DNA of 62,670 bases from Paracoccaceae bacterium. Its GTDB lineage: Bacteria > Pseudomonadota > Alphaproteobacteria > Rhodobacterales > Rhodobacteraceae. Positions 1 to 62,670 of this stretch are shown here, one piece after another (the stretch's first letter is position 1; each line of letters begins with the position of its first letter). The stretch is taken from positions 1 through 62,670 of the forward strand of contig SKIF01000005.1 of the NCBI GenBank assembly GCA_007116575.1, read 5' to 3'. The translations under genes were made by a program, and so were the position numbers. Below the pieces are notes generated by a model. It saw only the letters and a program-made list of their open reading frames with translations, was not told where the DNA came from and did not search any database.

Positions 1-120
1 GGCTTGAAGTTCAGCACGGTCGGCGGGGCCAAGGTAGAGGCAGATGTCAGAGCGTCTCATGCGCTGGGTATGACACACCCTAACGCCATTGGGAATCTTG
101 TGTCAGGTGGCGAACACTAG
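1..120 (+). CDS. 3' end of an unidentified open frame (partial)
   Basis: The first base of the window starts an open frame that runs 39 codons to TAG at 118-120. The visible C-terminus (ending in NLVSGGEH) is polar and has no motif I recognise. The gene lies upstream of the window, so its start and length are unknown. It faces the flgI stop convergently. It could be a chance frame; codon third positions are only moderately GC-rich. Low confidence and no function offered. Confidence 0.3.
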   Translation, partial: GLKFSTVGGAKVEADVRASHALGMTHPNAIGNLVSGGEH

Positions 121-174
121 ATATTCAGGCATTGGAACGGGAAACTGTTGCTTGGCACGCTCTCCACAGGTTCT

Positions 175-197
175 GCCCCGGGCGACCAGCCCGGGGC
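175..197. other. Perfect 9-bp inverted repeat between the partial ORF and flgI
   Basis: GCCCCGGGC and GCCCGGGGC flank a 5-base loop (GACCA). It sits between two converging genes, where a bidirectional terminator would be expected, but neither side has a clear T-run, so rho-independent function is uncertain. The rest of 121-381 shows no gene I can support. Confidence 0.45.
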
Positions 198-381
198 TCT
201 ATGCAAGAACAGATTTCCTGACAGGCGCTGCCCGATCTTCTTGTTCAGCAGCCTTTTAGGGAGATGCCTGCGCAACTCATTGCAGAGTCACGCCGACGCA
301 TAAGCTGATGCAAGACCGCCGTAGGAAGACTGTCCGCATCCGGTCACGACCCACCAATGTGTCCCGGGGACTCTCGCGCCG

Positions 382-1491
382 TCACCTGACGATCAGCTCC
401 GCATGCAGCGCCCCGGCCGCGTTGATGCTGTTGAGAATGTCGATCATGTCGCGTGGCGCAACTCCGAGCGCATTCATGCCTGCCACGATCTCGGACAGGG
501 ATGTGCCCCCGCGCAATTCGGCCAGCCCGACCTGGGTATCCTCTTCCATACCTGCTGTAGTGCGCGGCACGATGACACTCTCTCCCTCCGAAAAAGGGCT
601 GGGCTGGACAACCAGCGGTGTCTCCTCGACGCGCAATGTTAACCCCCCTTGTGCCACCGCAACGCGGCTGATGCGAACCTCCTCGCCCAGAACAATCGTG
701 CCTGACCGTTGGTCCACGACGACACGCGCCCTTGTCTGGGGGGTTACCCGCAGATTTTCGACCCTCGCAAGGGCATGCGCGATGGATGACAAGCCGGTGG
801 CGCCAGGGTCAAGCACGACTGTGCCCGGATCCGTCATCAGGGCTACGCGCTTGCCGAAGTGAGTGTTGATCGCCGTCTCGATGAGAGCAGCAGTCGAGAA
901 ATCGGGCATTCGCAGCGCGAGCCTGACACGAGAAAGACCCGACAGGTCGAAATCCACCTCTCGTTCGACCCGCGCGCCCAGCGGGATCGTGCCCGAAGTC
1001 GGCACCCCACGCACTTCACGCGCGGCCTGCCCCTCGACCGCAGCGCCACCGGCGATGACTGTTCCCTGAGCGACCGCATAGATTGTGCCATCCGCGCCAT
1101 TGAGCGGAGTCATCACCAGCGTGCCGCCAAGCAGGCTCGACGCGTCGCCGATGGCGGAAACTGTCACATCAATACGCCCCCCTGCCCTCGCAAAAGGCGG
1201 CAGGGTCGCCGTCACGATGACCGCCGCGACATTACGAGGACGAAACTGTTCGCCGGTAACATTGACCCCGAGGCGTTCGAGTATGTTGGACAGGATATCT
1301 TCCGTGAAGGGCGCGTTGCGAATGCCATCGCCCGTCCCGTCGAGCCCGACAACCAGACCATATCCCAGAAGGTCATTGCCGCGCACACCATCAAATTCCA
1401 CCAGATCCTTGAGCCGGACGGTTGCCTGCCCGATACTGGTACTGCCGATCAGGAAAAACGCCAGCATGAGGTTGAAACACATCCACCTCAT
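382..1491 (-). CDS. flgI: Flagellar basal body P-ring protein FlgI
   Basis: FlgI forms the periplasmic P-ring around the flagellar rod. The 369-residue protein matches the usual family length. It begins with a hydrophobic signal peptide (about residues 1-23, ending near GQA), then the characteristic RLKDLVEFDGVRGNDLLGYG segment and the VVGLDGTGD motif near residue 50. The C-terminus holds the GGTSLSEIVAGMNALGV region typical of the family. Its ATG overlaps the flgL stop codon by four bases (ATGA), indicating translational coupling. It is the last gene of the visible flagellar run flgE-flgK-flgL-flgI. Confidence 0.97.
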   Translation of the reverse strand: MRWMCFNLMLAFFLIGSTSIGQATVRLKDLVEFDGVRGNDLLGYGLVVGLDGTGDGIRNAPFTEDILSNILERLGVNVTGEQFRPRNVAAVIVTATLPPFARAGGRIDVTVSAIGDASSLLGGTLVMTPLNGADGTIYAVAQGTVIAGGAAVEGQAAREVRGVPTSGTIPLGARVEREVDFDLSGLSRVRLALRMPDFSTAALIETAINTHFGKRVALMTDPGTVVLDPGATGLSSIAHALARVENLRVTPQTRARVVVDQRSGTIVLGEEVRISRVAVAQGGLTLRVEETPLVVQPSPFSEGESVIVPRTTAGMEEDTQVGLAELRGGTSLSEIVAGMNALGVAPRDMIDILNSINAAGALHAELIVR

Positions 1492-2495
1492 CTGAGGTAT
1501 TCCACAAGCGACAGGCGCGAGAGCCGCGCTGTAAGCGTATAGACCATGTCGAGTTGTCCCAATGCCCTTTCCAGCCTGCTCGCGGTCTCGTAAGGGTCGG
1601 CCTCGATCATTGTATCACGCACGATGCTCATTGAGGCATGCTCTGCAACAGCTCGTGTCGCGGCCTCGGCAAGCCGCGCTTCGTTAACACCGATGCGGGT
1701 GGACAGCCTGTTGAGTTCAGCTTCTGATCGAGCAAGAGACTGTGCCGCATGTTCCAACACCTCCCCCTGTGACTCTGGATCGACCGGATACGCGGGGCGC
1801 GACAGCGCGGCACCGATTGCAAATGCCGCAAGTGTTGTCCGGAAGGCCGCGTCCTGCGCTGTCACATCTTGTCGAAACGTGATGCCCTGTCCAAGATCAA
1901 GCGGCGCCGACGCTGCGGGGCCGCCCAGATATCCGGCAGTGTCGAAGCCCCCGCCCGGCGCAAACCATTGCTTTACATGAGCAACAAAAGCCTGAGCATC
2001 GGCATCAGGGGGAAGATCCGAAAGCATCGCATCCAGCAGTGTCTCCGCTGACGCAACCGCAAGTCCGTCGCCGGAGACCCCGGCAAAAAGCGAGCGGCCG
2101 GCTACCGAGGTATTCAGCCGGCCGACAAGATCATGAAAATCCTCGTTCATAACCTCGATGAGTGCCGCCATCCCTCCCGCAGCTTGCGTCTGGTCAATCA
2201 AGGTCAGATCGCTCCACCGGTCTTTTGCCTTTCTGGACAGGTCTGTCACCACCTCCTGTTGCACACCAACGACAAGGCTCGCGGACTCTGCAGATTGCTT
2301 GCGGACCAAGGCGAGTTCCGCCGCCCTGTTCACCGCCGCAAGCTTGGTCAGATCCCCCCGCAAGTGTCGGGTCTTGTCCCTGACCTTACCGGATGCAAGT
2401 TCGCCCGCGAGCGCTGTGACCTCCGTGTTCAACGACACGCTGACACGTCGAAGAGCGGAATGCCGTGCCATGTCACCAAAGCGTGTTTCGATCAT
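1488..2495 (-). CDS. flgL: Flagellar hook-filament junction protein FlgL (HAP3)
   Basis: FlgL joins hook to filament. The 335-residue protein has the flagellin-like N-terminal helix (RRVSVSLNTEVTALAGELAS), a variable centre, and a C-terminal coiled region ending in LYTLTARLSRLSLVEYL, as expected for a flagellin-family hook protein. It starts 3 bases after flgK ends and overlaps flgI, so the three genes are probably one transcript. The identification rests on the terminal helices and the position after flgK; the sequence is divergent from enteric FlgL, as is usual in Rhodobacteraceae. Confidence 0.9.
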   Translation of the reverse strand: MIETRFGDMARHSALRRVSVSLNTEVTALAGELASGKVRDKTRHLRGDLTKLAAVNRAAELALVRKQSAESASLVVGVQQEVVTDLSRKAKDRWSDLTLIDQTQAAGGMAALIEVMNEDFHDLVGRLNTSVAGRSLFAGVSGDGLAVASAETLLDAMLSDLPPDADAQAFVAHVKQWFAPGGGFDTAGYLGGPAASAPLDLGQGITFRQDVTAQDAAFRTTLAAFAIGAALSRPAYPVDPESQGEVLEHAAQSLARSEAELNRLSTRIGVNEARLAEAATRAVAEHASMSIVRDTMIEADPYETASRLERALGQLDMVYTLTARLSRLSLVEYLR

Positions 2496-2498
2496 CGT

Positions 2499-3944
2499 TC
2501 AGATCTCCATCACCGTACGCAACATGGCATCAAGCGTCGCCAAGACCCGTGCGTTCGCAGCATAGGCCCTTTCCAGGACCAATAGCTTGCTCATTTCGAA
2601 ATCCGTATCGACGCCTTGCGCGGACAAGGCGTCTTGCAAGGCAGCGAGACGTGCCTTTGAACTGCTTTGGGTCGTTTCCGCCCCAAGCCTGTTTGTCCCG
2701 ATGTCCGCAATCATGTTTACGACATGTCCTTGCAGGGATCGCTCACCCGCAGCGGATAGGCCCAGCGGTACGGTGTCTCGCAGCGCAGTTACAAGGCGAC
2801 CAAATTGGGCATTCTCCGCGACCGGGCCGGGCGTGGCAGCATGGAGCCCGTCACGCAGACGCCAGAGCGCACCGCCGGACTTTGGGTCTGCCAGGGCATT
2901 CAGCTGCAATTTGCCTGCTATTCCGGTCATATCAGCGGGCATGACACTGTGCCCATCGAGCGCGAACAGGCCAAATGCTCCGGGCGGGAGGCCGGGATCG
3001 ACATGCGTGCCCATGAAGCGCGTGACAGTATCGGCTGCGAGCGCGTCGATCTGGGTCTGCACCGTGGGCGCGAGTCCGTCACGGATCGACAATGCGGCAC
3101 CCAATCGACCCGCCGAGAGCATGGCTGAATTCCCTGCGATCTCACGACCATTGACCTGCAATGCAGAGACTGCGCCATCCTCGACCAGTTCCGCGGGGGT
3201 CAGATCGGGTGTCCGGACGAAATCGAAGCGGGCCGCGGAGCGGTGAGCCAGAATCGTGCCATCCTGCGCCATCAGCATAATCTGGTGATCGTCACCCGCG
3301 ATAGTGGTCACCGGCACGATTTCAGCGACTTGATCAATGAGACGTTGGCGAGTGTCCATAAGCGCCTGCGGCGCGCCGCCTAGCAGGGTCTGGCGTTGGA
3401 TTTCGCGATTGAGTTTCACGATCTCCTCGAGCCCGTGGTTCAGGCTATCCACATCGCTGGCGATGCGCGAGTCTGCGGCCGTACGCTGTTCGGTCACCCG
3501 AGCCTGTACCTGGTGGAAACTCTGGGTGATACCCCGCGCTGCGTCTGCGATCTGGCTGAGTGCAGGATCGGAATCAGGATGCGCGGTCGCGAAGCTCAGG
3601 GCGTCCTCCAGCCTGCCGATCTGATGGGCAAGGCTGCCGGGTTCATCCGGCAGTCCGACTGCGCGCTCGATCTGCATCCAGAAATCCGAGATCGCCGCTG
3701 CGCTGGCTGTATCGGCGGCGGCAGCGCGGCGTTCGGCCAGCAAGCCTTCATCGGTTTCGCGATGAACGCCCCTCGCGACCACACCGCCGCCTGCCCCGAT
3801 CACCACGCGCGCTGACTGATCAAGCGTGCGCACCCCGTAGCCTTCGGTCTGTGCATTGGCGATGTTGTCGGCAACCAGTTGCGTTGCGCGAGACGTGACG
3901 TGCAGCCCGGTCAAGGCCGAGGAAAATGCGAGGGCGAGCGACAT
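2499..3944 (-). CDS. flgK: Flagellar hook-associated protein FlgK (HAP1)
   Basis: FlgK is the first hook-filament junction protein, exported by the flagellar type III system. The 481-residue protein starts with a flagellar rod/hook N-terminal domain (SSALTGLHVTSRATQLVADN, then IANAQTEGYG) and ends with the matching C-terminal domain (FEMSKLLVLERAYAANARVL). No cleavable signal is present, as expected for type III export. It lies 24 bases downstream of flgE and directly upstream of flgL, the canonical order. Length is at the short end for FlgK but common in alphaproteobacteria. Confidence 0.95.
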   Translation of the reverse strand: MSLALAFSSALTGLHVTSRATQLVADNIANAQTEGYGVRTLDQSARVVIGAGGGVVARGVHRETDEGLLAERRAAAADTASAAAISDFWMQIERAVGLPDEPGSLAHQIGRLEDALSFATAHPDSDPALSQIADAARGITQSFHQVQARVTEQRTAADSRIASDVDSLNHGLEEIVKLNREIQRQTLLGGAPQALMDTRQRLIDQVAEIVPVTTIAGDDHQIMLMAQDGTILAHRSAARFDFVRTPDLTPAELVEDGAVSALQVNGREIAGNSAMLSAGRLGAALSIRDGLAPTVQTQIDALAADTVTRFMGTHVDPGLPPGAFGLFALDGHSVMPADMTGIAGKLQLNALADPKSGGALWRLRDGLHAATPGPVAENAQFGRLVTALRDTVPLGLSAAGERSLQGHVVNMIADIGTNRLGAETTQSSSKARLAALQDALSAQGVDTDFEMSKLLVLERAYAANARVLATLDAMLRTVMEI

Positions 3945-3968
3945 GGTCTATCCTGGCAAGCTCATGGT

Positions 3969-5282
3969 TCAACGCTTGATATTGGTTGTTTCCTGGAACA
4001 TCTCGTCCACGGTCTGAATCACCTTGGCATTGGATGAATAGGCGCGCTGGGTCTGGATCAGACTGGTCAGTTCAGCGGCGACATCCGTAGCTGATTCCTG
4101 CAGCGCAAAGCCCACGAACTCACCGACTGGTCCTGTGCCAGCATCCCAGAGAAAGAACGCCCCGCTGTCACGCGAGATCTGGAACGCCTGATTGTCGAGC
4201 GCGGTCAGACCGTTGGGATTTGGCACATCGACGATCGGTATCTGGTAGAGCGTTCGCCGGAAGCCCTGGTCATAAACGGCATCCAGTCTCCCGCTTGCAT
4301 CGACCATCAGCCCGATCAGATTGCCCGCTCCGAAGCCATTCTGCTCTACCCCGGCCGGTGAAAAAGTTGCACCGCGCTGGCGTATTCCGCCGAGCTCTCC
4401 GGGTATGCCTATCTGGAGATCAATGTCCTGACTGCCGATACTGAGCGGGATCACACCCGTTGCAGGATCGTAATCCTGGCCATCCACACTGGTCCTTGAA
4501 ACGGATTGCAGGGTTCCGGCTAGTCCCGGCGCGTCATTGAAGACGAGCGTATAGGTCCCGAGGGCATCCCCGGTTTGAGCATTCTCCAGGTTCATGGTCC
4601 AGGTATTTGAAGGGTCCGGCGGAGAGACGACCGGGACAAACTCGGCGCTGATGGTACTTGCCAGCCCAAGTGAGTTGAAGAACTCGACAGACATAAGCGC
4701 GGGCTCAACAGCAGAATCGGGAAGGGTGGCTGAAGCAGGCAGATTGACCCCAAGCGAAATCTGGGATGTTGCGAAATAGGACTGCTGGTTGACCTCGACC
4801 TGCACAGGGCGGAGCCCGGCGGTACTGTCGCGCGGGAAAGCGGGAATGCTGCCATCGCTTGAAGCAGGCCATCCCAGCAATGCGTGGCCCGACGGGTCAC
4901 GCAGATAGCCATCCGAATCTTGCCGGAAAGACCCTGTCGTTGTCAGGAGCAATGGCGCTGTTCCATCATTCAACGTCGCACCAAGTTCCGAGGTGACAGG
5001 CAGGAAGCCGCGCCCGGACAATGCGATATCCGTGGCGTTCTGCGTCCCGATTAGCGAGCCGCCCTGGTCAACCATTCGCAAGCTTGTCGTCCGGACGCCG
5101 CCAGCGGAGTAGTTCGATTGCCCCGCGACCCCTGATCCGACCACCATGGAATGGAAATTCGTCTGCGCGCGGCGATACCCGTATGTCGCCGAGTTGGCGA
5201 TATTGTCCGAGATTGTCGCCAGGCGGTTTGCATTGGCCTGCAATCCCGCCACCCCGGCATTCATTGACGAAGAAATGCTCAT
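3969..5282 (-). CDS. flgE: Flagellar hook protein FlgE
   Basis: FlgE polymerises into the flagellar hook. The 437-residue product starts MSISSSMNAGVAGLQANANR, followed by LATISDNIANSATYGYRRAQ, the classic axial-protein N-terminal motif. It ends with ELTSLIQTQRAYSSNAKVIQ, the D0 C-terminal helix. I place the start at the ATG at 5282 because the family begins exactly there and GGAG lies about 5 bases upstream; an in-frame TTG 14 codons earlier lacks support. A purine-rich GAGA tract precedes the gene. It leads the flgE-flgK-flgL-flgI run. Confidence 0.95.
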   Translation of the reverse strand: MSISSSMNAGVAGLQANANRLATISDNIANSATYGYRRAQTNFHSMVVGSGVAGQSNYSAGGVRTTSLRMVDQGGSLIGTQNATDIALSGRGFLPVTSELGATLNDGTAPLLLTTTGSFRQDSDGYLRDPSGHALLGWPASSDGSIPAFPRDSTAGLRPVQVEVNQQSYFATSQISLGVNLPASATLPDSAVEPALMSVEFFNSLGLASTISAEFVPVVSPPDPSNTWTMNLENAQTGDALGTYTLVFNDAPGLAGTLQSVSRTSVDGQDYDPATGVIPLSIGSQDIDLQIGIPGELGGIRQRGATFSPAGVEQNGFGAGNLIGLMVDASGRLDAVYDQGFRRTLYQIPIVDVPNPNGLTALDNQAFQISRDSGAFFLWDAGTGPVGEFVGFALQESATDVAAELTSLIQTQRAYSSNAKVIQTVDEMFQETTNIKR

Positions 5283-5359
5283 GTCCGCTCCGATGCGCTG
5301 CTGATTCTCTCTCTCTCTCCTCAATCCTGCACCTGATAAGTTAAGTTCGGACTAATGGC

Positions 5360-6148
5360 TCAGGGTGACGCTTCATGGCGCAACAGGACCAGCTCAATCC
5401 GGTTGTTCCGAACGGCCATCGGGTTTGGATCTGTCAGCGCGCGGTCGGCATGGCCCGTGACGCGCTGGAACCGCTTGTCCGGTAGCCCAGCCGCCTGCAT
5501 CATGTCATGCATTGCCTGCGCCCGCGCCACTGTCAGCGGCCAGACCGGATTGTCGCGAATGACCGAGGGAAAACTTCGTGAATGGGCCGTGATCGCAACC
5601 GGGTTGGTCACGGTTGCAAACACCTCTGAAACAACCGAGACCAACAGATCCAGGACTGGCCGTGCAGTTTCGGTCTGCCCCTCGAACAGGGCCGAGTCCT
5701 CCAGGTCGTATAACTCGACAACAAGACCTTCCTCGGATAAACGCACCGACACTTGGCTGAACGCTTCAGCAAAATCAGCATCCCTTGCGGCAATCTCGTT
5801 CAGGATGTCCACCAGCGACTCGAAGGTGGCGGTTTCGGTGAAAAAGCGTTCACGTGTGGCAATCGTATCGGTCAGCGAGCTTTCCGGCGACAGAGAAACC
5901 CCGCCCATGACGCCATCGCCACCGGAAGAATGGCTCTGGACGGCGTAAGTCTCGGAGAAGTAATCCGCAATTCCCTTGCGTTTGTCGTCCGTTACCGAGC
6001 CGAGCAACCAGAGCATAAGGAAAAACGCCATCATGGCCGTCACAAAATCGGCGTAGGCCACCTTCCACGCGCCGCCATGATGTCCGCCACCGGCAATGAC
6101 TTTCTTGCGCTTGATGATGACCGGCCTGACTTTGTCAGATCGCTGCAT
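5360..6148 (-). CDS. motB: Flagellar motor stator protein MotB
   Basis: MotB is the peptidoglycan-anchored half of the proton-driven stator. The 262-residue protein has a basic N-terminus (RPVIIKRKK), the plug/TM entry motif GGAWKVAYADFVTAMMAFFL, in which the Asp of ADFVTAMMAF is the expected proton-binding residue, one membrane helix (about residues 30-50), and a C-terminal OmpA-like domain with peptidoglycan-binding features (ITAHSRS near 180, NNRIELVL at the end). motA is not in the window, so the stator pair is split. It sits 77 bases upstream of flgE on the same strand. Confidence 0.93.
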   Translation of the reverse strand: MQRSDKVRPVIIKRKKVIAGGGHHGGAWKVAYADFVTAMMAFFLMLWLLGSVTDDKRKGIADYFSETYAVQSHSSGGDGVMGGVSLSPESSLTDTIATRERFFTETATFESLVDILNEIAARDADFAEAFSQVSVRLSEEGLVVELYDLEDSALFEGQTETARPVLDLLVSVVSEVFATVTNPVAITAHSRSFPSVIRDNPVWPLTVARAQAMHDMMQAAGLPDKRFQRVTGHADRALTDPNPMAVRNNRIELVLLRHEASP

Positions 6149-6347
6149 GACCCACCTGTTCTATCACCCGAAGCCCAGCCTAGCACCCGGATCTGAACCA
6201 TCTGTTAACGGCCACGAGGACAGATTTTGCGGTCACATTTGCAACAGCACCACGCTGAAAACCCTTGCAAGGCAGCAAAATTCCAGCACAGGGGATTACA
6301 TCGTGACGCTTATTCGGTAAGATACAGAAAAAAATATTGAGGTCATG

Positions 6348-6938
6348 ATGAGCAGAACAGTCCTCGCCCTGCTGGTTTTCGCCTTGCTGGCGGGATGCAG
6401 CGGGCGACAGCCCAGTTTCTCCGCGCCGCGCAATCTTGATAACGCCTGTTTGCTGGAACGTGAGCGCCCCAGTTATTTCGCCGCCATGCGTTCGGCCGAG
6501 CGGCGCTGGGGCGTGCCTGTGCCGGTTCAGGCCGCCATCATTCACGCCGAAAGCCGCTTCATTGGGGATGCCCGGACACCCGTGCGCTATACGCTCGGCG
6601 TAATTCCGATGGGGCGACAATCTTCGGCACTGGGCTACTCGCAGGCGCTGGATGGCACTTGGGATGAATATGTACGCGAGGCAGGCAGTCGGAGAGCGTC
6701 GCGGACCAATATCAACGACGCAACCGATTTCATCGGCTGGTATACCAACAAGACGCTGGAACGGAACGGCGTACCGCTGAGTGACGCACGCAATCAGTAT
6801 CTGGCCTATCACGAAGGCCATGCCGGGTTCAGGCGCGGGTCTTACAATTCCAAGCCATGGCTATTGGACGTTGCCGACCGGGTGGCCTCGCGCGCGGCGA
6901 TGTATGATCAGCAGTTGCGGGCCTGCAGGCGGCGCTAG
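6348..6938 (+). CDS. Lipoprotein with lytic-transglycosylase-like (SLT) fold
   Basis: This 196-residue protein has a lipoprotein signal (hydrophobic stretch then LLAGC at about residue 16), so it is probably membrane-anchored in the periplasm. The region around residues 55-75 carries VQAAIIHAESRF, where the Glu in HAESRF fits the catalytic acid of soluble lytic transglycosylases. GYSQALDGTW and the late LAYHEGHAGFRRGSY segment also resemble that fold. I chose the second ATG (6348) because GAGG sits 5 bases upstream; the ATG at 6345 is too close. It diverges from the flagellar genes and could remodel peptidoglycan for the flagellum or act generally. Confidence 0.8.
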   Translation: MSRTVLALLVFALLAGCSGRQPSFSAPRNLDNACLLERERPSYFAAMRSAERRWGVPVPVQAAIIHAESRFIGDARTPVRYTLGVIPMGRQSSALGYSQALDGTWDEYVREAGSRRASRTNINDATDFIGWYTNKTLERNGVPLSDARNQYLAYHEGHAGFRRGSYNSKPWLLDVADRVASRAAMYDQQLRACRRR

Positions 6939-6941
6939 CTC

Positions 6942-8993
6942 TCACGCAGGCCAGATCTTGGCAACCATCGTTAGCACATCATAGAGCGCAACGATCTCGG
7001 CTTTCTGGTTGCGCACCTGACAATCCCAGCGGACCTCCCCGTACTCGCCTTCCGCGCGGGGGTTGATCTCCTTGCAGGTGAGCGTCACCTGCAAGGTATC
7101 GTCCGGATAGACAGGGGTCAGGAAGCGCAGGTTGTCGATCCCGTAATTGGCCAGAACCGGGCCGGGGTCAGGCTGCACGAAGAGCCCTGCCGCAAAGGAC
7201 ACGATCAGATAGCCATGCACCACGCGCCCGTCGAAGAACGGATTCGCGCGTGCAGCCTCCTCGTCCATATGGGCATAGAACGTGTCGCCGGTGAATTCCG
7301 CGAAATGCTCGATATCGGCAAGCGTGACCTGGCGCGCTGCGGTGACAAGCTGGTCGCCAATGCGCAACTCGGCCAGAGACTTGCGGAATGGGTGGATGTC
7401 ACTGCGCGCCTCTGCGCCGTCCATCCAGCGCCCGGTCACTGCCCTCAGAAGACGCGGTGCGCCCTGCACGGCCGTGCGCTGCATGTAATGGTGCAGGCCA
7501 CGCATGCCGCCCAGTTCCTCACCACCACCGGCTCGCCCCGGACCGCCATGCACGAGCATCGGCAGGGGCGAGCCGTGGCCGGTGGAGGTTCTCGCGCTGT
7601 CGCGATTGCCGATCATCACGCGGCCATGGAAAGGCGCGAGGCCCAGCACCACCTCTTCGGCGACTTCGGGCGCATGGGTGAAGAGCGAGGAGACAAGCGA
7701 ACCCTTGCCCATGGCGGCAAGCCCCGTGACCTCGCCCAGATCGTCATAGGGCATCAGGGTGGCGACCGGGCCGAAAGCTTCGACCGCATGGATGGCCTCG
7801 GCGCGCATGGGCTGGTCGGCATGGAGCAGGACGGGGTTAAGGAAGGCACCCTTTTCGGCATCGCCGGTTGTCACGTGCACGCTGTCGGGATCGCCCGCGA
7901 CGATCTCGGCCTCTTTTGCCAGCCGCGCAATCGCGGCGCGCACATCTTCGCGCTGGTCGAGGCTTGCGAGCGCGCCCATGCGGGTGGCGGAGTTGGCCGG
8001 AAGTCCCACAGTGACCTCTGCCAGTTTCGCCGCGAGTGCATCACGCACGGCCCCGGCCTGCGCGCGTGGAATGATGACGCGGCGGATGGCGGTGCATTTC
8101 TGCCCCGCCTTGGCGGTCATCTCGCGCGTCACTTCACGTAGAAACAAGTCGAATTCGGGGCTGCCGGGCGTCGCGTCGGGGCCGAGGATACAGGCGTTGA
8201 GACTGTCGGCCTCCATCGTGAAGCGCGTGCTCTCGCGGATGATCGTCGGGTGCGACCGCAGCTTTTGCCCCGTGCTGGCAGAGCCGGTGAAGGTCACGAC
8301 ATCCTGCCCGGTCACATGATCCAGCAGATCGCCGACACCACCGCAGATCAGTTGCAGCGCGCCCTCGGGCAGCAACCCGGTATCAATGATCCGACGCACC
8401 ATCAATTCGGTGAGGTAAGCTGTCTGACTGGCGGGTTTCACGATGGCGGGCATACCCGCCAGCAAGTTGGGCGCGAGTTTCTCCAGCATTCCCCAGATGG
8501 GGAAGTTGAAGGCGTTGATATGCACCGCGACCCCGCGCAGCGGCGTCAGGATATGCTGCGCCGAGAATGTCGCATCCTTCGAGAGCGGCTCGACCGCGCC
8601 ATCGGTCAACACCCGCGTATTGGGCAATTCGCGCCGTGCTTTCGAGGCGTAATTCAGCAGCGTGCCGATCCCACCCTCGATATCGATCTGGCCATCCTTG
8701 GGCGTGGCCCCGGTCGCCAGCGACAGCGCGTGGAACTCGTCCTTCTGCGCCATCAGCTTGAGGCCCAGCGCCTTGAGCATCAGCGCGCGCTCGTGCACAG
8801 TCATTGCGCGCAAGGCCCCACCGGCGCTCCGTCCATAGGCCAGCGCCTCGGCGAAATCGAGGCCGGTGGAATCGATCTCGGCCACCAGATCGCCCGTGGC
8901 CGCATCATGCAGAGGCTTGGCCGTGCCGCTCCCTTTGCGCCATGCGCCGCAGAGATAGCTTTCGAGCGCGCGGGGCTGCCTTACGTCAAGCAT
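6942..8993 (-). CDS. paaZ: Bifunctional ring-opening oxepin-CoA hydrolase / semialdehyde dehydrogenase PaaZ
   Basis: PaaZ hydrolyses the oxepin-CoA ring of the aerobic phenylacetate pathway and oxidises the resulting aldehyde to 3-oxo-5,6-dehydrosuberyl-CoA. At 683 residues it has the full two-domain length. The N-terminal aldehyde dehydrogenase (about 1-520) shows NAFNFPIWGMLEKLAPNLLA, TFTGSASTGQKLRSHP, and the nucleophile region AGQKCTAIRR. The C-terminal MaoC-like hydratase (about 540-683) shows FAEFTGDTFYAHMDEEAARA and HGYLIVSFAAGLF. Its start overlaps the end of the PaaA-like gene by 8 bases. It is the last gene of the paa operon here. Confidence 0.97.
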   Translation of the reverse strand: MLDVRQPRALESYLCGAWRKGSGTAKPLHDAATGDLVAEIDSTGLDFAEALAYGRSAGGALRAMTVHERALMLKALGLKLMAQKDEFHALSLATGATPKDGQIDIEGGIGTLLNYASKARRELPNTRVLTDGAVEPLSKDATFSAQHILTPLRGVAVHINAFNFPIWGMLEKLAPNLLAGMPAIVKPASQTAYLTELMVRRIIDTGLLPEGALQLICGGVGDLLDHVTGQDVVTFTGSASTGQKLRSHPTIIRESTRFTMEADSLNACILGPDATPGSPEFDLFLREVTREMTAKAGQKCTAIRRVIIPRAQAGAVRDALAAKLAEVTVGLPANSATRMGALASLDQREDVRAAIARLAKEAEIVAGDPDSVHVTTGDAEKGAFLNPVLLHADQPMRAEAIHAVEAFGPVATLMPYDDLGEVTGLAAMGKGSLVSSLFTHAPEVAEEVVLGLAPFHGRVMIGNRDSARTSTGHGSPLPMLVHGGPGRAGGGEELGGMRGLHHYMQRTAVQGAPRLLRAVTGRWMDGAEARSDIHPFRKSLAELRIGDQLVTAARQVTLADIEHFAEFTGDTFYAHMDEEAARANPFFDGRVVHGYLIVSFAAGLFVQPDPGPVLANYGIDNLRFLTPVYPDDTLQVTLTCKEINPRAEGEYGEVRWDCQVRNQKAEIVALYDVLTMVAKIWPA

Positions 8994-9747
8994 CGGTATT
9001 CACTCCGCATTCGGCAAGCTGCCTTGCGACAGTCGCGTCCCATTCCGCCAACAACTCGGCATTGGACCGATGTCGCAATCCCAGCGCCTTCAACCGCTCG
9101 AAACGCTCGGAGTCCTTCGCGCCGAAGCCCAGCGCCACGCGCGGATGCCAATACTCCAGCGAGGCCCGCACCTGATCCGGGGCATCCTGCGCAAGGCTCA
9201 GAAGCCCCGCCTGCCCAAGCTCGGCATGGCGCGTCTCGCGCGGCAGGATGGCGCGGAAGCACTCTGCCAGGGGCTGGTAGGAAACCTGCGAGAACTCGCG
9301 AAGCTGGATCAACGCCGCAGCGCCCTGCAGCACATTCATCACCACCGCATCGACCCAGCCAGTCAGCGGATAGTGAAACACCGCCAACCGCATATCGCCG
9401 CCCTGACGCACCGCGCCGATATCGGCCTCGCGCGGCAGGCGCGCGGCCCAGGGGTGCGTGCCCACATAGCGCGACACATCCGCGCCGAACTCGGCCATGA
9501 TCTTCAGCACCCGCTCGGCATGGTCGGCCTTTTCCAGCACGATCCGCGCAGCCGCAATACGCGAGGTGATCCCCGGCGCGTCATTGATCACATCGGCAAA
9601 GCCCGCTGACCCCGCCATCTCGCTGTCGATGAAGGATGCCATCATGCGCAAAAGCTCGCCCCGATAGCGCGGCGGCACGTTGCCGGGCGAGGTCAGCCGC
9701 CCGCCCTGCGCCAGATAGTCCTCTATGGGCATGGTCTCATTCGTCAT
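8986..9747 (-). CDS. PaaA-like ferritin-fold protein with one altered iron ligand
   Basis: This 253-residue protein belongs to the phenylacetic acid catabolic family (PaaA/PaaC fold) but is a third member in addition to paaA and paaC. Aligning by eye with PaaA of this window, the SE[IM][VA]G glutamate, the DH histidine, the Asp of WVDAVVMN and the ETRH pair of the last metal helix are kept. The PaaA glutamate of DEAGH is replaced by lysine (EKADH, about residue 75). So it may not hold a normal di-iron centre and could be structural or regulatory. Its start overlaps the paaE stop and its end overlaps paaZ, so it belongs to the operon. No gene symbol is assigned. Confidence 0.85.
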   Translation of the reverse strand: MTNETMPIEDYLAQGGRLTSPGNVPPRYRGELLRMMASFIDSEMAGSAGFADVINDAPGITSRIAAARIVLEKADHAERVLKIMAEFGADVSRYVGTHPWAARLPREADIGAVRQGGDMRLAVFHYPLTGWVDAVVMNVLQGAAALIQLREFSQVSYQPLAECFRAILPRETRHAELGQAGLLSLAQDAPDQVRASLEYWHPRVALGFGAKDSERFERLKALGLRHRSNAELLAEWDATVARQLAECGVNTDA

Positions 9748-10807
9748 AGCTGATCACCAGTTTATCCGAGAGGGGCAGGCACTGGCAGGTCAGCACATAG
9801 CCCTGCCTTACCTCGTAATCCTCGAGCGCATGGTTGACGGCCATTTCGGCCTCGCCCTCGATCACCTTGGCGCGGCAGGTCGAACAGACTCCGGCCTTGC
9901 AGGCAAAGGGCGCATCCAGGCTTGCGCCAAGTGCAGCGTCCAGAACCGAGGTGCCATCGAGCGGCAGGTCGAGACTGCGCGTCGTGCCGTCGAGTGTGAC
10001 ACTCAGCGCGCAGGACCTACCCTGCGCCGCCTGTACCTGCGCGCGCGCCGATTGCTTCAGCCGACCCGGCTGGTTCGAGGCAAACAACTCGAACTTGATC
10101 TGGCTGTCTTCCAGCCCGTGATCGCGCAAGGCGGCCGCGATGGTCAGCATCATCGGCTCTGGCCCGCAGATAAAGGCCAGATCCACCGATTTCGGGTCGA
10201 CCCAATGCGTGAACAGCGCCGCCATCTTCTCGGCATCGACGCGGCCTGTGAACAACTCGATCTCCTGCGCATCCTGCTCCAGCACATGCAGCGCCGAGAG
10301 CCGCCCCAGATAGAGGTTCTTGAGATCCTCCAGCTCTTCGCGGAACATGATCGAGCTGATCTGGCGGTTGGCATAAACCAGCGTGAAGCGGCTTTTGGGC
10401 TCGCGCGCCAGCACCGTGCGGATGATCGACAGCACCGGCGTGATCCCCGAACCGCCCGCGAAGCCCAAGTAGTGCCGCGCCTGATCGGGCGCGAGGGGCA
10501 CATGGAAATTGCCCGCAGGCGGCATGGCTTCCAGCACATCTCCGGGGGCGAGGTTCTCATTCGCCCAGGTCGAGAACGCGCCGCCATCGACCCGCTTGAT
10601 GCCGACGCGCAGATGGCCGTCATCAAGCCCCGAGCAGATGGAATAGGAGCGCCGGATTTCCTGCCCCATGATCTCGCGCCGGAAGGTCAGATACTGCCCC
10701 TGAATGAAGCGGAACGCGTCCGCATCGGGTGCCTGCAGGGTGACGATGACCGAATCGCGCGTGTCATGCAGCACATCGGTCACTGTCAAAGGGTGAAATC
10801 GGCTCAT
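9737..10807 (-). CDS. paaE: Phenylacetyl-CoA epoxidase reductase subunit PaaE
   Basis: PaaE passes electrons from NADPH to the PaaABCD epoxidase. The 356-residue protein has a FAD-binding ferredoxin-reductase module (RRSYSICSG near 55-65), an NAD(P) domain (LGFAGGSGITPVLSIIRT) and a C-terminal plant-type 2Fe-2S ferredoxin with CKAGVCSTCRAKV and the final Cys in LTCQCLPL. The start at 10807 (MSRFHPLTV) is preceded by GAGGG; an upstream extension of 47 codons in frame overlaps paaD and looks spurious. It follows paaD by 10 bases. Confidence 0.96.
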   Translation of the reverse strand: MSRFHPLTVTDVLHDTRDSVIVTLQAPDADAFRFIQGQYLTFRREIMGQEIRRSYSICSGLDDGHLRVGIKRVDGGAFSTWANENLAPGDVLEAMPPAGNFHVPLAPDQARHYLGFAGGSGITPVLSIIRTVLAREPKSRFTLVYANRQISSIMFREELEDLKNLYLGRLSALHVLEQDAQEIELFTGRVDAEKMAALFTHWVDPKSVDLAFICGPEPMMLTIAAALRDHGLEDSQIKFELFASNQPGRLKQSARAQVQAAQGRSCALSVTLDGTTRSLDLPLDGTSVLDAALGASLDAPFACKAGVCSTCRAKVIEGEAEMAVNHALEDYEVRQGYVLTCQCLPLSDKLVISYDE

Positions 10808-10817
10808 CTCGTGGCCC

Positions 10818-11324
10818 TCAGATACATTTGAAATAGTCGAACGGTTCCAGACAGGACCGGCATTGATAGGCGGCCTTGCAGGGCGTCGAGCCGAACTGGC
10901 TGACCTTTTGCGTCTCCTCCGACCCGCAGCGCGGACAAGGCACGACAAGCGCCGCCCCTGTCAGCCGCTTGATGCGCCCAGCGACCACGCCTTCCGCGCG
11001 CGTGCCGTAGATGGGGGGCGCAATGCCATAGGCGCGCAGCTTCTCGCGGGCTTCGGGTTTTAACCAGTCGGTCGTCCAGGGCGGGTCAAGACGGCGTTCG
11101 AGCCGCACAGCCGCCACGCCCTTGTCACGCAGCGCCTTCTCGATCTCGAAATTGATGACGGAGGTCGCGGGGCAGCCCGAATAGGTCGGCGTCACGGTCA
11201 CCACCACGGTCTCGCCCTCCAGCGACACATCGCGCACGATGCCCAGATCGGTGACAGAGATCACCGGGATCTCAGGGTCCGGCACGTGCGAGAGCCAGTC
11301 CCAGACCTGCGCCACGCTTACCAT
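10818..11324 (-). CDS. paaD: Phenylacetyl-CoA epoxidase maturation subunit PaaD
   Basis: PaaD is a DUF59/MIP18-family protein needed for a functional epoxidase, probably in iron-sulfur handling. The 168-residue product starts MVSVAQVWDWL and holds DPEIPVISVTDLGIVRDV and the TYSGCPAT motif of the family. It ends with a four-cysteine element (CPRCGSEE...CRSC) that could bind metal. I use the ATG at 11324, which overlaps the end of paaC by 7 bases; the longer in-frame extension runs into paaC and is not supported. Confidence 0.94.
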   Translation of the reverse strand: MVSVAQVWDWLSHVPDPEIPVISVTDLGIVRDVSLEGETVVVTVTPTYSGCPATSVINFEIEKALRDKGVAAVRLERRLDPPWTTDWLKPEAREKLRAYGIAPPIYGTRAEGVVAGRIKRLTGAALVVPCPRCGSEETQKVSQFGSTPCKAAYQCRSCLEPFDYFKCI

Positions 11325-12088
11325 TTGGCATCCGGATAGGCGCGCTGCAGCCATTGCATCGTGGCCAGCATATGGCCCAGATGCTCGGAATGCGTGCCCT
11401 GCTTGCCGCCCTTGTGCATGTAAGCGCTCTCGGGTGCCTTCAGCGTCGCCTCGCCCAGCACTTCGCCCACCAGTGCCTCCCATTGCGGGCGGATGCTGTC
11501 AGGCGCGGGCATCACACCGGCCTCGGCCAGCGCGCAGTCGGTCGCGTCACTCGCCATCATCTCGCCGGTATAGGGCCAGAGCGTGTCGAGTGCCGTCTGC
11601 ATCCGCTTGTGGCTTTCCTCGCTACCGTCGCCCAGCCGGATCACCAGATCGGCAGAGCGTTCCAGATGATAGGCCACCTCGCGCCCCGCCTTCGCGGCGA
11701 TCTCGGCGATGCGCGCGTCGTTTGACCCCTCCAGCGCTTTCAGCATCGGCTGGTGCCAGGCATCGAACAGGAATTGCCGCATCAGCGTCTGGCCGAAATC
11801 TCCATTAGGCCGCTCGACCAGCAGCAGGTTGCGAAACTCCCAGACATCGCGGCGGAACGCGAGCGCATCCGCATCGCGCCCCCTGCCCTCGACCTCGCCC
11901 GCCAACCCGAGCCAGAGCTGCGTCTGCCCGATCAGATCGAGCGCCACATTGGCCAACGCGATGTCCTCTTCCAGAACAGGCGCATGGCCGCACCATTCCG
12001 ATACCCGATGCCCCAGCACCAATGTCGAATCTCCAAGCCGACAGAGCCCCTCGAACAAGGCGAGATCCAGTTTCACCACCGTTTCCAT
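11318..12088 (-). CDS. paaC: Phenylacetyl-CoA epoxidase structural subunit PaaC
   Basis: PaaC pairs with PaaA in the epoxidase core but lacks catalytic iron in characterised systems. The 256-residue protein begins METVVKLDLALFEGLCRLGD and shows SEWCGHAPVLEEDIALAN, LIGQTQLWLGLAGEVEG and KAGREVAYHLERSADLVIRL, all typical. The ATG at 12088 forms an ATGA overlap with the paaB stop. Downstream it overlaps paaD by 7 bases, so the A-B-C-D-E order is tightly coupled. Confidence 0.96.
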   Translation of the reverse strand: METVVKLDLALFEGLCRLGDSTLVLGHRVSEWCGHAPVLEEDIALANVALDLIGQTQLWLGLAGEVEGRGRDADALAFRRDVWEFRNLLLVERPNGDFGQTLMRQFLFDAWHQPMLKALEGSNDARIAEIAAKAGREVAYHLERSADLVIRLGDGSEESHKRMQTALDTLWPYTGEMMASDATDCALAEAGVMPAPDSIRPQWEALVGEVLGEATLKAPESAYMHKGGKQGTHSEHLGHMLATMQWLQRAYPDAKW

Positions 12089-12372
12089 CACATTTTCCCC
12101 ACATCCTCGGGAATGTCGAAAAAGGTCGGGTGACGGTAGACCTTGGAATTTGAGGGCTCGAACAGCGGCCCCTTTTCCGACGGGCTCGATGCGGTGATGG
12201 CCGCTGACGGCACGACCCAGATACTCACCCCCTCGTTGCGGCGCGTATAGACATCGCGCGCATGTTTGACCGCCATCTCGGCATCGGGCGCGTGCAGCGA
12301 GCCCACATGCCGGTGGTTCAGCCCATGCTGACCGCGAATGAAGATCTCCCATAAAGGCCATTCACCGGACAT
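12088..12372 (-). CDS. paaB: Phenylacetyl-CoA epoxidase subunit PaaB
   Basis: PaaB is a small subunit that bridges PaaAC units. The product is 94 residues from MSGEWPLWEIFIRGQHG, with the conserved LNHRHVGSLHAPDAEMA, DVYTRRNEGVSIWVV and KVYRHPTFFDIPEDVG segments. I prefer the ATG at 12372 (AAGGA 7 bases upstream) over one 5 codons earlier because the family starts there. The leader between paaA and paaB carries a dispersed repeat (12385-12430). Coupled to paaC by ATGA. Confidence 0.96.
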   Translation of the reverse strand: MSGEWPLWEIFIRGQHGLNHRHVGSLHAPDAEMAVKHARDVYTRRNEGVSIWVVPSAAITASSPSEKGPLFEPSNSKVYRHPTFFDIPEDVGKM

Positions 12373-12384
12373 ATTTCGATCCTT

Positions 12385-12430
12385 CATTTTCTTGCTGAAA
12401 ATACTCCGGGGGTGCGGGGGCAGAGCCCCC
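12385..12430 (-). repeat. REP-like dispersed element, copy A (between paaA and paaB)
   Basis: Read on the minus strand, this is a GGGGGC/GCCCCC hairpin (loop of 3) followed by GGAGTATTTTCAGCAAGAAAATG. The same GGAGTATTTnnnGCAAGAAAAT module next to a hairpin recurs at about 30127-30178 and 36709-36759. All three are intergenic. This copy lies inside the paa operon, just before the paaB ribosome-binding site, and could trim or stabilise the transcript. Confidence 0.7.
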
Positions 12431-12432
12431 GC

Positions 12433-13410
12433 TCACTCCGCTGCGATCTTGCGCGCTGCCCGCTTGGCTGCATGCGCCATCAGTCCCTCACGGAACCACG
12501 CCCCCTCATCCCATGCCTTTTGCCGCGCCTCCATCCGCTCGGCATTGCAGGGGCCATTGCCCTTGATCACCTCGAAGAATTCCGACCAGTCGGGCTCGGA
12601 GAAGTCATAGCCGCCCTTCTCCTCGTTCCAGCTCAATTCCGGGTCAGGGATGGTCAGGCCAAGATATTCGGCCTGCGGCACGGTCTGATCGACGAATTTC
12701 TGGCGCAGCTCGTCATTGGTGTTGATCTTGATCTTCCACGCCATCGACTGCGCCGAATGCACCGAATCCTTGTCCGACGGACCGAACATCATCAGCGAGG
12801 GATACCAGAAGCGGTTGAGCGCATCCTGCGCCATGGCCTTCTGTTCCGGCGACCCTTGGGCCATCTTCATCATGATGTCATAGCCCTGGCGCTGGTGAAA
12901 CGACTCTTCCTTGCAGATGCGGATCATCGCCCGGCTGTAGGGTCCGAACGAGGTGCGCTGCAGCGGCACCTGATTCATGATTGCGGCCCCGTCGACCAGC
13001 CAGCCCACCGCCCCGATATCGGCCCAGTTCAGCGTCGGGTAGTTGAAGATCGAGGAATATTTCATCTTGCCCGACAAGAGCGCCTCGGTCAGTTCATCCC
13101 GGCTCACTCCCAGCGTCTCGGCCGCGCAATACAGATAGAGCCCATGCCCCGCCTCGTCCTGCACCTTGGCCAAGAGGATCGCCTTGCGCTCCAGCGTCGG
13201 CGCGCGGGTGATCCAGTTGCCTTCGGGCAGTTGGCCCACGATCTCGGAATGGGCGTGCTGGCCGATCTGGCGGATCAGGGTCTTGCGGTAGCCCTCGGGC
13301 ATCCACTCCTTCGGCTCGATCTTCTCGCCCGCGTCGATGCGCGCCTGAAAGGCCGCGAGCTTCTCGGGGTCTTCCGTCGTCGCCTCCGACTTCACCATCT
13401 GTGCATACAT
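12433..13410 (-). CDS. paaA: Phenylacetyl-CoA epoxidase catalytic subunit PaaA
   Basis: PaaA carries the di-iron centre that epoxidises phenylacetyl-CoA. The 325-residue protein keeps the expected ligand motifs: [48 protein letters not shown] and [17 protein letters not shown]. The C-terminus ([20 protein letters not shown]) is also conserved. It follows the thiolase gene by 16 bases. Catalytic residues appear intact, in contrast to the PaaA-like protein at 8986-9747. Confidence 0.98.
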
Positions 13411-13426
13411 GTCCTGACCTCCAGTC

Positions 13427-14632
13427 TCAGACCCGTTCCAGTATCAGGGCAACCCCCTGCCCCACGCCCACACACATCGTACACAGCGCATAACGCCCGC
13501 CACGACGCTGCAATTCCCATGTTGCCGCAGCCACCATCCGCGCGCCCGAGGCGCCCAGCGGATGACCCATCGCAATAGCGCCGCCGTTCGGGTTCACGTG
13601 TTCGGCGTCATCGGGCACGCCCAATTCGCGCAAGGACGCGAGCGCCTGCGCGGCAAACGCCTCGTTGAGTTCGATCAGGTCGATATCGCCGATGCTCAGC
13701 CCCGCCAGCGCCAGAACCTTGCGCACGGCAGGGACCGGGCCGATGCCCATGATCCGGGGCTCCACGCCTGCCGCTGCATAGGCCACGACACGGGTGCGCG
13801 GCACCAGCCCCTGCGCCCGCGCAACCGCTTCCGAGGCCAGCAACAGCGCCGCCGCGCCATCATTGACGCCCGAGGCATTGCCCGCGGTCACGCTCAGCCC
13901 CTCTCCATTGATGCCGCGCAGCCTGGCCAGCGCCTCGGGCGAGGTGTCGGGGCGCGGGTGCTCGTCGGTGTCGATCACCAGCGGATCACCCTTGCGACGC
14001 GGGATCGTGACCGGGCAAATCTCATCGGCGAAGCGCCCCTCAGCCTGCGCGCGCGCCCAGCGCTGCTGCGAGCGCAGCGCAAACGCGTCCTGATCGGCGC
14101 GCGAGACATTGTAGTCAGCGGCCACATTATCGGCGGTTTCGGGCATGGAATGGGTGCCGTATTGCGCCTTCATCTTCGGGTTCACGAAACGCCAGCCGAT
14201 GGTCGTGTCGTAGACAGCATTGGCGCGCGAGAACGCAGCTTCCGCCTTGGGCATGACAAAGGGCGCGCGACTCATGCTCTCGACCCCGCCTGCCAGCATC
14301 AGACCGGTATCGCCCGCGCGGATCGCACGCGCCGCCATCCCGACGGCATCGAGCCCCGAAGCGCAAAGCCGATTGACCGTGAGCCCGGGCACCTCCGCCG
14401 GCAGGCCCGCCAGGAGTGCTGCCATACGGGCGACATTGCGATTGTCTTCACCAGCCTGATTCGCACAGCCATACATGACATCTTCGACCTGCGCCCAATC
14501 CAGATCCGGTCGCCGCGCAATCAGGGCGCGCAGGGGAACCGCCGCCAGATCATCGGCCCGGACCGACGACAATGCGCCCCCATAGCGACCGACCGGGGTG
14601 CGCTGGGCATCACAGATGAATGCGTGCGGCAC
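13427..14632 (-). CDS. paaJ: 3-oxoadipyl-CoA / 3-oxo-5,6-dehydrosuberyl-CoA thiolase
   Basis: This thiolase performs the two beta-ketothiolysis steps of the phenylacetate pathway, releasing acetyl-CoA and finally succinyl-CoA. The 401-residue protein has the nucleophile Cys in [12 protein letters not shown] (about residue 90), the [20 protein letters not shown] histidine motif, and the C-terminal CMCVGVGQG cysteine. I choose a GTG start at 14632 ([19 protein letters not shown]) because GGGAGGA lies 6-7 bases before it; an in-frame TTG five codons upstream overlaps that site. First gene of the operon. PcaF of the beta-ketoadipate pathway is a close alternative, but the context favours PaaJ. 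Confidence 0.94.
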
Positions 14633-14665
14633 GGATGCTCCTCCCAAAGCAGATGACGCCGAAAC

Positions 14666-14681
14666 TCGACCGATTGGTCGA
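14666..14681. promoter_or_regulatory. TetR-type palindrome (PaaR-like box 1) before the paa operon
   Basis: TCGACCGATTGGTCGA has perfect TCGACC/GGTCGA arms around four bases. It lies 34 bases before the paaJ start. The core matches GACCGnnYGGTC, shared with sites at 15795-15810 and 58886-58899. A TetR regulator sits beside paaK at 56472-57068 and is the natural candidate ligand. Confidence 0.65.
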
Positions 14682-14691
14682 AGATTAATCC

Positions 14692-14740
14692 AAAAGCATC
14701 ACATTTCCAAGAAATATTACAGATTTCTTGTGATGCTTTT
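14692..14740. promoter_or_regulatory. Nested inverted repeats in the paaJ-paaX intergenic region (candidate PaaX operator)
   Basis: Outer arms AAAAGCATCACA (14692-14703) and TGTGATGCTTTT (14729-14740) are perfectly complementary across 25 bases. Inner arms CAAGAAAT (14708-14715) and ATTTCTTG (14723-14730) are also perfect and share two bases with the right outer arm. From memory, enteric PaaX binds 6-bp inverted arms about 27 bases apart; here GCATCA and TGATGC are 29 apart. The region lies between divergently placed regulatory and catabolic promoters. Confidence 0.6.
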
Positions 14741-14767
14741 CGTGAGCTTCCGCCCTTTTCCCTTTTT

Positions 14768-15622
14768 TCATTCAGACACGATACGTTGAAGCATTGACCG
14801 TCGTGCGCGCGTCGCGGGGGTTGCCTGCGGCAACGCCCCGGTCGCCGAGGCAAACTGCCGCGCTGCCGCCGAATCAGCCGCCGGGCTGAGCCGCAGATAG
14901 AGCGCGGCGAAATCCTTGCGGGCGGCATGGCCGGGCCAGTCGGCAGGCAGTGTTGCCGTCGGCAAACGCGGGTCGCGCAGCGCGATCTCGCGATAGGCGT
15001 GAACCAAAAGCACGCGCAGCGCCAGCGCGTGACCGGGTTCAGGCGCCTCGAGCCGGTCGATCTGCCGCGCCAATGCACTGAAATTCTGATACTCAGATGC
15101 CAAGGCCTCCAGCGACCAGAGTTGCGCGACCATCTCTCGCAGAGCCTCGGGGACCACATCTGCCTCAGCGGTGAAGGCAATCGCCTGCTCCGACACATCA
15201 CCGCGCGCCGGACCAAGGGCGAATTGTTCCGAAAGCGGCACAAAACCTGGGTCGGACATCGCGGCAAGATGCTGCGCCGCGCCGCCCTGTGGGAAGAACA
15301 GGAACCGCCAGCGGGTTGCGGTGGGACTGCCATAAATGACCTCGGCGGCCTGCATGTATTCGGCACGCGCCTGATCTGTCAGGGCATAATAGCTCCGGCG
15401 CCCCTGTCGCAGACCCTGCACCTGCCCGGCCGCGACCAGACGGGACATGGCCGTTCGGATCAGGGTCTCGCTCAGACCAAAGGGGGCACAAAACGCGATG
15501 ACCTCGCGGATGCCAACCTCGCCCCCGCGCGGCGCGACAACATCGCCGAACAGCGTTACAAGGAAGCTGCCAGCCCGCAACGGCCCTGCCAGCGGCAACC
15601 GCATCTGCGTCTGCACATTCAT
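14768..15622 (-). CDS. paaX: PaaX-family transcriptional repressor of phenylacetate catabolism
   Basis: PaaX is a GntR-like repressor whose inducer is phenylacetyl-CoA. The 284-residue protein starts MNVQTQMRLPLAGPLRAGSF, followed by the family N-terminal segment (FLVTLFGDVVAPRGGEVGIR), a winged helix (LSETLIRTAMSRLVAAGQVQ) and the RRSYYALTDQARAEY wing. The C-terminal domain contains LLVHAYREIALRDPRLPTA, typical of PaaX. The ATG at 15622 was chosen because the protein family starts there and AGGA precedes it. It is directly upstream of paaJ on the same strand. Confidence 0.93.
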   Translation of the reverse strand: MNVQTQMRLPLAGPLRAGSFLVTLFGDVVAPRGGEVGIREVIAFCAPFGLSETLIRTAMSRLVAAGQVQGLRQGRRSYYALTDQARAEYMQAAEVIYGSPTATRWRFLFFPQGGAAQHLAAMSDPGFVPLSEQFALGPARGDVSEQAIAFTAEADVVPEALREMVAQLWSLEALASEYQNFSALARQIDRLEAPEPGHALALRVLLVHAYREIALRDPRLPTATLPADWPGHAARKDFAALYLRLSPAADSAAARQFASATGALPQATPATRARRSMLQRIVSE

Positions 15623-15794
15623 TCTGCCATGTCCTGCACACACCCCTGCCCCGCCAGAATGCCGCGCAGAGACAGGATGCGCAACGCCGTCGCGAATCAA
15701 ATCTTGCTTTTACGCGCCAAGACGGTTCAATCTCTGCCCCGAACACCGGATTTCGGGGCGTGAGGAACGGGTGACGGGACGCGTCACAGAAAAA

Positions 15795-15810
15795 TCAACC
15801 GCTCGGTCGA
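15795..15810. promoter_or_regulatory. PaaR-like box 2, upstream of the TRAP transporter operon
   Basis: TCAACCGCTCGGTCGA is a near-perfect palindrome (one arm mismatch) matching the paa operon site and the one before the paaI-like gene. It lies about 80 bases before the dctP start and about 170 bases before paaX. A second small palindrome, GTTGCGGATGCAAC (15855-15868), is nearer the gene. Confidence 0.6.
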
Positions 15811-15891
15811 AAAAATAGTGGCACCATGCTGGAACTTGTGCTTTCACTTAGATCGTTGCGGATGCAACATTATCGATGGGAGGAGTAAGAC

Positions 15892-16929
15892 ATGAAACGC
15901 AGACCGATTCTTGGCCTGATGGGGGGTGCGGCGCTTGCCTTGACCCTGAGCGCACCTGCGGCCTATTCGCAAGAAGTCACACTCAGGCTGCATCACTTCC
16001 TTGCTGCGCAGGCCAATGTGCCGATGCATATTCTCGATGTCTGGGCAGACAATGTTGAAGCGGACAGCGATGGCCGGATCCGAGTGGAGCGCTTCCCCTC
16101 TATGCAGCTTGGAGGCACGCCCGGAGAACTCTATGATCAGGCCGTCTCGGGCACGGCTGATGTGATCTGGACCGTGGTCGGGCTGACACCGGGGCGCTTC
16201 CCCTCGACTGAGGTGTTCGAACTCCCCTTCATGGTCAGCGATGCGCGCGCCGCCTCTCATGCCTATTGGCACATGTTCGAGGAATCCATGCAGGAGGAAT
16301 TCTCCGAGACCAAGATCCTCGGAACATGGGTGCATGGACCGGGTGTGATCCATACCGAAGATCCGGTCACTAGCCCCGATGACCTGCGCGGCATGCAGGT
16401 TCGCGGCCCTTCGCGCCTGACCGTGCAACTGCTCGAAGCCCTGGGCGCCACTCCGGTCGGGATGCCCATCGCACAGAGCCCAGAAGCCCTGTCGCGCGGC
16501 GTGATCAATGGCGCGATCATGCCATGGGAAGTCACCCCCTCGCTGCGCATCCCGGAACTGGTGGAAAACCACACCGAGTTCGAGGGCGACATGCTCTATA
16601 CCGTGACTTTCGTGCTGGCCATGAATCAGGATCGCTACGATTCGCTTCCCGATGATCTGAAAGCGGTGATCGACAATAATTCCGGACTGGAGTTCTCGGT
16701 CTTCGCGGGCGGCACGCAGCAGGACTGGGACGCGCCTGGACGCGAGATGGCAGAAGAGCTTGGCAACAATATCGTTACCATCTCTGCTGACGAGGCCGAG
16801 GTCTGGCGCGAGCGCGCGATGCCGATCTATGAACGCTGGGTCACAGATATGGATGGGCGCGGCATCGATGCGCAGGCCCTGATCGACAGAGCCCGCGAAC
16901 TGATGGCGGAATATGAGGCTGAAAATTAA
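15892..16929 (+). CDS. TRAP transporter substrate-binding protein (DctP type)
   Basis: This periplasmic protein captures a carboxylate substrate for a TRAP transporter. The 345-residue protein has a signal peptide (about 1-25, GAALALTLSAPAAYSQ) and the DctP fold, including the arginine motif GMQVRGPSRLTVQLLEALGA (about 165-185), where the Arg usually clamps the substrate carboxylate. GGAGG sits 8 bases before the ATG. It begins the operon that diverges from paaX and carries a PaaR-like box, so phenylacetate or another aromatic acid is a reasonable inferred substrate. Substrate cannot be read from sequence. Confidence 0.92.
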   Translation: MKRRPILGLMGGAALALTLSAPAAYSQEVTLRLHHFLAAQANVPMHILDVWADNVEADSDGRIRVERFPSMQLGGTPGELYDQAVSGTADVIWTVVGLTPGRFPSTEVFELPFMVSDARAASHAYWHMFEESMQEEFSETKILGTWVHGPGVIHTEDPVTSPDDLRGMQVRGPSRLTVQLLEALGATPVGMPIAQSPEALSRGVINGAIMPWEVTPSLRIPELVENHTEFEGDMLYTVTFVLAMNQDRYDSLPDDLKAVIDNNSGLEFSVFAGGTQQDWDAPGREMAEELGNNIVTISADEAEVWRERAMPIYERWVTDMDGRGIDAQALIDRARELMAEYEAEN

Positions 16930-16951
16930 GTTGCCGCCGCTTGCGGCTGAC

Positions 16952-16983
16952 AGGACGGCCCCGTATCACGGGGCCGTCCTTTT
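16952..16983 (+). terminator. Strong hairpin with T-run between dctP and dctQ genes
   Basis: A perfect 13-bp stem (AGGACGGCCCCGT / ACGGGGCCGTCCT) with a 3-base loop is followed by TTTT. It stands 22 bases after the binding-protein stop and 27 before the next gene. It probably acts as a partial terminator or 3' stabiliser, giving more binding protein than permease. Confidence 0.85.
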
Positions 16984-17010
16984 CGAAGGCAGAAGCTGAA
17001 AGAGACCGAG

Positions 17011-17595
17011 ATGCACGCAATCGCAATGGGACTGTCTCGCACACTCGCCCTGTTGGGCGGGCTGGTGCTGGCAGCTCTGGTGTTGATGACATGCCTCTCG
17101 ATCCTTGGACGTCAACTGAATGCCTTCCTGCATGGCGATGCTGTGCAGAGTATCGCTCCGGGGTTGGCCACGGCGTTGCTCGGCATGGGGGTCGGTCCGA
17201 TCTTCGGTGATTATGAGCTGACCGAACTGGGCATGGGCTTTGCGATCTTCTGCTTTTTGCCACTTTGCCAGATCACGGCGGGCCACGCGCGCGTCGACAT
17301 CTTCACTGCTTTCCTGCCGGATCGCGGCCAACGCTGGCTGCGGCTCGCAATCGAGATCCTGTTTTCTGCCACCCTGCTGCTGATTGCGTGGCGCCTGTCG
17401 GTGGGCATGATGCGCCGGGTGAATACCGGGCAGACGACATATCTGCTGGAACTGCCCTATTGGTGGCCCTACGCGGCCTGCCTTATGGCTGCCAGTGTCG
17501 CTGCGCTGGTGGGACTCTATATGGTCTGGGTGCGGCTGCTTGAAGCGGTTCGCAACGACGACATCATCGGCGAAGGTGTGGAGGGCGAGCATTGA
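17011..17595 (+). CDS. TRAP transporter small permease (DctQ type)
   Basis: DctQ-type proteins are small four-helix membrane subunits of TRAP systems. This 194-residue protein has four hydrophobic segments (about 10-35, 67-90, 108-130, 148-175), as expected. It starts MHAIAMGLSRTLALLGG and lies behind the dctP hairpin. Its stop overlaps the start region of the large permease gene. Sequence conservation in this family is low, so the call rests mainly on length, topology and position between DctP and DctM. Confidence 0.9.
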   Translation: MHAIAMGLSRTLALLGGLVLAALVLMTCLSILGRQLNAFLHGDAVQSIAPGLATALLGMGVGPIFGDYELTELGMGFAIFCFLPLCQITAGHARVDIFTAFLPDRGQRWLRLAIEILFSATLLLIAWRLSVGMMRRVNTGQTTYLLELPYWWPYAACLMAASVAALVGLYMVWVRLLEAVRNDDIIGEGVEGEH

Positions 17596-19088
17596 CTGCA
17601 ATGGCGATTGGCCTGTGGTCCTTCCCGGCCCTGCTGACACTGATCTTTCTGCGCGTGCCAATCGGTCTGGCCATGTTCATTACCGGACTGGTCGGGCTGG
17701 TACTGGTGACGGGCACCACCAACACGCCGCTGTCGCGCCTGCAGACCGAGACCTTTACCACCTTTGCCAGCTACTCGCTGTCAATCATCCCCATGTTCCT
17801 GCTGATGGGCCATTTCGCCACTCTGGGCGGTATGTCGCAGGCGCTGTTCAAGGCCGCCGAGGGCTGGCTGGGCCACCGCAAGGGCGGAGTCGCGATGGCG
17901 GCCATTGGCTCAAGCGCGGGCTTTGGCGCGATCTGCGGCTCGTCTCTGGCGACCGCCGCCACGATGAGCCGTGTCGCGCTGCCGGAATTAAAACGCTATG
18001 GCTATGCGGGTGGGTTCTCGACCGCGACACTCGCAGCCGGGGGCACGCTGGGCATCCTGATTCCGCCCTCGGTCGTGCTGGTAATCTATGCCATCCTGAC
18101 CGAACAGAACATCGCCAAGCTGTTCCTCGCGGCCTTCATCCCCGGCATCATGGCCGCGCTGGGCTACATGATCGTGATCGCGATCTATGTGCGGCTCAAT
18201 CCCGATTCTGCAGGCATACGCCCACGCATCGCCTATCGCGAGCGATTTAAGGCACTGGCCAAGATCTGGCCGGTCATGGTGGTGTTCGGGCTCGTCGTCG
18301 GCGGGATCTATGCGGGCTGGTTCACGCCAACCGAAGGCGCGGCTGTGGGCGCGTTCGGCACTGGATTGATTGCTTGGGTCAATGGTGGGCTGACCCGCAA
18401 GACGCTGGCCGAGAGCTTCTATGTCACGGCCCGATCCAGCGCGATGATCTTCTTCATCATCTTCGGCGCGGCCTTCTATAATGGCTTTCTGGCGCTGACG
18501 CAGGTGCCGCAAAGCATCGCCGCATGGGTCGGCGGTTCAGGCTTCAGCCCGCTGATGGTGCTGCTGCTGATCCTGTGTTTTTATCTAATCCTCGGCTGCG
18601 TGATGGACAGCCTGTCGATGATCCTGCTGACGATCCCGATCTTCTGGCCGATCATGATGGAGCTGGATTTCAACTTCGTCTCGATGGCCGACCTGCACGC
18701 CGCACGCGCGCGCGAGGCGATCCGCACGGGCGTCGAGGTCGCGCCCGAGATGCTGCGGTCTGTCGAGGCCGCAATCGCCGCCGGTGCGGAACTGACCCGC
18801 GAACAAATCCAGGCGCTGGGGTTGCGCCGCGTAAACCAACTGGCGCTCGAGCGCGCGAATATCGAGATGACCGCGATCTGGTTCGGCATTCTGGTGCTGA
18901 TCGTGGTCGAGGTCGGGCTGATCACGCCGCCCGTGGGGATGAACCTCTTCGTCATCAACGCGATGGACCCAAAGACCCGGATCACTGATACTTACCGGGC
19001 CGTTCTGCCCTTTGTGGCGTCGGATCTCATCCGCGTCGTGATTCTGGTTGCGTTCCCCGTCATCACGCTGTTCCTGATCTCGCCCTGA
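17592..19088 (+). CDS. TRAP transporter large permease (DctM type)
   Basis: DctM is the sodium-dependent translocating subunit. The protein is about 498 residues with many membrane segments and the DctM signatures GSSAGFGAICGSSLATAATM, AGGTLGILIPPSVVLVIYA and EVGLITPPVGMNLFVI. I use a TTG start at 17592 because GGAGGG is 6 bases upstream and the codon overlaps the dctQ stop. An ATG three codons later (17601) is possible but poorly spaced. An unusual soluble insert of about 70 residues (DLHAARAREAIRTGVEVAPE onward) interrupts the last third, between two helices. Confidence 0.93.
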   Translation: MTAMAIGLWSFPALLTLIFLRVPIGLAMFITGLVGLVLVTGTTNTPLSRLQTETFTTFASYSLSIIPMFLLMGHFATLGGMSQALFKAAEGWLGHRKGGVAMAAIGSSAGFGAICGSSLATAATMSRVALPELKRYGYAGGFSTATLAAGGTLGILIPPSVVLVIYAILTEQNIAKLFLAAFIPGIMAALGYMIVIAIYVRLNPDSAGIRPRIAYRERFKALAKIWPVMVVFGLVVGGIYAGWFTPTEGAAVGAFGTGLIAWVNGGLTRKTLAESFYVTARSSAMIFFIIFGAAFYNGFLALTQVPQSIAAWVGGSGFSPLMVLLLILCFYLILGCVMDSLSMILLTIPIFWPIMMELDFNFVSMADLHAARAREAIRTGVEVAPEMLRSVEAAIAAGAELTREQIQALGLRRVNQLALERANIEMTAIWFGILVLIVVEVGLITPPVGMNLFVINAMDPKTRITDTYRAVLPFVASDLIRVVILVAFPVITLFLISP

Positions 19089-19162
19089 GCGGGCACGCAT
19101 AGGGGTCTGGCCACCCCGCCGAAGCCTTGCCACCCTTGCGCCATATTCCTGCCCGGAACCGG

Positions 19163-19180
19163 TGTTAACAAAGGTTAACA
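19163..19180. promoter_or_regulatory. TGTTAAC/GTTAACA inverted repeat upstream of a small ORF
   Basis: TGTTAAC and GTTAACA flank AAAG, a perfect 7-bp inverted repeat 22 bases before the small ORF. It resembles a CtrA-like site, but the two TTAA halves are 6 rather than 7 bases apart. Function unproven. Confidence 0.35.
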
Positions 19181-19201
19181 GGCAAGACAGGGGAAGACGC
19201 G

Positions 19202-19381
19202 ATGTCCCACACAGACACAGGCGGCAGCACACCCGACCTTATCAAATCCGGCTTCAGTCTTGGCAGTCTGCTGAGTCGCAACCGCAGCGAAGCACGCGAC
19301 CCGATCATTGATGCCCGGATCGAGGGTCTGGCCACCAATCTTGAAGCAAAGCTTCCGAAGCAAAGCTGTTTCAGGCACTGA
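19202..19381 (+). CDS. Small hypothetical protein, 59 residues
   Basis: An ATG at 19202 with AGGGGAAG 5 bases upstream opens a 59-codon frame ending at TGA 19379-19381. The product (start MSHTDTGGSTPDLIKSGFSL) is polar with no membrane segment or motif I recognise. It converges on mipZ, and the two coding ends overlap by 11 bases. The good ribosome-binding site and an upstream inverted repeat argue that it is expressed; the short length and unusual C-terminus (QSCFRH) keep confidence modest. Confidence 0.5.
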   Translation: MSHTDTGGSTPDLIKSGFSLGSLLSRNRSEARDPIIDARIEGLATNLEAKLPKQSCFRH

Positions 19382-20180
19382 GTCGACGCAGCGGCAGCCG
19401 CAACGTCTGCACCAGTTCACGCAATTCCTGACGTGCGGCAACATGCGAAAGAGCCATGCTGTCGCTTCCCAGATCAGGCAGATCCAACAGGGTCAGTCCC
19501 TTGGGGAACAATTCACGAAAGATCACTCGCTCGCTGAAACCAGGGGCGATCCGAAAACCGATGCGCTGCGACAAGGATGCAAGTGCATCACCCACCTTGC
19601 GCTTGTTATGCATGGCGGTTGTGCCCAACCGGTTGCGCAGCACGATCCAGTCCAGCGGCTGCAATCCTGCCTGGGCACGGTTCTGACGTGCTTTCCAGAC
19701 CATCTCGGAATAGATCGACGGCGCGAGCACGGCCCCTGTCTCGGGGTCGGTGCGGGCCAGCAGATCGAAGTCGATGAAACTGTCATTGATCGGGGTGATC
19801 AATGTGTCCGCTACGGAATGCGCGAACTGGCTGAGCCTTGTATGAGAGCCGGGGCAATCAATCACGATGATGTCGGAATGCGGCTGCAGCACCTCCAGCG
19901 CAGCCCCCATGCGCGCATCCTGCAGCGCCGCGCCCTCGGGCAGATCGAATTGAGATGGCTCCGGCAGCGGCTCAAAATGTGGCATAGGCAGATCAACGCC
20001 CTTGCGGGCCATCCAGTTGCGCCGATTCTCGATATAGCGTCCGAAACTGAGTTGCCGCAGGTCGAGATCCATCGCCCCCACGCGCATCCCGGCCCGCGCA
20101 AGCGCGACCGTGACATGCATCGAGACAGTTGATTTTCCCGAGCCGCCCTTTTCATTGCCCACGACGATGATATGCGCCAT
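19371..20180 (-). CDS. mipZ: MipZ-type ParA ATPase, division-plane positioning
   Basis: MipZ forms polar gradients that inhibit FtsZ away from midcell in alphaproteobacteria lacking Min. The 269-residue protein starts with a deviant Walker A motif (VVGNEKGGSGKSTVSMHV), then MDLDLRQLSFGRYIENRRNW, which is diagnostic for MipZ rather than plasmid ParA. IIVIDCPGSHTRLSQFAHSV is the Walker B region, and VLRNRLGTTAMHNKRKV follows. It stands alone on the minus strand, downstream of rpmE and rplS, not beside a parB. Confidence 0.93.
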   Translation of the reverse strand: MAHIIVVGNEKGGSGKSTVSMHVTVALARAGMRVGAMDLDLRQLSFGRYIENRRNWMARKGVDLPMPHFEPLPEPSQFDLPEGAALQDARMGAALEVLQPHSDIIVIDCPGSHTRLSQFAHSVADTLITPINDSFIDFDLLARTDPETGAVLAPSIYSEMVWKARQNRAQAGLQPLDWIVLRNRLGTTAMHNKRKVGDALASLSQRIGFRIAPGFSERVIFRELFPKGLTLLDLPDLGSDSMALSHVAARQELRELVQTLRLPLRRLSA

Positions 20181-20270
20181 CTGTCAGCCCTGCCCATTTG
20201 CCTTTTGGTCGGTCTAGGCTGCTCTCGCGGCAGTTACAAGGGCGAGAATTCCGCTCTTAAATCCTTGTTT

Positions 20271-20303
20271 CCAAAAGAGAAGGGCGCGGAAACCCGCGCC
20301 CTT
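20271..20303 (-). terminator. Hairpin downstream of rpmE
   Basis: On the minus strand, AAGGGCGCGG and CCGCGCCCTT form a 10-bp stem with a 4-base loop, followed by CTCTTTTGG. The T-run is short. It lies 21 bases after the rpmE stop and probably ends the rplS-rpmE transcript. Confidence 0.7.
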
Positions 20304-20324
20304 CCAAACCCATATACGGCAGGC

Positions 20325-20546
20325 TCAGAAGCCAAGCCCGGCATATTTGTTCTTGAATTTCGAGACCCGGCCGCCGGTGTCCATCAGGCGCGTGCCGCCG
20401 CCTGTCCAGGCAGGGTGAACCGACGGGTCGATGTCAAGCGAGAGGGTCTCGCCTTCCTTGCCCCAGGTCGATTTCATCTGGACGATGGTGCCATCGGTCA
20501 GCTTGACATTGATCAGGTGATACTCGGGATGCGTGTCGGCTTTCAT
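20325..20546 (-). CDS. rpmE: 50S ribosomal protein L31
   Basis: The 73-residue protein starts [20 protein letters not shown] and includes the [14 protein letters not shown] motif, as in alphaproteobacterial L31. It lacks the CxxC zinc motif of the C+ form, so it should be zinc-independent. It follows rplS by 11 bases, the standard alphaproteobacterial pair. Confidence 0.96.
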
Positions 20547-20557
20547 CGCGCCACTCC

Positions 20558-20938
20558 TCAGGCTTTGCTGTCCAGCGGACGGTAGTTGGTTTTCTCGGCG
20601 ATACGGGCCGATTTGCCGCGACGGTCGCGCAGGTAGTAGAGTTTGGCGCGACGCACTCGGCCACGACGGACCACGGTGATGCTGTCGATATTGGTCGAAT
20701 AGAGGGGGAACACACGCTCCACACCCTCGCCGAAGGAAATCTTGCGCACGGTGAAGGAGGCGCCGATCCCGTTGCCACCCTTGCGCCCGATGCAGACGCC
20801 TTCGAAGTTCTGGACACGAGAGCGCGTGCCCTCGGTCACCTTGTATCCCACGCGGATGGTGTCACCGGCCTTGAAATCCGGGATATCCTTGCCAAGCTCC
20901 GCGATCTGCTCGGCTTCAATCTTAGCGATCAGGTTCAT
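20558..20938 (-). CDS. rplS: 50S ribosomal protein L19
   Basis: L19 sits at the 30S/50S interface. The 126-residue product starts [20 protein letters not shown] and contains [40 protein letters not shown] and [20 protein letters not shown], all typical. The ATG at 20938 has GAGAGGA about 6 bases upstream; an upstream in-frame extension of 68 codons is not part of the family. The stretch 20939-21191 upstream shows no supported gene and should hold its promoter. Confidence 0.97.
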
Positions 20939-21191
20939 CGCTGGTCCTCTCTCATGCGCACAGTTGCCCTGTGCAGGTGTGGCGGGCCAAGAGCTCTGGT
21001 CTTCGTCCGGGTCCACCGCAGTGCCCGCCAGAGATAGGTCTCGCTTGTCATCGCGACCATTCGCTTGCGGCGCATTTCCTGTCGAAGTGTTCAGGCCAGC
21101 CAAGGCAAATGGGTCCGCAACCGATTCCCGGCGGCAGACCACGCTGCTTTACGGTCACTTGGCGCGCGCGTCAAGCATAACTGATCGGGCT

Positions 21192-21341
21192 TCACTGGTC
21201 GGGAATGTCGAAATCCGGCGGGGCGAGGTCGAACCCTTCGAAGCGAAAACCTGGCGAGACAGTGCAACCCACAAGCGTCCATTCGCCAAGGCTGCGCGCT
21301 GCCTGCCAGTGATGCGCGGGCACGATCCCCTGCGGGCGCTG
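21192..21341 (-). pseudogene. C-terminal remnant of a cupin_5 (DUF985) gene
   Basis: The minus-strand frame from 21341 to TGA at 21192-21194 encodes 49 residues with the DUF985 C-terminal signature: [20 protein letters not shown], then [19 protein letters not shown]. There is no start codon of its own. It is joined, out of frame, directly to the lysR fragment at 21343. The matching N-terminal part lies 1.6 kb away at 22951-23031 on the same strand. About 60 residues of the usual middle are missing from both pieces, so the gene is broken. Confidence 0.85.
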
Positions 21342-21342
21342 C

Positions 21343-21540
21343 CCAGTCCAGCACCCGCGCCCCTTCGGCCGTCAGCCCTTCGAAGCGCGAACCGCGCCAG
21401 ACAAGCTGCACGCCCAATTCGCCCTCCAACTGCTTGATTGCCGCTGCAAGCGAGGGCTGCGTCACCCCGCGCTTTTCGGCCGCGCGGCCGAAATGGCGCA
21501 CGCTCGCCAATGCGATGAACATTTCCTGCCGCTCCAGCAT
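21343..21540 (-). pseudogene. 5' fragment of a LysR-family regulator gene
   Basis: From the ATG at 21540, 66 codons encode the LysR DNA-binding domain: [40 protein letters not shown], then [12 protein letters not shown]. The similarity stops abruptly at 21343, where the sequence changes into the cupin_5 remnant in another frame. The effector domain (about 220 residues) is absent. A short chimeric frame continues to 21091 but matches nothing in that frame. It is probably non-functional, although a DNA-binding stub could still be made. Confidence 0.85.
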
Positions 21541-21655
21541 GATGCCCCTTTCCCCTGACTGCTTTCCGGAATGTGCCGTAGCTTGGCGCATAAACACAAC
21601 AGTTTCCGGCATGGGGGTGACCTGCCGGACAGACCGGACGCGGCCAGAGGGAAAG

Positions 21656-21700
21656 CCACGACGCCGCCCCGGCCAAAGGCCGGAACGCGCGGCGTCGTGG
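21656..21700 (-). terminator. Long hairpin after the Lys/Ala/Tyr-repeat gene
   Basis: CCACGACGCCGC (21656-21667) and GCGGCGTCGTGG (21689-21700) are perfect 12-bp arms, with an inner CCGGCC-AAA-GGCCGG stem. On the minus strand it is followed by CTTTCCCT. It starts 17 bases after the stop at 21717 and could terminate that gene. Confidence 0.65.
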
Positions 21701-21716
21701 TCATTTCCCGCAGCGA

Positions 21717-22643
21717 TCAGGGGCTGAGGTAGCTTTCGTCTTCCTCTTCTTCCTCTTCATCGAGGAAGGGGCAGTCTTCATGAGTGTAATTGCCGTCAAC
21801 AAACAGCCAATAGTCGAAATCGTCGAAGGTCTGACCAAGTTCGAGCAGATCGAAATCGGCATCATTGCCGTCGGTATCGGCGTCATCCAGCGGCAAGCCG
21901 CCAATGCCCTTGACCATTTCCGTCTCGGGGCCGACCAGCTTGATCCCGATCGGCATGGCATCTTCCAGTTCAAGTTCTTCCTTGGTCTTGAGATAGGCAG
22001 TCAGATCGCGCAGGCAGCATTCGAAATGGATATCATCCAGCCCCGACAGGTCGTCCGAATGGCTGAACCCCTTGCCGGTCTCGCCGGCCTCGACCTTGAC
22101 GCTAAACAGGTCACCATCGGGTTTTTCGAAATAGACCAGCATGAAATCGACCGGTTCATCCCCGGTCAGGGCATTCCAGTCCGAGATGACATCCGGGCAG
22201 GCGAAGGCGTCATCATCATCGCCGTTATCGCCATCGTCATCCCGCTCGCAGTGTTTCTCCAGATATTTGTTGCCCTTGGCTGTGTATTTCTCGAAGACCT
22301 TGGCGGCTTTGCCCTCGTATTTCTCTGCCTTGGCCTCGTATTTCGCGGCCTTCTTGGAACTGGAAGCGTCTTCGGCCTTTTGCAGGTATTTTTCGGCCTT
22401 GGCTTCGTATTTCTGGGCCTTGGCTTCGGCCTTGGCCTCGTATTTCGCGGCCTTCTGTTCGGCCTTGTCGCATTTGCTGGCTGACTTGCACGAAGACTTA
22501 TCGTCTTATTTCTCTGCCTTGGCCTCGTATTTCTCTGCCTTGGCCTCGTATTTCGCGGCCTTTTTCGGGCTGGACGCGCTTGCGGCCTTTTCCAAATACT
22601 TCGCGGCCTTGTCGTCATATTTTGCGGCTTTGGATGAACTCAT
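21717..22643 (-). pseudogene. Lys/Ala/Tyr heptad-repeat protein with acidic C-terminal domain, interrupted by an in-frame TAA
   Basis: An ATG at 22643 with AAGGAGAG upstream opens a frame for KAAKY/KYEAKAE repeats. It meets TAA at 22506-22508 after 45 codons (..KYEAKAEK*), then stays open in the same frame to 21717. The part after the stop continues with the same repeats (EQKAAKYEAKAEAKAQKYEA), several Cys, an Asp-rich linker and an acidic 140-residue domain (VYFEKPDGDLFSVKVEAGET onward, ending [13 protein letters not shown]). The stop stands where the repeat predicts Tyr (TAC to TAA). Total span is 308 sense codons plus stops. The repeat half is likely helical, basic and nucleic-acid or coiled-coil-like. 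I do not recognise the family. A nonsense mutation, stop readthrough, or a shorter product from the ATG at 22142 (no good ribosome site) are the options. Confidence 0.7.
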
Positions 22644-22890
22644 CACCTCTCTCCTTGATACAACCACAACACAACGCGCAAGGAAACGCACCACAGAATG
22701 GCCGCGCGAAGCGTCAACGAATGAATTGGGATCACGACAAAACGGTCTCGTAACCGGTTTATGTTATGGAAAAATTATCCAACCGTCACACAAAAACAGG
22801 CGCTTATTATCCATGAAGGGGAAACACAGCGTTTTCCCACATCACCAGGTCTGACCCGCGCCCGCGCGCGGTGCCTAGGCGGGCGGGCGC

Positions 22891-23031
22891 TCAGCGGACC
22901 TTGGCGGGCGAAAGGGTAAAGACCGGCTCCATCCGCGCCAGAATACTCTCGGCCACCCAGGTCTGCCGATACCAGCCGCCCTCGGGGTGCGGCGAAAGGT
23001 CAAAATGCGCGATGATCTCATCCGCCGTCAT
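22891..23031 (-). pseudogene. Chimeric 46-codon frame: cupin_5 N-terminus joined to an ABC-ATPase tail
   Basis: The ATG at 23031 overlaps the soxG stop (ATGA). The first 27 residues (MTADEIIAHFDLSPHPEGGW, then YRQTWVA) are the N-terminus of a cupin_5/DUF985 protein. The remaining 19 residues contain ILARMEPVFTLS, identical to the C-terminal tail of the ABC ATPase at 28005-30098, and the DNA is likewise very similar. The frame then stops at TGA 22891. This is a recombination joint, not a normal gene. The other half of the cupin gene lies at 21192-21341. Confidence 0.8.
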
Positions 23032-23561
23032 GCCAGCGCACGTCTGGCGGCGACCATGCGCATGGCGCGGTCAAGCTCATGCGACAGACTGCCTGCCATG
23101 GAGCGATAGGTCCACAGATCGAAAGCGGTTTCACTCTGCTTCACCAGCAGGAGCGGCAGATGCCCCAGCAGCGTGCGCACCGAGGAAGGCACCGCCAGCG
23201 CGCGCAGATCCATCGCGACCAGCCGCGCCAGCACGGCCTGCGCATCCGCGCCCTCCAGTTGCGCACCGGCCCAGCCGTCGGACTGATCGCTCAGCGCGGC
23301 ATGGCGTTCCAGCCCCTCGGGCAGGCCTTCACCAAAGGCAAAGGCCTGCCCGCGCCCGACCCAGACCAGACGCAGTGTCGTGTCCAGCACTTCACCCGGC
23401 GCCGGAAAGCCGCCAAGCGCGCTTGCCAGCGCCTCGGTCTGGCCGGGCAAGGGGGCAATCGCCGTGATGCGCACAGGCGGCACCGAGTCCAGCCGTGCGG
23501 CACCATGGACCAACGGCAGGTGCAGCCCGGCGAAAGGGTCACTTGCAGACAGCTCAATCAC
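23028..23561 (-). CDS. soxG: Sarcosine oxidase gamma subunit
   Basis: SoxG is the smaller structural subunit of heterotetrameric sarcosine oxidase. The 177-residue product starts at a GTG (23561; MIELSASDPFAGLHLPLVHG) with GGAGGG about 8 bases upstream. It overlaps the soxA stop by 8 bases. Segments VRITAIAPLPGQ, LRLVWVGRGQAF, AVLARLVAMDLRALAVPSSV and ETAFDLWTYRSMAGSLSHEL fit the family. A longer upstream frame would run deep into soxA and is rejected. Last functional gene of the sox run. Confidence 0.92.
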   Translation of the reverse strand: MIELSASDPFAGLHLPLVHGAARLDSVPPVRITAIAPLPGQTEALASALGGFPAPGEVLDTTLRLVWVGRGQAFAFGEGLPEGLERHAALSDQSDGWAGAQLEGADAQAVLARLVAMDLRALAVPSSVRTLLGHLPLLLVKQSETAFDLWTYRSMAGSLSHELDRAMRMVAARRALA

Positions 23562-26478
23562 GCATCCGCCCTCCCTCTGGGTCGAAGAATACCGGGTCGC
23601 ACAGGCTGACCTCGCAGCGCTGGCCCCGCAACCCGTCCTCCAGCCGCAACCGCGCGCCATGCCTTGCGCGCCCGTTCACGACCAGAGCCAGCCCCAGCCA
23701 TGTCCCGAGCGTCGGCGAGTAGCAGGCCGATGTCACATGCCCCTCGACATGGGCCGCCGTTGCCGGGGCATCGGGCTGGAAAAGGCTCGCCCCCGCCGCG
23801 ATCCCGGCTTGCGGGTCGGACGGGCGCAGGCCGACCAGTTGCATCCGCTCGGGGCCGGTCAGACCGGGGCGCTGGCTTGCAGCGCGCCCGATGAAATCCT
23901 TCTTGCTCGACATCATTCCCTGCATACCAAGGTCGAACGCCGTCACACGCCCGTCGATCTCGGCATGGGTGATGAAGCCCTTCTCGATACGCAACACATT
24001 GAGCGCCTCCATCCCGTAGGCACCGCCCCCGAGCCCCTCGGCCAGCGCTACCAGATGGCGGAACAGGTCGGCCCCGAAGCGGGCAGGCACCGCGAGTTCA
24101 TAGCCTTTTTCGCCACTGAAAGAGATGCGGAACAGCCGCCCTGCCACCGCCCCGATCTGCACAGGGCAATACCCCATGAAGGGCAGGTCCGGCACCTCGC
24201 CCAGAACATGGCCCAGTACCTCGCCCGCCAGCGGCCCGGCAACCGCCATCTGCGCCCAATTCTCGGTCACAGAGGCGAGGCGCAGCTGCCAGCCCCGGCA
24301 GAATGCCTGCTGCACGAATTCTAGGTGCTGCATCACCTCGCCTGCGGCAGCGGTGGTGGTCGTCACCAGATAGTCATGCTCGTTCAGTCGCGCGCAGGTC
24401 CCGTCATCCATGACATGGCCATCCTCGCGCAGCATCAGCCCATAGCGGACGCGCCCGACAGCAAGGCGCGACATGGTGCCGGTATAGACAAAATCCAGAA
24501 ACCGCCCCGCATCCGGCCCCTGCACGGCGATCTTGCCCAGCGTCGAGACATCGCAGACCCCGACCGTCTGTCGGACAAAGCCCGTTTCGCGGTTGCAGGC
24601 CGTGCGCCAGTCCGCGTCACCCGCTTGCGGGAAATAGCTGGGCCGGTACCACAACCCCGCCTCGATCATCGGCGCACCCATCGCGCGGGCCTGCGCGTCC
24701 GAAGTCGTGCGCCGCTCGGGCCGGAACCCTGCGCCCTTCGCCCCGGCCCCAAGCGCCCCGATGCTGACCGGCACGAAGGGCGGCCGGAAGGTGGTGGTGC
24801 CCGTCTCCGGAATGCTGCCACCTGTCGCGTCGGCCAGCACTGCCAGCGCGCCCATATTCGACGACTTGCCCTGATCGGGCGCCATCCCTTGCGTGGTGTA
24901 GCGCTTCATATGCTCGACCGAGGCAAACCCCTCTTGTGCTGCGAGCGTCACATCCTTGGTGGTCACATCATTGGCGAAATCCAGCCATGCCCGCCCCTTT
25001 GCCTTTACCTGCCAGAGTGGGCGGAGCGCATAGGCACTGTCCTCGGCCTCCGGCAAGACCATGTCAGGGGCTTTGAGGCCCAACTCTGCAAGCGCGGCCT
25101 GCGCGGCCTCCACCCCATCGGCCAGACAGGCGGCAATCGAGAAACGCCCCCGCGCGGCCCCGGCGGCCTCCAGCCCCGGCACCATGCCGGGGCGCGGCAC
25201 GAACGCCGCAATCGCTTCGTCCCAGACCGGGCGCGCGCCATGGTGGCACGTCAGCGCCAATGTCGGGTTCCAGCCCCCCGAGAGCGCGAGTGTGTCGCAG
25301 GCAATCCGGCTTTCACGCCCGCGTACGCGAATCGTGACCTCACGCAAGCCATGCCGACCCCGCGTAGCCACCACTTCGCCCCCGCTGTGGAACGGGAAGG
25401 GGGTATCGCCCGCGACATCCTCACGCGGGTCGATATAGGCGGCGATCTGCATGCCCTGATCGGCCAGCACCTGAGCACTTGCCAGCGCATGGTCATTATT
25501 GCCAAACACCACCACGCGCCCCGGATCAACCGCCCAGCGGTGCCAGTAGCTGGCGACAGCACTCAGCAGCATCACCCCCGGACGGTCATTGCCGGGATGC
25601 GCAATCGGTCGCTCGAGCGCGCCACTGGCAAGGATTGCGCGCCTCGCCGTGATCCGCCAGTAGCATTCGCGCGGCGCAAGCCCCGGTTCGGCCAGATGCT
25701 GGCCGACGCGCTCCAAAGCGCCGAACACCCCGCCATCATAGGTGCCGAAAATACTCGTGCGCGGCATGAGGCGGACATTGGGCAGGGCGGTCAGTTCCGC
25801 CAGCACCCCCTGCACCCAGTCCTCTGCCCCCTGCCCGTCAATCTGCCCGGCCTGTGACAGCAAACGCCCACCCATCTGGCGGTCTTCTTCGGCGAGGATC
25901 ACATCCGCCCCCGCGCGACCCGCCGTCAGCGCAACCATCAGCCCAGTCGGGCCAGACCCGATCACCAGCAGGTCACAAAAGGCAAATGCGCGCTCGTGCA
26001 GGCTCTCATCATGGGCGCGCGGCAAGCGGCCCAAACCGGCGGCACGGCGAATGACAGGCTCGTAGAGCCGCTCCCAGAAGGCGCGCGGCCACATGAAGGT
26101 CTTGTAATAAAACCCTGCACTCAGGAAAGGCGCGAACAGGTCATTGACGGCCATCACATCGTGCCGGACCGAGGGCCAGCAATTCTGCACCCGCGCCTCC
26201 AGCCCGGAATGCAATTCCTGCAGCGTGGCGCGGATATTGGGGTGAAACGTCCCGTCGCGCTTCAACTCGACCAGTGCATTGGGCTCTTCACTGCCAGCCG
26301 TCAGCACTCCGCGCGGGCGGTGATACTTGAAGGATCGCCCCATCAGCCGCACATTATTGGCCAGCAGCGCCGAGGCCAGTGTGTCGCCCCTGCAGCCTGT
26401 CATCTCGCGCCCGTCGAAGTGGAAGCGAACCGCACGCCCGCGGTCCAAAGCACTGCCCCCTGTCACCCGGCGCTTCAT
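23554..26478 (-). CDS. soxA: Sarcosine oxidase alpha subunit
   Basis: SoxA is the large subunit that binds NAD and carries a folate-binding half. The 974-residue length is normal. The N-terminal part shows the ferredoxin-like region (FHFDGREMTGCRGDTLASAL), a Rossmann motif (FCDLLVIGSGPTGLMVALTA), and a middle oxidoreductase domain. The C-terminal half (about 600-960) is a GcvT-type aminomethyltransferase domain with GVCDVSTLGKIAVQGPDAGR and GEKGYELAVPARFG. The enzyme oxidises sarcosine to glycine and passes the methyl group to tetrahydrofolate. The start overlaps soxD by ATGA. Confidence 0.97.
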   Translation of the reverse strand: MKRRVTGGSALDRGRAVRFHFDGREMTGCRGDTLASALLANNVRLMGRSFKYHRPRGVLTAGSEEPNALVELKRDGTFHPNIRATLQELHSGLEARVQNCWPSVRHDVMAVNDLFAPFLSAGFYYKTFMWPRAFWERLYEPVIRRAAGLGRLPRAHDESLHERAFAFCDLLVIGSGPTGLMVALTAGRAGADVILAEEDRQMGGRLLSQAGQIDGQGAEDWVQGVLAELTALPNVRLMPRTSIFGTYDGGVFGALERVGQHLAEPGLAPRECYWRITARRAILASGALERPIAHPGNDRPGVMLLSAVASYWHRWAVDPGRVVVFGNNDHALASAQVLADQGMQIAAYIDPREDVAGDTPFPFHSGGEVVATRGRHGLREVTIRVRGRESRIACDTLALSGGWNPTLALTCHHGARPVWDEAIAAFVPRPGMVPGLEAAGAARGRFSIAACLADGVEAAQAALAELGLKAPDMVLPEAEDSAYALRPLWQVKAKGRAWLDFANDVTTKDVTLAAQEGFASVEHMKRYTTQGMAPDQGKSSNMGALAVLADATGGSIPETGTTTFRPPFVPVSIGALGAGAKGAGFRPERRTTSDAQARAMGAPMIEAGLWYRPSYFPQAGDADWRTACNRETGFVRQTVGVCDVSTLGKIAVQGPDAGRFLDFVYTGTMSRLAVGRVRYGLMLREDGHVMDDGTCARLNEHDYLVTTTTAAAGEVMQHLEFVQQAFCRGWQLRLASVTENWAQMAVAGPLAGEVLGHVLGEVPDLPFMGYCPVQIGAVAGRLFRISFSGEKGYELAVPARFGADLFRHLVALAEGLGGGAYGMEALNVLRIEKGFITHAEIDGRVTAFDLGMQGMMSSKKDFIGRAASQRPGLTGPERMQLVGLRPSDPQAGIAAGASLFQPDAPATAAHVEGHVTSACYSPTLGTWLGLALVVNGRARHGARLRLEDGLRGQRCEVSLCDPVFFDPEGGRMRD

Positions 26479-26732
26479 CCTGCCTCCTCCACGGCGGTGC
26501 TGCCCGTGACAGCGTGCGTCACGGTATCACGCGCGACCTCCAGCCATGTGCCGCAGGGGGCGTGGTACCACAGGTCACGCGCGGGCCCTGCCGGGTTGTC
26601 GCGCAGGTGAAGGTAATTGTCCCACGCTTCAGGCGGCGCATCCGCTTCCGGGCGGTCGCAATAGTCCGCTGCCCCGATACAGGTGAACTCGCGCATATCT
26701 CGCCATCCGCAGCAGGGGCAGGGCAAATACAT
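26475..26732 (-). CDS. soxD: Sarcosine oxidase delta subunit
   Basis: SoxD is a small zinc-binding subunit. The 85-residue protein has the expected CPCCGWRDMREFTC cysteines near the N-terminus and DLWYHAPCGTWLEVARDTVT with the His and Cys that complete the site. It lies 9 bases after soxB and overlaps soxA, the standard B-D-A-G order. Confidence 0.96.
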   Translation of the reverse strand: MYLPCPCCGWRDMREFTCIGAADYCDRPEADAPPEAWDNYLHLRDNPAGPARDLWYHAPCGTWLEVARDTVTHAVTGSTAVEEAG

Positions 26733-26741
26733 GATCGGACC

Positions 26742-27992
26742 TCAATGCAGATTGTGCTGGCTGCCCTTGCCCTCTTCATCGAGAAGATGGCCCGTGGCAA
26801 AGCGGTCAAGACGGTAGCGGCGCGCGACGGGGTGGGGCTGATCGGTGGCCATCAGATGCGCCATGCACCAGCCCGAGGCAGGTACCGCCTTGAACCCGCC
26901 ATAGCACCAGCCTGCATCGAGATAGAGCCCCTCGATGGGCGTGCGGTCGATGATCGGCGAGCCATCGGGCGTCATGTCCATGATCCCGCCCCAGGAGCGC
27001 AGCACCTTCGCCCGCCCGATCATCGGCATCAGCGCCATGCCCGCCTCCATCACCTGCTCGACGCCGGGCAGGTTGCCGCGCGCGGCATAGGATGGGTAGA
27101 AATCGAGATCACCCCCAAAGACAAGCCCGCCCTTGTCGGACTGGCTGATATAGAAATGCCCCATGCCGAAGCTGATCACATGATCGATGCAGGGCTTGAG
27201 CCCTTCGGTGACAAAGGCTTGCAGGATGTGGCTCTCGATGGGCAGGCGCAGCCCGGCCATGGCGGCGACCTGAGATGTGCGTCCGGCGGTCACGATCCCC
27301 ACCTTGCGCGCGCGGATCTCGCCGCGGGTGGTTGACACGCCAGTCACGCGCCCGCTCTCAACCGAAATGCCCGTCACCTCGCAATTCTCGATCAGATCGA
27401 CGCCGCGCTGGTCGGCCCCGCGCGCATAGCCCCAGGCGACGGCATCGTGCCGCGCCGTGCCGCCGCGCTTGTGATAGAGCCCGCCATAGATCGGAAACCG
27501 CGCTTGCTCAAAATCGAGATAGGGCAGGATCGCGCGCACCCCCTCGCGGTCCAGCAGGATCGCATCATCACCCTGCGCCAGCATCGCATTGCCGCGCCGG
27601 GCGAAAGCGTCGCGCTGTCCGTCCGAATGGAACAGGTTGATCAGCCCGCGCTGCGAATGCATCACGTTGTAATTCAGCTCGTCCTCCAGCCCCTCCCAGA
27701 GCTTGAGTGAATGGCTGTAGAACTCGGAATTGCCGGGCAGGAAGTAATTGGCACGCACAATGGTGGTGTTTCGCCCGATATTACCGCCGCCGAGATAGCC
27801 TTTCTCCAGCACGGCGATATTGGTCAGCCCGTGGTTCTTCGCGAGGTAATACGCCGTCGCCAGACCATGCCCGCCACCCCCGATGATAAGCATGTCATAG
27901 TCTGGCTTGGGGTCGGGCTTGCGCCAATGCGGCTTCCAGCCGCGGTTGCCCGCGAGCCCTTCCTTCAGAATACGAAAGCCGGAAAATTGCAT
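26742..27992 (-). CDS. soxB: Sarcosine oxidase beta subunit
   Basis: SoxB binds the covalent FMN and FAD where sarcosine is oxidised. The 416-residue protein shows the FAD-binding MLIIGGGGHGLATAYYLAKN, VLEKGYLGGGNIGRNTTIVR, and the C-terminal IDRTPIEGLYLDAGWCYGGF, then KAVPASGWCMAHLMA. It lies 12 bases after the ABC ATPase gene, so uptake and oxidation genes are probably cotranscribed. Confidence 0.97.
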   Translation of the reverse strand: MQFSGFRILKEGLAGNRGWKPHWRKPDPKPDYDMLIIGGGGHGLATAYYLAKNHGLTNIAVLEKGYLGGGNIGRNTTIVRANYFLPGNSEFYSHSLKLWEGLEDELNYNVMHSQRGLINLFHSDGQRDAFARRGNAMLAQGDDAILLDREGVRAILPYLDFEQARFPIYGGLYHKRGGTARHDAVAWGYARGADQRGVDLIENCEVTGISVESGRVTGVSTTRGEIRARKVGIVTAGRTSQVAAMAGLRLPIESHILQAFVTEGLKPCIDHVISFGMGHFYISQSDKGGLVFGGDLDFYPSYAARGNLPGVEQVMEAGMALMPMIGRAKVLRSWGGIMDMTPDGSPIIDRTPIEGLYLDAGWCYGGFKAVPASGWCMAHLMATDQPHPVARRYRLDRFATGHLLDEEGKGSQHNLH

Positions 27993-28004
27993 CGCGCGCA
28001 GCCC

Positions 28005-30098
28005 CTACTCGGCAGCTTCGTTGCTGAGGGTAAAGACAGGCTCCATCCGCGCGAGAATATCATCTGCAAGATGGCACTTGATCTGATGTCCCTCCGGAAG
28101 CTTGCGCATCGGCGGCACCTCGGTTTCACACAAACCTCCGGGCACGTCCGATTTCCAGCGACAGCGCGTCTGGAACGGGCAACCCGGTGGCGGGTTCATG
28201 GCCGAGGGGATGTCACCTTCCAGCACGATGCGCTTTTTCTGCACGGTAGTATCGGCCACCGGCACGGCAGACAGCAGCGCCTCGGTATAGGGGTGATAGG
28301 GGGGCGCGAAGACCTGATCGGTGGTGCCAAGCTCGACCACATGGCCCAGATACATGACCATGACCCGGTCAGACAGATACCGCACGATCGAAAGGTCATG
28401 GCTGATGAACAAAAGCGTCGTGCCGTTCTTGCGCTGGATATCCATCAGAAGCTGGGTGACTGCGGCCTGCACCGAAACATCGAGCGCAGAGACCGGCTCA
28501 TCGGCCACCACCACTTTCGCATCACCCGCAAATGCGCGCGCAATGCCCACGCGCTGTTTCTGCCCGCCCGAAAGCTGGCGCGGCATCCGTTCGGCGAAGG
28601 CACGCGGCAGTTTCACCAGATCGAGAAGTTCAAGCATCCGCTGCCTGCGCTCGGCTGGCGTCCGGCCCACTTTGAAGATCTCTAGCGCGCGGATGATCTG
28701 GGCACCGACGGTCATGGACGGGTTGAGCGTGTCGAACGGGTTCTGGAACACCATCTGCAACGAGGACACCGTGTCGGTATTGCGTTGCTGAATGGGGGTG
28801 GATTGCACATTCTCGTCAAACAGCATGATCTTGCCACCCGATGCCGTCTCGAGCCCCATCAGCACCTTGGCAAAGGTGGACTTGCCGCAGCCGGACTCGC
28901 CCACAATGGCCAGTGTCTCGCCCTCGCGCGCGTCGAAACTCAGCGTCTCGTTGGCCTTGACGACCTTGGTCTCGCCACCTGAAAACAGGGCCGAGGCAGC
29001 CACTTCGTAGTATTTACGCACATCATCCATCTTGAGGACGACATCGCCAATGGACGTGGCCTCGGCCTGCTCGGTGCTTTCCCATGCCGCATCCCAGTCG
29101 ATCTCGTCGATGCGCAGGCAGCGGCTTTCATGGCGGTCATCGCCCGGAAGCTCTGACATGGCGATATCCTTGGCATCGCAGTGTCCAGACTTGAAGTAGT
29201 CGCAGCGCGGTCCGAAATTGCAGCCCGGCGGGCGCTCATGCGGCAGTGGAAAATTGCCCGGAATCGCGCGCAGAGGACGCGCGGTCTTGGAGGCCGAGGG
29301 CAACGGGATCGCCCGGAACAGCGCCTGCGTATAGGGGTGGCGCATCTTGTTGAACACGTCGGTGATGTTCCCGGTCTCGACCGCCTCGCCCGAATACATG
29401 ACGCAGAGCCGGTTGCAGGTCTCCATCACCAAACCGAGATTGTGGCTGATGAACAGCATCGATGTGCCGTATTTCCGGCCCAGATCCTTGACCAGATCGA
29501 CAATCCCGGCCTCGACCGTCACGTCGAGCGCGGTGGTCGGCTCATCCAGGATCAAGAGCGTAGGGTTGGCCATCAGCGCCATCGCGATGACGATGCGCTG
29601 CTGCTGCCCCCCCGAAAGCTGGTGCGGATAGGCATCGAGGATGCGGTCGGGGTCGGGCAGACGCACATCGGCGACAAGCTGGCGGGCACGGGCGCGGGCC
29701 TGCCCTGCCTGCATGTTCTGATGGATCATCGGCACTTCCATCAGTTGTCGCCCGATCTTCATTGCCGGGTTCAGCGAGGCCATGGGTTCCTGATAAATCA
29801 TGGCGATTTCCGAGCCGCGAATTTTCGCCAGTTCGGCCGCACTCATGGTGTTCAGATCGCGCCCCTTGAACTTTATGGTGCCACCGACGATCCGGCCATT
29901 CACGCCCAGATCCTGCATTACACCCAGCGCCACGGTGGATTTGCCGCAGCCGGATTCGCCCACCAGCCCCATCGCCTCGCCGGGCATGACCGTGCAGGAG
30001 AAATCCATCACCGCCGGAATTTCGCGGGCGCGGGTGAAGAAGGAGATCGAGAGGTTCTCGATTTCGAGAATCGGCTTCGAAGGGTCCCATTCGGTCAT
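28005..30098 (-). CDS. Fused dual-ATPase subunit of a peptide/opine-type ABC transporter (DppD-DppF)
   Basis: This 697-residue protein contains two complete ABC domains. The first has Walker A GLVGESGCGKSTVALGV and signature LSGGQQQRIVIAMAL with Walker B LLILDEPTTALDV. The second has IVGESGCGKSTFAKVLMG, LSGGQKQRVGIARAFAGD and VVADEPVSALDVSVQ. Each is followed by the Cys-containing oligopeptide C-terminal extension (RPPGCNFGPRCDYFKSGHC and PPPGCPFQTRCRWKSDVPGG), which in related proteins can hold iron-sulfur. The ATG at 30098 is chosen for GGGAG upstream and the family start. Its C-terminal tail reappears at 22894-22950. Confidence 0.94.
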   Translation of the reverse strand: MTEWDPSKPILEIENLSISFFTRAREIPAVMDFSCTVMPGEAMGLVGESGCGKSTVALGVMQDLGVNGRIVGGTIKFKGRDLNTMSAAELAKIRGSEIAMIYQEPMASLNPAMKIGRQLMEVPMIHQNMQAGQARARARQLVADVRLPDPDRILDAYPHQLSGGQQQRIVIAMALMANPTLLILDEPTTALDVTVEAGIVDLVKDLGRKYGTSMLFISHNLGLVMETCNRLCVMYSGEAVETGNITDVFNKMRHPYTQALFRAIPLPSASKTARPLRAIPGNFPLPHERPPGCNFGPRCDYFKSGHCDAKDIAMSELPGDDRHESRCLRIDEIDWDAAWESTEQAEATSIGDVVLKMDDVRKYYEVAASALFSGGETKVVKANETLSFDAREGETLAIVGESGCGKSTFAKVLMGLETASGGKIMLFDENVQSTPIQQRNTDTVSSLQMVFQNPFDTLNPSMTVGAQIIRALEIFKVGRTPAERRQRMLELLDLVKLPRAFAERMPRQLSGGQKQRVGIARAFAGDAKVVVADEPVSALDVSVQAAVTQLLMDIQRKNGTTLLFISHDLSIVRYLSDRVMVMYLGHVVELGTTDQVFAPPYHPYTEALLSAVPVADTTVQKKRIVLEGDIPSAMNPPPGCPFQTRCRWKSDVPGGLCETEVPPMRKLPEGHQIKCHLADDILARMEPVFTLSNEAAE

Positions 30099-30126
30099 AG
30101 CTCGCGCTCCCGCTGTGAGGGCAGGA

Positions 30127-30178
30127 GCGGGGGTTTCACACCCCCGCACCCCCGTGGAGTATTTCCGGCAAGAAAATG
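30127..30178 (+). repeat. REP-like dispersed element, copy B
   Basis: GCGGGGG/CCCCCGC hairpin (30127-30147), then GGAGTATTTCCGGCAAGAAA (30156-30175), the same module as at 12385-12430 in the opposite orientation. It lies between the permease and ATPase genes, antisense to their transcription. Confidence 0.7.
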
Positions 30179-30180
30179 CA

Positions 30181-31344
30181 TCAGTCTTTCAAACTCTCTT
30201 CGCGCAGCCCGTCTGCCAGCAGATTGAGGCCGAGAACGAGCGACATAAGTGCCAGCGCGGGTGCCAGCGCGGCATGGGGGTAGACCGTCAGCAAGCGGCG
30301 GCCCTGGTTGATGGTCGAGCCCCAGTCGGGGCTTTCGGGCGCGACACCGAGACCGAAGAAGCCGAGCGTGCCCAGAAGGATGGTGGTGTAGCCGATGCGC
30401 AGGCAGAAATCGACGATCAGCGGCCCGCGCGCATTGGGCAGGATTTCCCACATCATGATATACCACGGCCCTTCGCCGCGGGTCTGGGCGGCTGCGACAT
30501 AATCGCGGGTCTTGATGTCCATGGTAATGCCGCGCACGATCCGGAAGACCGTGGGCGCATTGACGAAGACCACGGCAACAAACACGTTCAGCAGGTTCGG
30601 TGACATGCCCCAGACGCCGAACGGATCGGCATTGAAGGCCAGCCCAGAATAGGCCCAGAGCCCTACAATCACCACGGCACCGACATAGAGGTTGCGCTTC
30701 ATGGGCTGGGTGAAGAAGCGCGCATTGAGCAGCACCGTGAAGAACAGCACCGGCATCAGGAACAGGAAGCCCGCCATCACCCGCGGGATTGCGGTGTTCT
30801 GGATTTCGGGCGCAACCAGCAGGAAGAACAGCAGGATCACCGGGAAGGCCAGCACGAGATTGGCAACGAAGGTCAGGCCAGTGTCGAGCTTGCCGCCGAT
30901 ATAACCCGCCGGCAGGCCCAGCGAGATGCCGATCATGAAGGAGATCATCGCGGCGAAGGGCGCGATGCGCAGCACCTCGCGCGCGCCCATGACCATGCGC
31001 GAGAACACGTCGCGCGCCAGCGCATCACCCCCGAGCAGGAAATGCGGGTAGCCCCCCGCCGGGTCGCGCAAGGCAGAGCCCGGGCCTGCGTTGCGCATGC
31101 CCGAGAATTGCGCCAGCGGGTCGTGGGTCACGATCAGATCGGCAAAGAGCGCAGTGAAGACCCAGAACATGACCAGCGTGAAGCCGAACATGCCGATCGT
31201 GGAGTCAAAGAGCTTGCCATAGAGGCCAAGGTGGCGCTTGAAGCTGATCGAGACAGCAAACAGCAACACAATTGCGATCCAAACCGGCCAGAGCTGGAGG
31301 CCAAGTTGGGCGAAGATGCCGGGCCAGGTGAGTGGGTCTGTCAT
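30181..31344 (-). CDS. ABC transporter permease (DppC type)
   Basis: This 387-residue inner-membrane protein is the second permease of the importer. It has an N-terminal OppC-like helix, GGYPHFLLGGDALARDVFSR, several membrane helices, and the EAA loop region (DYVAAAQTRGEGPWYIMMWE onward, then LPNARGPLIVDFCLRIGYT). The central part carries an extra set of hydrophobic helices (about 170-250), so it is longer than typical DppC proteins of 300 residues. Spaced 12 bases from the partner permease. Confidence 0.92.
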   Translation of the reverse strand: MTDPLTWPGIFAQLGLQLWPVWIAIVLLFAVSISFKRHLGLYGKLFDSTIGMFGFTLVMFWVFTALFADLIVTHDPLAQFSGMRNAGPGSALRDPAGGYPHFLLGGDALARDVFSRMVMGAREVLRIAPFAAMISFMIGISLGLPAGYIGGKLDTGLTFVANLVLAFPVILLFFLLVAPEIQNTAIPRVMAGFLFLMPVLFFTVLLNARFFTQPMKRNLYVGAVVIVGLWAYSGLAFNADPFGVWGMSPNLLNVFVAVVFVNAPTVFRIVRGITMDIKTRDYVAAAQTRGEGPWYIMMWEILPNARGPLIVDFCLRIGYTTILLGTLGFFGLGVAPESPDWGSTINQGRRLLTVYPHAALAPALALMSLVLGLNLLADGLREESLKD

Positions 31345-31356
31345 GCCTGCCCCCGA

Positions 31357-32448
31357 TCAGGAAATACGGATACGCGGGTTGAGATAGACATACCCGATAT
31401 CCGAAATGAGTTGCGTCAGCAGAACCACCACCACAGCCACCACCGAGGCCGCGAGCAGCAGCTCGATATCATTATTGGCCGCGGCCTCGAACAGCACCCA
31501 GCCGAAACCGGGGTAGCTGAACAGCACCTCGACGATCACCACGCCGTTCAAAAGCCACGGGATCTGGAGCATGATCACCGTGAAGGGCGCGATCAGTGCG
31601 TTCCTGAGCGCATGGCGCAGCACGATATTCGGAAAGCTGACCCCTTTGAGCCGCGCCGTGCGGATATATTGCTGCGTCATCACCTCGGTCATGGAGGCCC
31701 GCGTGATCCGTGCGACATAGCCCATGCCGTAAAGCGCGATGGTCATCACTGGCAGAAAGAAATTCCAGAAGGTGATCTTCTCCAGCGCCGAACGGGCATT
31801 GCCCTGAAACAGCACCGGCCCCTCGATCACGCCCCAACTGACCAGCAGCGGCGATATCCCGACCGCCGAAGACGCCAGCAGGGCGATGAAAACCACCCCC
31901 GAGACATATTCGGGCGTCGCGGTTGAAGCGATGGCAAAGGTCGAAAGCGACCGGTCCGTCCGTGAGCCCTCGCGCATGCCCGCTAGCACGCCCACGAGCA
32001 GTGCCATCGGCACCATGACGATCAGCACCCAGAGCATCAGAATGCCCGTCGCCCCCAGTCGCGCCGTGATCACATCGGCCACATCGGCCCGGAAGCGGGT
32101 CGAATTCCCCCAATAGCCCTGCAACAACCCGCAGCGGTCCGGTGCCGCACCGGGTTCGGAGATATCGGCGAGCCGATAGCAGCGCCCTGTCATGCCCCCA
32201 TCGGCCTCTTCCCGCGTCCAGCCGGGCACCACCCCCAGCCACTCGCCATAGCGCGTCAACATGGGTTGGTTGTAGCCGTTGCGATCCAACCAGCTGGCGA
32301 CCTCGGCATCCGAGATACGCGAGCCCGCCTGGGTCTTGGCCAGTGTTTCCAGCTTCGCTGGCAGGTTGGTCAGGTAGAAGACCACAAAGGTCAGGCACAG
32401 GGCCGTGAACAGCATTACGCCGATACGGCGGGCTAGGAAGAGTAGCAT
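31357..32448 (-). CDS. ABC transporter permease (DppB type)
   Basis: The 363-residue first permease starts MLLFLARRIGVMLFTALCLT, the usual DppB N-terminal helix, and has the EAA motif MTEVMTQQYIRTARLKGVSF with VLRHALRNALIAPFTVIMLQ. A periplasmic loop (about 40-125) includes a Cys pair. The ATG at 32448 has AGGAGG 4 bases upstream; an earlier in-frame codon is less likely. It lies downstream of the binding-protein gene. Confidence 0.93.
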   Translation of the reverse strand: MLLFLARRIGVMLFTALCLTFVVFYLTNLPAKLETLAKTQAGSRISDAEVASWLDRNGYNQPMLTRYGEWLGVVPGWTREEADGGMTGRCYRLADISEPGAAPDRCGLLQGYWGNSTRFRADVADVITARLGATGILMLWVLIVMVPMALLVGVLAGMREGSRTDRSLSTFAIASTATPEYVSGVVFIALLASSAVGISPLLVSWGVIEGPVLFQGNARSALEKITFWNFFLPVMTIALYGMGYVARITRASMTEVMTQQYIRTARLKGVSFPNIVLRHALRNALIAPFTVIMLQIPWLLNGVVIVEVLFSYPGFGWVLFEAAANNDIELLLAASVVAVVVVLLTQLISDIGYVYLNPRIRIS

Positions 32449-32546
32449 CCTGCCTCCTGTCTTCTGGGGCACCGGTGAGGCGCGTTGACTTTCTTGGCAA
32501 AGCGGGGTGGCGCGGCGGGGTTAACCGCCGCGCGAAGGCTACCGGT

Positions 32547-34184
32547 TCAGGACAGCCCGTAGCTCTGATAGCGCACCTCGAAGGTCGGGTGCATTTCCGC
32601 ATTCAGGACATTGGGGCGCGCATTGCGGTAGAGCGAGCGCCAATAGGGCTGGATCAGAACCCCCTCATCAAGCATGAGCTGCTGGATTTGCGCCATGACC
32701 TCGCGGCGTTCATCGGCGTCCGGGATACCATTGGCCTGGTCCAGAAGCGCGTCGAACTCGGCATTGGCGAAGCCGGCCTCATTCCATGCCACCCCCGAGC
32801 GATAAGCCAGGTTCAGCACCTGCACGCCCAGAGGGCGCATGTTCCATTCGGTCGAGGAGAACGGGTAGTTCAGCCAGTCATTCCAGAAGGTCGCACCCGG
32901 AAGAATGGTGCGCTTGATGTTGATGCCTGCAGCCCTGATCTGTGCGGCGACGCTGTCGCAGGTAGCCGCCTGCCAGTCATCATCAATCGAGATCAGCTCG
33001 AACTCATGATCACCCAGACCTTCGGCCTCGATCATCGCCCGGGCTTCGCCCGGATCAAATGGAGTGGCGCCGATATCGGCATATTCCGGGTGGATCGGGC
33101 AGACATGGTGGTTTTCGGCGACTGTACCGCGGTCGTTATAGCCGAGTTCCAGTACGATCTGATTGTCCACTGCCATTTGCAGCGCCCGGCGGACATTGAC
33201 ATTGTCATAGGGCGCATTGTCCTGATTGAAGCGCACGGCAAGGGTCGCAGCAGTGATGGCCTCGGTCGCGGGCATGCCGATCATTTCCAGCAGATCGACG
33301 AAATCGCCCGTGGTCTGATAGGTCATGTCGATCTCGCCACCCTCGGCTGCGGCCATCCAGGCTGCCGGGTCGGTGCCCAGATCGACAAACTCGATCCGGT
33401 CGAGATACGCGCCATTGCCTTCGTTCCACCATGTGTGATCGGGGTTGCGTTCGATCACGGCACCGATGCCGGTGTCATGGCTGACCGGGCGGTAGGGGCC
33501 GGTGCCGATGGGGTTGGCGACCGGGTCATCACCGGTGAAAGAGGGGTGCACAACTGCCGCCGGGTAATCGGTCATATTGACGATGATCGCGATATCGGGG
33601 CTGGACAGATGCAGCCGCAGGGTCAGGTCATCGACGATTTCGATAGCCCCGTCACGCAGCTTGCCATCCTCGGAAATCGAGCTCATGCGCCCGGCCATCG
33701 AGTTGCCCTCGACCGAGGCATCGCACCAGCGCTCGATGTTATGGGCGACATGTTCCGCCGTCAGGTCATCACCATTGTTCCACTTTACGCCGGGGCGCAC
33801 ATTCAGCGTGAATTCGGTGGCGTCGTCATTGGCCTCCCAGCTTTCCAGCAGCACGGGCTGGACCGAGCCATCGCGTTCATAGCTGACCAGGTATTCAAGC
33901 CAGCCGCGGCAGACATTGGCCAGTTCCGACCAGTCCCAGGTGCGCGGGTCACGCTGTGCCTTGATATCCATCTGGATGCGCAGTGTACCGCCCATTTGCG
34001 GGGTCTGCGCTTTCGCTTCCGGTGCCGCAAGCCCCAGCAGGCCGTAGGCGGCGGGCGCGGCCACCCCAAGCGCGGTGGCGCGGGTCATGAATTCGCGGCG
34101 GCTGAGCTGTCCTTTCCGGCATTCCTGGGCGTAACGCTTCGCTGCGTGGTGCACCTTTGGTGCGTTGCTTTTCTGGTCGGTCAT
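32547..34184 (-). CDS. ABC transporter substrate-binding protein (SBP_bac_5), Tat-exported
   Basis: This 545-residue class-5 solute-binding protein carries a twin-arginine signal (LSRREFMTRATALGVAAPAA, then AYGLLGLAAPEAKA, about residues 28-58), so it is folded in the cytoplasm before export. The mature part has the peptide/opine binding fold: LNVRPGVKWNNGDDLTAEHV, FVNP-like FTGDDPVANPIGTGPYRPVS and DNVNVRRALQMAVDNQ. The substrate is not evident from sequence; the sox and demethylation genes in the same run suggest an N-methylated amine or betaine. Interval 34185-34356 upstream contains no gene and probably holds its promoter. Confidence 0.93.
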   Translation of the reverse strand: MTDQKSNAPKVHHAAKRYAQECRKGQLSRREFMTRATALGVAAPAAYGLLGLAAPEAKAQTPQMGGTLRIQMDIKAQRDPRTWDWSELANVCRGWLEYLVSYERDGSVQPVLLESWEANDDATEFTLNVRPGVKWNNGDDLTAEHVAHNIERWCDASVEGNSMAGRMSSISEDGKLRDGAIEIVDDLTLRLHLSSPDIAIIVNMTDYPAAVVHPSFTGDDPVANPIGTGPYRPVSHDTGIGAVIERNPDHTWWNEGNGAYLDRIEFVDLGTDPAAWMAAAEGGEIDMTYQTTGDFVDLLEMIGMPATEAITAATLAVRFNQDNAPYDNVNVRRALQMAVDNQIVLELGYNDRGTVAENHHVCPIHPEYADIGATPFDPGEARAMIEAEGLGDHEFELISIDDDWQAATCDSVAAQIRAAGINIKRTILPGATFWNDWLNYPFSSTEWNMRPLGVQVLNLAYRSGVAWNEAGFANAEFDALLDQANGIPDADERREVMAQIQQLMLDEGVLIQPYWRSLYRNARPNVLNAEMHPTFEVRYQSYGLS

Positions 34185-34356
34185 TTGTGTCTCCCGTGTT
34201 GGATTGGATCGGCTTTTGTTGTTCTGGCCTCTTTGCCGAGGGATATTCTTATTCCGCGCCCATAGCTTGCGCAGATCGCGGCCAAATTCGACCCTTTTCA
34301 GATTGAAACCGACGCGAGGTGCAGTTGCAACCTATACTTCGTGCCAAACGACATAA

Positions 34357-35589
34357 TCAGGTTCTTGGCGCCCCCCCTTCAAAGCTGTTTCCATGCTGAT
34401 AGTCGCAGGGTGCCTGCTGCATCTCCAGATGCAGACCCCCGCCCGCAAACGGATGCGCGCGGGCCATGGCTTCGTCGAAACTGATGCCAAGCCCTGGCGC
34501 ATCGGGCGGCGTAACGAAGCCATCTTCGACGCGCAGGGTATGGCCGATCAATGGCAAATGAAACGCACCACCGGTCCCGATGCACTCGATCATAAGCAGG
34601 TTGGGGATCGAGGCTGCCAGATGGATATTCGCGGCCCATTCGACCGGCCCGGCATAAAGATGCGGGGCCAGTTGCGCGCCGAAGACCTCGGCCATGGCAG
34701 CGATCTTCTTCACCTCCCAGATGCCGCCCGCCCGCCCCAGCGCAGGTTGCAGGATCGAGGCCGCGCCCGCGCGCAGCACCGCGCCGAACTCAGCCTTGGT
34801 GGTCAGGCGCTCGCCAGTGGCGACAGGGATGCGCACGGCCCGGGCGACCTCGGCCATGGCGGCGATGTCATCGGGCGGCACGGGTTCTTCGAACCACAGC
34901 GGCTGATGCCGCTCCAGCGCCGCACCCAGACGGATCGCTCCGGCGGGGGTGAATTGGCCATGCGTGCCCAAGAGGATATCGGCGCGATTACCCACGGCGG
35001 CCCGCACGGCACCCAGCATCCGATCGCACAGATCGATATCGCGCATTCCCGGCTGATGCCCGCCGCGCAGCGTATAAGGGCCGGCAGGGTCGAGCTTGAT
35101 TGCCGTGAACCCCTGCTCGACCGCTGCCAGGGCGCTTTCGGCATTCATTTCGGGGCTGGTCCAGAAATCGCCCTTGTCATGATGAGGTAGCGGATACAGG
35201 TAGGTATAGGCGCGCAGCCGGTCATTCATCTTTCCGCCCAGAAGCGCCCAGACCGGCCGGTCGCGCGCTTTACCCAGAATATCCCAAGCCGCGATTTCCA
35301 GACCCGAAAACGCACCCATCACGGTCGGGTCGGGCCGCTGCGTGAAGCCCGAGGAATAGGCGCGGCGGAACATCAGCTCCACATTCTCGGGGTTTTCGCC
35401 CTGCATGTGGCGGGAGAAGACATCTTCGATCACTGCCTGCATGGCCTGCGGGCCGACTGCAGCGGCATAGACCTCACCATAACCGGAAATGCCGCATTCG
35501 GTGGTCAACTTGACGATGATCCAGTAGCGCCCGCCCCAGCCGGGTGGCGGGGTGCCAATCACGAATATTTCCAGCCCCTCGAGCTTCAT
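34357..35589 (-). CDS. Enolase-superfamily enzyme (mandelate racemase/muconate lactonizing type)
   Basis: The 410-residue protein has a capping domain (about 1-120) and a barrel with the expected metal-binding acids in LLGTHGQFTPAGAIRLGAAL and FEEPVPPDDIAAMAEVARAV, then VATGERLTTKAEFGAVLRAG and HLYAGPVEWAANIHLAASIP near residue 310. The motif pattern suggests the mandelate racemase subgroup with galactonate-dehydratase-like features, so it is a sugar-acid dehydratase or an epimerase. Its reaction is unknown. Its ATG overlaps the dehydrogenase stop (ATGA). Confidence 0.88.
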   Translation of the reverse strand: MKLEGLEIFVIGTPPPGWGGRYWIIVKLTTECGISGYGEVYAAAVGPQAMQAVIEDVFSRHMQGENPENVELMFRRAYSSGFTQRPDPTVMGAFSGLEIAAWDILGKARDRPVWALLGGKMNDRLRAYTYLYPLPHHDKGDFWTSPEMNAESALAAVEQGFTAIKLDPAGPYTLRGGHQPGMRDIDLCDRMLGAVRAAVGNRADILLGTHGQFTPAGAIRLGAALERHQPLWFEEPVPPDDIAAMAEVARAVRIPVATGERLTTKAEFGAVLRAGAASILQPALGRAGGIWEVKKIAAMAEVFGAQLAPHLYAGPVEWAANIHLAASIPNLLMIECIGTGGAFHLPLIGHTLRVEDGFVTPPDAPGLGISFDEAMARAHPFAGGGLHLEMQQAPCDYQHGNSFEGGAPRT

Positions 35590-36680
35590 GCTCCGGCCTC
35601 GAAGGCATCAAACAGAATCACATTGCGCCGCGTGCCGCCTTTGGCGGTGTCGGCGATGGCCTCGTTGATCTTCTCCAACGAGTAGCGGTTCGAGATCAAC
35701 TCGTCGAGCTTGAGCCGCCCCTGCCGGTAAAGCTCGATCAGGCGGGGAATATCGCGGCGCAACACGGTGCCGCCCATTTTCGACCCGATCAGCCGCTGTT
35801 CCTGATAGGCCACCATCATCGGGTTCAGGCGCATGTAATCATCATTGCCGGTCATCCCCGCCATGATGATGCTGCCCCCCGGCGCGCACATCCCCAGCGC
35901 CTGCTCGTAGGCGACGACTGCACCGACGGTGACAAAGACGTAATCCGCCCCGCGCCCATCGGTCAGCCGCCGCACCTGTTTGCGGGCATCTGCATCCGTG
36001 GCCAGCACACTGTCAGTGGCGCCGAATTCGCGCGCGGCGTCGAGCTTCTCCGGGGCGACATCCAGCGCGATGATCCGTCGCGCGCCTGCGATCCGCGCGC
36101 CCTGAATCGCGTTCAGCCCCACACCACCCGTGCCGATTACCACGGTCGTGGCCCCGGCGGGCATGGCGGCAGTGTTGAACACAGCACCGACGCCAGTGAT
36201 GACACCGCAGGCCAGCAGGCAGGCCACGTCCAGCGGAACATCATCCGGCAGCGGGGCCAGCTGGCTGGCATCGACCACCACCTTCTCGGCGAAGGCACCG
36301 GTCTTCATACCCTGCGTGACCGGAGCGCCATCGGGCAAAGAGAGGGGTGATTGGGCATCGCCCCCATCCTCGCAGATCACCGGGCGCCCGTCACTGCAGC
36401 ACTGGCAGGTGCCGCAGGCGCGGATCAGCGTGACCAGCACGCGCTGGCCCATCTGATAGCCGCTGACCCCGCTGCCAAGGCCAGTGACGAACCCTGCGGC
36501 CTCATGCCCATAAACCGCCGGCAGCTCGCCACCCCAGGCCCCTTCGATGAAATGCAGGTCGGAGTGGCAGATCGCACAGGCCGCCAGAGTCACCTCGACC
36601 TCGCCCGCACGCGGCGGGGCCAGCATGATCTCGGTAGTTTCGAGGGGGGCGTTGAAGGCAGTGCAGAGGGCGGCTTTCAT
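35586..36680 (-). CDS. Zinc-dependent alcohol dehydrogenase (class III-like)
   Basis: The 364-residue protein is a GroES/MDR dehydrogenase. Catalytic zinc ligands appear in CAICHSDLHFIEGAWGGELP with GHEAAG. The structural zinc Cys set is CGTCQCCSDGRPVIC. The NAD site is VIGTGGVGLNAIQGARIAGA. The ATG at 36680 (MKAALCTAF) is the family start; the long upstream frame is spurious. In an N-demethylation cluster an alcohol or formaldehyde-glutathione adduct is a possible substrate, which is inference. It follows the REP-like element, copy C. Confidence 0.9.
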   Translation of the reverse strand: MKAALCTAFNAPLETTEIMLAPPRAGEVEVTLAACAICHSDLHFIEGAWGGELPAVYGHEAAGFVTGLGSGVSGYQMGQRVLVTLIRACGTCQCCSDGRPVICEDGGDAQSPLSLPDGAPVTQGMKTGAFAEKVVVDASQLAPLPDDVPLDVACLLACGVITGVGAVFNTAAMPAGATTVVIGTGGVGLNAIQGARIAGARRIIALDVAPEKLDAAREFGATDSVLATDADARKQVRRLTDGRGADYVFVTVGAVVAYEQALGMCAPGGSIIMAGMTGNDDYMRLNPMMVAYQEQRLIGSKMGGTVLRRDIPRLIELYRQGRLKLDELISNRYSLEKINEAIADTAKGGTRRNVILFDAFEAGA

Positions 36681-36708
36681 TCGCAGGTCTTTCTTCTGGA
36701 TGAGGGGA

Positions 36709-36759
36709 GCCGACCTGCGGTCGGCTGCCTCCGGCGGGAGTATTTGCGGCAAGAAAATA
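36709..36759 (+). repeat. REP-like dispersed element, copy C
   Basis: GCCGACC/GGTCGGC hairpin (36709-36725), then GGGAGTATTTGCGGCAAGAA (36737-36756). It is the third copy of the module, between the flavoprotein and dehydrogenase genes, in the same orientation as copy B. Confidence 0.7.
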
Positions 36760-39303
36760 TCAGCTTCGCATGCGCGCCCCCTGCGGGTCAAAGGGCGGAT
36801 CGAGGGCAAGGCGGGCCGGGCGGCGGCACCCGAGGATTTCCACCTCGAAGAGACCCTCTTCTGCGCGTGTGGCGAGCTCGGCGGGGATATAGCCCTGCGC
36901 GAGTGAGCAGCCGACATGATGGCCATAGCCGCCTGAAGTGACCCAGCCCACCACGCGCCAGTCACCATCTTCCGAAGGGTGTGGCGTGGGAAGCGCATTG
37001 CCCTGCGCATCAAAACGCGCGGGGCCGAGGCTGTGCGGCGCGGTGATGGTGCCGAATTCCTCCGCCACCCGCGCCCAGATCGGCTCATCCGCGATGGCAT
37101 CGGCATCCTCCGCCTCGACGATCAGCGACACGCGGCGCAGCCGGGGGCCTTCGTCACGCTCCTTGAGCGCGGGCTCGCGACCAATGAAATCGGGCTTGTC
37201 CCAGGCGACGAAGCGTTCCATCGCGCCCTCGACGGGGCCGTAGATCGGGCGCAATTCGGCAAACCATGTCGGGAAGTTCTTCTCGAAGCGCATCGACAGA
37301 AGCGCGCGCATCCCGAAATCGCGGATCCCATGCACCGCCCCGGCGTCCTTGATCGCGCTATAGACGCGGCGCTGGTACTCGGGCTGGATCCAGATCTCGT
37401 AACCCAGATCGCCAGTATAGGTGATGCGGTTGACCATGCAGGGCGCACCCGCGACATCCATTTCGCGGAAATCCATGAAGCGGAACGCCTCGTTCGAGAT
37501 GTCTTCGTCAACCAGTGCAGCCAGAACATCGCGCGCTTTCGGCCCGGCAATCGACAGCCCCATCAGTCCCATGCCGAGCGCGCGTAGCTGCACGCTGCCA
37601 TCCCGCGGCTGATGCGCCTCGAACCAGCGCAGATGATATTTCGTCGCCCCAAGCGAGCCCCAGATCAGAAAACGCTCGGGCGCGGCGCGGGCGATGGTGA
37701 AATCACCGATCAGCTTGCCTTGGGGGTTGAGCATCGGCGTCAGTACAATCCGCCCGAGCTTTGGCATCCGGTTGGTCATCAGCCTGTCAAGGAAGGCCTC
37801 GGCACCAGGCCCTGTCACTTCGTATTTCGCGAAATTGGCGATCTCGGTGACGCCGACGCTCTCGCGCACCGCACGGACCTCGGCACCCACATGCTCGAAA
37901 TCATTGGAGCGATGGAAGGAGAGCACATCATGCGCCTCCTCTGCCGAGGGGGCGAACCAGAGCGGCGTTTCCAGCCCCCAAGTATCGCCCAAGACCGCAT
38001 TCTGCGCGCGCATCAAGTCATAGAGCGGCGTCGTGAGATGCGGACGGGCGGCGGGCAGTTCCTCGTTCGGGAAGCGGATCGAGAAGCGCCGGGAATAGTT
38101 TTCACGCACCTTGGCGTTGGTGTAGCGTAACGTCGCCCAGTCGCCATAACGCGCGACATCCATGCCAAAGACATCATGGCCGGGGTCGCCCGTGGTCATC
38201 CAGTTGGCCAGCACCAGCCCGACCCCGCCACCCTGGCTGAATCCGGCCATGACGGCGCAGGCCGACCAGTAATTCGTCAGTCCCTGCACGGGCCCGACCA
38301 GCGGGTTGCCATCGGGGGCGAAGGTGAAGGGGCCGTTGATGATCTGCTTGATGCCCGCACGTTCATAAGGCGGGAAGTGGCGGAAACCGACCTCTAGCGA
38401 GGGCGCAAGGCGGTCGATATCGGGCTGCAAGAGTTCATGGCCGAAATCCCACGGTGTCTGCACTGGCGACCACGGCTTGCAGGCTTTTTCGTATGTGCCC
38501 AGCAGGATGCCCTTGCCCTCCTGCCGCGTATAGATCTCGCCCTTGAAGTCGATCACATGGATCAACTCGCGGCCCATGCTTTCGTTGAACTCGATCACCT
38601 CGGGCATGGGTTCGGTCAACAGATACATATGCTCCATCGCCAGAACCGGCAGTTCCAGCCCGACCATGCGCCCGACCTCTCGCGCCCAAAGCCCGCCGGC
38701 ATTGACCACATGTTCGCAGCGATAAGTGCCCTTTTCGGTGATGACATTCCATGTGCCATCGGAGTCTTGCGTCAGTTCCCTGACCGGGTTGCGCAGCTCG
38801 ATCTTTGCCCCCAGCATCCGCGCGGCCTTGGCATAGGCATGGGTGGTGCCCGACGGGTCCAGATGCCCTTCGACCGGGTCCCACAGCGCACCGACGAAAT
38901 GGCTTTCATCCATCAGCGGGAACATCGCCTTGGCCTCGGACGGGGTGATGATCTCGGTTTCCATCCCCAGATACCGCCCGCGCGCATGGGCCATGCGCAG
39001 AAAGTCCAGCCGCTCGGGGCTGTCGGCCATCTGCACGCCGCCCACCAGATGCAGGCCACAGGATTGCCCGGTCATCTTCTCCAGCTCGTCATAGAGCGAA
39101 ATCGTATAGGCCTGCAGGCGGGCCACATTGGGGTCACCGTTGAGCGTGTGAAAGCCCCCCGCCGCGTGCCAGGTCGAGCCCGAGGTGAGTTCGGAGCGTT
39201 CGATCAGCAGCACATCGGTCCAGCCCGCTTTCGCAAGATGATAGAGCACCGAGCAGCCGACGACGCCCCCTCCGATAACGATGGCACGATAGGTCTGGGT
39301 CAT
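36760..39303 (-). CDS. Dimethylglycine-dehydrogenase-like FAD oxidoreductase with GcvT domain
   Basis: The 847-residue protein has a DAO-type flavin domain (IVIGGGVVGCSVLYHLAKAG, then ELTSGSTWHAAGGFHTLNGD, where the His is in the position of covalent FAD attachment in dimethylglycine dehydrogenase), a FAO_M linker (about 390-440) and a C-terminal glycine-cleavage T domain (about 440-830; FRFMDFREMDVAGAPCMVNR and SGGYGHHVGCSLAQGYIPAE). It would oxidatively demethylate an N-methyl amino acid such as dimethylglycine and pass the methyl group to folate. It overlaps the PhnD-like stop by ATGA. Substrate among dimethylglycine, sarcosine and others is not resolved. Confidence 0.93.
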   Translation of the reverse strand: MTQTYRAIVIGGGVVGCSVLYHLAKAGWTDVLLIERSELTSGSTWHAAGGFHTLNGDPNVARLQAYTISLYDELEKMTGQSCGLHLVGGVQMADSPERLDFLRMAHARGRYLGMETEIITPSEAKAMFPLMDESHFVGALWDPVEGHLDPSGTTHAYAKAARMLGAKIELRNPVRELTQDSDGTWNVITEKGTYRCEHVVNAGGLWAREVGRMVGLELPVLAMEHMYLLTEPMPEVIEFNESMGRELIHVIDFKGEIYTRQEGKGILLGTYEKACKPWSPVQTPWDFGHELLQPDIDRLAPSLEVGFRHFPPYERAGIKQIINGPFTFAPDGNPLVGPVQGLTNYWSACAVMAGFSQGGGVGLVLANWMTTGDPGHDVFGMDVARYGDWATLRYTNAKVRENYSRRFSIRFPNEELPAARPHLTTPLYDLMRAQNAVLGDTWGLETPLWFAPSAEEAHDVLSFHRSNDFEHVGAEVRAVRESVGVTEIANFAKYEVTGPGAEAFLDRLMTNRMPKLGRIVLTPMLNPQGKLIGDFTIARAAPERFLIWGSLGATKYHLRWFEAHQPRDGSVQLRALGMGLMGLSIAGPKARDVLAALVDEDISNEAFRFMDFREMDVAGAPCMVNRITYTGDLGYEIWIQPEYQRRVYSAIKDAGAVHGIRDFGMRALLSMRFEKNFPTWFAELRPIYGPVEGAMERFVAWDKPDFIGREPALKERDEGPRLRRVSLIVEAEDADAIADEPIWARVAEEFGTITAPHSLGPARFDAQGNALPTPHPSEDGDWRVVGWVTSGGYGHHVGCSLAQGYIPAELATRAEEGLFEVEILGCRRPARLALDPPFDPQGARMRS

Positions 39304-40004
39304 GCAGTCTCCTCGAGGGTGGGAATGGCGCCAAGCGTGGCCAGCGCACGGGTCAGGCGAGCGCGCAACGCGGGTGGCGTGGAGCGCGCGGTGATGAAGG
39401 GCAGCCCCGGGCGCAGGGCAGTCCAGCCAGTGACGACAAGCTTTCGCGCCGCAGGCTCATGTTCCAGCGCCATGGCCCATGAGCGGCAGTCGATCGCGGC
39501 ATAATCGGCGCGACCCTCGGCCACGGCACAGATCGAAGCGCGATGGCTGCCCGTGACCAGCGGTGCCACAATCGGTTGGCCGGTGTCTTCGGCCAGGGCG
39601 AGGCATCCCGACAGCGAATCGCGCGCATTGATGGCCGCGCGCATAGAACCCAGACCGTCCGGCAGGCTTGCGCCGGGATCAGGCGGCACCGGGCAGCCCT
39701 GCCCCGCGCGCATCACGATGGCCGAACGATACTGCGTGCCACGCCCGCCCGGCACATCATCATAAAGCGGCTGTCCAAGCAGGGCGACATGCGCGGCAAG
39801 CCCGTTGCGCAGCGGCCCCCAGCAGGTCTGGCCCAGCATCAGCGCCGGGTCGCGCCAGAGGGCGTGAAGGGCGGTCGCGCTGTCAGGCCGGGTCAGGGTT
39901 TCGGCAAGCTCGGGCACCAGCACGCGCATCCGGGCATGGAAAGCTTCGACCTGCCCGCGTGTCTCGGGCCAGTCATACATCGGCAGACAGACAAGCCCGC
40001 TCAT
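39300..40004 (-). CDS. PhnD-like periplasmic-binding-fold protein without a signal peptide
   Basis: The 234-residue product resembles phosphonate/phosphite (PhnD-type) binding proteins: ALWRDPALMLGQTCWGPLRN, RAGQGCPVPP, AINARDSLSGCLAL, SHRASICAVAEGRADYAAID. It starts MSGLVCLPMYDWPETRGQVE with no hydrophobic leader, so it is probably cytoplasmic. It is coupled by ATGA overlaps to both the desaturase-like gene and the flavoprotein gene. A cytoplasmic sensor or a ligand-binding accessory seems more likely than a transporter part. Function unassigned. Confidence 0.8.
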   Translation of the reverse strand: MSGLVCLPMYDWPETRGQVEAFHARMRVLVPELAETLTRPDSATALHALWRDPALMLGQTCWGPLRNGLAAHVALLGQPLYDDVPGGRGTQYRSAIVMRAGQGCPVPPDPGASLPDGLGSMRAAINARDSLSGCLALAEDTGQPIVAPLVTGSHRASICAVAEGRADYAAIDCRSWAMALEHEPAARKLVVTGWTALRPGLPFITARSTPPALRARLTRALATLGAIPTLEETA

Positions 40005-40945
40005 GCCGCCTGTCCGTCGAGAGGTGCCTCAGGCGGATCGACTTCGGGGGGCGGGGGTGCGGGGATCTGGTGCAGGACCGGATGGATAACGGGCTCCTTC
40101 GCCCAAATCGCATGAGCGCGGAACAACTGCCAATAGTTGCGATAGACATATCCGTGATTGAGCGCGTGCCAGTGGTCGCGACGCTCGGCATATAGACGGG
40201 GCAGCGCATACCAGGGGGCCTGCGGTATCTTATGATGCACGATATGCAGGTTGTTGTTCAGAAACAGCCATGCCAGCGGCGAGCGCTCGACGATGATCGT
40301 CCGGCCCTCGGCGGCGTCATGCCAGCGGTGTTCGGCGAAGGTGCGGATCGAGATCAGCGAAAGCGCCGGCCAGACCACAGCCAGCAGATAGAGCCAAAGC
40401 GGAATACCCCATGCCCAGAGCAGTGCCAGCACAGGCACCATCCCCAGCAGATGCAGCGACCAGGCCACGCGCACGCCGTGTGTATCCGCGCGCAACAGAC
40501 GCAACTCCTGCGCTACAAACCCCGCCGCGCCCAGCACCGGCCCAAGCACCAGCCGCCCCAGCATGGTATTGTTCACGCGCAGCAGCATCTGCAGCCAGCG
40601 CGGCATCCGGTCGTGCTGCCAGCGGGCCTTGTAATAGCTTTCGGGGTCATCAAACGGGTCGGTAAGTCGATCATCATGATGATGCGCCAGATGCGTGGCC
40701 TTGTAGCGCCGGTAGGGGTAGATCAGCGACAGCGGCAGCGCGACCAGCGCCTCGTTCGCATGCCTGTTGCGGGTCGGGTGGCCATGCAGGCATTCATGCA
40801 CGAGCGAGGAATGCAGCGCCGCCATCACGGCCATGAGCGCCAGCGCGGCCAGCGGGGAGATGGGCCAGAGAGCCGCGCCGCCGATCACCCAGAGCGCATG
40901 GCAGCTCAGGATCATCGCAACTGTCGGCCATTCGATGCGGCGCAT
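40001..40945 (-). CDS. Membrane fatty-acid-desaturase-superfamily protein
   Basis: The 314-residue protein has several membrane helices and the histidine-rich boxes of membrane di-iron enzymes: HSSLVHECLHGHPTRNRH near 45-60, KATHLAHHHDDRLTDP near 85, AEHRWHD near 210 and NNLHIVHHKIP near 235. The ATG at 40945 has GAGGGG upstream; the in-frame ATG 12 codons earlier is less likely. It is coupled to the PhnD-like gene. In an N-methyl cluster it may hydroxylate or demethylate a substrate instead of acting on fatty acids; that is speculative. Confidence 0.85.
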   Translation of the reverse strand: MRRIEWPTVAMILSCHALWVIGGAALWPISPLAALALMAVMAALHSSLVHECLHGHPTRNRHANEALVALPLSLIYPYRRYKATHLAHHHDDRLTDPFDDPESYYKARWQHDRMPRWLQMLLRVNNTMLGRLVLGPVLGAAGFVAQELRLLRADTHGVRVAWSLHLLGMVPVLALLWAWGIPLWLYLLAVVWPALSLISIRTFAEHRWHDAAEGRTIIVERSPLAWLFLNNNLHIVHHKIPQAPWYALPRLYAERRDHWHALNHGYVYRNYWQLFRAHAIWAKEPVIHPVLHQIPAPPPPEVDPPEAPLDGQAA

Positions 40946-41077
40946 TCTGTCCCCTCTCTCACATCCGGAGAGTGCCGCCAAACTCTTCTGCCAACAATAT
41001 GAGTGTTCTCGTCACCATTCTGCACGCTTGAAGTTTATAGTCACATATGTTTACTAAAGTGAGCACAAGGTCCGCAG
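40946..41077. promoter_or_regulatory. Divergent promoter region between the desaturase-like and XRE genes
   Basis: This 132-base AT-rich interval separates oppositely oriented genes. GTCACATATGTTTACTAAAG followed by TGAG contains an imperfect TCAC...GTGA pair near 41040-41062, a possible operator for the XRE regulator. No promoter hexamer is certain. Confidence 0.4.
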
Positions 41078-41917
41078 ATGCTGAACAAACGCGAATCCTC
41101 AAGCCTGTTTCGTACCCGTCTGACGCAGTTGCTGGCGCAGTCGGGCCTGACACAATTGACTTTTGCGCAGGCCATCTGCATCGACCGTTCGGCTCTGTCG
41201 CAATTGCTGCACGGCCCTGACCCGCGCCTGCCGCGCGCCGAGACGCTGCTGGCCATCGCCGCGCAGTTCAATGTCTCGACCGACTGGCTGCTCGGGTTGA
41301 GCGAGGACAGCGGGGCCGTGACCCAGACCCTCGATTCGGTCGAGACCGAGGCGGCGCTGGATGACCAGAGCCGGACAGCAATGGAACGCTGGCACGAGGA
41401 CGCGACCGGGCAGAAGATCCGCTATGTTCCGGCGCAGTTGCCTGACCTGATGCGCACGCCGGAGATCATCGCCTTTCAGGCGCAGGCCTCCGAGCAGGAA
41501 CAACGCCGCCTGCAGGCCCAGACCCAGCGCCGCCTGCGCCTGTCGCGCGCGCCCGAGGCCGATATCGAGATGTGCATGCCATTGCAGAGCTTCGAGATCT
41601 TCGCTGATGGCGGAGGCGTCTGGCGCGGGCTTTCGCGCGACGCGCGCGCCGCCCAGCTTGCGCATATCGCGCAGACCGTGGACGAGCTTTACCCGGCCTT
41701 CCGCATGTATCTTTTCGACGGTCGCAAGCGGTTCGCGCCGCCGATGACCATGTTCGGCTATACGCGTGCGGCGGTCTATGCGGGCGATGTGTATCTGCTG
41801 ATCCGCTCCAAACGCCTGATCCGGGAACTGGCGCAGGGGTTTGACGGGCATATCCGCGCGGCCGAGGTACACGCGCATGAGGCAGCGGAGTGGGTGCGCA
41901 GGCTGCAAGCGTGCTGA
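41078..41917 (+). CDS. XRE-family HTH transcriptional regulator
   Basis: The 279-residue protein begins with an XRE helix-turn-helix (about 10-70): LTQLLAQSGLTQLTFAQAIC, then IDRSALSQLLHGPDPRLPRA and FNVSTDWLLGLSED. The rest (about 110-279) is a ligand- or partner-binding domain ending in HEAAEWVRRLQAC that I do not recognise. It diverges from the desaturase-like gene and precedes the MttB-family gene by 126 bases, so it is the likely local regulator of the N-methyl cluster. Confidence 0.88.
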   Translation: MLNKRESSSLFRTRLTQLLAQSGLTQLTFAQAICIDRSALSQLLHGPDPRLPRAETLLAIAAQFNVSTDWLLGLSEDSGAVTQTLDSVETEAALDDQSRTAMERWHEDATGQKIRYVPAQLPDLMRTPEIIAFQAQASEQEQRRLQAQTQRRLRLSRAPEADIEMCMPLQSFEIFADGGGVWRGLSRDARAAQLAHIAQTVDELYPAFRMYLFDGRKRFAPPMTMFGYTRAAVYAGDVYLLIRSKRLIRELAQGFDGHIRAAEVHAHEAAEWVRRLQAC

Positions 41918-42043
41918 ACAGGGCGCGCAGGGCTACCCTGGGACGGGAGGCCCAAACCCTGCTTGCGTGTTGCCAACACTCCTCTTGCCGAAGCCGCGTT
42001 GCTGCGCCTAGCTGGCGGGGCTCTGGCAAGAAAAAGGTGCCCG

Positions 42044-43609
42044 ATGGATACCGACACCCCAGCACCAGACCGCCGCCGCCGTTCGGGCGGGCGGGGTGGC
42101 AATGCCCGGCGCAGCGACGGGTTCCGGCTCGACCAGATGCCGTGGCGGCAACCGGTCAATACCGACCGCCCGACCGAGCCGCTTGACGCGGACGGGGTCG
42201 AGGCGATCCACCAAGGCGCGCTGCGCATCCTGTCGGAAATCGGGGTCGAGTTCCTCAATGACGAGGCGCTGGCCCTGTTCCGGCAGGCGGGCTGCATCGT
42301 CGAGGGGCATAATGTCCGTATGGATGGCGCATTCGTCGACGCCATGCTGGCACGCGCGCCGGGACCATTCACCATCACACCGCGCAATCCCGACCGCGCT
42401 GTGCGAATCGGTGACGGGCATATGGCCTTCGTCAATGTCTCTTCCCCGCCCTCGAGCTGGGACATGGTGCGGGGCAAACGCGCGGGCGATTTCGCGACAT
42501 TCCGCGAATTCCTGATGCTGACGCAGACATTCAACTGCATCCATGTCGCGGGCGGCTATCCGGTCGAGCCGGTGGATGTTCACCCGTCGGTCCGACATCT
42601 CGACTGTATTGCCGAAAAGCTGATCCTGACCGACAAGGTGGCACATGCCTATAGCCTTGGCCGCGAACGGGTCGAGGATGCGATGGAGATGGTGCGCATC
42701 GCCGCCGGCCTGAGCCATGCCGAATTCGATACCGCCCCGCGCATGTATACCAATATCAACTCGGTCTCGCCGCTGCGGCACGACTTTCCCATGATCGACG
42801 GGGCGCTGCGACTGGCGCGGCGGGGTCAGCCTGTGGTGGTCACGCCCTTTACCCTGGCGGGCGCGATGGCCCCGGTGACGATGGCGGGTGCGGTGGCTCA
42901 ATCACTGGCTGAGGCGCTCTGCGCCATCGCGCTGATCCAGTACGCGGCCCCCGGTGCGCCCGTGGCCATCGGCACCTTCACCTCGAATGTCGACATGCGT
43001 TCGGGCGCGCCAGCGTTCGGGACGCCCGAATACATGCGCGCCACGCAGATGACCGGGCAACTGGCGCGGCGCTACGGTCTGCCGCTGCGCTCGTCGGGGG
43101 TCTGCACAGCCAATATCCCCGACGCGCAGGCGATGTGGGAGACCGGCAACAGCCTCTGGGCAGCCGTGCAGTCGGGCTCGAACCTCGTCTATCACTCGGC
43201 GGGCTGGCTGGAGGGCGGGCTGATCGCGAGCCCCGAGAAATTCGTCATGGATTGCGAGTTGCTACAGATGGTCCAGCGTTATTTCGACCCGATGCTGACC
43301 GCAACGACGCCAGACGATATTGCCGTTGATGCCATCCGCGAGGTGGGCGCAGGCGGACATTTCTTCGGCGTCGGCCATACTCAGGCGCGCTATGAAACCG
43401 CGTTTTATTCCCCCTTTGCCTCGGACTGGCGCAATTTTGAAGCCTGGGAGCGTGACGGTGCCACAGACACGATTACCCGCGCGCACAGGATCTACCGCCA
43501 GATCGTCGAGCAATTCACCCCGCCCCCGATGGACGATGCGATCCGCGAGGAACTTCTCGCCTTCGTGGCACGGCGCAAGGAAGAAGGCGGCGCGCCTACC
43601 GATTTCTGA
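42044..43609 (+). CDS. MttB-family (COG5598) methyltransferase without pyrrolysine
   Basis: The 521-residue protein belongs to the trimethylamine methyltransferase family. It shows GALRILSEIGVEFLNDEALA, TPRNPDRAVRIGDGHMAFVN, APRMYTNINSVSPLRHDFPM and the C-terminal HFFGVGHTQARYETAFYSP. No in-frame TAG is present, so it is a non-pyrrolysine member; related members are known to demethylate glycine betaine and similar quaternary amines. No corrinoid protein or reductive activase is in the window. The ATG at 42044 follows AAGGTG; an earlier frame start is weaker. It probably supplies dimethylated product to the flavoprotein at 36760-39303. Confidence 0.88.
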   Translation: MDTDTPAPDRRRRSGGRGGNARRSDGFRLDQMPWRQPVNTDRPTEPLDADGVEAIHQGALRILSEIGVEFLNDEALALFRQAGCIVEGHNVRMDGAFVDAMLARAPGPFTITPRNPDRAVRIGDGHMAFVNVSSPPSSWDMVRGKRAGDFATFREFLMLTQTFNCIHVAGGYPVEPVDVHPSVRHLDCIAEKLILTDKVAHAYSLGRERVEDAMEMVRIAAGLSHAEFDTAPRMYTNINSVSPLRHDFPMIDGALRLARRGQPVVVTPFTLAGAMAPVTMAGAVAQSLAEALCAIALIQYAAPGAPVAIGTFTSNVDMRSGAPAFGTPEYMRATQMTGQLARRYGLPLRSSGVCTANIPDAQAMWETGNSLWAAVQSGSNLVYHSAGWLEGGLIASPEKFVMDCELLQMVQRYFDPMLTATTPDDIAVDAIREVGAGGHFFGVGHTQARYETAFYSPFASDWRNFEAWERDGATDTITRAHRIYRQIVEQFTPPPMDDAIREELLAFVARRKEEGGAPTDF

Positions 43610-43611
43610 TC

Positions 43612-45870
43612 TCAGCGCCAGTGGTCAGGGCTGTGCTTGTGCGGATAGGGCAGATTGGTCGAGATCCGGCGGCAATAGTCTGACTGGGACAGATAGCGCA
43701 CCGACAGGTCATCCGGCGCTTCCAGCCGATGCGTCATCACCGCGCGCGTCCACTGGGCCGGGCCGGTATGCCACCAGGCATAGGGGGCGTCAGCCGTGTC
43801 CAGTGCAGCCAGAGCGAATTCGAGCGCCCGCTGACAGATCGGATGCGCGGGGGTCACGGCGATGAAATTGTTCGCAATCGTGCCGAAGCCCCGTTCAACG
43901 CAGAACACCGCGCGCGCGCCCTCCAGCCAGGGTGTCACGGGCAAGCGCGGGTATTCGTCGAGATCGGCAAACACCCCGCCCTCCTGCGACAGCCAGCACA
44001 GGCGGAACAGATCCGCACGTAGCGCAGGCTGCGACAGCGCAAGGAACCGTTTGCGCATCCCCGCCCCATATGCACCCTTCAGCCAGTCGGCGGCACTGGC
44101 CTCGTCGAAGGTGCGCGTTTCGAATTGCGGATGCATGGCCGCCCAGCGCGTGCGGGCGCGCGGCACGGCAGGTCCTTCCGGCCCCTGCCAGTAATGCGCG
44201 ATGACAGGCGGGATCCGCGCTGCAGGATCGGGCTGGAACCGCAATTCGCCACGCCAGATAGAGCGCTGCAACAGGCAGGCAGCGACGCCGGGGGAGGCGA
44301 TGACCTGCTCTGCCCCGAGCTGCGCCACGGTATCGGCAACCGGGGTTTCCGGCGCGAAGCTGGCCTCCTGCCCTTGCGCCGCAGCACAGGCATCTGCGAC
44401 GATACGGTCGCGGACATCCAAGGCTGACGACAGACCCGTCTGAATTTCCTTGAGCGTGTTGAACCGCTCATGCGCCCCCATGGCCCGCGCGAAATCGCCC
44501 TGTGCAAAGGCCAGGCGCGCCAGCGTCAGAAGATAGGGCAGCCTGTCGGGGAAGCTGACGCCAAGGTCGGTCAAAGCGGCCTCGGCCCGTCCCAGATGCC
44601 CCGACAGAAGGTGAAGCTCGGCCTCCTGCAAGGCGCAATCGGCCCGCTGCAAGGCATCGCGGGCGCGCGCCTGCGCGCGCTCCAACGCAGCAAACGCCGC
44701 CTTTTGCCTGCCCGCGAGCGCGAATCCTTCGGCCCGCAACAACCCGACCCGCACGGCCTGCGGCATCGGACCGACCATGCGTCGCAACGGCGCAAGCGTG
44801 CAGGCCGCGCGCCCCGGCAGCCCGAGGCGCAATGAGGCGCGCGCACGCGTAAAGGCGCGCTCGCCCGTGGACGAAGCAGGGCGATGCGCTGCAATCGCGC
44901 TCCAGTCATCGGCCCCTTCACGCAACAGCCGGGCCAGTGCGGCAAGCCAGTCGTGCCGTGGATGCACCCGGCAGGCCGCATGCGCATGGGCCAGCAGCGC
45001 CTCGGGCGGCTGCATGGTCAGCTGTCCCGCACGCAGCCACTGTAAATGATCGACCGGGTCCCAAGCCCAGGGTGCCTCGATATCAAGAGCCGCGTGCAGC
45101 ATCTGTGTCGCGCGTGCTCCGTTGCCCTGCTCCAGCGTCAGCCGCCGCGCCGCACGGGCAAGGGCATGGGACGGCGCGTCGGGGCAGTCCTGCCAGCGCG
45201 CCAGAGCCGCAGGAGCGCGAGCGTGATCATTCTCGTTGAGGAAAATCTCGAACAGGGCAGCGCAGACCCGCGACGCCTGTGAGGCAGGCCCCTCCAGTTG
45301 CCGCGCGGCAATGGCAGGCCCGTCGCGACGATAGCCCAGCCACAAGCGTTGCGCGGCGACGCGGACAGTCGCGCCCCGCTGCGCAAGCCAGTCCAGATCG
45401 GCCTCGGCCCGAGCGAAATCGCCCGTTGCCACTGCCCAGTCAACGCGACGGAAAGTGTCGTCGACGGCACTCGGCGACTCCGGGTCGATATCGGCCAGTG
45501 CCTGCCAGCCCTGGTCGGGGCGCATCAGCCGCCAACAGGCACTGGCAAGCACTGCACGTCGGCGGTTTGCGCTCGTGATTACCCCGGCCAGCCTGTCCAG
45601 CGCATCCTGCTGCATTTCGGGTGGGGAGGTTTCAAGCGCAAGGCGCGCCATGTCGATGGAGCGCGGCCAGCGATCCCGCGCGGCACAGGCCGCCGCGTAG
45701 ACCGGCAGGCCCAGACGCGCCAAGGCCGACAGATGCTGCCGGACGAAGCCGTATCCGGCTCCCTTCCTGATTGCCGCTTCCAGCGCATGGCCATGTGCAT
45801 CCGGTGCGACCAGCGGCGCGTGCCAGAGCGCTTTTGTAAGGTCAACCGGGTCTAGGGCCGCGTCACTCAT
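43612..45870 (-). CDS. Large protein: N-terminal helical repeats plus DXD-type glycosyltransferase
   Basis: The 752-residue protein has an alpha-helical, TPR-like N-terminal part (about 1-500; repeated Ala/Arg/Leu-rich 30-40 residue units) and a C-terminal sugar-transferase domain of the OCH1/Gly_transf_sug type (about 530-740). The latter has IPPVIAHYWQGPEGPAVPRA, SQPALRADLFRLCWLSQEGG and VFADLDEYPRLPVTPWLEGA, where the DLD motif fits the nucleotide-sugar/metal site. It converges on the MttB gene with 2 bases between stops. With the neighbouring sulfotransferase and GT2 genes it probably builds a surface glycan. Confidence 0.82.
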   Translation of the reverse strand: MSDAALDPVDLTKALWHAPLVAPDAHGHALEAAIRKGAGYGFVRQHLSALARLGLPVYAAACAARDRWPRSIDMARLALETSPPEMQQDALDRLAGVITSANRRRAVLASACWRLMRPDQGWQALADIDPESPSAVDDTFRRVDWAVATGDFARAEADLDWLAQRGATVRVAAQRLWLGYRRDGPAIAARQLEGPASQASRVCAALFEIFLNENDHARAPAALARWQDCPDAPSHALARAARRLTLEQGNGARATQMLHAALDIEAPWAWDPVDHLQWLRAGQLTMQPPEALLAHAHAACRVHPRHDWLAALARLLREGADDWSAIAAHRPASSTGERAFTRARASLRLGLPGRAACTLAPLRRMVGPMPQAVRVGLLRAEGFALAGRQKAAFAALERAQARARDALQRADCALQEAELHLLSGHLGRAEAALTDLGVSFPDRLPYLLTLARLAFAQGDFARAMGAHERFNTLKEIQTGLSSALDVRDRIVADACAAAQGQEASFAPETPVADTVAQLGAEQVIASPGVAACLLQRSIWRGELRFQPDPAARIPPVIAHYWQGPEGPAVPRARTRWAAMHPQFETRTFDEASAADWLKGAYGAGMRKRFLALSQPALRADLFRLCWLSQEGGVFADLDEYPRLPVTPWLEGARAVFCVERGFGTIANNFIAVTPAHPICQRALEFALAALDTADAPYAWWHTGPAQWTRAVMTHRLEAPDDLSVRYLSQSDYCRRISTNLPYPHKHSPDHWR

Positions 45871-45879
45871 GCACTTGCT

Positions 45880-46683
45880 CTAGGCGGGCTCCACTTCCTT
45901 GAGCACGCTCTCATATTCATGGAACTTGAATTCAAAGAACCGCTCAGCTGCCTGACGCTTGGGCCAAAGCAATCCATAGAGGAAATAGGCCACATCCGGA
46001 CGGACGGAATAGGGCACGCTGGCCCAGACCCGGCGTTTCATGCGCGTGTTGAACTCTTCCTGCGCCTCGGGCGGCATTTCGTCGATGCGCACTCCGCAAT
46101 GTTCGAACAGACGGTCAATCACGCTTGCCGGATCGGAACGGATGTCCTCGTAATTCAGTACGAGAATGTTGTCATAATGCTTTGCCCAGCGCTCGTAATT
46201 CGCGAAATAGGACGTGTTCTCGGCGATCCGCGCCTTTTTCAGCAATTCGTAGAAGCGATCATCCAGCCTGATCTCGACATCTTCGGGTTTGGCGTCGCGA
46301 TTCTGCCAGAGCGTGTGCATTCGCAACGCCGAGATGGCGCGCGCGAGCGGATCGCGCAGAACATAGATGACGCGCGCAGTGGGGTTCAACTCCTTGCACT
46401 CGCGGATCTGCGCATCGTTGAGCAAGGCATATTCAGGGGTGAAATCCATCGAGAGGCGCTCGGGCGAGGGCGGTGCCAGCAGGTCGCGATACCAGTTGAT
46501 CCCACGTTTGCGGTTCCAGTCCCAGAAATGCACTTCCTTGTTCGTCGAAGTGATGGGGGCACTGTTGGGAAAGGCATAGGTGCGCGGATGCGCGTTCAGC
46601 ACATTATGAAGCCAGCTTGTCGAGGCTTTCTGCGCGCCTATGCACAAGATATCGGCGATGTTTTCACGTTCAGGGCTGCTCAA
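45880..46683 (-). CDS. PAPS-dependent sulfotransferase
   Basis: The 267-residue protein has the 5'-phosphosulfate-binding motif in CIGAQKASTSWLHNVLNAHP and the 3'-phosphate-binding motif in IYVLRDPLARAISALRMHTL, both as in the sulfotransferase superfamily. It would transfer sulfate from PAPS to a glycan or small molecule. No PAPS-synthesis gene is in the window. It overlaps the upstream hypothetical gene by 4 bases and follows it in one transcript with the glycosyltransferases. Confidence 0.9.
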   Translation of the reverse strand: MSSPERENIADILCIGAQKASTSWLHNVLNAHPRTYAFPNSAPITSTNKEVHFWDWNRKRGINWYRDLLAPPSPERLSMDFTPEYALLNDAQIRECKELNPTARVIYVLRDPLARAISALRMHTLWQNRDAKPEDVEIRLDDRFYELLKKARIAENTSYFANYERWAKHYDNILVLNYEDIRSDPASVIDRLFEHCGVRIDEMPPEAQEEFNTRMKRRVWASVPYSVRPDVAYFLYGLLWPKRQAAERFFEFKFHEYESVLKEVEPA

Positions 46684-47462
46684 TTCGGGCCTCCTGTCAA
46701 GGGTTTCTGTGTTTCGGCTTTTATGCTTGCAAGGGTCTCTGGCAGCGGCCAGTTTTCTTCGAAAGCGGCAAGATGACGCTTGACGGCCTCGAGGTTGCGC
46801 GCATCATGCGCGGCCTGGATGGCAAGCCCGCAACGATGAGGGTTGACGCCAAGCGCCAGGGCCCCCTCATAGCATACCAGCGCCTTCTCGGGCTCACCTG
46901 AGCGGCGGAGCAGGTCCCCGGCGATCCGCAGCGCGAAACCGTTATTCTGCCACCTGTCCTCGGATTTCTGCGTCGCCGCCTGAAGCAGCGCGGGCAACAC
47001 CGCCGCAACAAACGGCGCAGCGCGCTTGATGCGATTGAAATCCAGTAAAAGCTTGAGCGTGCGCGATATCTCTGACGGCTGAAGGAGAGCCCCTCCGCCG
47101 AGGCGCTCTTCGACACGTGCGACGGCCTGATCGGCAACCTGCCATGCCCGAAAAAAGTCCAGATACAAGAACAGTTGCAAAGGGTCCACGCCTGTCACGC
47201 TGTTCGGATAACTGGAGGGATCTCCAAGTCGCATGTCCTGCATCAGAAAACCGCTTTCCGAAAAGGTACGCGCGACCGCCTGCATTTTCGCGGGGTTCTG
47301 CCGGGCATGCGAAGCGAAGCCATTGACACTTTCGGTATCCGGACACACGGTCGCGATGCACTCGTAACGATGCCGACGGTGTCTTTCGTCATCGAGACAG
47401 CGGAACACATCAATTCCGCGATCCCCCGACAGCGCAAATTCGCCCATCAATGACAGCGCCAT
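46680..47462 (-). CDS. Hypothetical protein with TPR-like C-terminal half
   Basis: The 260-residue protein has no signal peptide. Its N-terminus (ALSLMGEFALSGDRGIDVFR) is compact and contains a Cys pair; the C-terminal half (about 160-255) is helical with GDLLRRSGEPEKALVCYEGA, LALGVNPHRCGLAIQAAHDA, resembling a tetratricopeptide repeat. Its stop overlaps the sulfotransferase ATG by 4 bases (ATGA), so the two should be made together. I do not recognise the family; a scaffold for the neighbouring transferases is a guess. Confidence 0.75.
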   Translation of the reverse strand: MALSLMGEFALSGDRGIDVFRCLDDERHRRHRYECIATVCPDTESVNGFASHARQNPAKMQAVARTFSESGFLMQDMRLGDPSSYPNSVTGVDPLQLFLYLDFFRAWQVADQAVARVEERLGGGALLQPSEISRTLKLLLDFNRIKRAAPFVAAVLPALLQAATQKSEDRWQNNGFALRIAGDLLRRSGEPEKALVCYEGALALGVNPHRCGLAIQAAHDARNLEAVKRHLAAFEENWPLPETLASIKAETQKPLTGGPN

Positions 47463-47513
47463 TTTGTTACCTGCGATGCTCCTGCCGCACGCTATGCGGC
47501 TCTGTATGACCTG

Positions 47514-49151
47514 TCAAACGACTGATACGTGCTCGATGACCACATTCTTGCACACAAACCGGAAATTCTGGGCAAAGCGCGGCAGGATGAGGGACAGTTT
47601 CGGGCGTTTCACCCGCGCCAGCCACCCGGCGTCTATTTCGCGCGTCATGGTGCCACCGCGCCCTGCATGACAGGCATGAATCTGGAAATCATCCAGGCGG
47701 TGGCGCGAGGGGTCCTCGGGGCTGGGGTCGAAATGCGTCAGCGCGGTCTCGAACAGATAGCCCTCGGGTGAGGCAAGATGCACATGACAGCGCAGCCCGC
47801 CCCCCGGCAGAGCAAGCCCGTCCAGCGCCAGTTCCACCGCGCACCAGTCACGCGTCTCCGGGATCTGCAGTTCAAACCGGCGAAGTGCGGGTGTGACATG
47901 CAGCAACAGCCCCTGCTGCGAGGCGCTGCGCGACAGCTCCAGCCGCTCGGCAAAGCGCACACCGGGAGCGACGTGCTGGGCATGCTCATGCGTCTCAAAC
48001 AGGTGCCAGAGGTCGTAGGCAAGTTTCTCGGGGGCAATATGCAGGTCCGGCGCGGGGTGATCGAGCGGAACTTGTGGCCGCGAGTCCCAGTCCGTTTCCT
48101 GTGCCCCGGATTCTTCTGCGTCAGCACCTGCCTCCGGAAGCTCTTGCGCCAGCGACGCGGCCCGCTCTGCCACCGCGTCGATCTTTCCTATCAACTCGGC
48201 CTTGTCGGCATCCAGTCGGGTGCTGAGGGTCCGCATCTCGCCATGCACCTTCTGCCAGATCGCGCTGGTCTCGTAATTCACCTCGGCCAGAAGGTCCGCC
48301 GCAATGCTGCGCAGAAGCTGCGCCTCGATGGCGCGCTTGGCAAGATCGAACCCTGGACGCGCCAGATCAGCAAAGAGCCGCCAGTCATAGGACGGATTGT
48401 CGAGCGTGTTCAGCAGCACACTGCGCTGATTGTCGGTCGAGCGGTTGACGCGGCGATGGTGATAAGCAAGCGGACGGTCGAGCAGCGCCAGCCGGTAGCG
48501 CATCAGGAACAGATTCATGAAGGCGCGGTCTTCCATCACATCGAAGACCTCGGGGAAGCCACCCACCTCCAGCGCGGCGTCACGCCGAAGCATCAACTGG
48601 ACGGGGTAGAGATCCTGTCGGTAGCAGGCGTAGGCCAGCGGGTTTATGAAGAACTCCGAGCGTCGGAAAGCCGGTGCCAGATTGTCCTCACCGATGACCT
48701 TGATCTCGTAACCCTCTGGTGTCTCGACCAGTTCCTCGCGCAGCGCCGTCACTCGCGCCAGCACCCCTCCCATTTCCGGCACATTGGCCGAGGTCTCGCG
48801 AAAGAACGCGACTAGCTCGGCCAGGAATTCAGGCGCCCATGTGTCGTCATCATCCAGGCAGGTCACAAATTCGGTTCTCAGCGTCTGGGCGCCCCGGTTG
48901 AAAGCCGCCGATCGGCCCAGGCCGGGATCGAGATGCAGACGGGTCATCTTGCCCAGCACGGTTTGCGGCAGCCCGGCACCGGCAATCGCGGCATCCAGTT
49001 CGGCTGCATTTCCCCCGTCATTGACCAGCATGATATGCCAGTCCTCGAATATCTGGGCGGCCACGGATTTCAGCGCGCGCAACACGAAAAACGGGCGATC
49101 CTTGGTCCTGATGACGATTCCGACGGTGGCGCCCGGGGCTTCTGTCTTCAC
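47514..49151 (-). CDS. Family 2 glycosyltransferase with C-terminal extension
   Basis: The 545-residue protein has a GT-A domain in the first 250 residues: VGIVIRTKDRPFFVLRALKS, LVNDGGNAAELDAAIAGAG and the metal-binding TCLDDDDTWAPEFLAELVAF. Then come a predicted helical segment (about 280-350) and a C-terminal beta-rich region of unknown role (about 370-545). It is 51 bases upstream of the hypothetical gene and probably begins the polysaccharide-modification group 43612-49151. The acceptor is unknown. Confidence 0.87.
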   Translation of the reverse strand: MKTEAPGATVGIVIRTKDRPFFVLRALKSVAAQIFEDWHIMLVNDGGNAAELDAAIAGAGLPQTVLGKMTRLHLDPGLGRSAAFNRGAQTLRTEFVTCLDDDDTWAPEFLAELVAFFRETSANVPEMGGVLARVTALREELVETPEGYEIKVIGEDNLAPAFRRSEFFINPLAYACYRQDLYPVQLMLRRDAALEVGGFPEVFDVMEDRAFMNLFLMRYRLALLDRPLAYHHRRVNRSTDNQRSVLLNTLDNPSYDWRLFADLARPGFDLAKRAIEAQLLRSIAADLLAEVNYETSAIWQKVHGEMRTLSTRLDADKAELIGKIDAVAERAASLAQELPEAGADAEESGAQETDWDSRPQVPLDHPAPDLHIAPEKLAYDLWHLFETHEHAQHVAPGVRFAERLELSRSASQQGLLLHVTPALRRFELQIPETRDWCAVELALDGLALPGGGLRCHVHLASPEGYLFETALTHFDPSPEDPSRHRLDDFQIHACHAGRGGTMTREIDAGWLARVKRPKLSLILPRFAQNFRFVCKNVVIEHVSVV

Positions 49152-49315
49152 TCTGCACCTGCCATTATTATAAAAATTGTGGTGGGCGAACGTCTCAACC
49201 GCCCATAAATACCGCGACTATCGATGGCGGTCTGGCCCGGTGCTGTCAAGCATCAGATAGGCCATTGCCTCAGGTCACCAAGCGCGCTGGCGCAAGCCCG
49301 GACCACCCTGCCGAC

Positions 49316-50233
49316 CTAGTCCCCATTGTCCTGCAGCCCCAGATGCCGCGCGCCGCGCGCCTCGGCCAGCCGTATCTGGCGCTGACGCTCGCGAAAGGCG
49401 GCGCGCCGCTCGGGCGTGTATTCATCGACGCAGCGATGACATTGCACGCCCTCCTCGTATTCGGCGCGTTTTGTGTCCTCGGGCCAGAGCGGACGGCGGC
49501 AGGCATGGCACATCACATGGGGCCCCGGTTTGAGCCCATGCTCGACCGACACCCGCTGGTCAAAGACGAAACAGGCCCCGCGCCACAGGCTTTCCTCCTG
49601 CGGTACCTCTTCAAGGTATTTCAGAATACCACCCTTGAGGTGATAGACCTCCTCCAACCCTTGCCCCAACAGATAATTCGTCGATTTCTCGCAGCGAATG
49701 CCGCCGGTGCAGAACATGGCGATCCGCTTGTTGTGAAACCGGTGCCGATTTGCCTGCCACCAGTCGGGGAAATCGCGGAAACTGCGCGTGCCGGGGTCGA
49801 TGGCCCCCTCGAACGTACCGATCGCGACTTCGTAATCGTTACGCGTGTCGATCACGGCGACATCCGGTGCCGAAATCAACTCATTCCATTCCGACGGGGC
49901 CACATAATGCCCAGTGCCCGCGCGCGGATCGACCTGCGGTTGGCCCATGGTGACGATCTCGCGCTTGAGCCGAACCTTCATCCGCCCGAAGGGCATGGCC
50001 TCGGCGGGGCTTTCCTTCCAGTCCAGACCGGCACAGCCCGGCAGCCCGCGGATATGCGCCAGTACGACATCGATCCCTGCCCTTGTGCCCGCGATGGTGC
50101 CGTTGATCCCCTCGCGCGCCAGCAGCAGCGAGCCCTTCACCCCCTCTGCCTCGGCCAACGCCAGAAGCGGGCCGCGCAGCGCGGCAGGGTGGTCAAAGCG
50201 GGTGAAATGATAGAGCGCGGCCACTGTCAGCAT
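49316..50233 (-). CDS. trhO: tRNA uridine(34) hydroxylase TrhO (rhodanese-related)
   Basis: TrhO hydroxylates U34 of certain tRNAs in an oxygen-dependent reaction. The 305-residue protein contains an N-terminal acylphosphatase-like part ([39 protein letters not shown]), a rhodanese domain with the active Cys in [20 protein letters not shown], and a C-terminal Cys motif ([12 protein letters not shown]...CHRC). The ATG at 50233 ([10 protein letters not shown]) is chosen over a long spurious upstream frame. It diverges from pncA. The 164 bases between it and the GT2 gene hold no supported gene. Confidence 0.94.
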
Positions 50234-50333
50234 GGCGCAGCATTTATTGCGTCGCGCCCGCGCGCGCAAGCCATCCGCATTGACGCAGGCCCGCGCAGGG
50301 CTTAGCCATTCCCCGTGACAGGAGGGCCGAACC

Positions 50334-50930
50334 ATGCGCCATGCACTGATCGTGATCGACATGCAGAACGATTTCTGCCCCGGCGGCGCGCTGGCCGTGA
50401 CCGGCGGCGACGAGATCGTGGCGGGGATCAATGCCCGCATGGATAACGCCGAAGCGGTGATCCTGACGCAGGACTGGCACCCGGCTGACCATGCCTCTTT
50501 CGCCAGCCAGCACGCGGACCGCGCCCCGATGGAGGTCATCGAGGCCCCCTATGGCCCGCAGGTGCTCTGGCCCGACCATTGCGTGCAGGGCAGCCAGGGC
50601 GCGGCGTTTCATGCAGGGCTCGAGACCACGCGCGCCGATCTAATCCTGCGCAAGGGCTTCCGGTGCGAGATCGACAGTTATTCGGCATTTTTCGAGAATG
50701 ACCAGACAACGCCCACGGGGCTGGAGGGCTATCTGCGAACGCGCGGGCTGACCTCACTCGAATTCGTCGGTCTGGCCACGGATTTCTGCGTCGCCTGGTC
50801 CGCGCTCGATGCCGCACGGCTGGGTTTCAAGGTGCGTGTGCAGACCGAGCTCTGCCGCGGCATCGACCTTGACGGCTCGCTCGGCCGCGCTCTGTCGGAT
50901 ATGCGCGCCGCAGGCATCTCGGTCGTCTGA
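50334..50930 (+). CDS. pncA: Nicotinamidase
   Basis: PncA converts nicotinamide to nicotinate for NAD salvage. The 198-residue protein shows the catalytic Asp in [20 protein letters not shown], the metal and Lys region [20 protein letters not shown] with [13 protein letters not shown], and the nucleophilic Cys in [26 protein letters not shown] is 7 bases before the ATG. It precedes pncB by 3 bases, forming a salvage pair. Confidence 0.97.
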
Positions 50931-50933
50931 GCC

Positions 50934-52223
50934 ATGGATATCGCAACCCGCGTCTACAACCACCGCTGGAAGCTCGACCCGATCGTGCGCTCGCTGATCG
51001 ACAATGATTTCTACAAACTGCTGATGTGCCAGTCGGTGTTCAGCAACCGCCGCCATACGCAGGTCTCCTTCAGCCTGATCAACCGCGCGACCGAAATCCC
51101 GCTGGCCCGTCTCATCGACGAGGGCGAATTGCGCGAGCAACTCGACCATATCCGCAGCCTGTCACTCTCGCGCGGGGAATCGACCTTCCTGCGCGGCAAT
51201 ACCTTCTATGGCATCCGGCAGATGTTCCGCCCCGATTTCATGGAATGGTTCGAGAACCTGCGCCTGCCAGCCTATCATCTGGAACGCGTGGGCGATCAGT
51301 ATGAACTGAGCTTCGAGGGGTCCTGGCCCGAGGTGATGCTGTGGGAAATCCCGGCGCTGGCGGTGCTGATGGAACTGCGCTCGCGCGCCGTTCTGGACCG
51401 GATGAAACGTTTCGAGCTGCAGGTGCTCTATGCCCGCGCGATGACCCGGGTCTGGGAAAAGATCGAACGGCTGCAGAAGCTCGAAGAGTTGCGCATCGCC
51501 GATTTCGGCACCCGCAGGCGTCACAGCTTCCTGTGGCAGGACTGGTGCGTTCAGGCCATGATCGAGGGGCTGGGCGCCAGCTTTGCCGGCACGTCGAATT
51601 GCCTGATCGCCATGCGCCGCGAGGTCGAGGCCATTGGCACCAATGCGCATGAACTGCCCATGGTCTATGCCGCGCTGGCAAGCTCTGACGAGGCACTGGC
51701 GCAGGCACCCTATCAGGTGCTGGCCGACTGGCAGGCCGAGCATTCGGGCAATCTGCGAATCATCCTGCCCGACACGTTCGGCACCAAGGGCTTTCTTGAC
51801 CGCGCTCCCGACTGGCTGTCGGACTGGACCGGGATCCGCATCGATTCGGGCGACCCGGTGGCCGGGGCCGAAACCGCGATCCGTTGGTGGCAGGAGCGCG
51901 GGCAGGACCCGCGCGAGAAATTGGTCATCTTCTCGGACGGGCTAGATGTCGAGCGGATCGAGGCCCTGCACGCCCAGTTTGCCGGACGCATCAAGGTCAG
52001 TTTCGGTTGGGGCACGCTGCTGACAAATGACTTCAGGGGGCTGGCCCCACAAGACGGACTCGCCCCGTTCAGTCTGGTCTGCAAGGCCGTCTCGGCCAAT
52101 GGCCGCCCGACTGTCAAGCTCTCGGACAACCCCAACAAGGCAATGGGGCCGCGCGACGAGGTGGCCCGCTACAAGCGTGTCTTTTCCGTAGGAGATCAGA
52201 AGGCGCTGGAGGTTATTGTTTAA
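50934..52223 (+). CDS. pncB: Nicotinate phosphoribosyltransferase
   Basis: PncB makes nicotinate mononucleotide from nicotinate, PRPP and ATP. The 429-residue protein has VRSLIDNDFYKLLMCQSVFS, RRRHSFLWQDWCVQAMIEGL, GTSNCLIAMRREVEAIGTNA (the phosphohistidine region comes just after, in AHELPMVYA) and SDNPNKAMGPRDEVARYKRV at the end. It follows pncA in an operon of two. Confidence 0.97.
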   Translation: MDIATRVYNHRWKLDPIVRSLIDNDFYKLLMCQSVFSNRRHTQVSFSLINRATEIPLARLIDEGELREQLDHIRSLSLSRGESTFLRGNTFYGIRQMFRPDFMEWFENLRLPAYHLERVGDQYELSFEGSWPEVMLWEIPALAVLMELRSRAVLDRMKRFELQVLYARAMTRVWEKIERLQKLEELRIADFGTRRRHSFLWQDWCVQAMIEGLGASFAGTSNCLIAMRREVEAIGTNAHELPMVYAALASSDEALAQAPYQVLADWQAEHSGNLRIILPDTFGTKGFLDRAPDWLSDWTGIRIDSGDPVAGAETAIRWWQERGQDPREKLVIFSDGLDVERIEALHAQFAGRIKVSFGWGTLLTNDFRGLAPQDGLAPFSLVCKAVSANGRPTVKLSDNPNKAMGPRDEVARYKRVFSVGDQKALEVIV

Positions 52224-52345
52224 CGTCCGCGCACCATGTTGGCAGGTTTCGGCAGATATGACAGTTGGTCACACCGATTTTTCGTGACAGACGCGCGACG
52301 CTGTGATGCAATCAACGTGTTCATATCAGAGTAGGAGGATCCTGA

Positions 52346-52513
52346 ATGTCACTGAGTTCCCATATTACTGAACTCCGCCGGAAGCATGAACACCTCTCTG
52401 AACAGGTCGAAATGGCCCAGAAAAGCCCCGGAATCGACGACCTTCACATCTCTGAACTCAAGAAACAGAAACTGCGCCTGAAAGAGGAAATCGAGCGGCT
52501 GTCACACGCCTGA
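52346..52513 (+). CDS. YdcH/DUF465-family small protein
   Basis: This 55-residue protein begins MSLSSHITELRRKHEHLSEQ and continues VEMAQKSPGIDDLHISELKK, a heptad-patterned coiled coil with the DUF465 signature. AGGAGGA lies about 6 bases before the ATG. Members are common single-copy proteins in alphaproteobacteria with no firmly known function. It is too short to be caught by length filters. It stands 122 bases after pncB and before tRNA-Val. Confidence 0.93.
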   Translation: MSLSSHITELRRKHEHLSEQVEMAQKSPGIDDLHISELKKQKLRLKEEIERLSHA

Positions 52514-52642
52514 CCGCGCTTTTCAGCGAAACGGCAGACGGCCCGCTGCGCGCGGGCCGTTCCTGACTGTGACGAGCCTGAGTCAGCCCTTGCATCTGGG
52601 GCTTGCGCCGACAGGGCGCACGGGCTAAAGAGCGCACCATCA

Positions 52643-52717
52643 GGGCGATTAGCTCAGCGGTAGAGCGCTTCGTTCACATCGAAGATGTCGGGGGTTCAAA
52701 TCCCTCATCGCCCACCA
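52643..52717 (+). tRNA. tRNA-Val (anticodon CAC)
   Basis: A full cloverleaf can be folded: acceptor GGGCGAT/ATCGCCC, D-loop AGCTCAGCGGTAGAGC, anticodon stem CTTCG/CGAAG with loop TTCACAT (anticodon CAC), T-arm GGGGGTTCAAATCCCTC. CCA is encoded at the 3' end (52715-52717). Confidence 0.95.
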
Positions 52718-52881
52718 TTTCCACAGTGTCACCCGACTCTGAACGGCGCGCCGGTGCCAAGATTGCAGGCCGATCACGGACCTTCGCAGCAACTAAATCT
52801 GCCAAGTTCCGCTTATATCGGGATGACAATCCAGGCGGCACCGTCCGGCCGCCAAAAAACGTATTCTTGCACCCCGTGCCC

Positions 52882-53598
52882 TCAAGTCACGCGCCGGAAA
52901 CGCAGGTAATGGGGGCTGCGCCCTTCGCGCAGGGCCTTCTGCTCGTAGCGGGTGGAATACCAACCCTCCCACGGCCGCGCCCAGTCCTCGGGCGCAGCCG
53001 TGAGGCAGTCGAACCCGGCGGGTGGCACCTCTTCCATGGTCTGGCGCACATAATCGGGAATGTCGGTCGCCACATGCAACACTGCGCCCGGCTGCATCAC
53101 CCGCGCCAGCGGCACGAGGTATTCGGGCGTGACAAAGCGGCGGCGGTGGTGGCGCGCTTTGGGCCATGGGTCAGGATATAGCAGGGACACACCCGCAAGG
53201 CAGCGGTCGGGCAGCACATCGAAGAGGTCGCGCACATCCCATGGGTGGATGCGCAGATTGTCCACGCCCGCGCCCCGGATCTTGCCCAGAAGCATGGCCA
53301 CGCCGTTGATATAGGGCTCGCAGCCGATGAAGCCGCGTTCGGGGTGGCTTTCGCATTGATGCACCAGATGCTCACCCCCGCCGAAGCCCACCTCCAGCCA
53401 GAGCGGGCGGGCATCGCCGAAGAACATACGCGGATCGACTGGCGCGCGGTCAGGATTTTCGTCAACGCCGACCCCGACCGGGCGCAGCGCGTGCAGATCC
53501 TCGTCCAGATAGCGTTTCTGGGCCGGCTTGAGCGTCTTGCCCTTGATGCGACCGTAGAAATTGCGTGGCGTTCCCTGTGGTGTCGGTCGGGATGTCAT
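52882..53598 (-). CDS. trmB: tRNA (guanine-N7)-methyltransferase
   Basis: TrmB makes m7G46 in tRNA. The 238-residue protein shows the SAM site LWLEVGFGGGEHLVHQCESH, IGCEPYINGVAMLLGKIRG, and the characteristic LLYPDPWPKARHHRRRFVTP, with the C-terminal STRYEQKALREGRSPHYLRF. The ATG at 53598 follows GGAGG; an upstream 65-codon extension is spurious. It faces tRNA-Val convergently. The 164 bases 52718-52881 between them show no gene. Confidence 0.96.
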   Translation of the reverse strand: MTSRPTPQGTPRNFYGRIKGKTLKPAQKRYLDEDLHALRPVGVGVDENPDRAPVDPRMFFGDARPLWLEVGFGGGEHLVHQCESHPERGFIGCEPYINGVAMLLGKIRGAGVDNLRIHPWDVRDLFDVLPDRCLAGVSLLYPDPWPKARHHRRRFVTPEYLVPLARVMQPGAVLHVATDIPDYVRQTMEEVPPAGFDCLTAAPEDWARPWEGWYSTRYEQKALREGRSPHYLRFRRVT

Positions 53599-53770
53599 GC
53601 GGACCCTCCTGTTGCGCGCAGGGCTATGCCCTGTCACGACAGCGCAGGTCAAGCCGCGCGAAGGGCTCGGGTTTACAATCGCTGCCCTGCAGGGCATCAT
53701 ACGGACACTCCAGGAGTTACCGTGCGAGTTTGCGCGCCTCCGCCATTCACCCCCACAGGAAGGACTCTTC

Positions 53771-54208
53771 ATGACGCAGGCGACAGCCGGCACAAAGGTG
53801 CAATTTCACTACACTGGCACGCTTCAGGACGGCACTGTCTTCGACACGTCACAAGGCCGCGACCCGCTGGAATTCGAAGTCGGCTCGGGCACGATCATCC
53901 CAGGGCTGGACCGCGCCATCGAGGGGATGCAAGCGGGCGAGCAGAAAACCGTGACCATTCCCAGCGCCGAAGCCTATGGCGACTACCAGCCCGAGGCTCG
54001 ACAGGATGTCCCGCGCGACCAGTTCCCTGATACCATCCCGCTGGAGCCGGGCACGCGGCTGCAAATGCAGACCCCGGATGGCCGCGCGATCCCGGTCGAG
54101 ATTGCTGACGTCAAGGAAGACACGGTCACGCTTGATGCCAATCACCCGCTGGCGGGGCAGGATCTGACCTTCGCCGTCGAGGTGGTCTCGGTCGACGGGG
54201 GCAATTGA
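53771..54208 (+). CDS. FKBP-type peptidyl-prolyl isomerase (SlyD-like)
   Basis: The 145-residue protein begins MTQATAGTKVQFHYTGTLQD and continues GTVFDTSQGRDPLEFEVGSG, TIIPGLDRAIEGMQAGEQKT, the FKBP core, then an IF-type insert (ARQDVPRDQFPDTIPLEPGT). The C-terminus (FAVEVVSVDGGN) lacks the His-rich metal tail of enteric SlyD. AGGAAGGA lies 6 bases before the ATG. It probably acts as a cytoplasmic folding catalyst. Confidence 0.94.
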   Translation: MTQATAGTKVQFHYTGTLQDGTVFDTSQGRDPLEFEVGSGTIIPGLDRAIEGMQAGEQKTVTIPSAEAYGDYQPEARQDVPRDQFPDTIPLEPGTRLQMQTPDGRAIPVEIADVKEDTVTLDANHPLAGQDLTFAVEVVSVDGGN

Positions 54209-54307
54209 GGCCCTGCGCTGCACCGGCCGGCACTCGAAGTGAAGACCGCTTTGCCGCCACGGGCGCGCGAACCATCGCAGGCACTGTGCCATAGGCGGTC
54301 GAACGCG

Positions 54308-54326
54308 CCGCGCCCCAAGGGCGCGG
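54308..54326. other. GC-rich hairpin after the FKBP gene
   Basis: CCGCGCCC and GGGCGCGG with a 3-base loop. No T-run follows on either strand. It lies between the converging FKBP and RTX-repeat genes and may slow transcription from both. Confidence 0.45.
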
Positions 54327-54379
54327 CCATCACGAAGGACGCGCTCACCCGGGCTTATGGCCGGACCTCCATGCCCGGC

Positions 54380-55702
54380 CTATTCGGCGGCCAGCATCGC
54401 GGCAGGCAGCCCCGCTACCAGGCGGATGTCCTCTGCCAAAAGCTCGGGCGCATTGGCGACATAGGCCACGATCTGCCCTTCAAGCCGAATCTCTGCCGTA
54501 GCCGGATCACCGGGGGCGTGTGACACGCTGACCGATGGCGGGTCGATCCGGTCAGGGTCGTAATGCAGGGTGATCTGGTCTTCCTGTGCGCTGTAATCGA
54601 GGATCGTGGCTGGCGTCTGCCCGGCCAGCCATTCGCCCAGCGCAAACACGTCTGTCCCCTCGCCGCCATGCAGCATGTCGCCCTGCCCGGCGATCAGCAG
54701 ATCATCCCCCGCACCGCCATTGAGCAGATTGGCCCCGCTGATATCGCGCCCCTCGGCATCAAGCGCGGCACCGATCAGTGTGTCATTGCCCGCGCCGCCC
54801 ATCAGAAGATTGTCGCCGCCGCCCGCGATCAGCAGATCATCACCCCAGCCGCCCTGCAGGGTGTCATCGCCCGCGCCACCGATCAAAGCATCATCGCCTT
54901 CGCTACCGATGAGATGGTTGTTGCCGCTACCCGCAATGAGCACCGAATTGCCCCCGGCCCCCACGAGCGTATCATCGCCCGCGCCGCCAATCACCGTATC
55001 ACCCGCCCCGGATCCGCGCAGGGTCTCTCCCTCGTCCCCTGCCTCGATCACCTCGGGCATGACAGGGGATGCCGGGGGATAGGCATCGCTGCTATGGATA
55101 CGCTCGCCCAGATGGTCAAACTGCCCGGCAAGCGGGTCTTCCGGCTCGGCTGGCAGGTAGGGTGCGCCGCCGCTCGCGGGGTGATCTTCCTCGGGCGTGG
55201 CGGCATCCGTATCGCTGCTGTGGATACGCTCGCCCAGATGGTCGAACCGTCCGGCGGCAGGGTCTTTCGGCAGCGTATGCGCAGGGGCAGTTGCCGCATG
55301 CTCATCGCCCATCGCGGGGGACGCACTGTGCGCTGATGGACTCTGGTCGGCCCATTCGCCTGCGTCATCGGCGTCATCCAGGGCCCCCAAGCCCTCTAGC
55401 TCTTCGAGTGCGTCCAGCAGATCATCGATGCCGTCCTCGGGGCCGACCGGGTGCGTGCCCGGAGCTTCCGCGCCAACGCTACCTGCGCCTGTCGGTGTAT
55501 CTGCAGCGGACGGGTCGGCTGCCTGGGTGTCTTCGTGACCCAGCAGGAAGCTGTTTTCCGCAGCAGCCCCGGCCTCTTCGGCCTCTTCCGTTGCATCCGC
55601 CTCTTCCGCCTCGTCTTCCTCCACGAAGCTCTTGGACTCAACGATTCCATCCATCATTGTCTCCGCTGCCAAGGCAGCGAGCATTCCCAGAAAAAGCCAC
55701 AT
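54380..55702 (-). CDS. Membrane-anchored protein with RTX-type calcium repeats
   Basis: The 440-residue protein has one N-terminal membrane helix (MWLFLGMLAALAAETMM), then a long acidic linker (EEDEAEEADATEEAEEAGAA), a twice-repeated motif FDHLGERIHSSD (about residues 155 and 195), and a block of RTX nonapeptides (GGAGDDTLVGAGGN, GGAGDDTLQGGWGDD, GGAGNDTLIG; about 235-345). A C-terminal domain of about 90 residues follows. RTX blocks usually bind calcium outside the cell, but no type I secretion signal is obvious. The ATG at 55702 was chosen as it starts the helix; an upstream extension is less likely. Family unknown. Confidence 0.8.
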   Translation of the reverse strand: MWLFLGMLAALAAETMMDGIVESKSFVEEDEAEEADATEEAEEAGAAAENSFLLGHEDTQAADPSAADTPTGAGSVGAEAPGTHPVGPEDGIDDLLDALEELEGLGALDDADDAGEWADQSPSAHSASPAMGDEHAATAPAHTLPKDPAAGRFDHLGERIHSSDTDAATPEEDHPASGGAPYLPAEPEDPLAGQFDHLGERIHSSDAYPPASPVMPEVIEAGDEGETLRGSGAGDTVIGGAGDDTLVGAGGNSVLIAGSGNNHLIGSEGDDALIGGAGDDTLQGGWGDDLLIAGGGDNLLMGGAGNDTLIGAALDAEGRDISGANLLNGGAGDDLLIAGQGDMLHGGEGTDVFALGEWLAGQTPATILDYSAQEDQITLHYDPDRIDPPSVSVSHAPGDPATAEIRLEGQIVAYVANAPELLAEDIRLVAGLPAAMLAAE

Positions 55703-56011
55703 CACCCAAACACCCTTGTCAATGTCTGCCCCACGGCAGCGCATTCCCCGGGTATCATCATGCCATGCCAGCACCCCGCGCCTAAGCGAAAACACCTGTT
55801 TTTGCTTGGTTTTCTTTGAAAATGGTTAACAATACCGACCGCTCCCCCGGCTTGGTGCGGGTAGAGCAAGAGGGGTTTTCTTTGGCCAAGAACTGGTCTA
55901 GATCACCGCTCGGTGCCTTGCGGGTACCGACTCAAGGGCCTTGCTGGACGACATCCCGGCCTGTGCCGTCACCATTCGAAACACGGATTTCGAAAAACCA
56001 AGGAGACCCCG

Positions 56012-56281
56012 ATGTCGATCACTGTCGAAGACAAGAACCGTCTGATCAAGGAATTCGCCCGCGCCGAAGGCGATACCGGATCACCCGAAGTTCAGGTCGC
56101 CGTACTGACCAAACGCATCAGCAACCTGACCGAGCATTTCAAGAGCCACAAGAAAGACAACCATTCGCGTCGCGGGCTTCTGAAACTGGTCGCCACCCGC
56201 CGCAAGCTGCTGGACTATCTGCGCAGCAAGGACGAGGGCCGTTACCGCGACCTGATCGGCAAGCTGGGCATCCGTCGCTGA
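56012..56281 (+). CDS. rpsO: 30S ribosomal protein S15
   Basis: S15 organises the central domain of the 30S subunit and often represses its own mRNA. The 89-residue protein begins [20 protein letters not shown] and continues [20 protein letters not shown] with [26 protein letters not shown] lies 7 bases before the ATG. The leader between 55703 and 56011 contains no supported gene and may hold promoters for both divergent neighbours and an autoregulatory site. Confidence 0.97.
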
Positions 56282-56305
56282 AAACGGGACCGTATCGAAA
56301 GTTGA

Positions 56306-56331
56306 CGCCCGCCAGTCAGGCGGGCGTTTTT
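56306..56331 (+). terminator. Rho-independent terminator after rpsO
   Basis: CGCCCGCC and GGCGGGCG form an 8-bp stem with loop AGTCA, followed by TTTTT. It starts 25 bases after the rpsO stop. Confidence 0.92.
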
Positions 56332-56471
56332 CATTGAGCGAAATGTCTTTTGCTCCGGGCAAATTGGCCCGCGACAGGAGGGGCGCTTCCGTCACAGATG
56401 ACAATTCAGCTTGTCCAGAGCAGCCTGAACAGACCGGCTCCGACGTAGCAGGCGGACTTCGCCACTGTTCC

Positions 56472-57068
56472 TTAGCGCAGGTTCTCTATCCCGCCGAGGA
56501 ACAGATCAGTTGCCAGATCGGCAAATTCCTCACGCGTGACCGGCCCACCGTCGCGGAACCACATATAGACCCAGTTCAGCATGCCGAAGAGCGACATGGT
56601 GGTCGGCATCAGTAACGGGCGCTCGGCCTCGATATCGGGGTGGACGTCCCGCACAATGCCCGCGACATGGCGCGTGATGCGCCGCTCTATGGCGAGGATT
56701 TCGGCGCGCTGGACCTCGGGCAGCGACCCGGTGCCGTTGAGCTGCACCTTGTGGTAGTCATCCGCGTCGCGATACTGTTCGAGGATGGCATGCACCAGCA
56801 GCCGCAACCGCTCGCGCGGGGGGGCTTCGGGGCGGTCAGCGGCGCGGATTGCGGCTTCCAGTTCGCTCAGATTGGTGCGCAGGATGTCGAAGATCAGCGC
56901 ATCGCGGCTGGCATAATAATGGTAAAGCAGCGCTTTCGAGACCTCGGCCCGGGCCGCGATCTGCGACATCGAGGCGCGATCCATGCCGGATTCGGCGAAG
57001 ACCGCTGCCGCGCTTCTCAGGATGGCGCGCTGCTTGTCCTCGAAATCATGCGCGCGCGAGCGGGCCAT
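56472..57068 (-). CDS. TetR-family regulator of phenylacetate genes (PaaR-like)
   Basis: The 198-residue protein has an N-terminal TetR HTH (about 10-55: AILRSAAAVFAESGMDRASM, SQIAARAEVSKALLYHYYAS) and a C-terminal ligand domain. It lies 1 base after paaK in the paaI-paaK-tetR run. Because the same palindrome occurs before this run, before paaJ and before the TRAP genes, it is the best candidate to bind all three. The inducer is likely phenylacetyl-CoA or phenylacetate, which is inference from pathway context. Family members named PaaR are known elsewhere. Confidence 0.85.
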   Translation of the reverse strand: MARSRAHDFEDKQRAILRSAAAVFAESGMDRASMSQIAARAEVSKALLYHYYASRDALIFDILRTNLSELEAAIRAADRPEAPPRERLRLLVHAILEQYRDADDYHKVQLNGTGSLPEVQRAEILAIERRITRHVAGIVRDVHPDIEAERPLLMPTTMSLFGMLNWVYMWFRDGGPVTREEFADLATDLFLGGIENLR

Positions 57069-57069
57069 C

Positions 57070-58383
57070 TCAACGCTCTTTCAGGCGATTGTCCACCACG
57101 CGCTTGGCCTTGCCTTCCGAACGGGGGGCACCACCGGGGTCGTGAACGATCGTTTTGGCACTCACGCCAAGCGTGCTCTTGATGTGATGGACCAGCGCGC
57201 GGGCTTGTGCATCGCGGGCCGCCGGGCTGGCGGTCGCTTCGGTTGCCTCTGTATGGACAATCATCGCATCCATCCGCCCCTCGCGGACAAGCTCGATCTG
57301 GAAATGCGGTGCGAGCCCGTCGCATTTCAGGATCTGCTCTTCGATCTGGGTGGGGAAGATATTAACCCCGCGCAGGATGATCATGTCATCGCTCCGCCCG
57401 GTAATCTTCTCGATCCGGCGCATCGAACGCGCCGTGCCAGGCAACAGTCGCGTCAGATCACGCGTGCGGTAGCGGATGATAGGCAGCCCTTCCTTGGTCA
57501 GCGTGGTGAAGACCAACTCGCCCATCTCGCCATCGGGCAGCACCTCGCCGGTCTCGGGATTGATGATCTCGGGGTAAAAATGGTCCTCCCACAGGTGCAG
57601 ACCGTCCTTGGTCTCGACGCATTCATTCGCGACCCCTGGCCCCATAACTTCTGAAAGACCGTAGATATCGACCGCATGCATGTCGAACGCCTGTTCGATC
57701 TCAAGCCGCATCGCATTGGTCCAGGGCTCGGCACCAAAAATGCCCACGGCCAGCGAGCTCTCGCGCGGGTCAAGCCCGGCGCGTTGGAAACCATCCAGGA
57801 TCGAGAGCATGTAGGAGGGCGTGACCATGATGATGCGCGGCTTGAAATCATGGATCAGCGTCACCTGCCGCTCGGTCATGCCGCCCGAGACGGGAACCAC
57901 CGTGCAGCCCAGCCGCTCGGCCCCGTAATGCGCGCCAAGCCCGCCGGTAAAGAGCCCGTATCCATAGGCGATATGCACTATATCGCCCGCGCGCCCGCCA
58001 CTCGCGCGGATCGAACGCGCGACCAGATCGGCCCAGGTGTCGATATCGCGGCGAGTGTAGCCCACGACGGTCGGCTTGCCGGTGGTGCCCGACGACGCAT
58101 GGACCCGCACAAGCTGTTCGCGCGGCACGGCGAACATGCCGAACGGGTAGGTATCGCGTAGGTCGGTCTTCACAGTGAAGGGAAACTTCGCCAGATCGGC
58201 GAGACTTTGCAGGTCATCAGGGTGAACGCCATGTGCATCGAAGCGCTGGCGGTAGAAGGCCGATCCGTCATAGGCATGGCGCAGCGACCATTTCAGCCGC
58301 TCAAGTTGCAGGGCGGCGATTTCATCGCGCGAGGCGGTCTCGATCGGCTCCAGGTCGCCCGCCTTCGGTGACAGGTCTTCCAT
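57070..58383 (-). CDS. paaK: Phenylacetate-CoA ligase
   Basis: PaaK activates phenylacetate to phenylacetyl-CoA with ATP. The 437-residue protein shows HASSGTTGKPTVVGYTRRDI (the AMP-binding P-loop), YGYGLFTGGLGAHYGAERLG, DIYGLSEVMGPGVANECVET and GRSDDMIILRGVNIFPTQIE. I use the ATG at 58383 because GGGAGGAG precedes it at a good distance; a GTG two codons earlier overlaps the thioesterase stop. It supplies the substrate for the epoxidase genes at 8986-13410. Confidence 0.96.
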   Translation of the reverse strand: MEDLSPKAGDLEPIETASRDEIAALQLERLKWSLRHAYDGSAFYRQRFDAHGVHPDDLQSLADLAKFPFTVKTDLRDTYPFGMFAVPREQLVRVHASSGTTGKPTVVGYTRRDIDTWADLVARSIRASGGRAGDIVHIAYGYGLFTGGLGAHYGAERLGCTVVPVSGGMTERQVTLIHDFKPRIIMVTPSYMLSILDGFQRAGLDPRESSLAVGIFGAEPWTNAMRLEIEQAFDMHAVDIYGLSEVMGPGVANECVETKDGLHLWEDHFYPEIINPETGEVLPDGEMGELVFTTLTKEGLPIIRYRTRDLTRLLPGTARSMRRIEKITGRSDDMIILRGVNIFPTQIEEQILKCDGLAPHFQIELVREGRMDAMIVHTEATEATASPAARDAQARALVHHIKSTLGVSAKTIVHDPGGAPRSEGKAKRVVDNRLKER

Positions 58384-58385
58384 GC

Positions 58386-58844
58386 TCACTCCTCCCCCAG
58401 ATGCGTGCCGGGGATCACACGCGAATGCCCCCGGAATTCTGCTATCACATCACCCGTTTCGGTACGGACCTGCACATCATAAATGCCCGAACGCCCGCGG
58501 CGGCTGATCTCTCGCGCATGCGCCAGCAGACGTGTGCCGCACGCGACTGGCGTCAGGAAGCTGATGGCGCAGTGCTGGGCGACGACGCGCTGATTGTAAC
58601 TGTTGCAGGCAAAGGCAAACGCCGAATCGGCCAGCAGGAACATGTAGCCGCCATGGCACATGCCATGTCCATTGGTCATCTTGTCGGTGATGGTCATCGA
58701 CAGCACCGCCTCACCCGGTGCGATGCGTTCCAACGCCATACCAAGTCGCTGGCTGGCGCTGTCATCGTTCCACATCGCGGCGGCAGATGCCTCGGCCAGT
58801 TGCTGCGGGCTCATGGCCGCACTCGCCACTCGCTGACTGCACAT
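58386..58844 (-). CDS. paaI: PaaI-type acyl-CoA thioesterase (hotdog fold)
   Basis: PaaI-type enzymes hydrolyse stalled CoA esters and protect the CoA pool during phenylacetate breakdown. The 152-residue product has the hotdog-family motif TNGHGMCHGGYMFLLADSAF (about 53-72), with the His-Gly-Gly loop and Asp expected, and CNSYNQRVVAQHCAISFLTP. The ATG at 58844 follows GGGAGGAG; a long upstream frame is not part of the family. The next start (paaK) lies just beyond its stop. Confidence 0.92.
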   Translation of the reverse strand: MCSQRVASAAMSPQQLAEASAAAMWNDDSASQRLGMALERIAPGEAVLSMTITDKMTNGHGMCHGGYMFLLADSAFAFACNSYNQRVVAQHCAISFLTPVACGTRLLAHAREISRRGRSGIYDVQVRTETGDVIAEFRGHSRVIPGTHLGEE

Positions 58845-58885
58845 TGAAGTTCTCCTCCCAGAGCGGGGAGGAGAATTACATAGGC

Positions 58886-58899
58886 TGACCGTTCGGTCA
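58886..58899. promoter_or_regulatory. PaaR-like box 3 over the -35 region of the paaI promoter
   Basis: TGACCGTTCGGTCA is a perfect palindrome around two bases, 42 bases before the thioesterase ATG. On the minus strand it overlaps TTGACC, a plausible -35 hexamer, with TAATTC 16 bases on as a weak -10. A regulator bound here would block this promoter. Confidence 0.7.
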
Positions 58900-58980
58900 A
58901 TTCTATATTGCACGCAGGCCGCGAATGTGACGGCGCAGAGAAGCCACGGGAGAGAGCATTGTCGCGCCCTCCCCGCACCA

Positions 58981-60072
58981 TCACGTCGTCTCGAGCACCC
59001 CTCGTGCGATCTGGTCGGCCTCGATCGATTCGAACAGAGCCTTGAAATTGCCCTCTCCGAACCCGTCATCGCCCTTACGCTGGATGAACTCGAAGAAAAT
59101 CGGCCCGACCATGGTTTTCGAAAAGATCTGCAGCAGGATCTTGGTCTCGCCGCCGTCAACGACCCCTTCTCCGTCGATCAGTATACCATGCTTCGCCATC
59201 TTCTCGACCGGCTCTTCATGGCCCACAACACGGTCGTGACTCAGGTCATAATAGCTCATCGGGGGCTTCGGCATGAAACGGATACCGCGCTCGGCAATTG
59301 CATCGGTCGCACCATAGATATCCTCAGTCCCGACGGCGATATGCTGGATGCCCTCGCCATTGTAGCGCTTGAGATATTCAACAATCTGCCCGGTCTCGCC
59401 CCGGTCCTCGTTGATCGGGATACGAATGCGCCCGCAAGGAGAGCTCAGCGCGCGGCTGAGCAACCCGGTATATTTCCCCTCGATATCGAAGAAGCGGATC
59501 TCGCGGAAATTGAACAGCTTGCCGTAGAAGTTGAACCATGTGTCCATGTTGCCCTTGAACACATTATGCGTCAGATGATCGAGATAGTAGAAACCAACAC
59601 CCTCGGGCTTTGGCGCATGCAGCCAATCGAACGCGCCATAGGGGTGGCTGCCGCCATACTGGTCGATGAAATAGATCAGCGAGCCGCCAATGCCGACAAT
59701 CGCGGGCACATCCAGCGTCTTGCCGGGGCCATCATAGGGCGTGGCTCCCAGCTTCACGGCATGATCAAACGCATGCTGCGCATCAACCACGCGCCAGCCC
59801 ATCGCGGGCGCGCAGGGGCCATGCTCGGCAACGAAATCCATCGCATGGCTGCCGCTCTCATTGTTGAGCACATAGGTAATGTCGCCCTGCTGCCACAGCT
59901 CGATATCGCGGCTGCCATGCCGCGCCGTAAGAACATAGCCCATGGCGCGGAACTGCTCGCGCAGAACCTCCGGTTCGGGATGCGCGAATTCGACGAATTC
60001 GAATCCGTCCGTGCCGGCGGGGTTCTCGGGCGATATGCTGGCGCGAGGGGCGGAATGCGGAAAGGGACCCAT
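58981..60072 (-). CDS. hppD: 4-hydroxyphenylpyruvate dioxygenase
   Basis: HppD converts 4-hydroxyphenylpyruvate to homogentisate in tyrosine degradation. The 363-residue protein shows the iron-binding regions DHLTHNVFKGNMDTWFNFYG, GEGIQHIAVGTEDIYGATDA and the late EFIQRKGDDGFGEGNFKAL with its Glu ligand. The ATG at 60072 (MGPFPHSAP) has GGAG 6 bases before it, better than an ATG four codons upstream, which lacks a ribosome site. It diverges from an Lrp-type gene. Confidence 0.95.
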   Translation of the reverse strand: MGPFPHSAPRASISPENPAGTDGFEFVEFAHPEPEVLREQFRAMGYVLTARHGSRDIELWQQGDITYVLNNESGSHAMDFVAEHGPCAPAMGWRVVDAQHAFDHAVKLGATPYDGPGKTLDVPAIVGIGGSLIYFIDQYGGSHPYGAFDWLHAPKPEGVGFYYLDHLTHNVFKGNMDTWFNFYGKLFNFREIRFFDIEGKYTGLLSRALSSPCGRIRIPINEDRGETGQIVEYLKRYNGEGIQHIAVGTEDIYGATDAIAERGIRFMPKPPMSYYDLSHDRVVGHEEPVEKMAKHGILIDGEGVVDGGETKILLQIFSKTMVGPIFFEFIQRKGDDGFGEGNFKALFESIEADQIARGVLETT

Positions 60073-60209
60073 GTGATGCTCCATTTTCTGACTGTCTGAT
60101 GCACCTTATCGCAACGACGATGCAGAGTTTGCGCGAAGATGGATGGAAAGGTTGTATATTTGCTATTTTTCACGCATATTTTTCTCTTCTTACGCAGAAT
60201 ATCCGCATC

Positions 60210-60662
60210 ATGGACCAGATAGACCGGAAAATACTCGCAACCCTGCAGCGCGACGCCATGCTGACCGCCGAAGCATTGGGGGCTGAAATCGGCCTCTCTC
60301 CCAGTCAGGCTGCGCGGCGGCGTCAGCGACTGGAAGCGGCGGGCATCATCACCGGCTATCGCGCGCGGCTCGACCCCGAGCAGATCGGGCTGAGCGTGCA
60401 GGCTTTCGTACAGGTGCAGATGGGCACGCATGACCCGGAAGGGGCGAAGAGCTTCAAGCGGTTGCTGGGGGTGCTGCCCGAGGTCATCAATGCCTGGACG
60501 CTGACCGGCGAGGCGGATTACCTGCTGCGGGTCTGGTGTGCCGATCTGGGGGCGCTCAACCGGCTGATCCACGACCGCCTGCTGGTGCATCCTGCTGTCG
60601 CGCGTGTTCAGAGCCAGATCGTGATGGATCAGTTGAAACAAGCCGCAGCCCTGCCGGTCTGA
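60210..60662 (+). CDS. Lrp/AsnC-family regulator
   Basis: The 150-residue protein has an N-terminal winged HTH ([20 protein letters not shown], then [20 protein letters not shown]) and a C-terminal RAM-like domain ([20 protein letters not shown]). It diverges from hppD across about 137 bases and probably controls it in response to tyrosine, phenylalanine or a catabolite. The upstream extension to 60099 is AT-rich and lacks protein-like character, so I start at 60210. Confidence 0.92.
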
Positions 60663-60756
60663 ACCCTGCGCCCGCCCTGCCACCTGCCTGCGCGCAGCTC
60701 TGGACATTCCGCCCCCGCGCGGGCCAAACAGGGTGCGCAAAACAGGAGGGGCGGGC

Positions 60757-61785
60757 ATGGAAATCGCGGAGTTGGCCGCAGAGGTGCTGGATGGCAATCG
60801 CCGCGCGCTGTCACGGGCAATCACGCTGGTCGAGAGCACGCGAGCCGAGCACCGCGCGCAGGCTACGTCACTGCTGGAGGCCGTGAGCCGCGCGAGCCGC
60901 GAGGCCATCCGCATCGGCCTCTCCGGCACGCCGGGGGTCGGCAAATCAACCTTCATCGAGAGCTTCGGCCTCAAGCTCGTGGCGCAGGGCCTGCGCGTCG
61001 CGGTTCTGGCGGTCGACCCATCCTCGGCGCGCACCGGCGGCTCCATCCTGGGCGACAAGACGCGGATGGAACAGCTTGCCCGCGCTCCCGAGGCCTTTAT
61101 CCGCCCCAGCCCAAGCCAGACCCATCTGGGCGGCGTAGCACGGCGTAGCCGCGAAGCGGTGGCGCTGTGCGAGGCGGCGGGGTTCGATGTGGTGCTGATA
61201 GAGACCGTCGGCGTCGGTCAATCGGAGACCATGGTTGCAGAGCTTTCCGATGTGTTCCTGCTGCTTCTGGCACCGGCGGGCGGCGACGAGTTGCAGGGCG
61301 TCAAGCGCGGCATCATGGAAGTGGCCGACATGATCGTGGTCAATAAGGCCGATGGCGCGCTGAAACCCACGGCCACCCGGACCTGCGCCGATTACGCGGG
61401 GGCGCTGCGCCTCTTGCGCAAACGCCCGCAAGATCCCGAAGGCTTCCCCAAGGCGCTGACCGTGTCGGCGGTCGAGGGCAGCGGGCTTGATCAGGTCTGG
61501 CAGGAAATCGAAACGCTGGTGAGCTGGCGGCGCACGAACGGCCACTGGGCGCAACAACGCGCGGCGCAGGCGCAGCACTGGTTTCTCGACGAGATCCGCC
61601 AGCGCCTGCTGGCGCGGCTTGGCGAACGCAACGCGCGCGCGATCATCGACCGGCTATCCGTGCAGGTGGCCGAGGGCGGCATCACCGCCACCCATGCGGC
61701 GGAACAGGCGCTGGGTCAGATCTGGCCGGAATTCCATGTCGGAAGCGGCGCGGAATCGCTTGACGCGCGCAACGATAGACCCTAA
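60757..61785 (+). CDS. meaB: MeaB/ArgK-type GTPase, chaperone of a B12 mutase
   Basis: MeaB protects and reloads methylmalonyl-CoA mutase or related B12 enzymes. The 342-residue protein shows Walker [41 protein letters not shown] (a MeaB hallmark), [20 protein letters not shown] and the guanine-specificity NKADG. The ATG at 60757 follows AGGAGG. No mutase gene is present in the window. It ends 94 bases before rpmB. Confidence 0.95.
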
Positions 61786-61879
61786 GAGCACGCGACGAGT
61801 TTCAAGGCGCTGCACTGCGGTGCCCTTTTGCTGTACGGCCATCGCCCAGAGATTGGCCCAGAGACAACGAGGATGACCC

Positions 61880-62167
61880 ATGTCGCGCCGCTGCGAACTG
61901 ACCGGAAAAGGCCCGATGACGGGCAATAACGTAAGCCACGCCAATAACAAAACCCGGCGTCGCTTCCTGCCCAATCTGCAAGATGTTTCCTTGCAATCCG
62001 AAATGCTTGGCCGCAGCTTCAAATTGCGCGTCTCCTCGGCTGCGCTCCGCTCGGTGGATCACCGTGGCGGACTGGATGCGTTTCTCGCACGCGCCAAGGA
62101 CGACGAACTTTCGCCAAACGCGCTCAAGATCAAGCGGGAACTGGACAAGGCGCAATCTGCCGCCTGA
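61880..62167 (+). CDS. rpmB: 50S ribosomal protein L28
   Basis: The 95-residue protein begins [20 protein letters not shown] and continues [20 protein letters not shown], as in alphaproteobacterial L28. It lacks a full zinc-cysteine set. It is followed by tRNA-Arg after about 125 bases. Confidence 0.97.
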
Positions 62168-62292
62168 ACCGGCTGAACGAAAGCGACTGCCCAAAAGGCA
62201 CTTATGTCTGCTCACGCACAGGCGGCAAGTGGTTTTTCGGGTCTGGGTTTGGCGTTGCATTGCGCCCCGGTTCGGCCTTAATGGGGCACAGT

Positions 62293-62369
62293 GGTCCCGT
62301 AGCTCAACTGGATAGAGCAGCCGACTTCTAATCGGCAGGTTGAGGGTTCGAGTCCTTCCGGGATCGCCA
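62293..62369 (+). tRNA. tRNA-Arg (anticodon TCT)
   Basis: Cloverleaf: acceptor GGTCCCG/CGGGATC with discriminator G, D-arm AGCTCAACTGGATAGAGC, anticodon stem CCGAC with loop TTCTAAT (anticodon TCT), T-arm AGGGTTCGAGTCCTT. CCA is encoded at 62367-62369. Confidence 0.94.
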
Positions 62370-62670
62370 CCATTACCCTATTGTATAAGGGTCATATGAG
62401 TGCGCAAAACGGCAGTTTTTGCTGCGCACCGTGTCAAGAGTTATTTTGGACCCTCATCAGGTTTCTCTATAACCATCTGATTCACAATGAATATTTTAGG
62501 ATTTGGGTCATCCGGCTCCCAAACACCGACTTTTCCGGTGGAAGTCATTGTTTGATGCCGAGGACCAGACCTCTGACCCCGCTCCTTCAGGTCTACCTGT
62601 CTTCATAGATTATGGCGGTGTCGCCAGCAGGGTCGCCGCCGGATGGACGGTTTCTTTATCAGTCCTCGAA
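62370..62670. other. Intergenic stretch after tRNA-Arg with no supported gene
   Basis: The 301 bases after tRNA-Arg are clearly more AT-rich than the rest of the window. They contain an imperfect hairpin with GTGCGCA and TGCGCAC arms (about 62399-62429) that may terminate the tRNA transcript. No open frame with ribosome site or protein-like character was found. The 3' end of a tRNA is a common integration site, but no second copy of the tRNA end is seen here. Confidence 0.5.

Follow-up and report, generated by a model that had tools for sequence, protein, structure and literature searches.

The block at positions 23028 to 43609 of the window (the whole 62,670-nucleotide stretch analysed) encodes an MttB-superfamily methyltransferase, a dimethylglycine-dehydrogenase-like flavoprotein, a sarcosine oxidase, an ABC importer and an XRE-family regulator, and it is held together in soda-lake and related bacteria. 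Its products probably import a betaine-type compound and remove the methyl groups stepwise. The reading that we favour, at just short of an even chance, is an XRE-controlled N-demethylation cassette that would lead from glycine betaine (GBT) to glycine and be fed by an imported precursor. Domain and profile matches place in this region every protein that the first-pass annotation had named there. A search of open-licence literature returned no paper describing this gene combination.

Order and strand are identical in all 13 public loci that hold at least eight of the 11 non-sox genes, nine of which hold all 11; the arrangement is thus beyond chance. The carriers are Natronohydrobacter, Pararhodobacter, Rhabdonatronobacter and related MAGs, and the flanks of the block differ among the three genomes compared. 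The presence table behind the sox counts comes from a script that discards the weaker of two overlapping matches and counts matches above 15% of the query, such that some genes scored as absent, notably adh, may be present and some scored as present run off the edge of the stretch (mttB in L127, L130, L132 and L139). Four-base overlaps join the desaturase gene to phnD in 12 of 13 loci measured, phnD to fadT in 11 of 14, and the ADH gene to the enolase gene in 8 of 11. The dN/dS ratio is 0.26–0.35 for desaturase and phnD versus 0.06–0.11 for fadT, enolase and sbp, the former pair evolving faster, in a comparison that leaves out soxA/soxB rows at 28–31% identity, which are paralogs, and has no mttB value. 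In most other Rhodobacteraceae genera sampled the genes are scattered, except that mttB and the desaturase gene often lie close, within 30 kb in 43 of the 83 genera having both (G000 and G037 left out; kinship ignored in the presence correlations). The adh, enolase, ABC and sox genes also occur together without mttB or fadT in L154 and L156. Independent distribution, which had been named as evidence against a common pathway, is therefore seen in much of the family but not in the clade carrying the block, where the genes form a conserved unit.

The methyltransferase gene (41963–43609, plus strand; likely start an ATG near 42044, by eye) gives a full-length PF06253 match (712 bits, residues 40–543, profile positions 1–500 of 500). 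It is of the non-pyrrolysine type, with an open frame and no in-frame amber codon, and belongs to a second, non-C83 class, being 39% identical to the C83 MttB copy of its own genome. Against 2qne the C83 copy scores 400 bits versus 286 for the window protein. By sequence the C83 copy stands far nearer to the GBT methyltransferases already known, and all 17 genomes searched contain its class; GBT is therefore not necessarily the substrate of the window MttB. As the first-pass annotation had observed, no corrinoid protein lies in the window: a PF02607 search of the genome matched at two places, both elsewhere, one of which is a corrinoid protein. The same genome encodes MtgC and MtgE away from the block at L002, this MtgC carrying PF02310 and PF02607 with MtgC as best NCBIfam match (192 bits, under the cut-off of 370), and MtgD at L126 (PF00809; PRK07535, 400 bits against a cut-off of 259); an MtgC ortholog is present in 17 of 17 genomes searched. 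The absence from the window is thus not odd, the parts lying elsewhere as in Ruegeria pomeroyi DSS-3, which, according to extracts of Mausz et al. 2025 (PMC12478193), demethylates GBT by MtgBCD with separately encoded parts. Corrinoid-free chemistry, as an explanation of the missing corrinoid protein, is ruled out by the presence of MtgC, MtgD and MtgE in the genome. The reported lack of a Rieske betaine monooxygenase also held, since a search for the oxygenase alpha subunit (PF00848) gave no match in the 87%-complete genome, while the control search matched in 4 of 14 genomes.

FadT (36760–39303, minus strand) joins an FAD oxidase to a folate-binding aminomethyltransferase and has the full architecture of dimethylglycine dehydrogenase (DMGDH), namely DAO, FAO_M, GCV_T and GCV_T_C. 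Its best PDB match is the dimethylglycine dehydrogenase 5l46, and its STWHAAG stretch, the covalent-FAD histidine stretch of DMGDH, is identical to that of 5l46/4p9s in the alignment. G000, G037 and G222 have one FadT match each at E<=1e-250 (two candidates scored per genome), and FadT looks like the only close DMGDH of the genome among the two candidates scored; no FadT match reaches 1e-250 in G179, a 99%-complete genome of the same genus. A copy of 75% identity in G001 (L102) adjoins formate-THF ligase and FolD genes, and in L103, L104 and L115 a copy of 58–60% and MttB are no more than 3 kb apart.

All four subunits of a heterotetrameric sarcosine oxidase are encoded on the minus strand: soxG (gamma, 23028–23561, GTG start by eye), soxA (alpha, 23554–26478; TIGR01372, 1206 bits against a cut-off of 1164), soxD (delta, 26475–26741, start approximate; PF04267, 8.9e-26) and soxB (beta, 26742–27992; TIGR01373, 667 bits against a cut-off of 529). 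The soxG match to TIGR01375 (2.2e-11, 43.8 bits) is under the cut-off of 144, and syntenic soxG matches occur in L131, L142, L143, L146 and others. The soxBDAG genes are attached in some cluster loci and not in others; soxB is missing from 7 of the 19 loci where visible, which rules out Sox as a constant part of the cluster, and the contig of L155 carries, at some distance, a soxB of 84% identity. The chain previously drawn from MttB through a DMGDH-like enzyme to sarcosine oxidase, with one-carbon units passed to folate, agrees with these protein families and with the conservation of the block as a unit.

The membrane di-iron desaturase/hydroxylase (40001–40981, minus strand; PF00487, FA_desaturase) has the histidine motifs HExLHGH, HLxHH, EHxWH and HxVHH, which do not vary among 13 sequences; its AF2 model, built from 13 sequences, has a pLDDT of 73 and no Foldseek match under E 0.001. 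Divergent from it is the XRE-family gene (41078–41917, plus strand; HTH_3), within which ARAGORN calls a tRNA-Ala (41125–41208), probably falsely. An XRE relative stands beside the desaturase gene in 19 of 20 desaturase loci. In eight of these 20, from other genera, the pair lies near genes for carnitine 3-dehydrogenase and BKACE, and six of the eight also have a full-length-range MttB match in the stretch; carnitine catabolism yields GBT. Carnitine, TmpAB and GbcA-like probes gave no match in the window or in any of 80 named loci. A sequence search and an intergenic alignment point to an imperfect dyad, AGTCACATATGTTTACT (41039–41055, plus strand), as a candidate XRE operator. Of 11 aligned intergenic regions, 9 contain its TTAC half, from which L132 and L164 depart by one base; the 5′ half is poorly kept in L130, L132, L139 and L159. 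Allowing up to 3 mismatches, the window contains this dyad once, and an operator common to several promoters was accordingly not found there.

The PhnD-like protein (39300–40004, minus strand; PF12974) has a binding-protein fold (AF2 pLDDT 92), with AioX 8ed5 as best Foldseek match (E 3.9e-11) and AioX, ArrX, PtxB and PhnD among the top matches. Judged by eye, its N-terminus, MSGLVCLPMYDWPE, has no hydrophobic leader or signal peptide, and no phosphonate ATPase or permease gene adjoins it, which makes a part in a phosphonate importer unlikely. In 11 of 20 phnD loci the gene stands beside an amino-acid-type ABC operon (by eye).

The importer, on the minus strand, is of the peptide/nickel type and comprises a double ATPase (28005–30149; ABC_tran and oligo_HPY twice each) whose end lies 12 bases short of soxB, an OppC-like permease (30181–31344) and a second permease (31357–32472; both PF00528), and a family-5 solute-binding protein (SBP_bac_5, 32547–34184; PF00496) whose leader, SRREFMT, looks twin-arginine-like by eye. 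The binding protein shares 84% identity with the copy at L033 and 70% with that at L099. Importer relatives at 63–67% stand beside miaA and an AraC-type gene, without catabolic genes, in 5 of 8 non-cluster loci (by eye, with the two L170 genes checked separately). The first-pass label “class III-like” for the alcohol dehydrogenase (ADH; 35586–36680, minus strand) proved loose: a Zn-dependent ADH is there (PF08240/PF00107), but it scores best against the NDMA-dependent profile (310 bits, cut-off 440; class III, 231 bits, cut-off 544). It overlaps by four bases the gene of an enolase-superfamily (MR/MLE) enzyme (34357–35589, minus strand), matched in both its N and C domains (PF13378/PF02746), whose solved relatives 3t4w, 3rcy and 4j3z carry generic names. 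Acid-sugar dehydratases of this superfamily have the usual metal ligands and a His-Asp dyad; the window enzyme, like 3t4w and 3rcy, reads GTHGQ at the expected D-x-H and QPA at QPD (by eye, from the letters only). In one of 20 enolase loci, L093, the enolase and ADH relatives flank genes for TmpA (543 bits against a cut-off of 400) and TmpB (309 bits against 300). The TmpA/TmpB pathway of 2-trimethylaminoethylphosphonate has GBT as its product, so the enolase–ADH pair can occur alongside a route that yields GBT. A GbcA-like Rieske gene, scoring 307 bits against a cut-off of 670, lies near enolase and ADH relatives at L092.

From this gene content we infer the substrates, the direction of flow and the roles of the XRE, desaturase, ADH, enolase and PhnD-like proteins as follows. 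The ABC importer would take up a trimethylammonium compound, with the XRE protein controlling the cassette. The desaturase, ADH and enolase-superfamily enzyme would most likely convert the imported precursor to GBT or an equivalent, and the PhnD-like protein is probably ligand-binding, as a cytosolic sensor or partner. MttB would pass the first methyl group to the cobalamin protein MtgC, from which MtgD would carry it to tetrahydrofolate, both being encoded elsewhere. FadT would then oxidise dimethylglycine, yielding methylene-tetrahydrofolate, and SoxBDAG would turn sarcosine into glycine, in trans where the cluster has no sox genes.

We weighed this model against three others. We know of no GBT route that needs a desaturase, an enolase or PhnD. 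The importer's peptide/nickel-type family and its relatives at loci free of catabolic genes, the lack of carnitine, TmpAB or GbcA-like probe matches, the missing FadT match in G179 and the loci without soxB also count against the favoured model. A different betaine is unlikely: the class-B MttB would demethylate a quaternary amine other than GBT, the N-methyl groups then left would fall to FadT and Sox, and the chain or ring would be degraded by the desaturase-like oxygenase together with the ADH and the enolase enzyme. The distance of the window MttB from the GBT-like copy, whose class all 17 genomes searched contain, the joint travel of the 11 non-sox genes, the overlaps coupling desaturase, phnD and fadT, and the L154 and L156 arrangements are consistent with such a substrate. 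FadT and Sox, on the other hand, are unremarkable relatives of DMGDH and sarcosine oxidase, class-B MttB and the desaturase outside the cluster are often near GBT-making carnitine genes, and by eye the block has no ring-cleavage or CoA enzyme. The first-pass proposal of a substrate more complex than GBT thus stands in part: the distinct MttB class and the four extra genes conserved with it (desaturase, PhnD-like, ADH, enolase) speak for it, and the apparently sole close DMGDH, the carnitine genes and the TmpAB locus speak against it. That the block would encode an undescribed aerobic non-GBT betaine pathway, in which a second-class MttB whose specificity is new supplies the corrinoid-folate route of MtgCD and the di-iron membrane oxygenase, ADH and atypical enolase enzyme perform new carbon-skeleton steps, is in our view equally doubtful.

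In another reading the cassette simply serves GBT and carries co-regulated passengers: the desaturase, PhnD and XRE genes would form an older unit with another function (for example membrane adjustment under osmotic stress) that was captured with mttB. This would fit the old XRE-desaturase pairing and desaturase-mttB proximity, the phnD loci beside amino-acid-type ABC operons and the faster evolution of desaturase and phnD. We nevertheless consider it rather improbable, as the overlaps put both genes in one predicted transcript before fadT, and this is kept across genera. That unrelated genes are neighbours by chance in one genome recalls their separation in many genera sampled, but this is contradicted by the nine 11-gene loci with the same order and by the differing flanks, and is very improbable.

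The favoured GBT cassette resembles several known systems. In pseudomonads, GbcAB, a Rieske oxygenase, opens the path from GBT through dimethylglycine and sarcosine to glycine; the proposed route has the same intermediates without such an oxygenase. Closest is R. pomeroyi, which, in the extracts of PMC12478193, raises MtgBCD parts on GBT, choline and carnitine: there too an aerobic member of the Rhodobacteraceae has an MttB-family enzyme, separate MtgC, MtgD and MtgE, and then dimethylglycine and sarcosine demethylation. As far as that source describes R. pomeroyi, the block differs in packing MttB, the DMGDH-like enzyme, Sox and the importer into one cluster, in adding desaturase, enolase, ADH and PhnD, and in an MttB class distinct from the genome's GBT-like copy. 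The homarine system also concerns marine bacteria and an N-methyl compound; the N-methylglutamate dehydrogenase Mgd is reported to participate in the hom operon (Ferrer-Gonzalez et al. 2026, as mentioned in PMC13390433). In Eubacterium, MtpB, MtyB, MtcB and other MttB-superfamily paralogs act on different betaines with one corrinoid protein (PMC12478193, extracts). Several MttB paralogs with one corrinoid protein are likewise present here, although the Eubacterium systems, unlike the block, belong to anaerobic acetogens. To our knowledge, those systems work without DMGDH or Sox steps.

Marine bacteria with MtgC and MtgD often hold several, up to seven, MttB-family proteins, suggested to act on diverse methylated compounds (PMC12478193, extracts). 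In the present case a single MttB class is anchored in an operon-like block that brings its own importer and regulator as well as the demethylases acting downstream. Its substrate would also give context to an enolase-superfamily group solved under generic names. Strain names make it probable that cultures exist for some carriers (Natronohydrobacter thiooxidans AH01, Rhabdonatronobacter sediminivivens IM2376 and Pararhodobacter species), so that the substrate of the cluster should be directly testable.

The cluster at 23028-43609 is a real, conserved N-demethylation cluster, probably under XRE regulation, and represents a variant of the aerobic Mtg route, recently described as the MtgB/C/D(/E) demethylation of glycine betaine (GBT) in Ruegeria pomeroyi. 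Sequence reading and profile matches bear out the gene list of the first-pass annotation. In transcription order, the minus strand encodes the desaturase, the PhnD-like protein, FadT (a dimethylglycine dehydrogenase-like FAD oxidase with a folate-binding aminomethyltransferase), an alcohol dehydrogenase (ADH), an enolase-superfamily protein, the importer's solute-binding protein (SBP), two permeases and a double ATPase, and then soxB, soxD, soxA and soxG, while the plus strand encodes XRE and then MttB. Four-base overlaps link desaturase-PhnD, PhnD-FadT and ADH-enolase, and soxB begins 12 bases past the end of the ATPase gene. A dyad at 41039-41055, between XRE and the desaturase, occurs once in the window, and its TTAC half is found in 9 of 11 aligned XRE-desaturase regions. 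A tRNA-Ala called by ARAGORN at 41125-41208, within the XRE coding sequence, is probably a false positive.

Scanning genome contigs with an alignment of the SBP yielded 369 confirmed stretches, of which we analyzed the 80 best. By script, 36 of these 80 loci also carry enolase, FadT or ADH; mttB is found in 14 of the 36, is missing from 3 and falls outside the visible stretch in the other 19. The corresponding counts are 15, 3 and 18 for each of the desaturase, XRE and PhnD-like genes, and 12, 7 and 17 for soxB. Eight or more of the 11 non-sox genes are found in 13 loci, and all 11 in nine (L130, L139, L146, L147, L155, L158, L164, L168 and L169), counting L130 and L139, where mttB is truncated at the stretch edge; L168 and L169 apparently correspond to genomes G222 and G037. 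Carriers, some with partial loci, include Natronohydrobacter, Roseinatronobacter, Rhabdonatronobacter, Pararhodobacter, Rhodobacter sp. NTK016B and Rhodobacteraceae MAGs, several of which we take to originate from soda lakes. The flanks of the cluster are unlike one another in the window, G037 and G222. Among the loci measured, the four-base overlaps recur for desaturase-PhnD (12/13), PhnD-FadT (11/14) and ADH-enolase (8/11). Compared with L127 and L130, dN/dS is 0.06-0.17 for SBP, one permease (the second was compared with L127 only), enolase, ADH, FadT and XRE, and higher, at 0.26-0.35, for the desaturase and PhnD-like genes. Cluster-type soxB (82-86%) was found in 7 of 9 other genomes searched, all reached via importer loci; the best copies in the remaining two, G394 and G404, are 66-68%. 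Two loci (L154 and L156) show ADH-enolase-ABC-sox without mttB, fadT, desaturase, PhnD or XRE, adjoined by a transaminase that scores above the PRK07046 cut-off and by a glutamine-synthetase-like gene.

Conservation of the block in Rhodobacteraceae, which the first-pass annotation had proposed to survey, holds for carriers, where it is one unit with order and strands identical in 13/13 loci having eight or more of the 11 genes, but not beyond them, where its parts are mostly separated. Matches occur in 89 of 149 family genera for the desaturase (E<=1e-20), 98 for PhnD (E<=1e-10), 109 for enolase (E<=1e-100) and 138 for MttB (E<=1e-100; ~60% identity or more in 99 of these, from a typed list). 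Of 394 genomes, 6 have FadT at >=75%, and three of these 6 are carriers; the 99%-complete G179, from the same genus as the window's genome, lacks a FadT match at 1e-250. The distance between desaturase and MttB is <=30 kb in 43 of the 83 genera having both (G037 and the window's own genome left out), that between desaturase and PhnD in 10/81 genera, and that between enolase and desaturase in 5/80. Chance is roughly estimated to account for ~1-2 of 83, and the closeness may reflect old synteny besides function. By eye, 11 of the 20 phnD loci have an ABC operon of the amino-acid type beside PhnD, and 5 of the 8 non-cluster importer loci have miaA and a gene of the AraC type beside SBP (Pfam confirmed L170). 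ADH shares a stretch with enolase in 11 of 20 enolase loci.

The window's genome encodes MtgC and MtgE, adjacent in L002, and MtgD, in L126; MtgC orthologs are present in 17/17 genomes searched. Another long open frame of this genome (C61) has pterin- and B12-binding domains and looks like MetH. PF00848 gave zero matches in this 87%-complete genome. PMC12478193 describes MtgB, MtgC and MtgD as encoded apart in R. pomeroyi, reports MtgC and MtgD as essential for GBT demethylation, and suggests different methylated substrates for further members of the MttB family. Of the three MttB copies in the window's genome, C83, with orthologs (81-93%) in 17/17 genomes searched, scores 744 bits to the structure 4yyc and 400 to 2qne. 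The window MttB scores lower (346 and 286 bits) and shares only 39% identity with C83, and thus belongs to a second class (class B). FadT relatives (58-60%) lie <=3 kb from MttB in L103, L104 and L115, supporting a functional FadT-MttB pair.

The first-pass annotation had favored a betaine more complex than GBT as substrate, which we consider rather unlikely. GBT is a product of carnitine catabolism, and TmpA and TmpB convert 2-trimethylaminoethylphosphonate to GBT. Of the 20 desaturase loci, eight (L036, L038, L041, L043, L045, L047, L048 and L050) have genes for carnitine 3-dehydrogenase and BKACE close to the XRE-desaturase pair (800 bits for the dehydrogenase of L041, cut-off 592). Most of the class-B MttB is covered in six of these eight, part of it in L038 and none in L045. 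Between enolase and ADH relatives, L093 carries TmpB and TmpA (10613-12339, both above the NCBIfam cut-off) and L092 a GbcA-like Rieske gene (307 bits, cut-off 670). The carnitine, TmpAB and GbcA-like probes had no match in the window, in any of the 80 named loci or in 20 FadT stretches (L099-L118); trimethylammonium genes thus lie near parts of the cluster elsewhere, but the cluster itself is without them. In L217 (G030), the desaturase and PhnD-like genes adjoin an SBP 51% identical to that of the window, alongside a histidine ammonia-lyase-type gene (310 bits to hutH, cut-off 539), neighbors that are a possible clue to another substrate.

The predicted model of the PhnD-like protein has a confident binding-protein fold, nearest to AioX and ArrX, which are sensory binding proteins; this fold, together with the lack of a signal peptide by eye, suggests that it is more likely a sensor or partner than part of a transporter. 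The desaturase has intact histidine motifs and a poor structure model. The enolase is close to 3t4w, 3rcy and 4j3z, all deposited under generic names, and by eye its normally used residues seem altered. Elsewhere in the window, the minus strand at 22100-22700 holds lysine/alanine-rich repeats of KAAKYEAKAEKYE units, with 21-base tandem repeats, in a reading frame interrupted by one stop, and phenylacetate-degradation-like genes (paaZ/paaACDE/paaJ-like and paaK-like, by eye) lie at 6942-14647 and 57070-58389.
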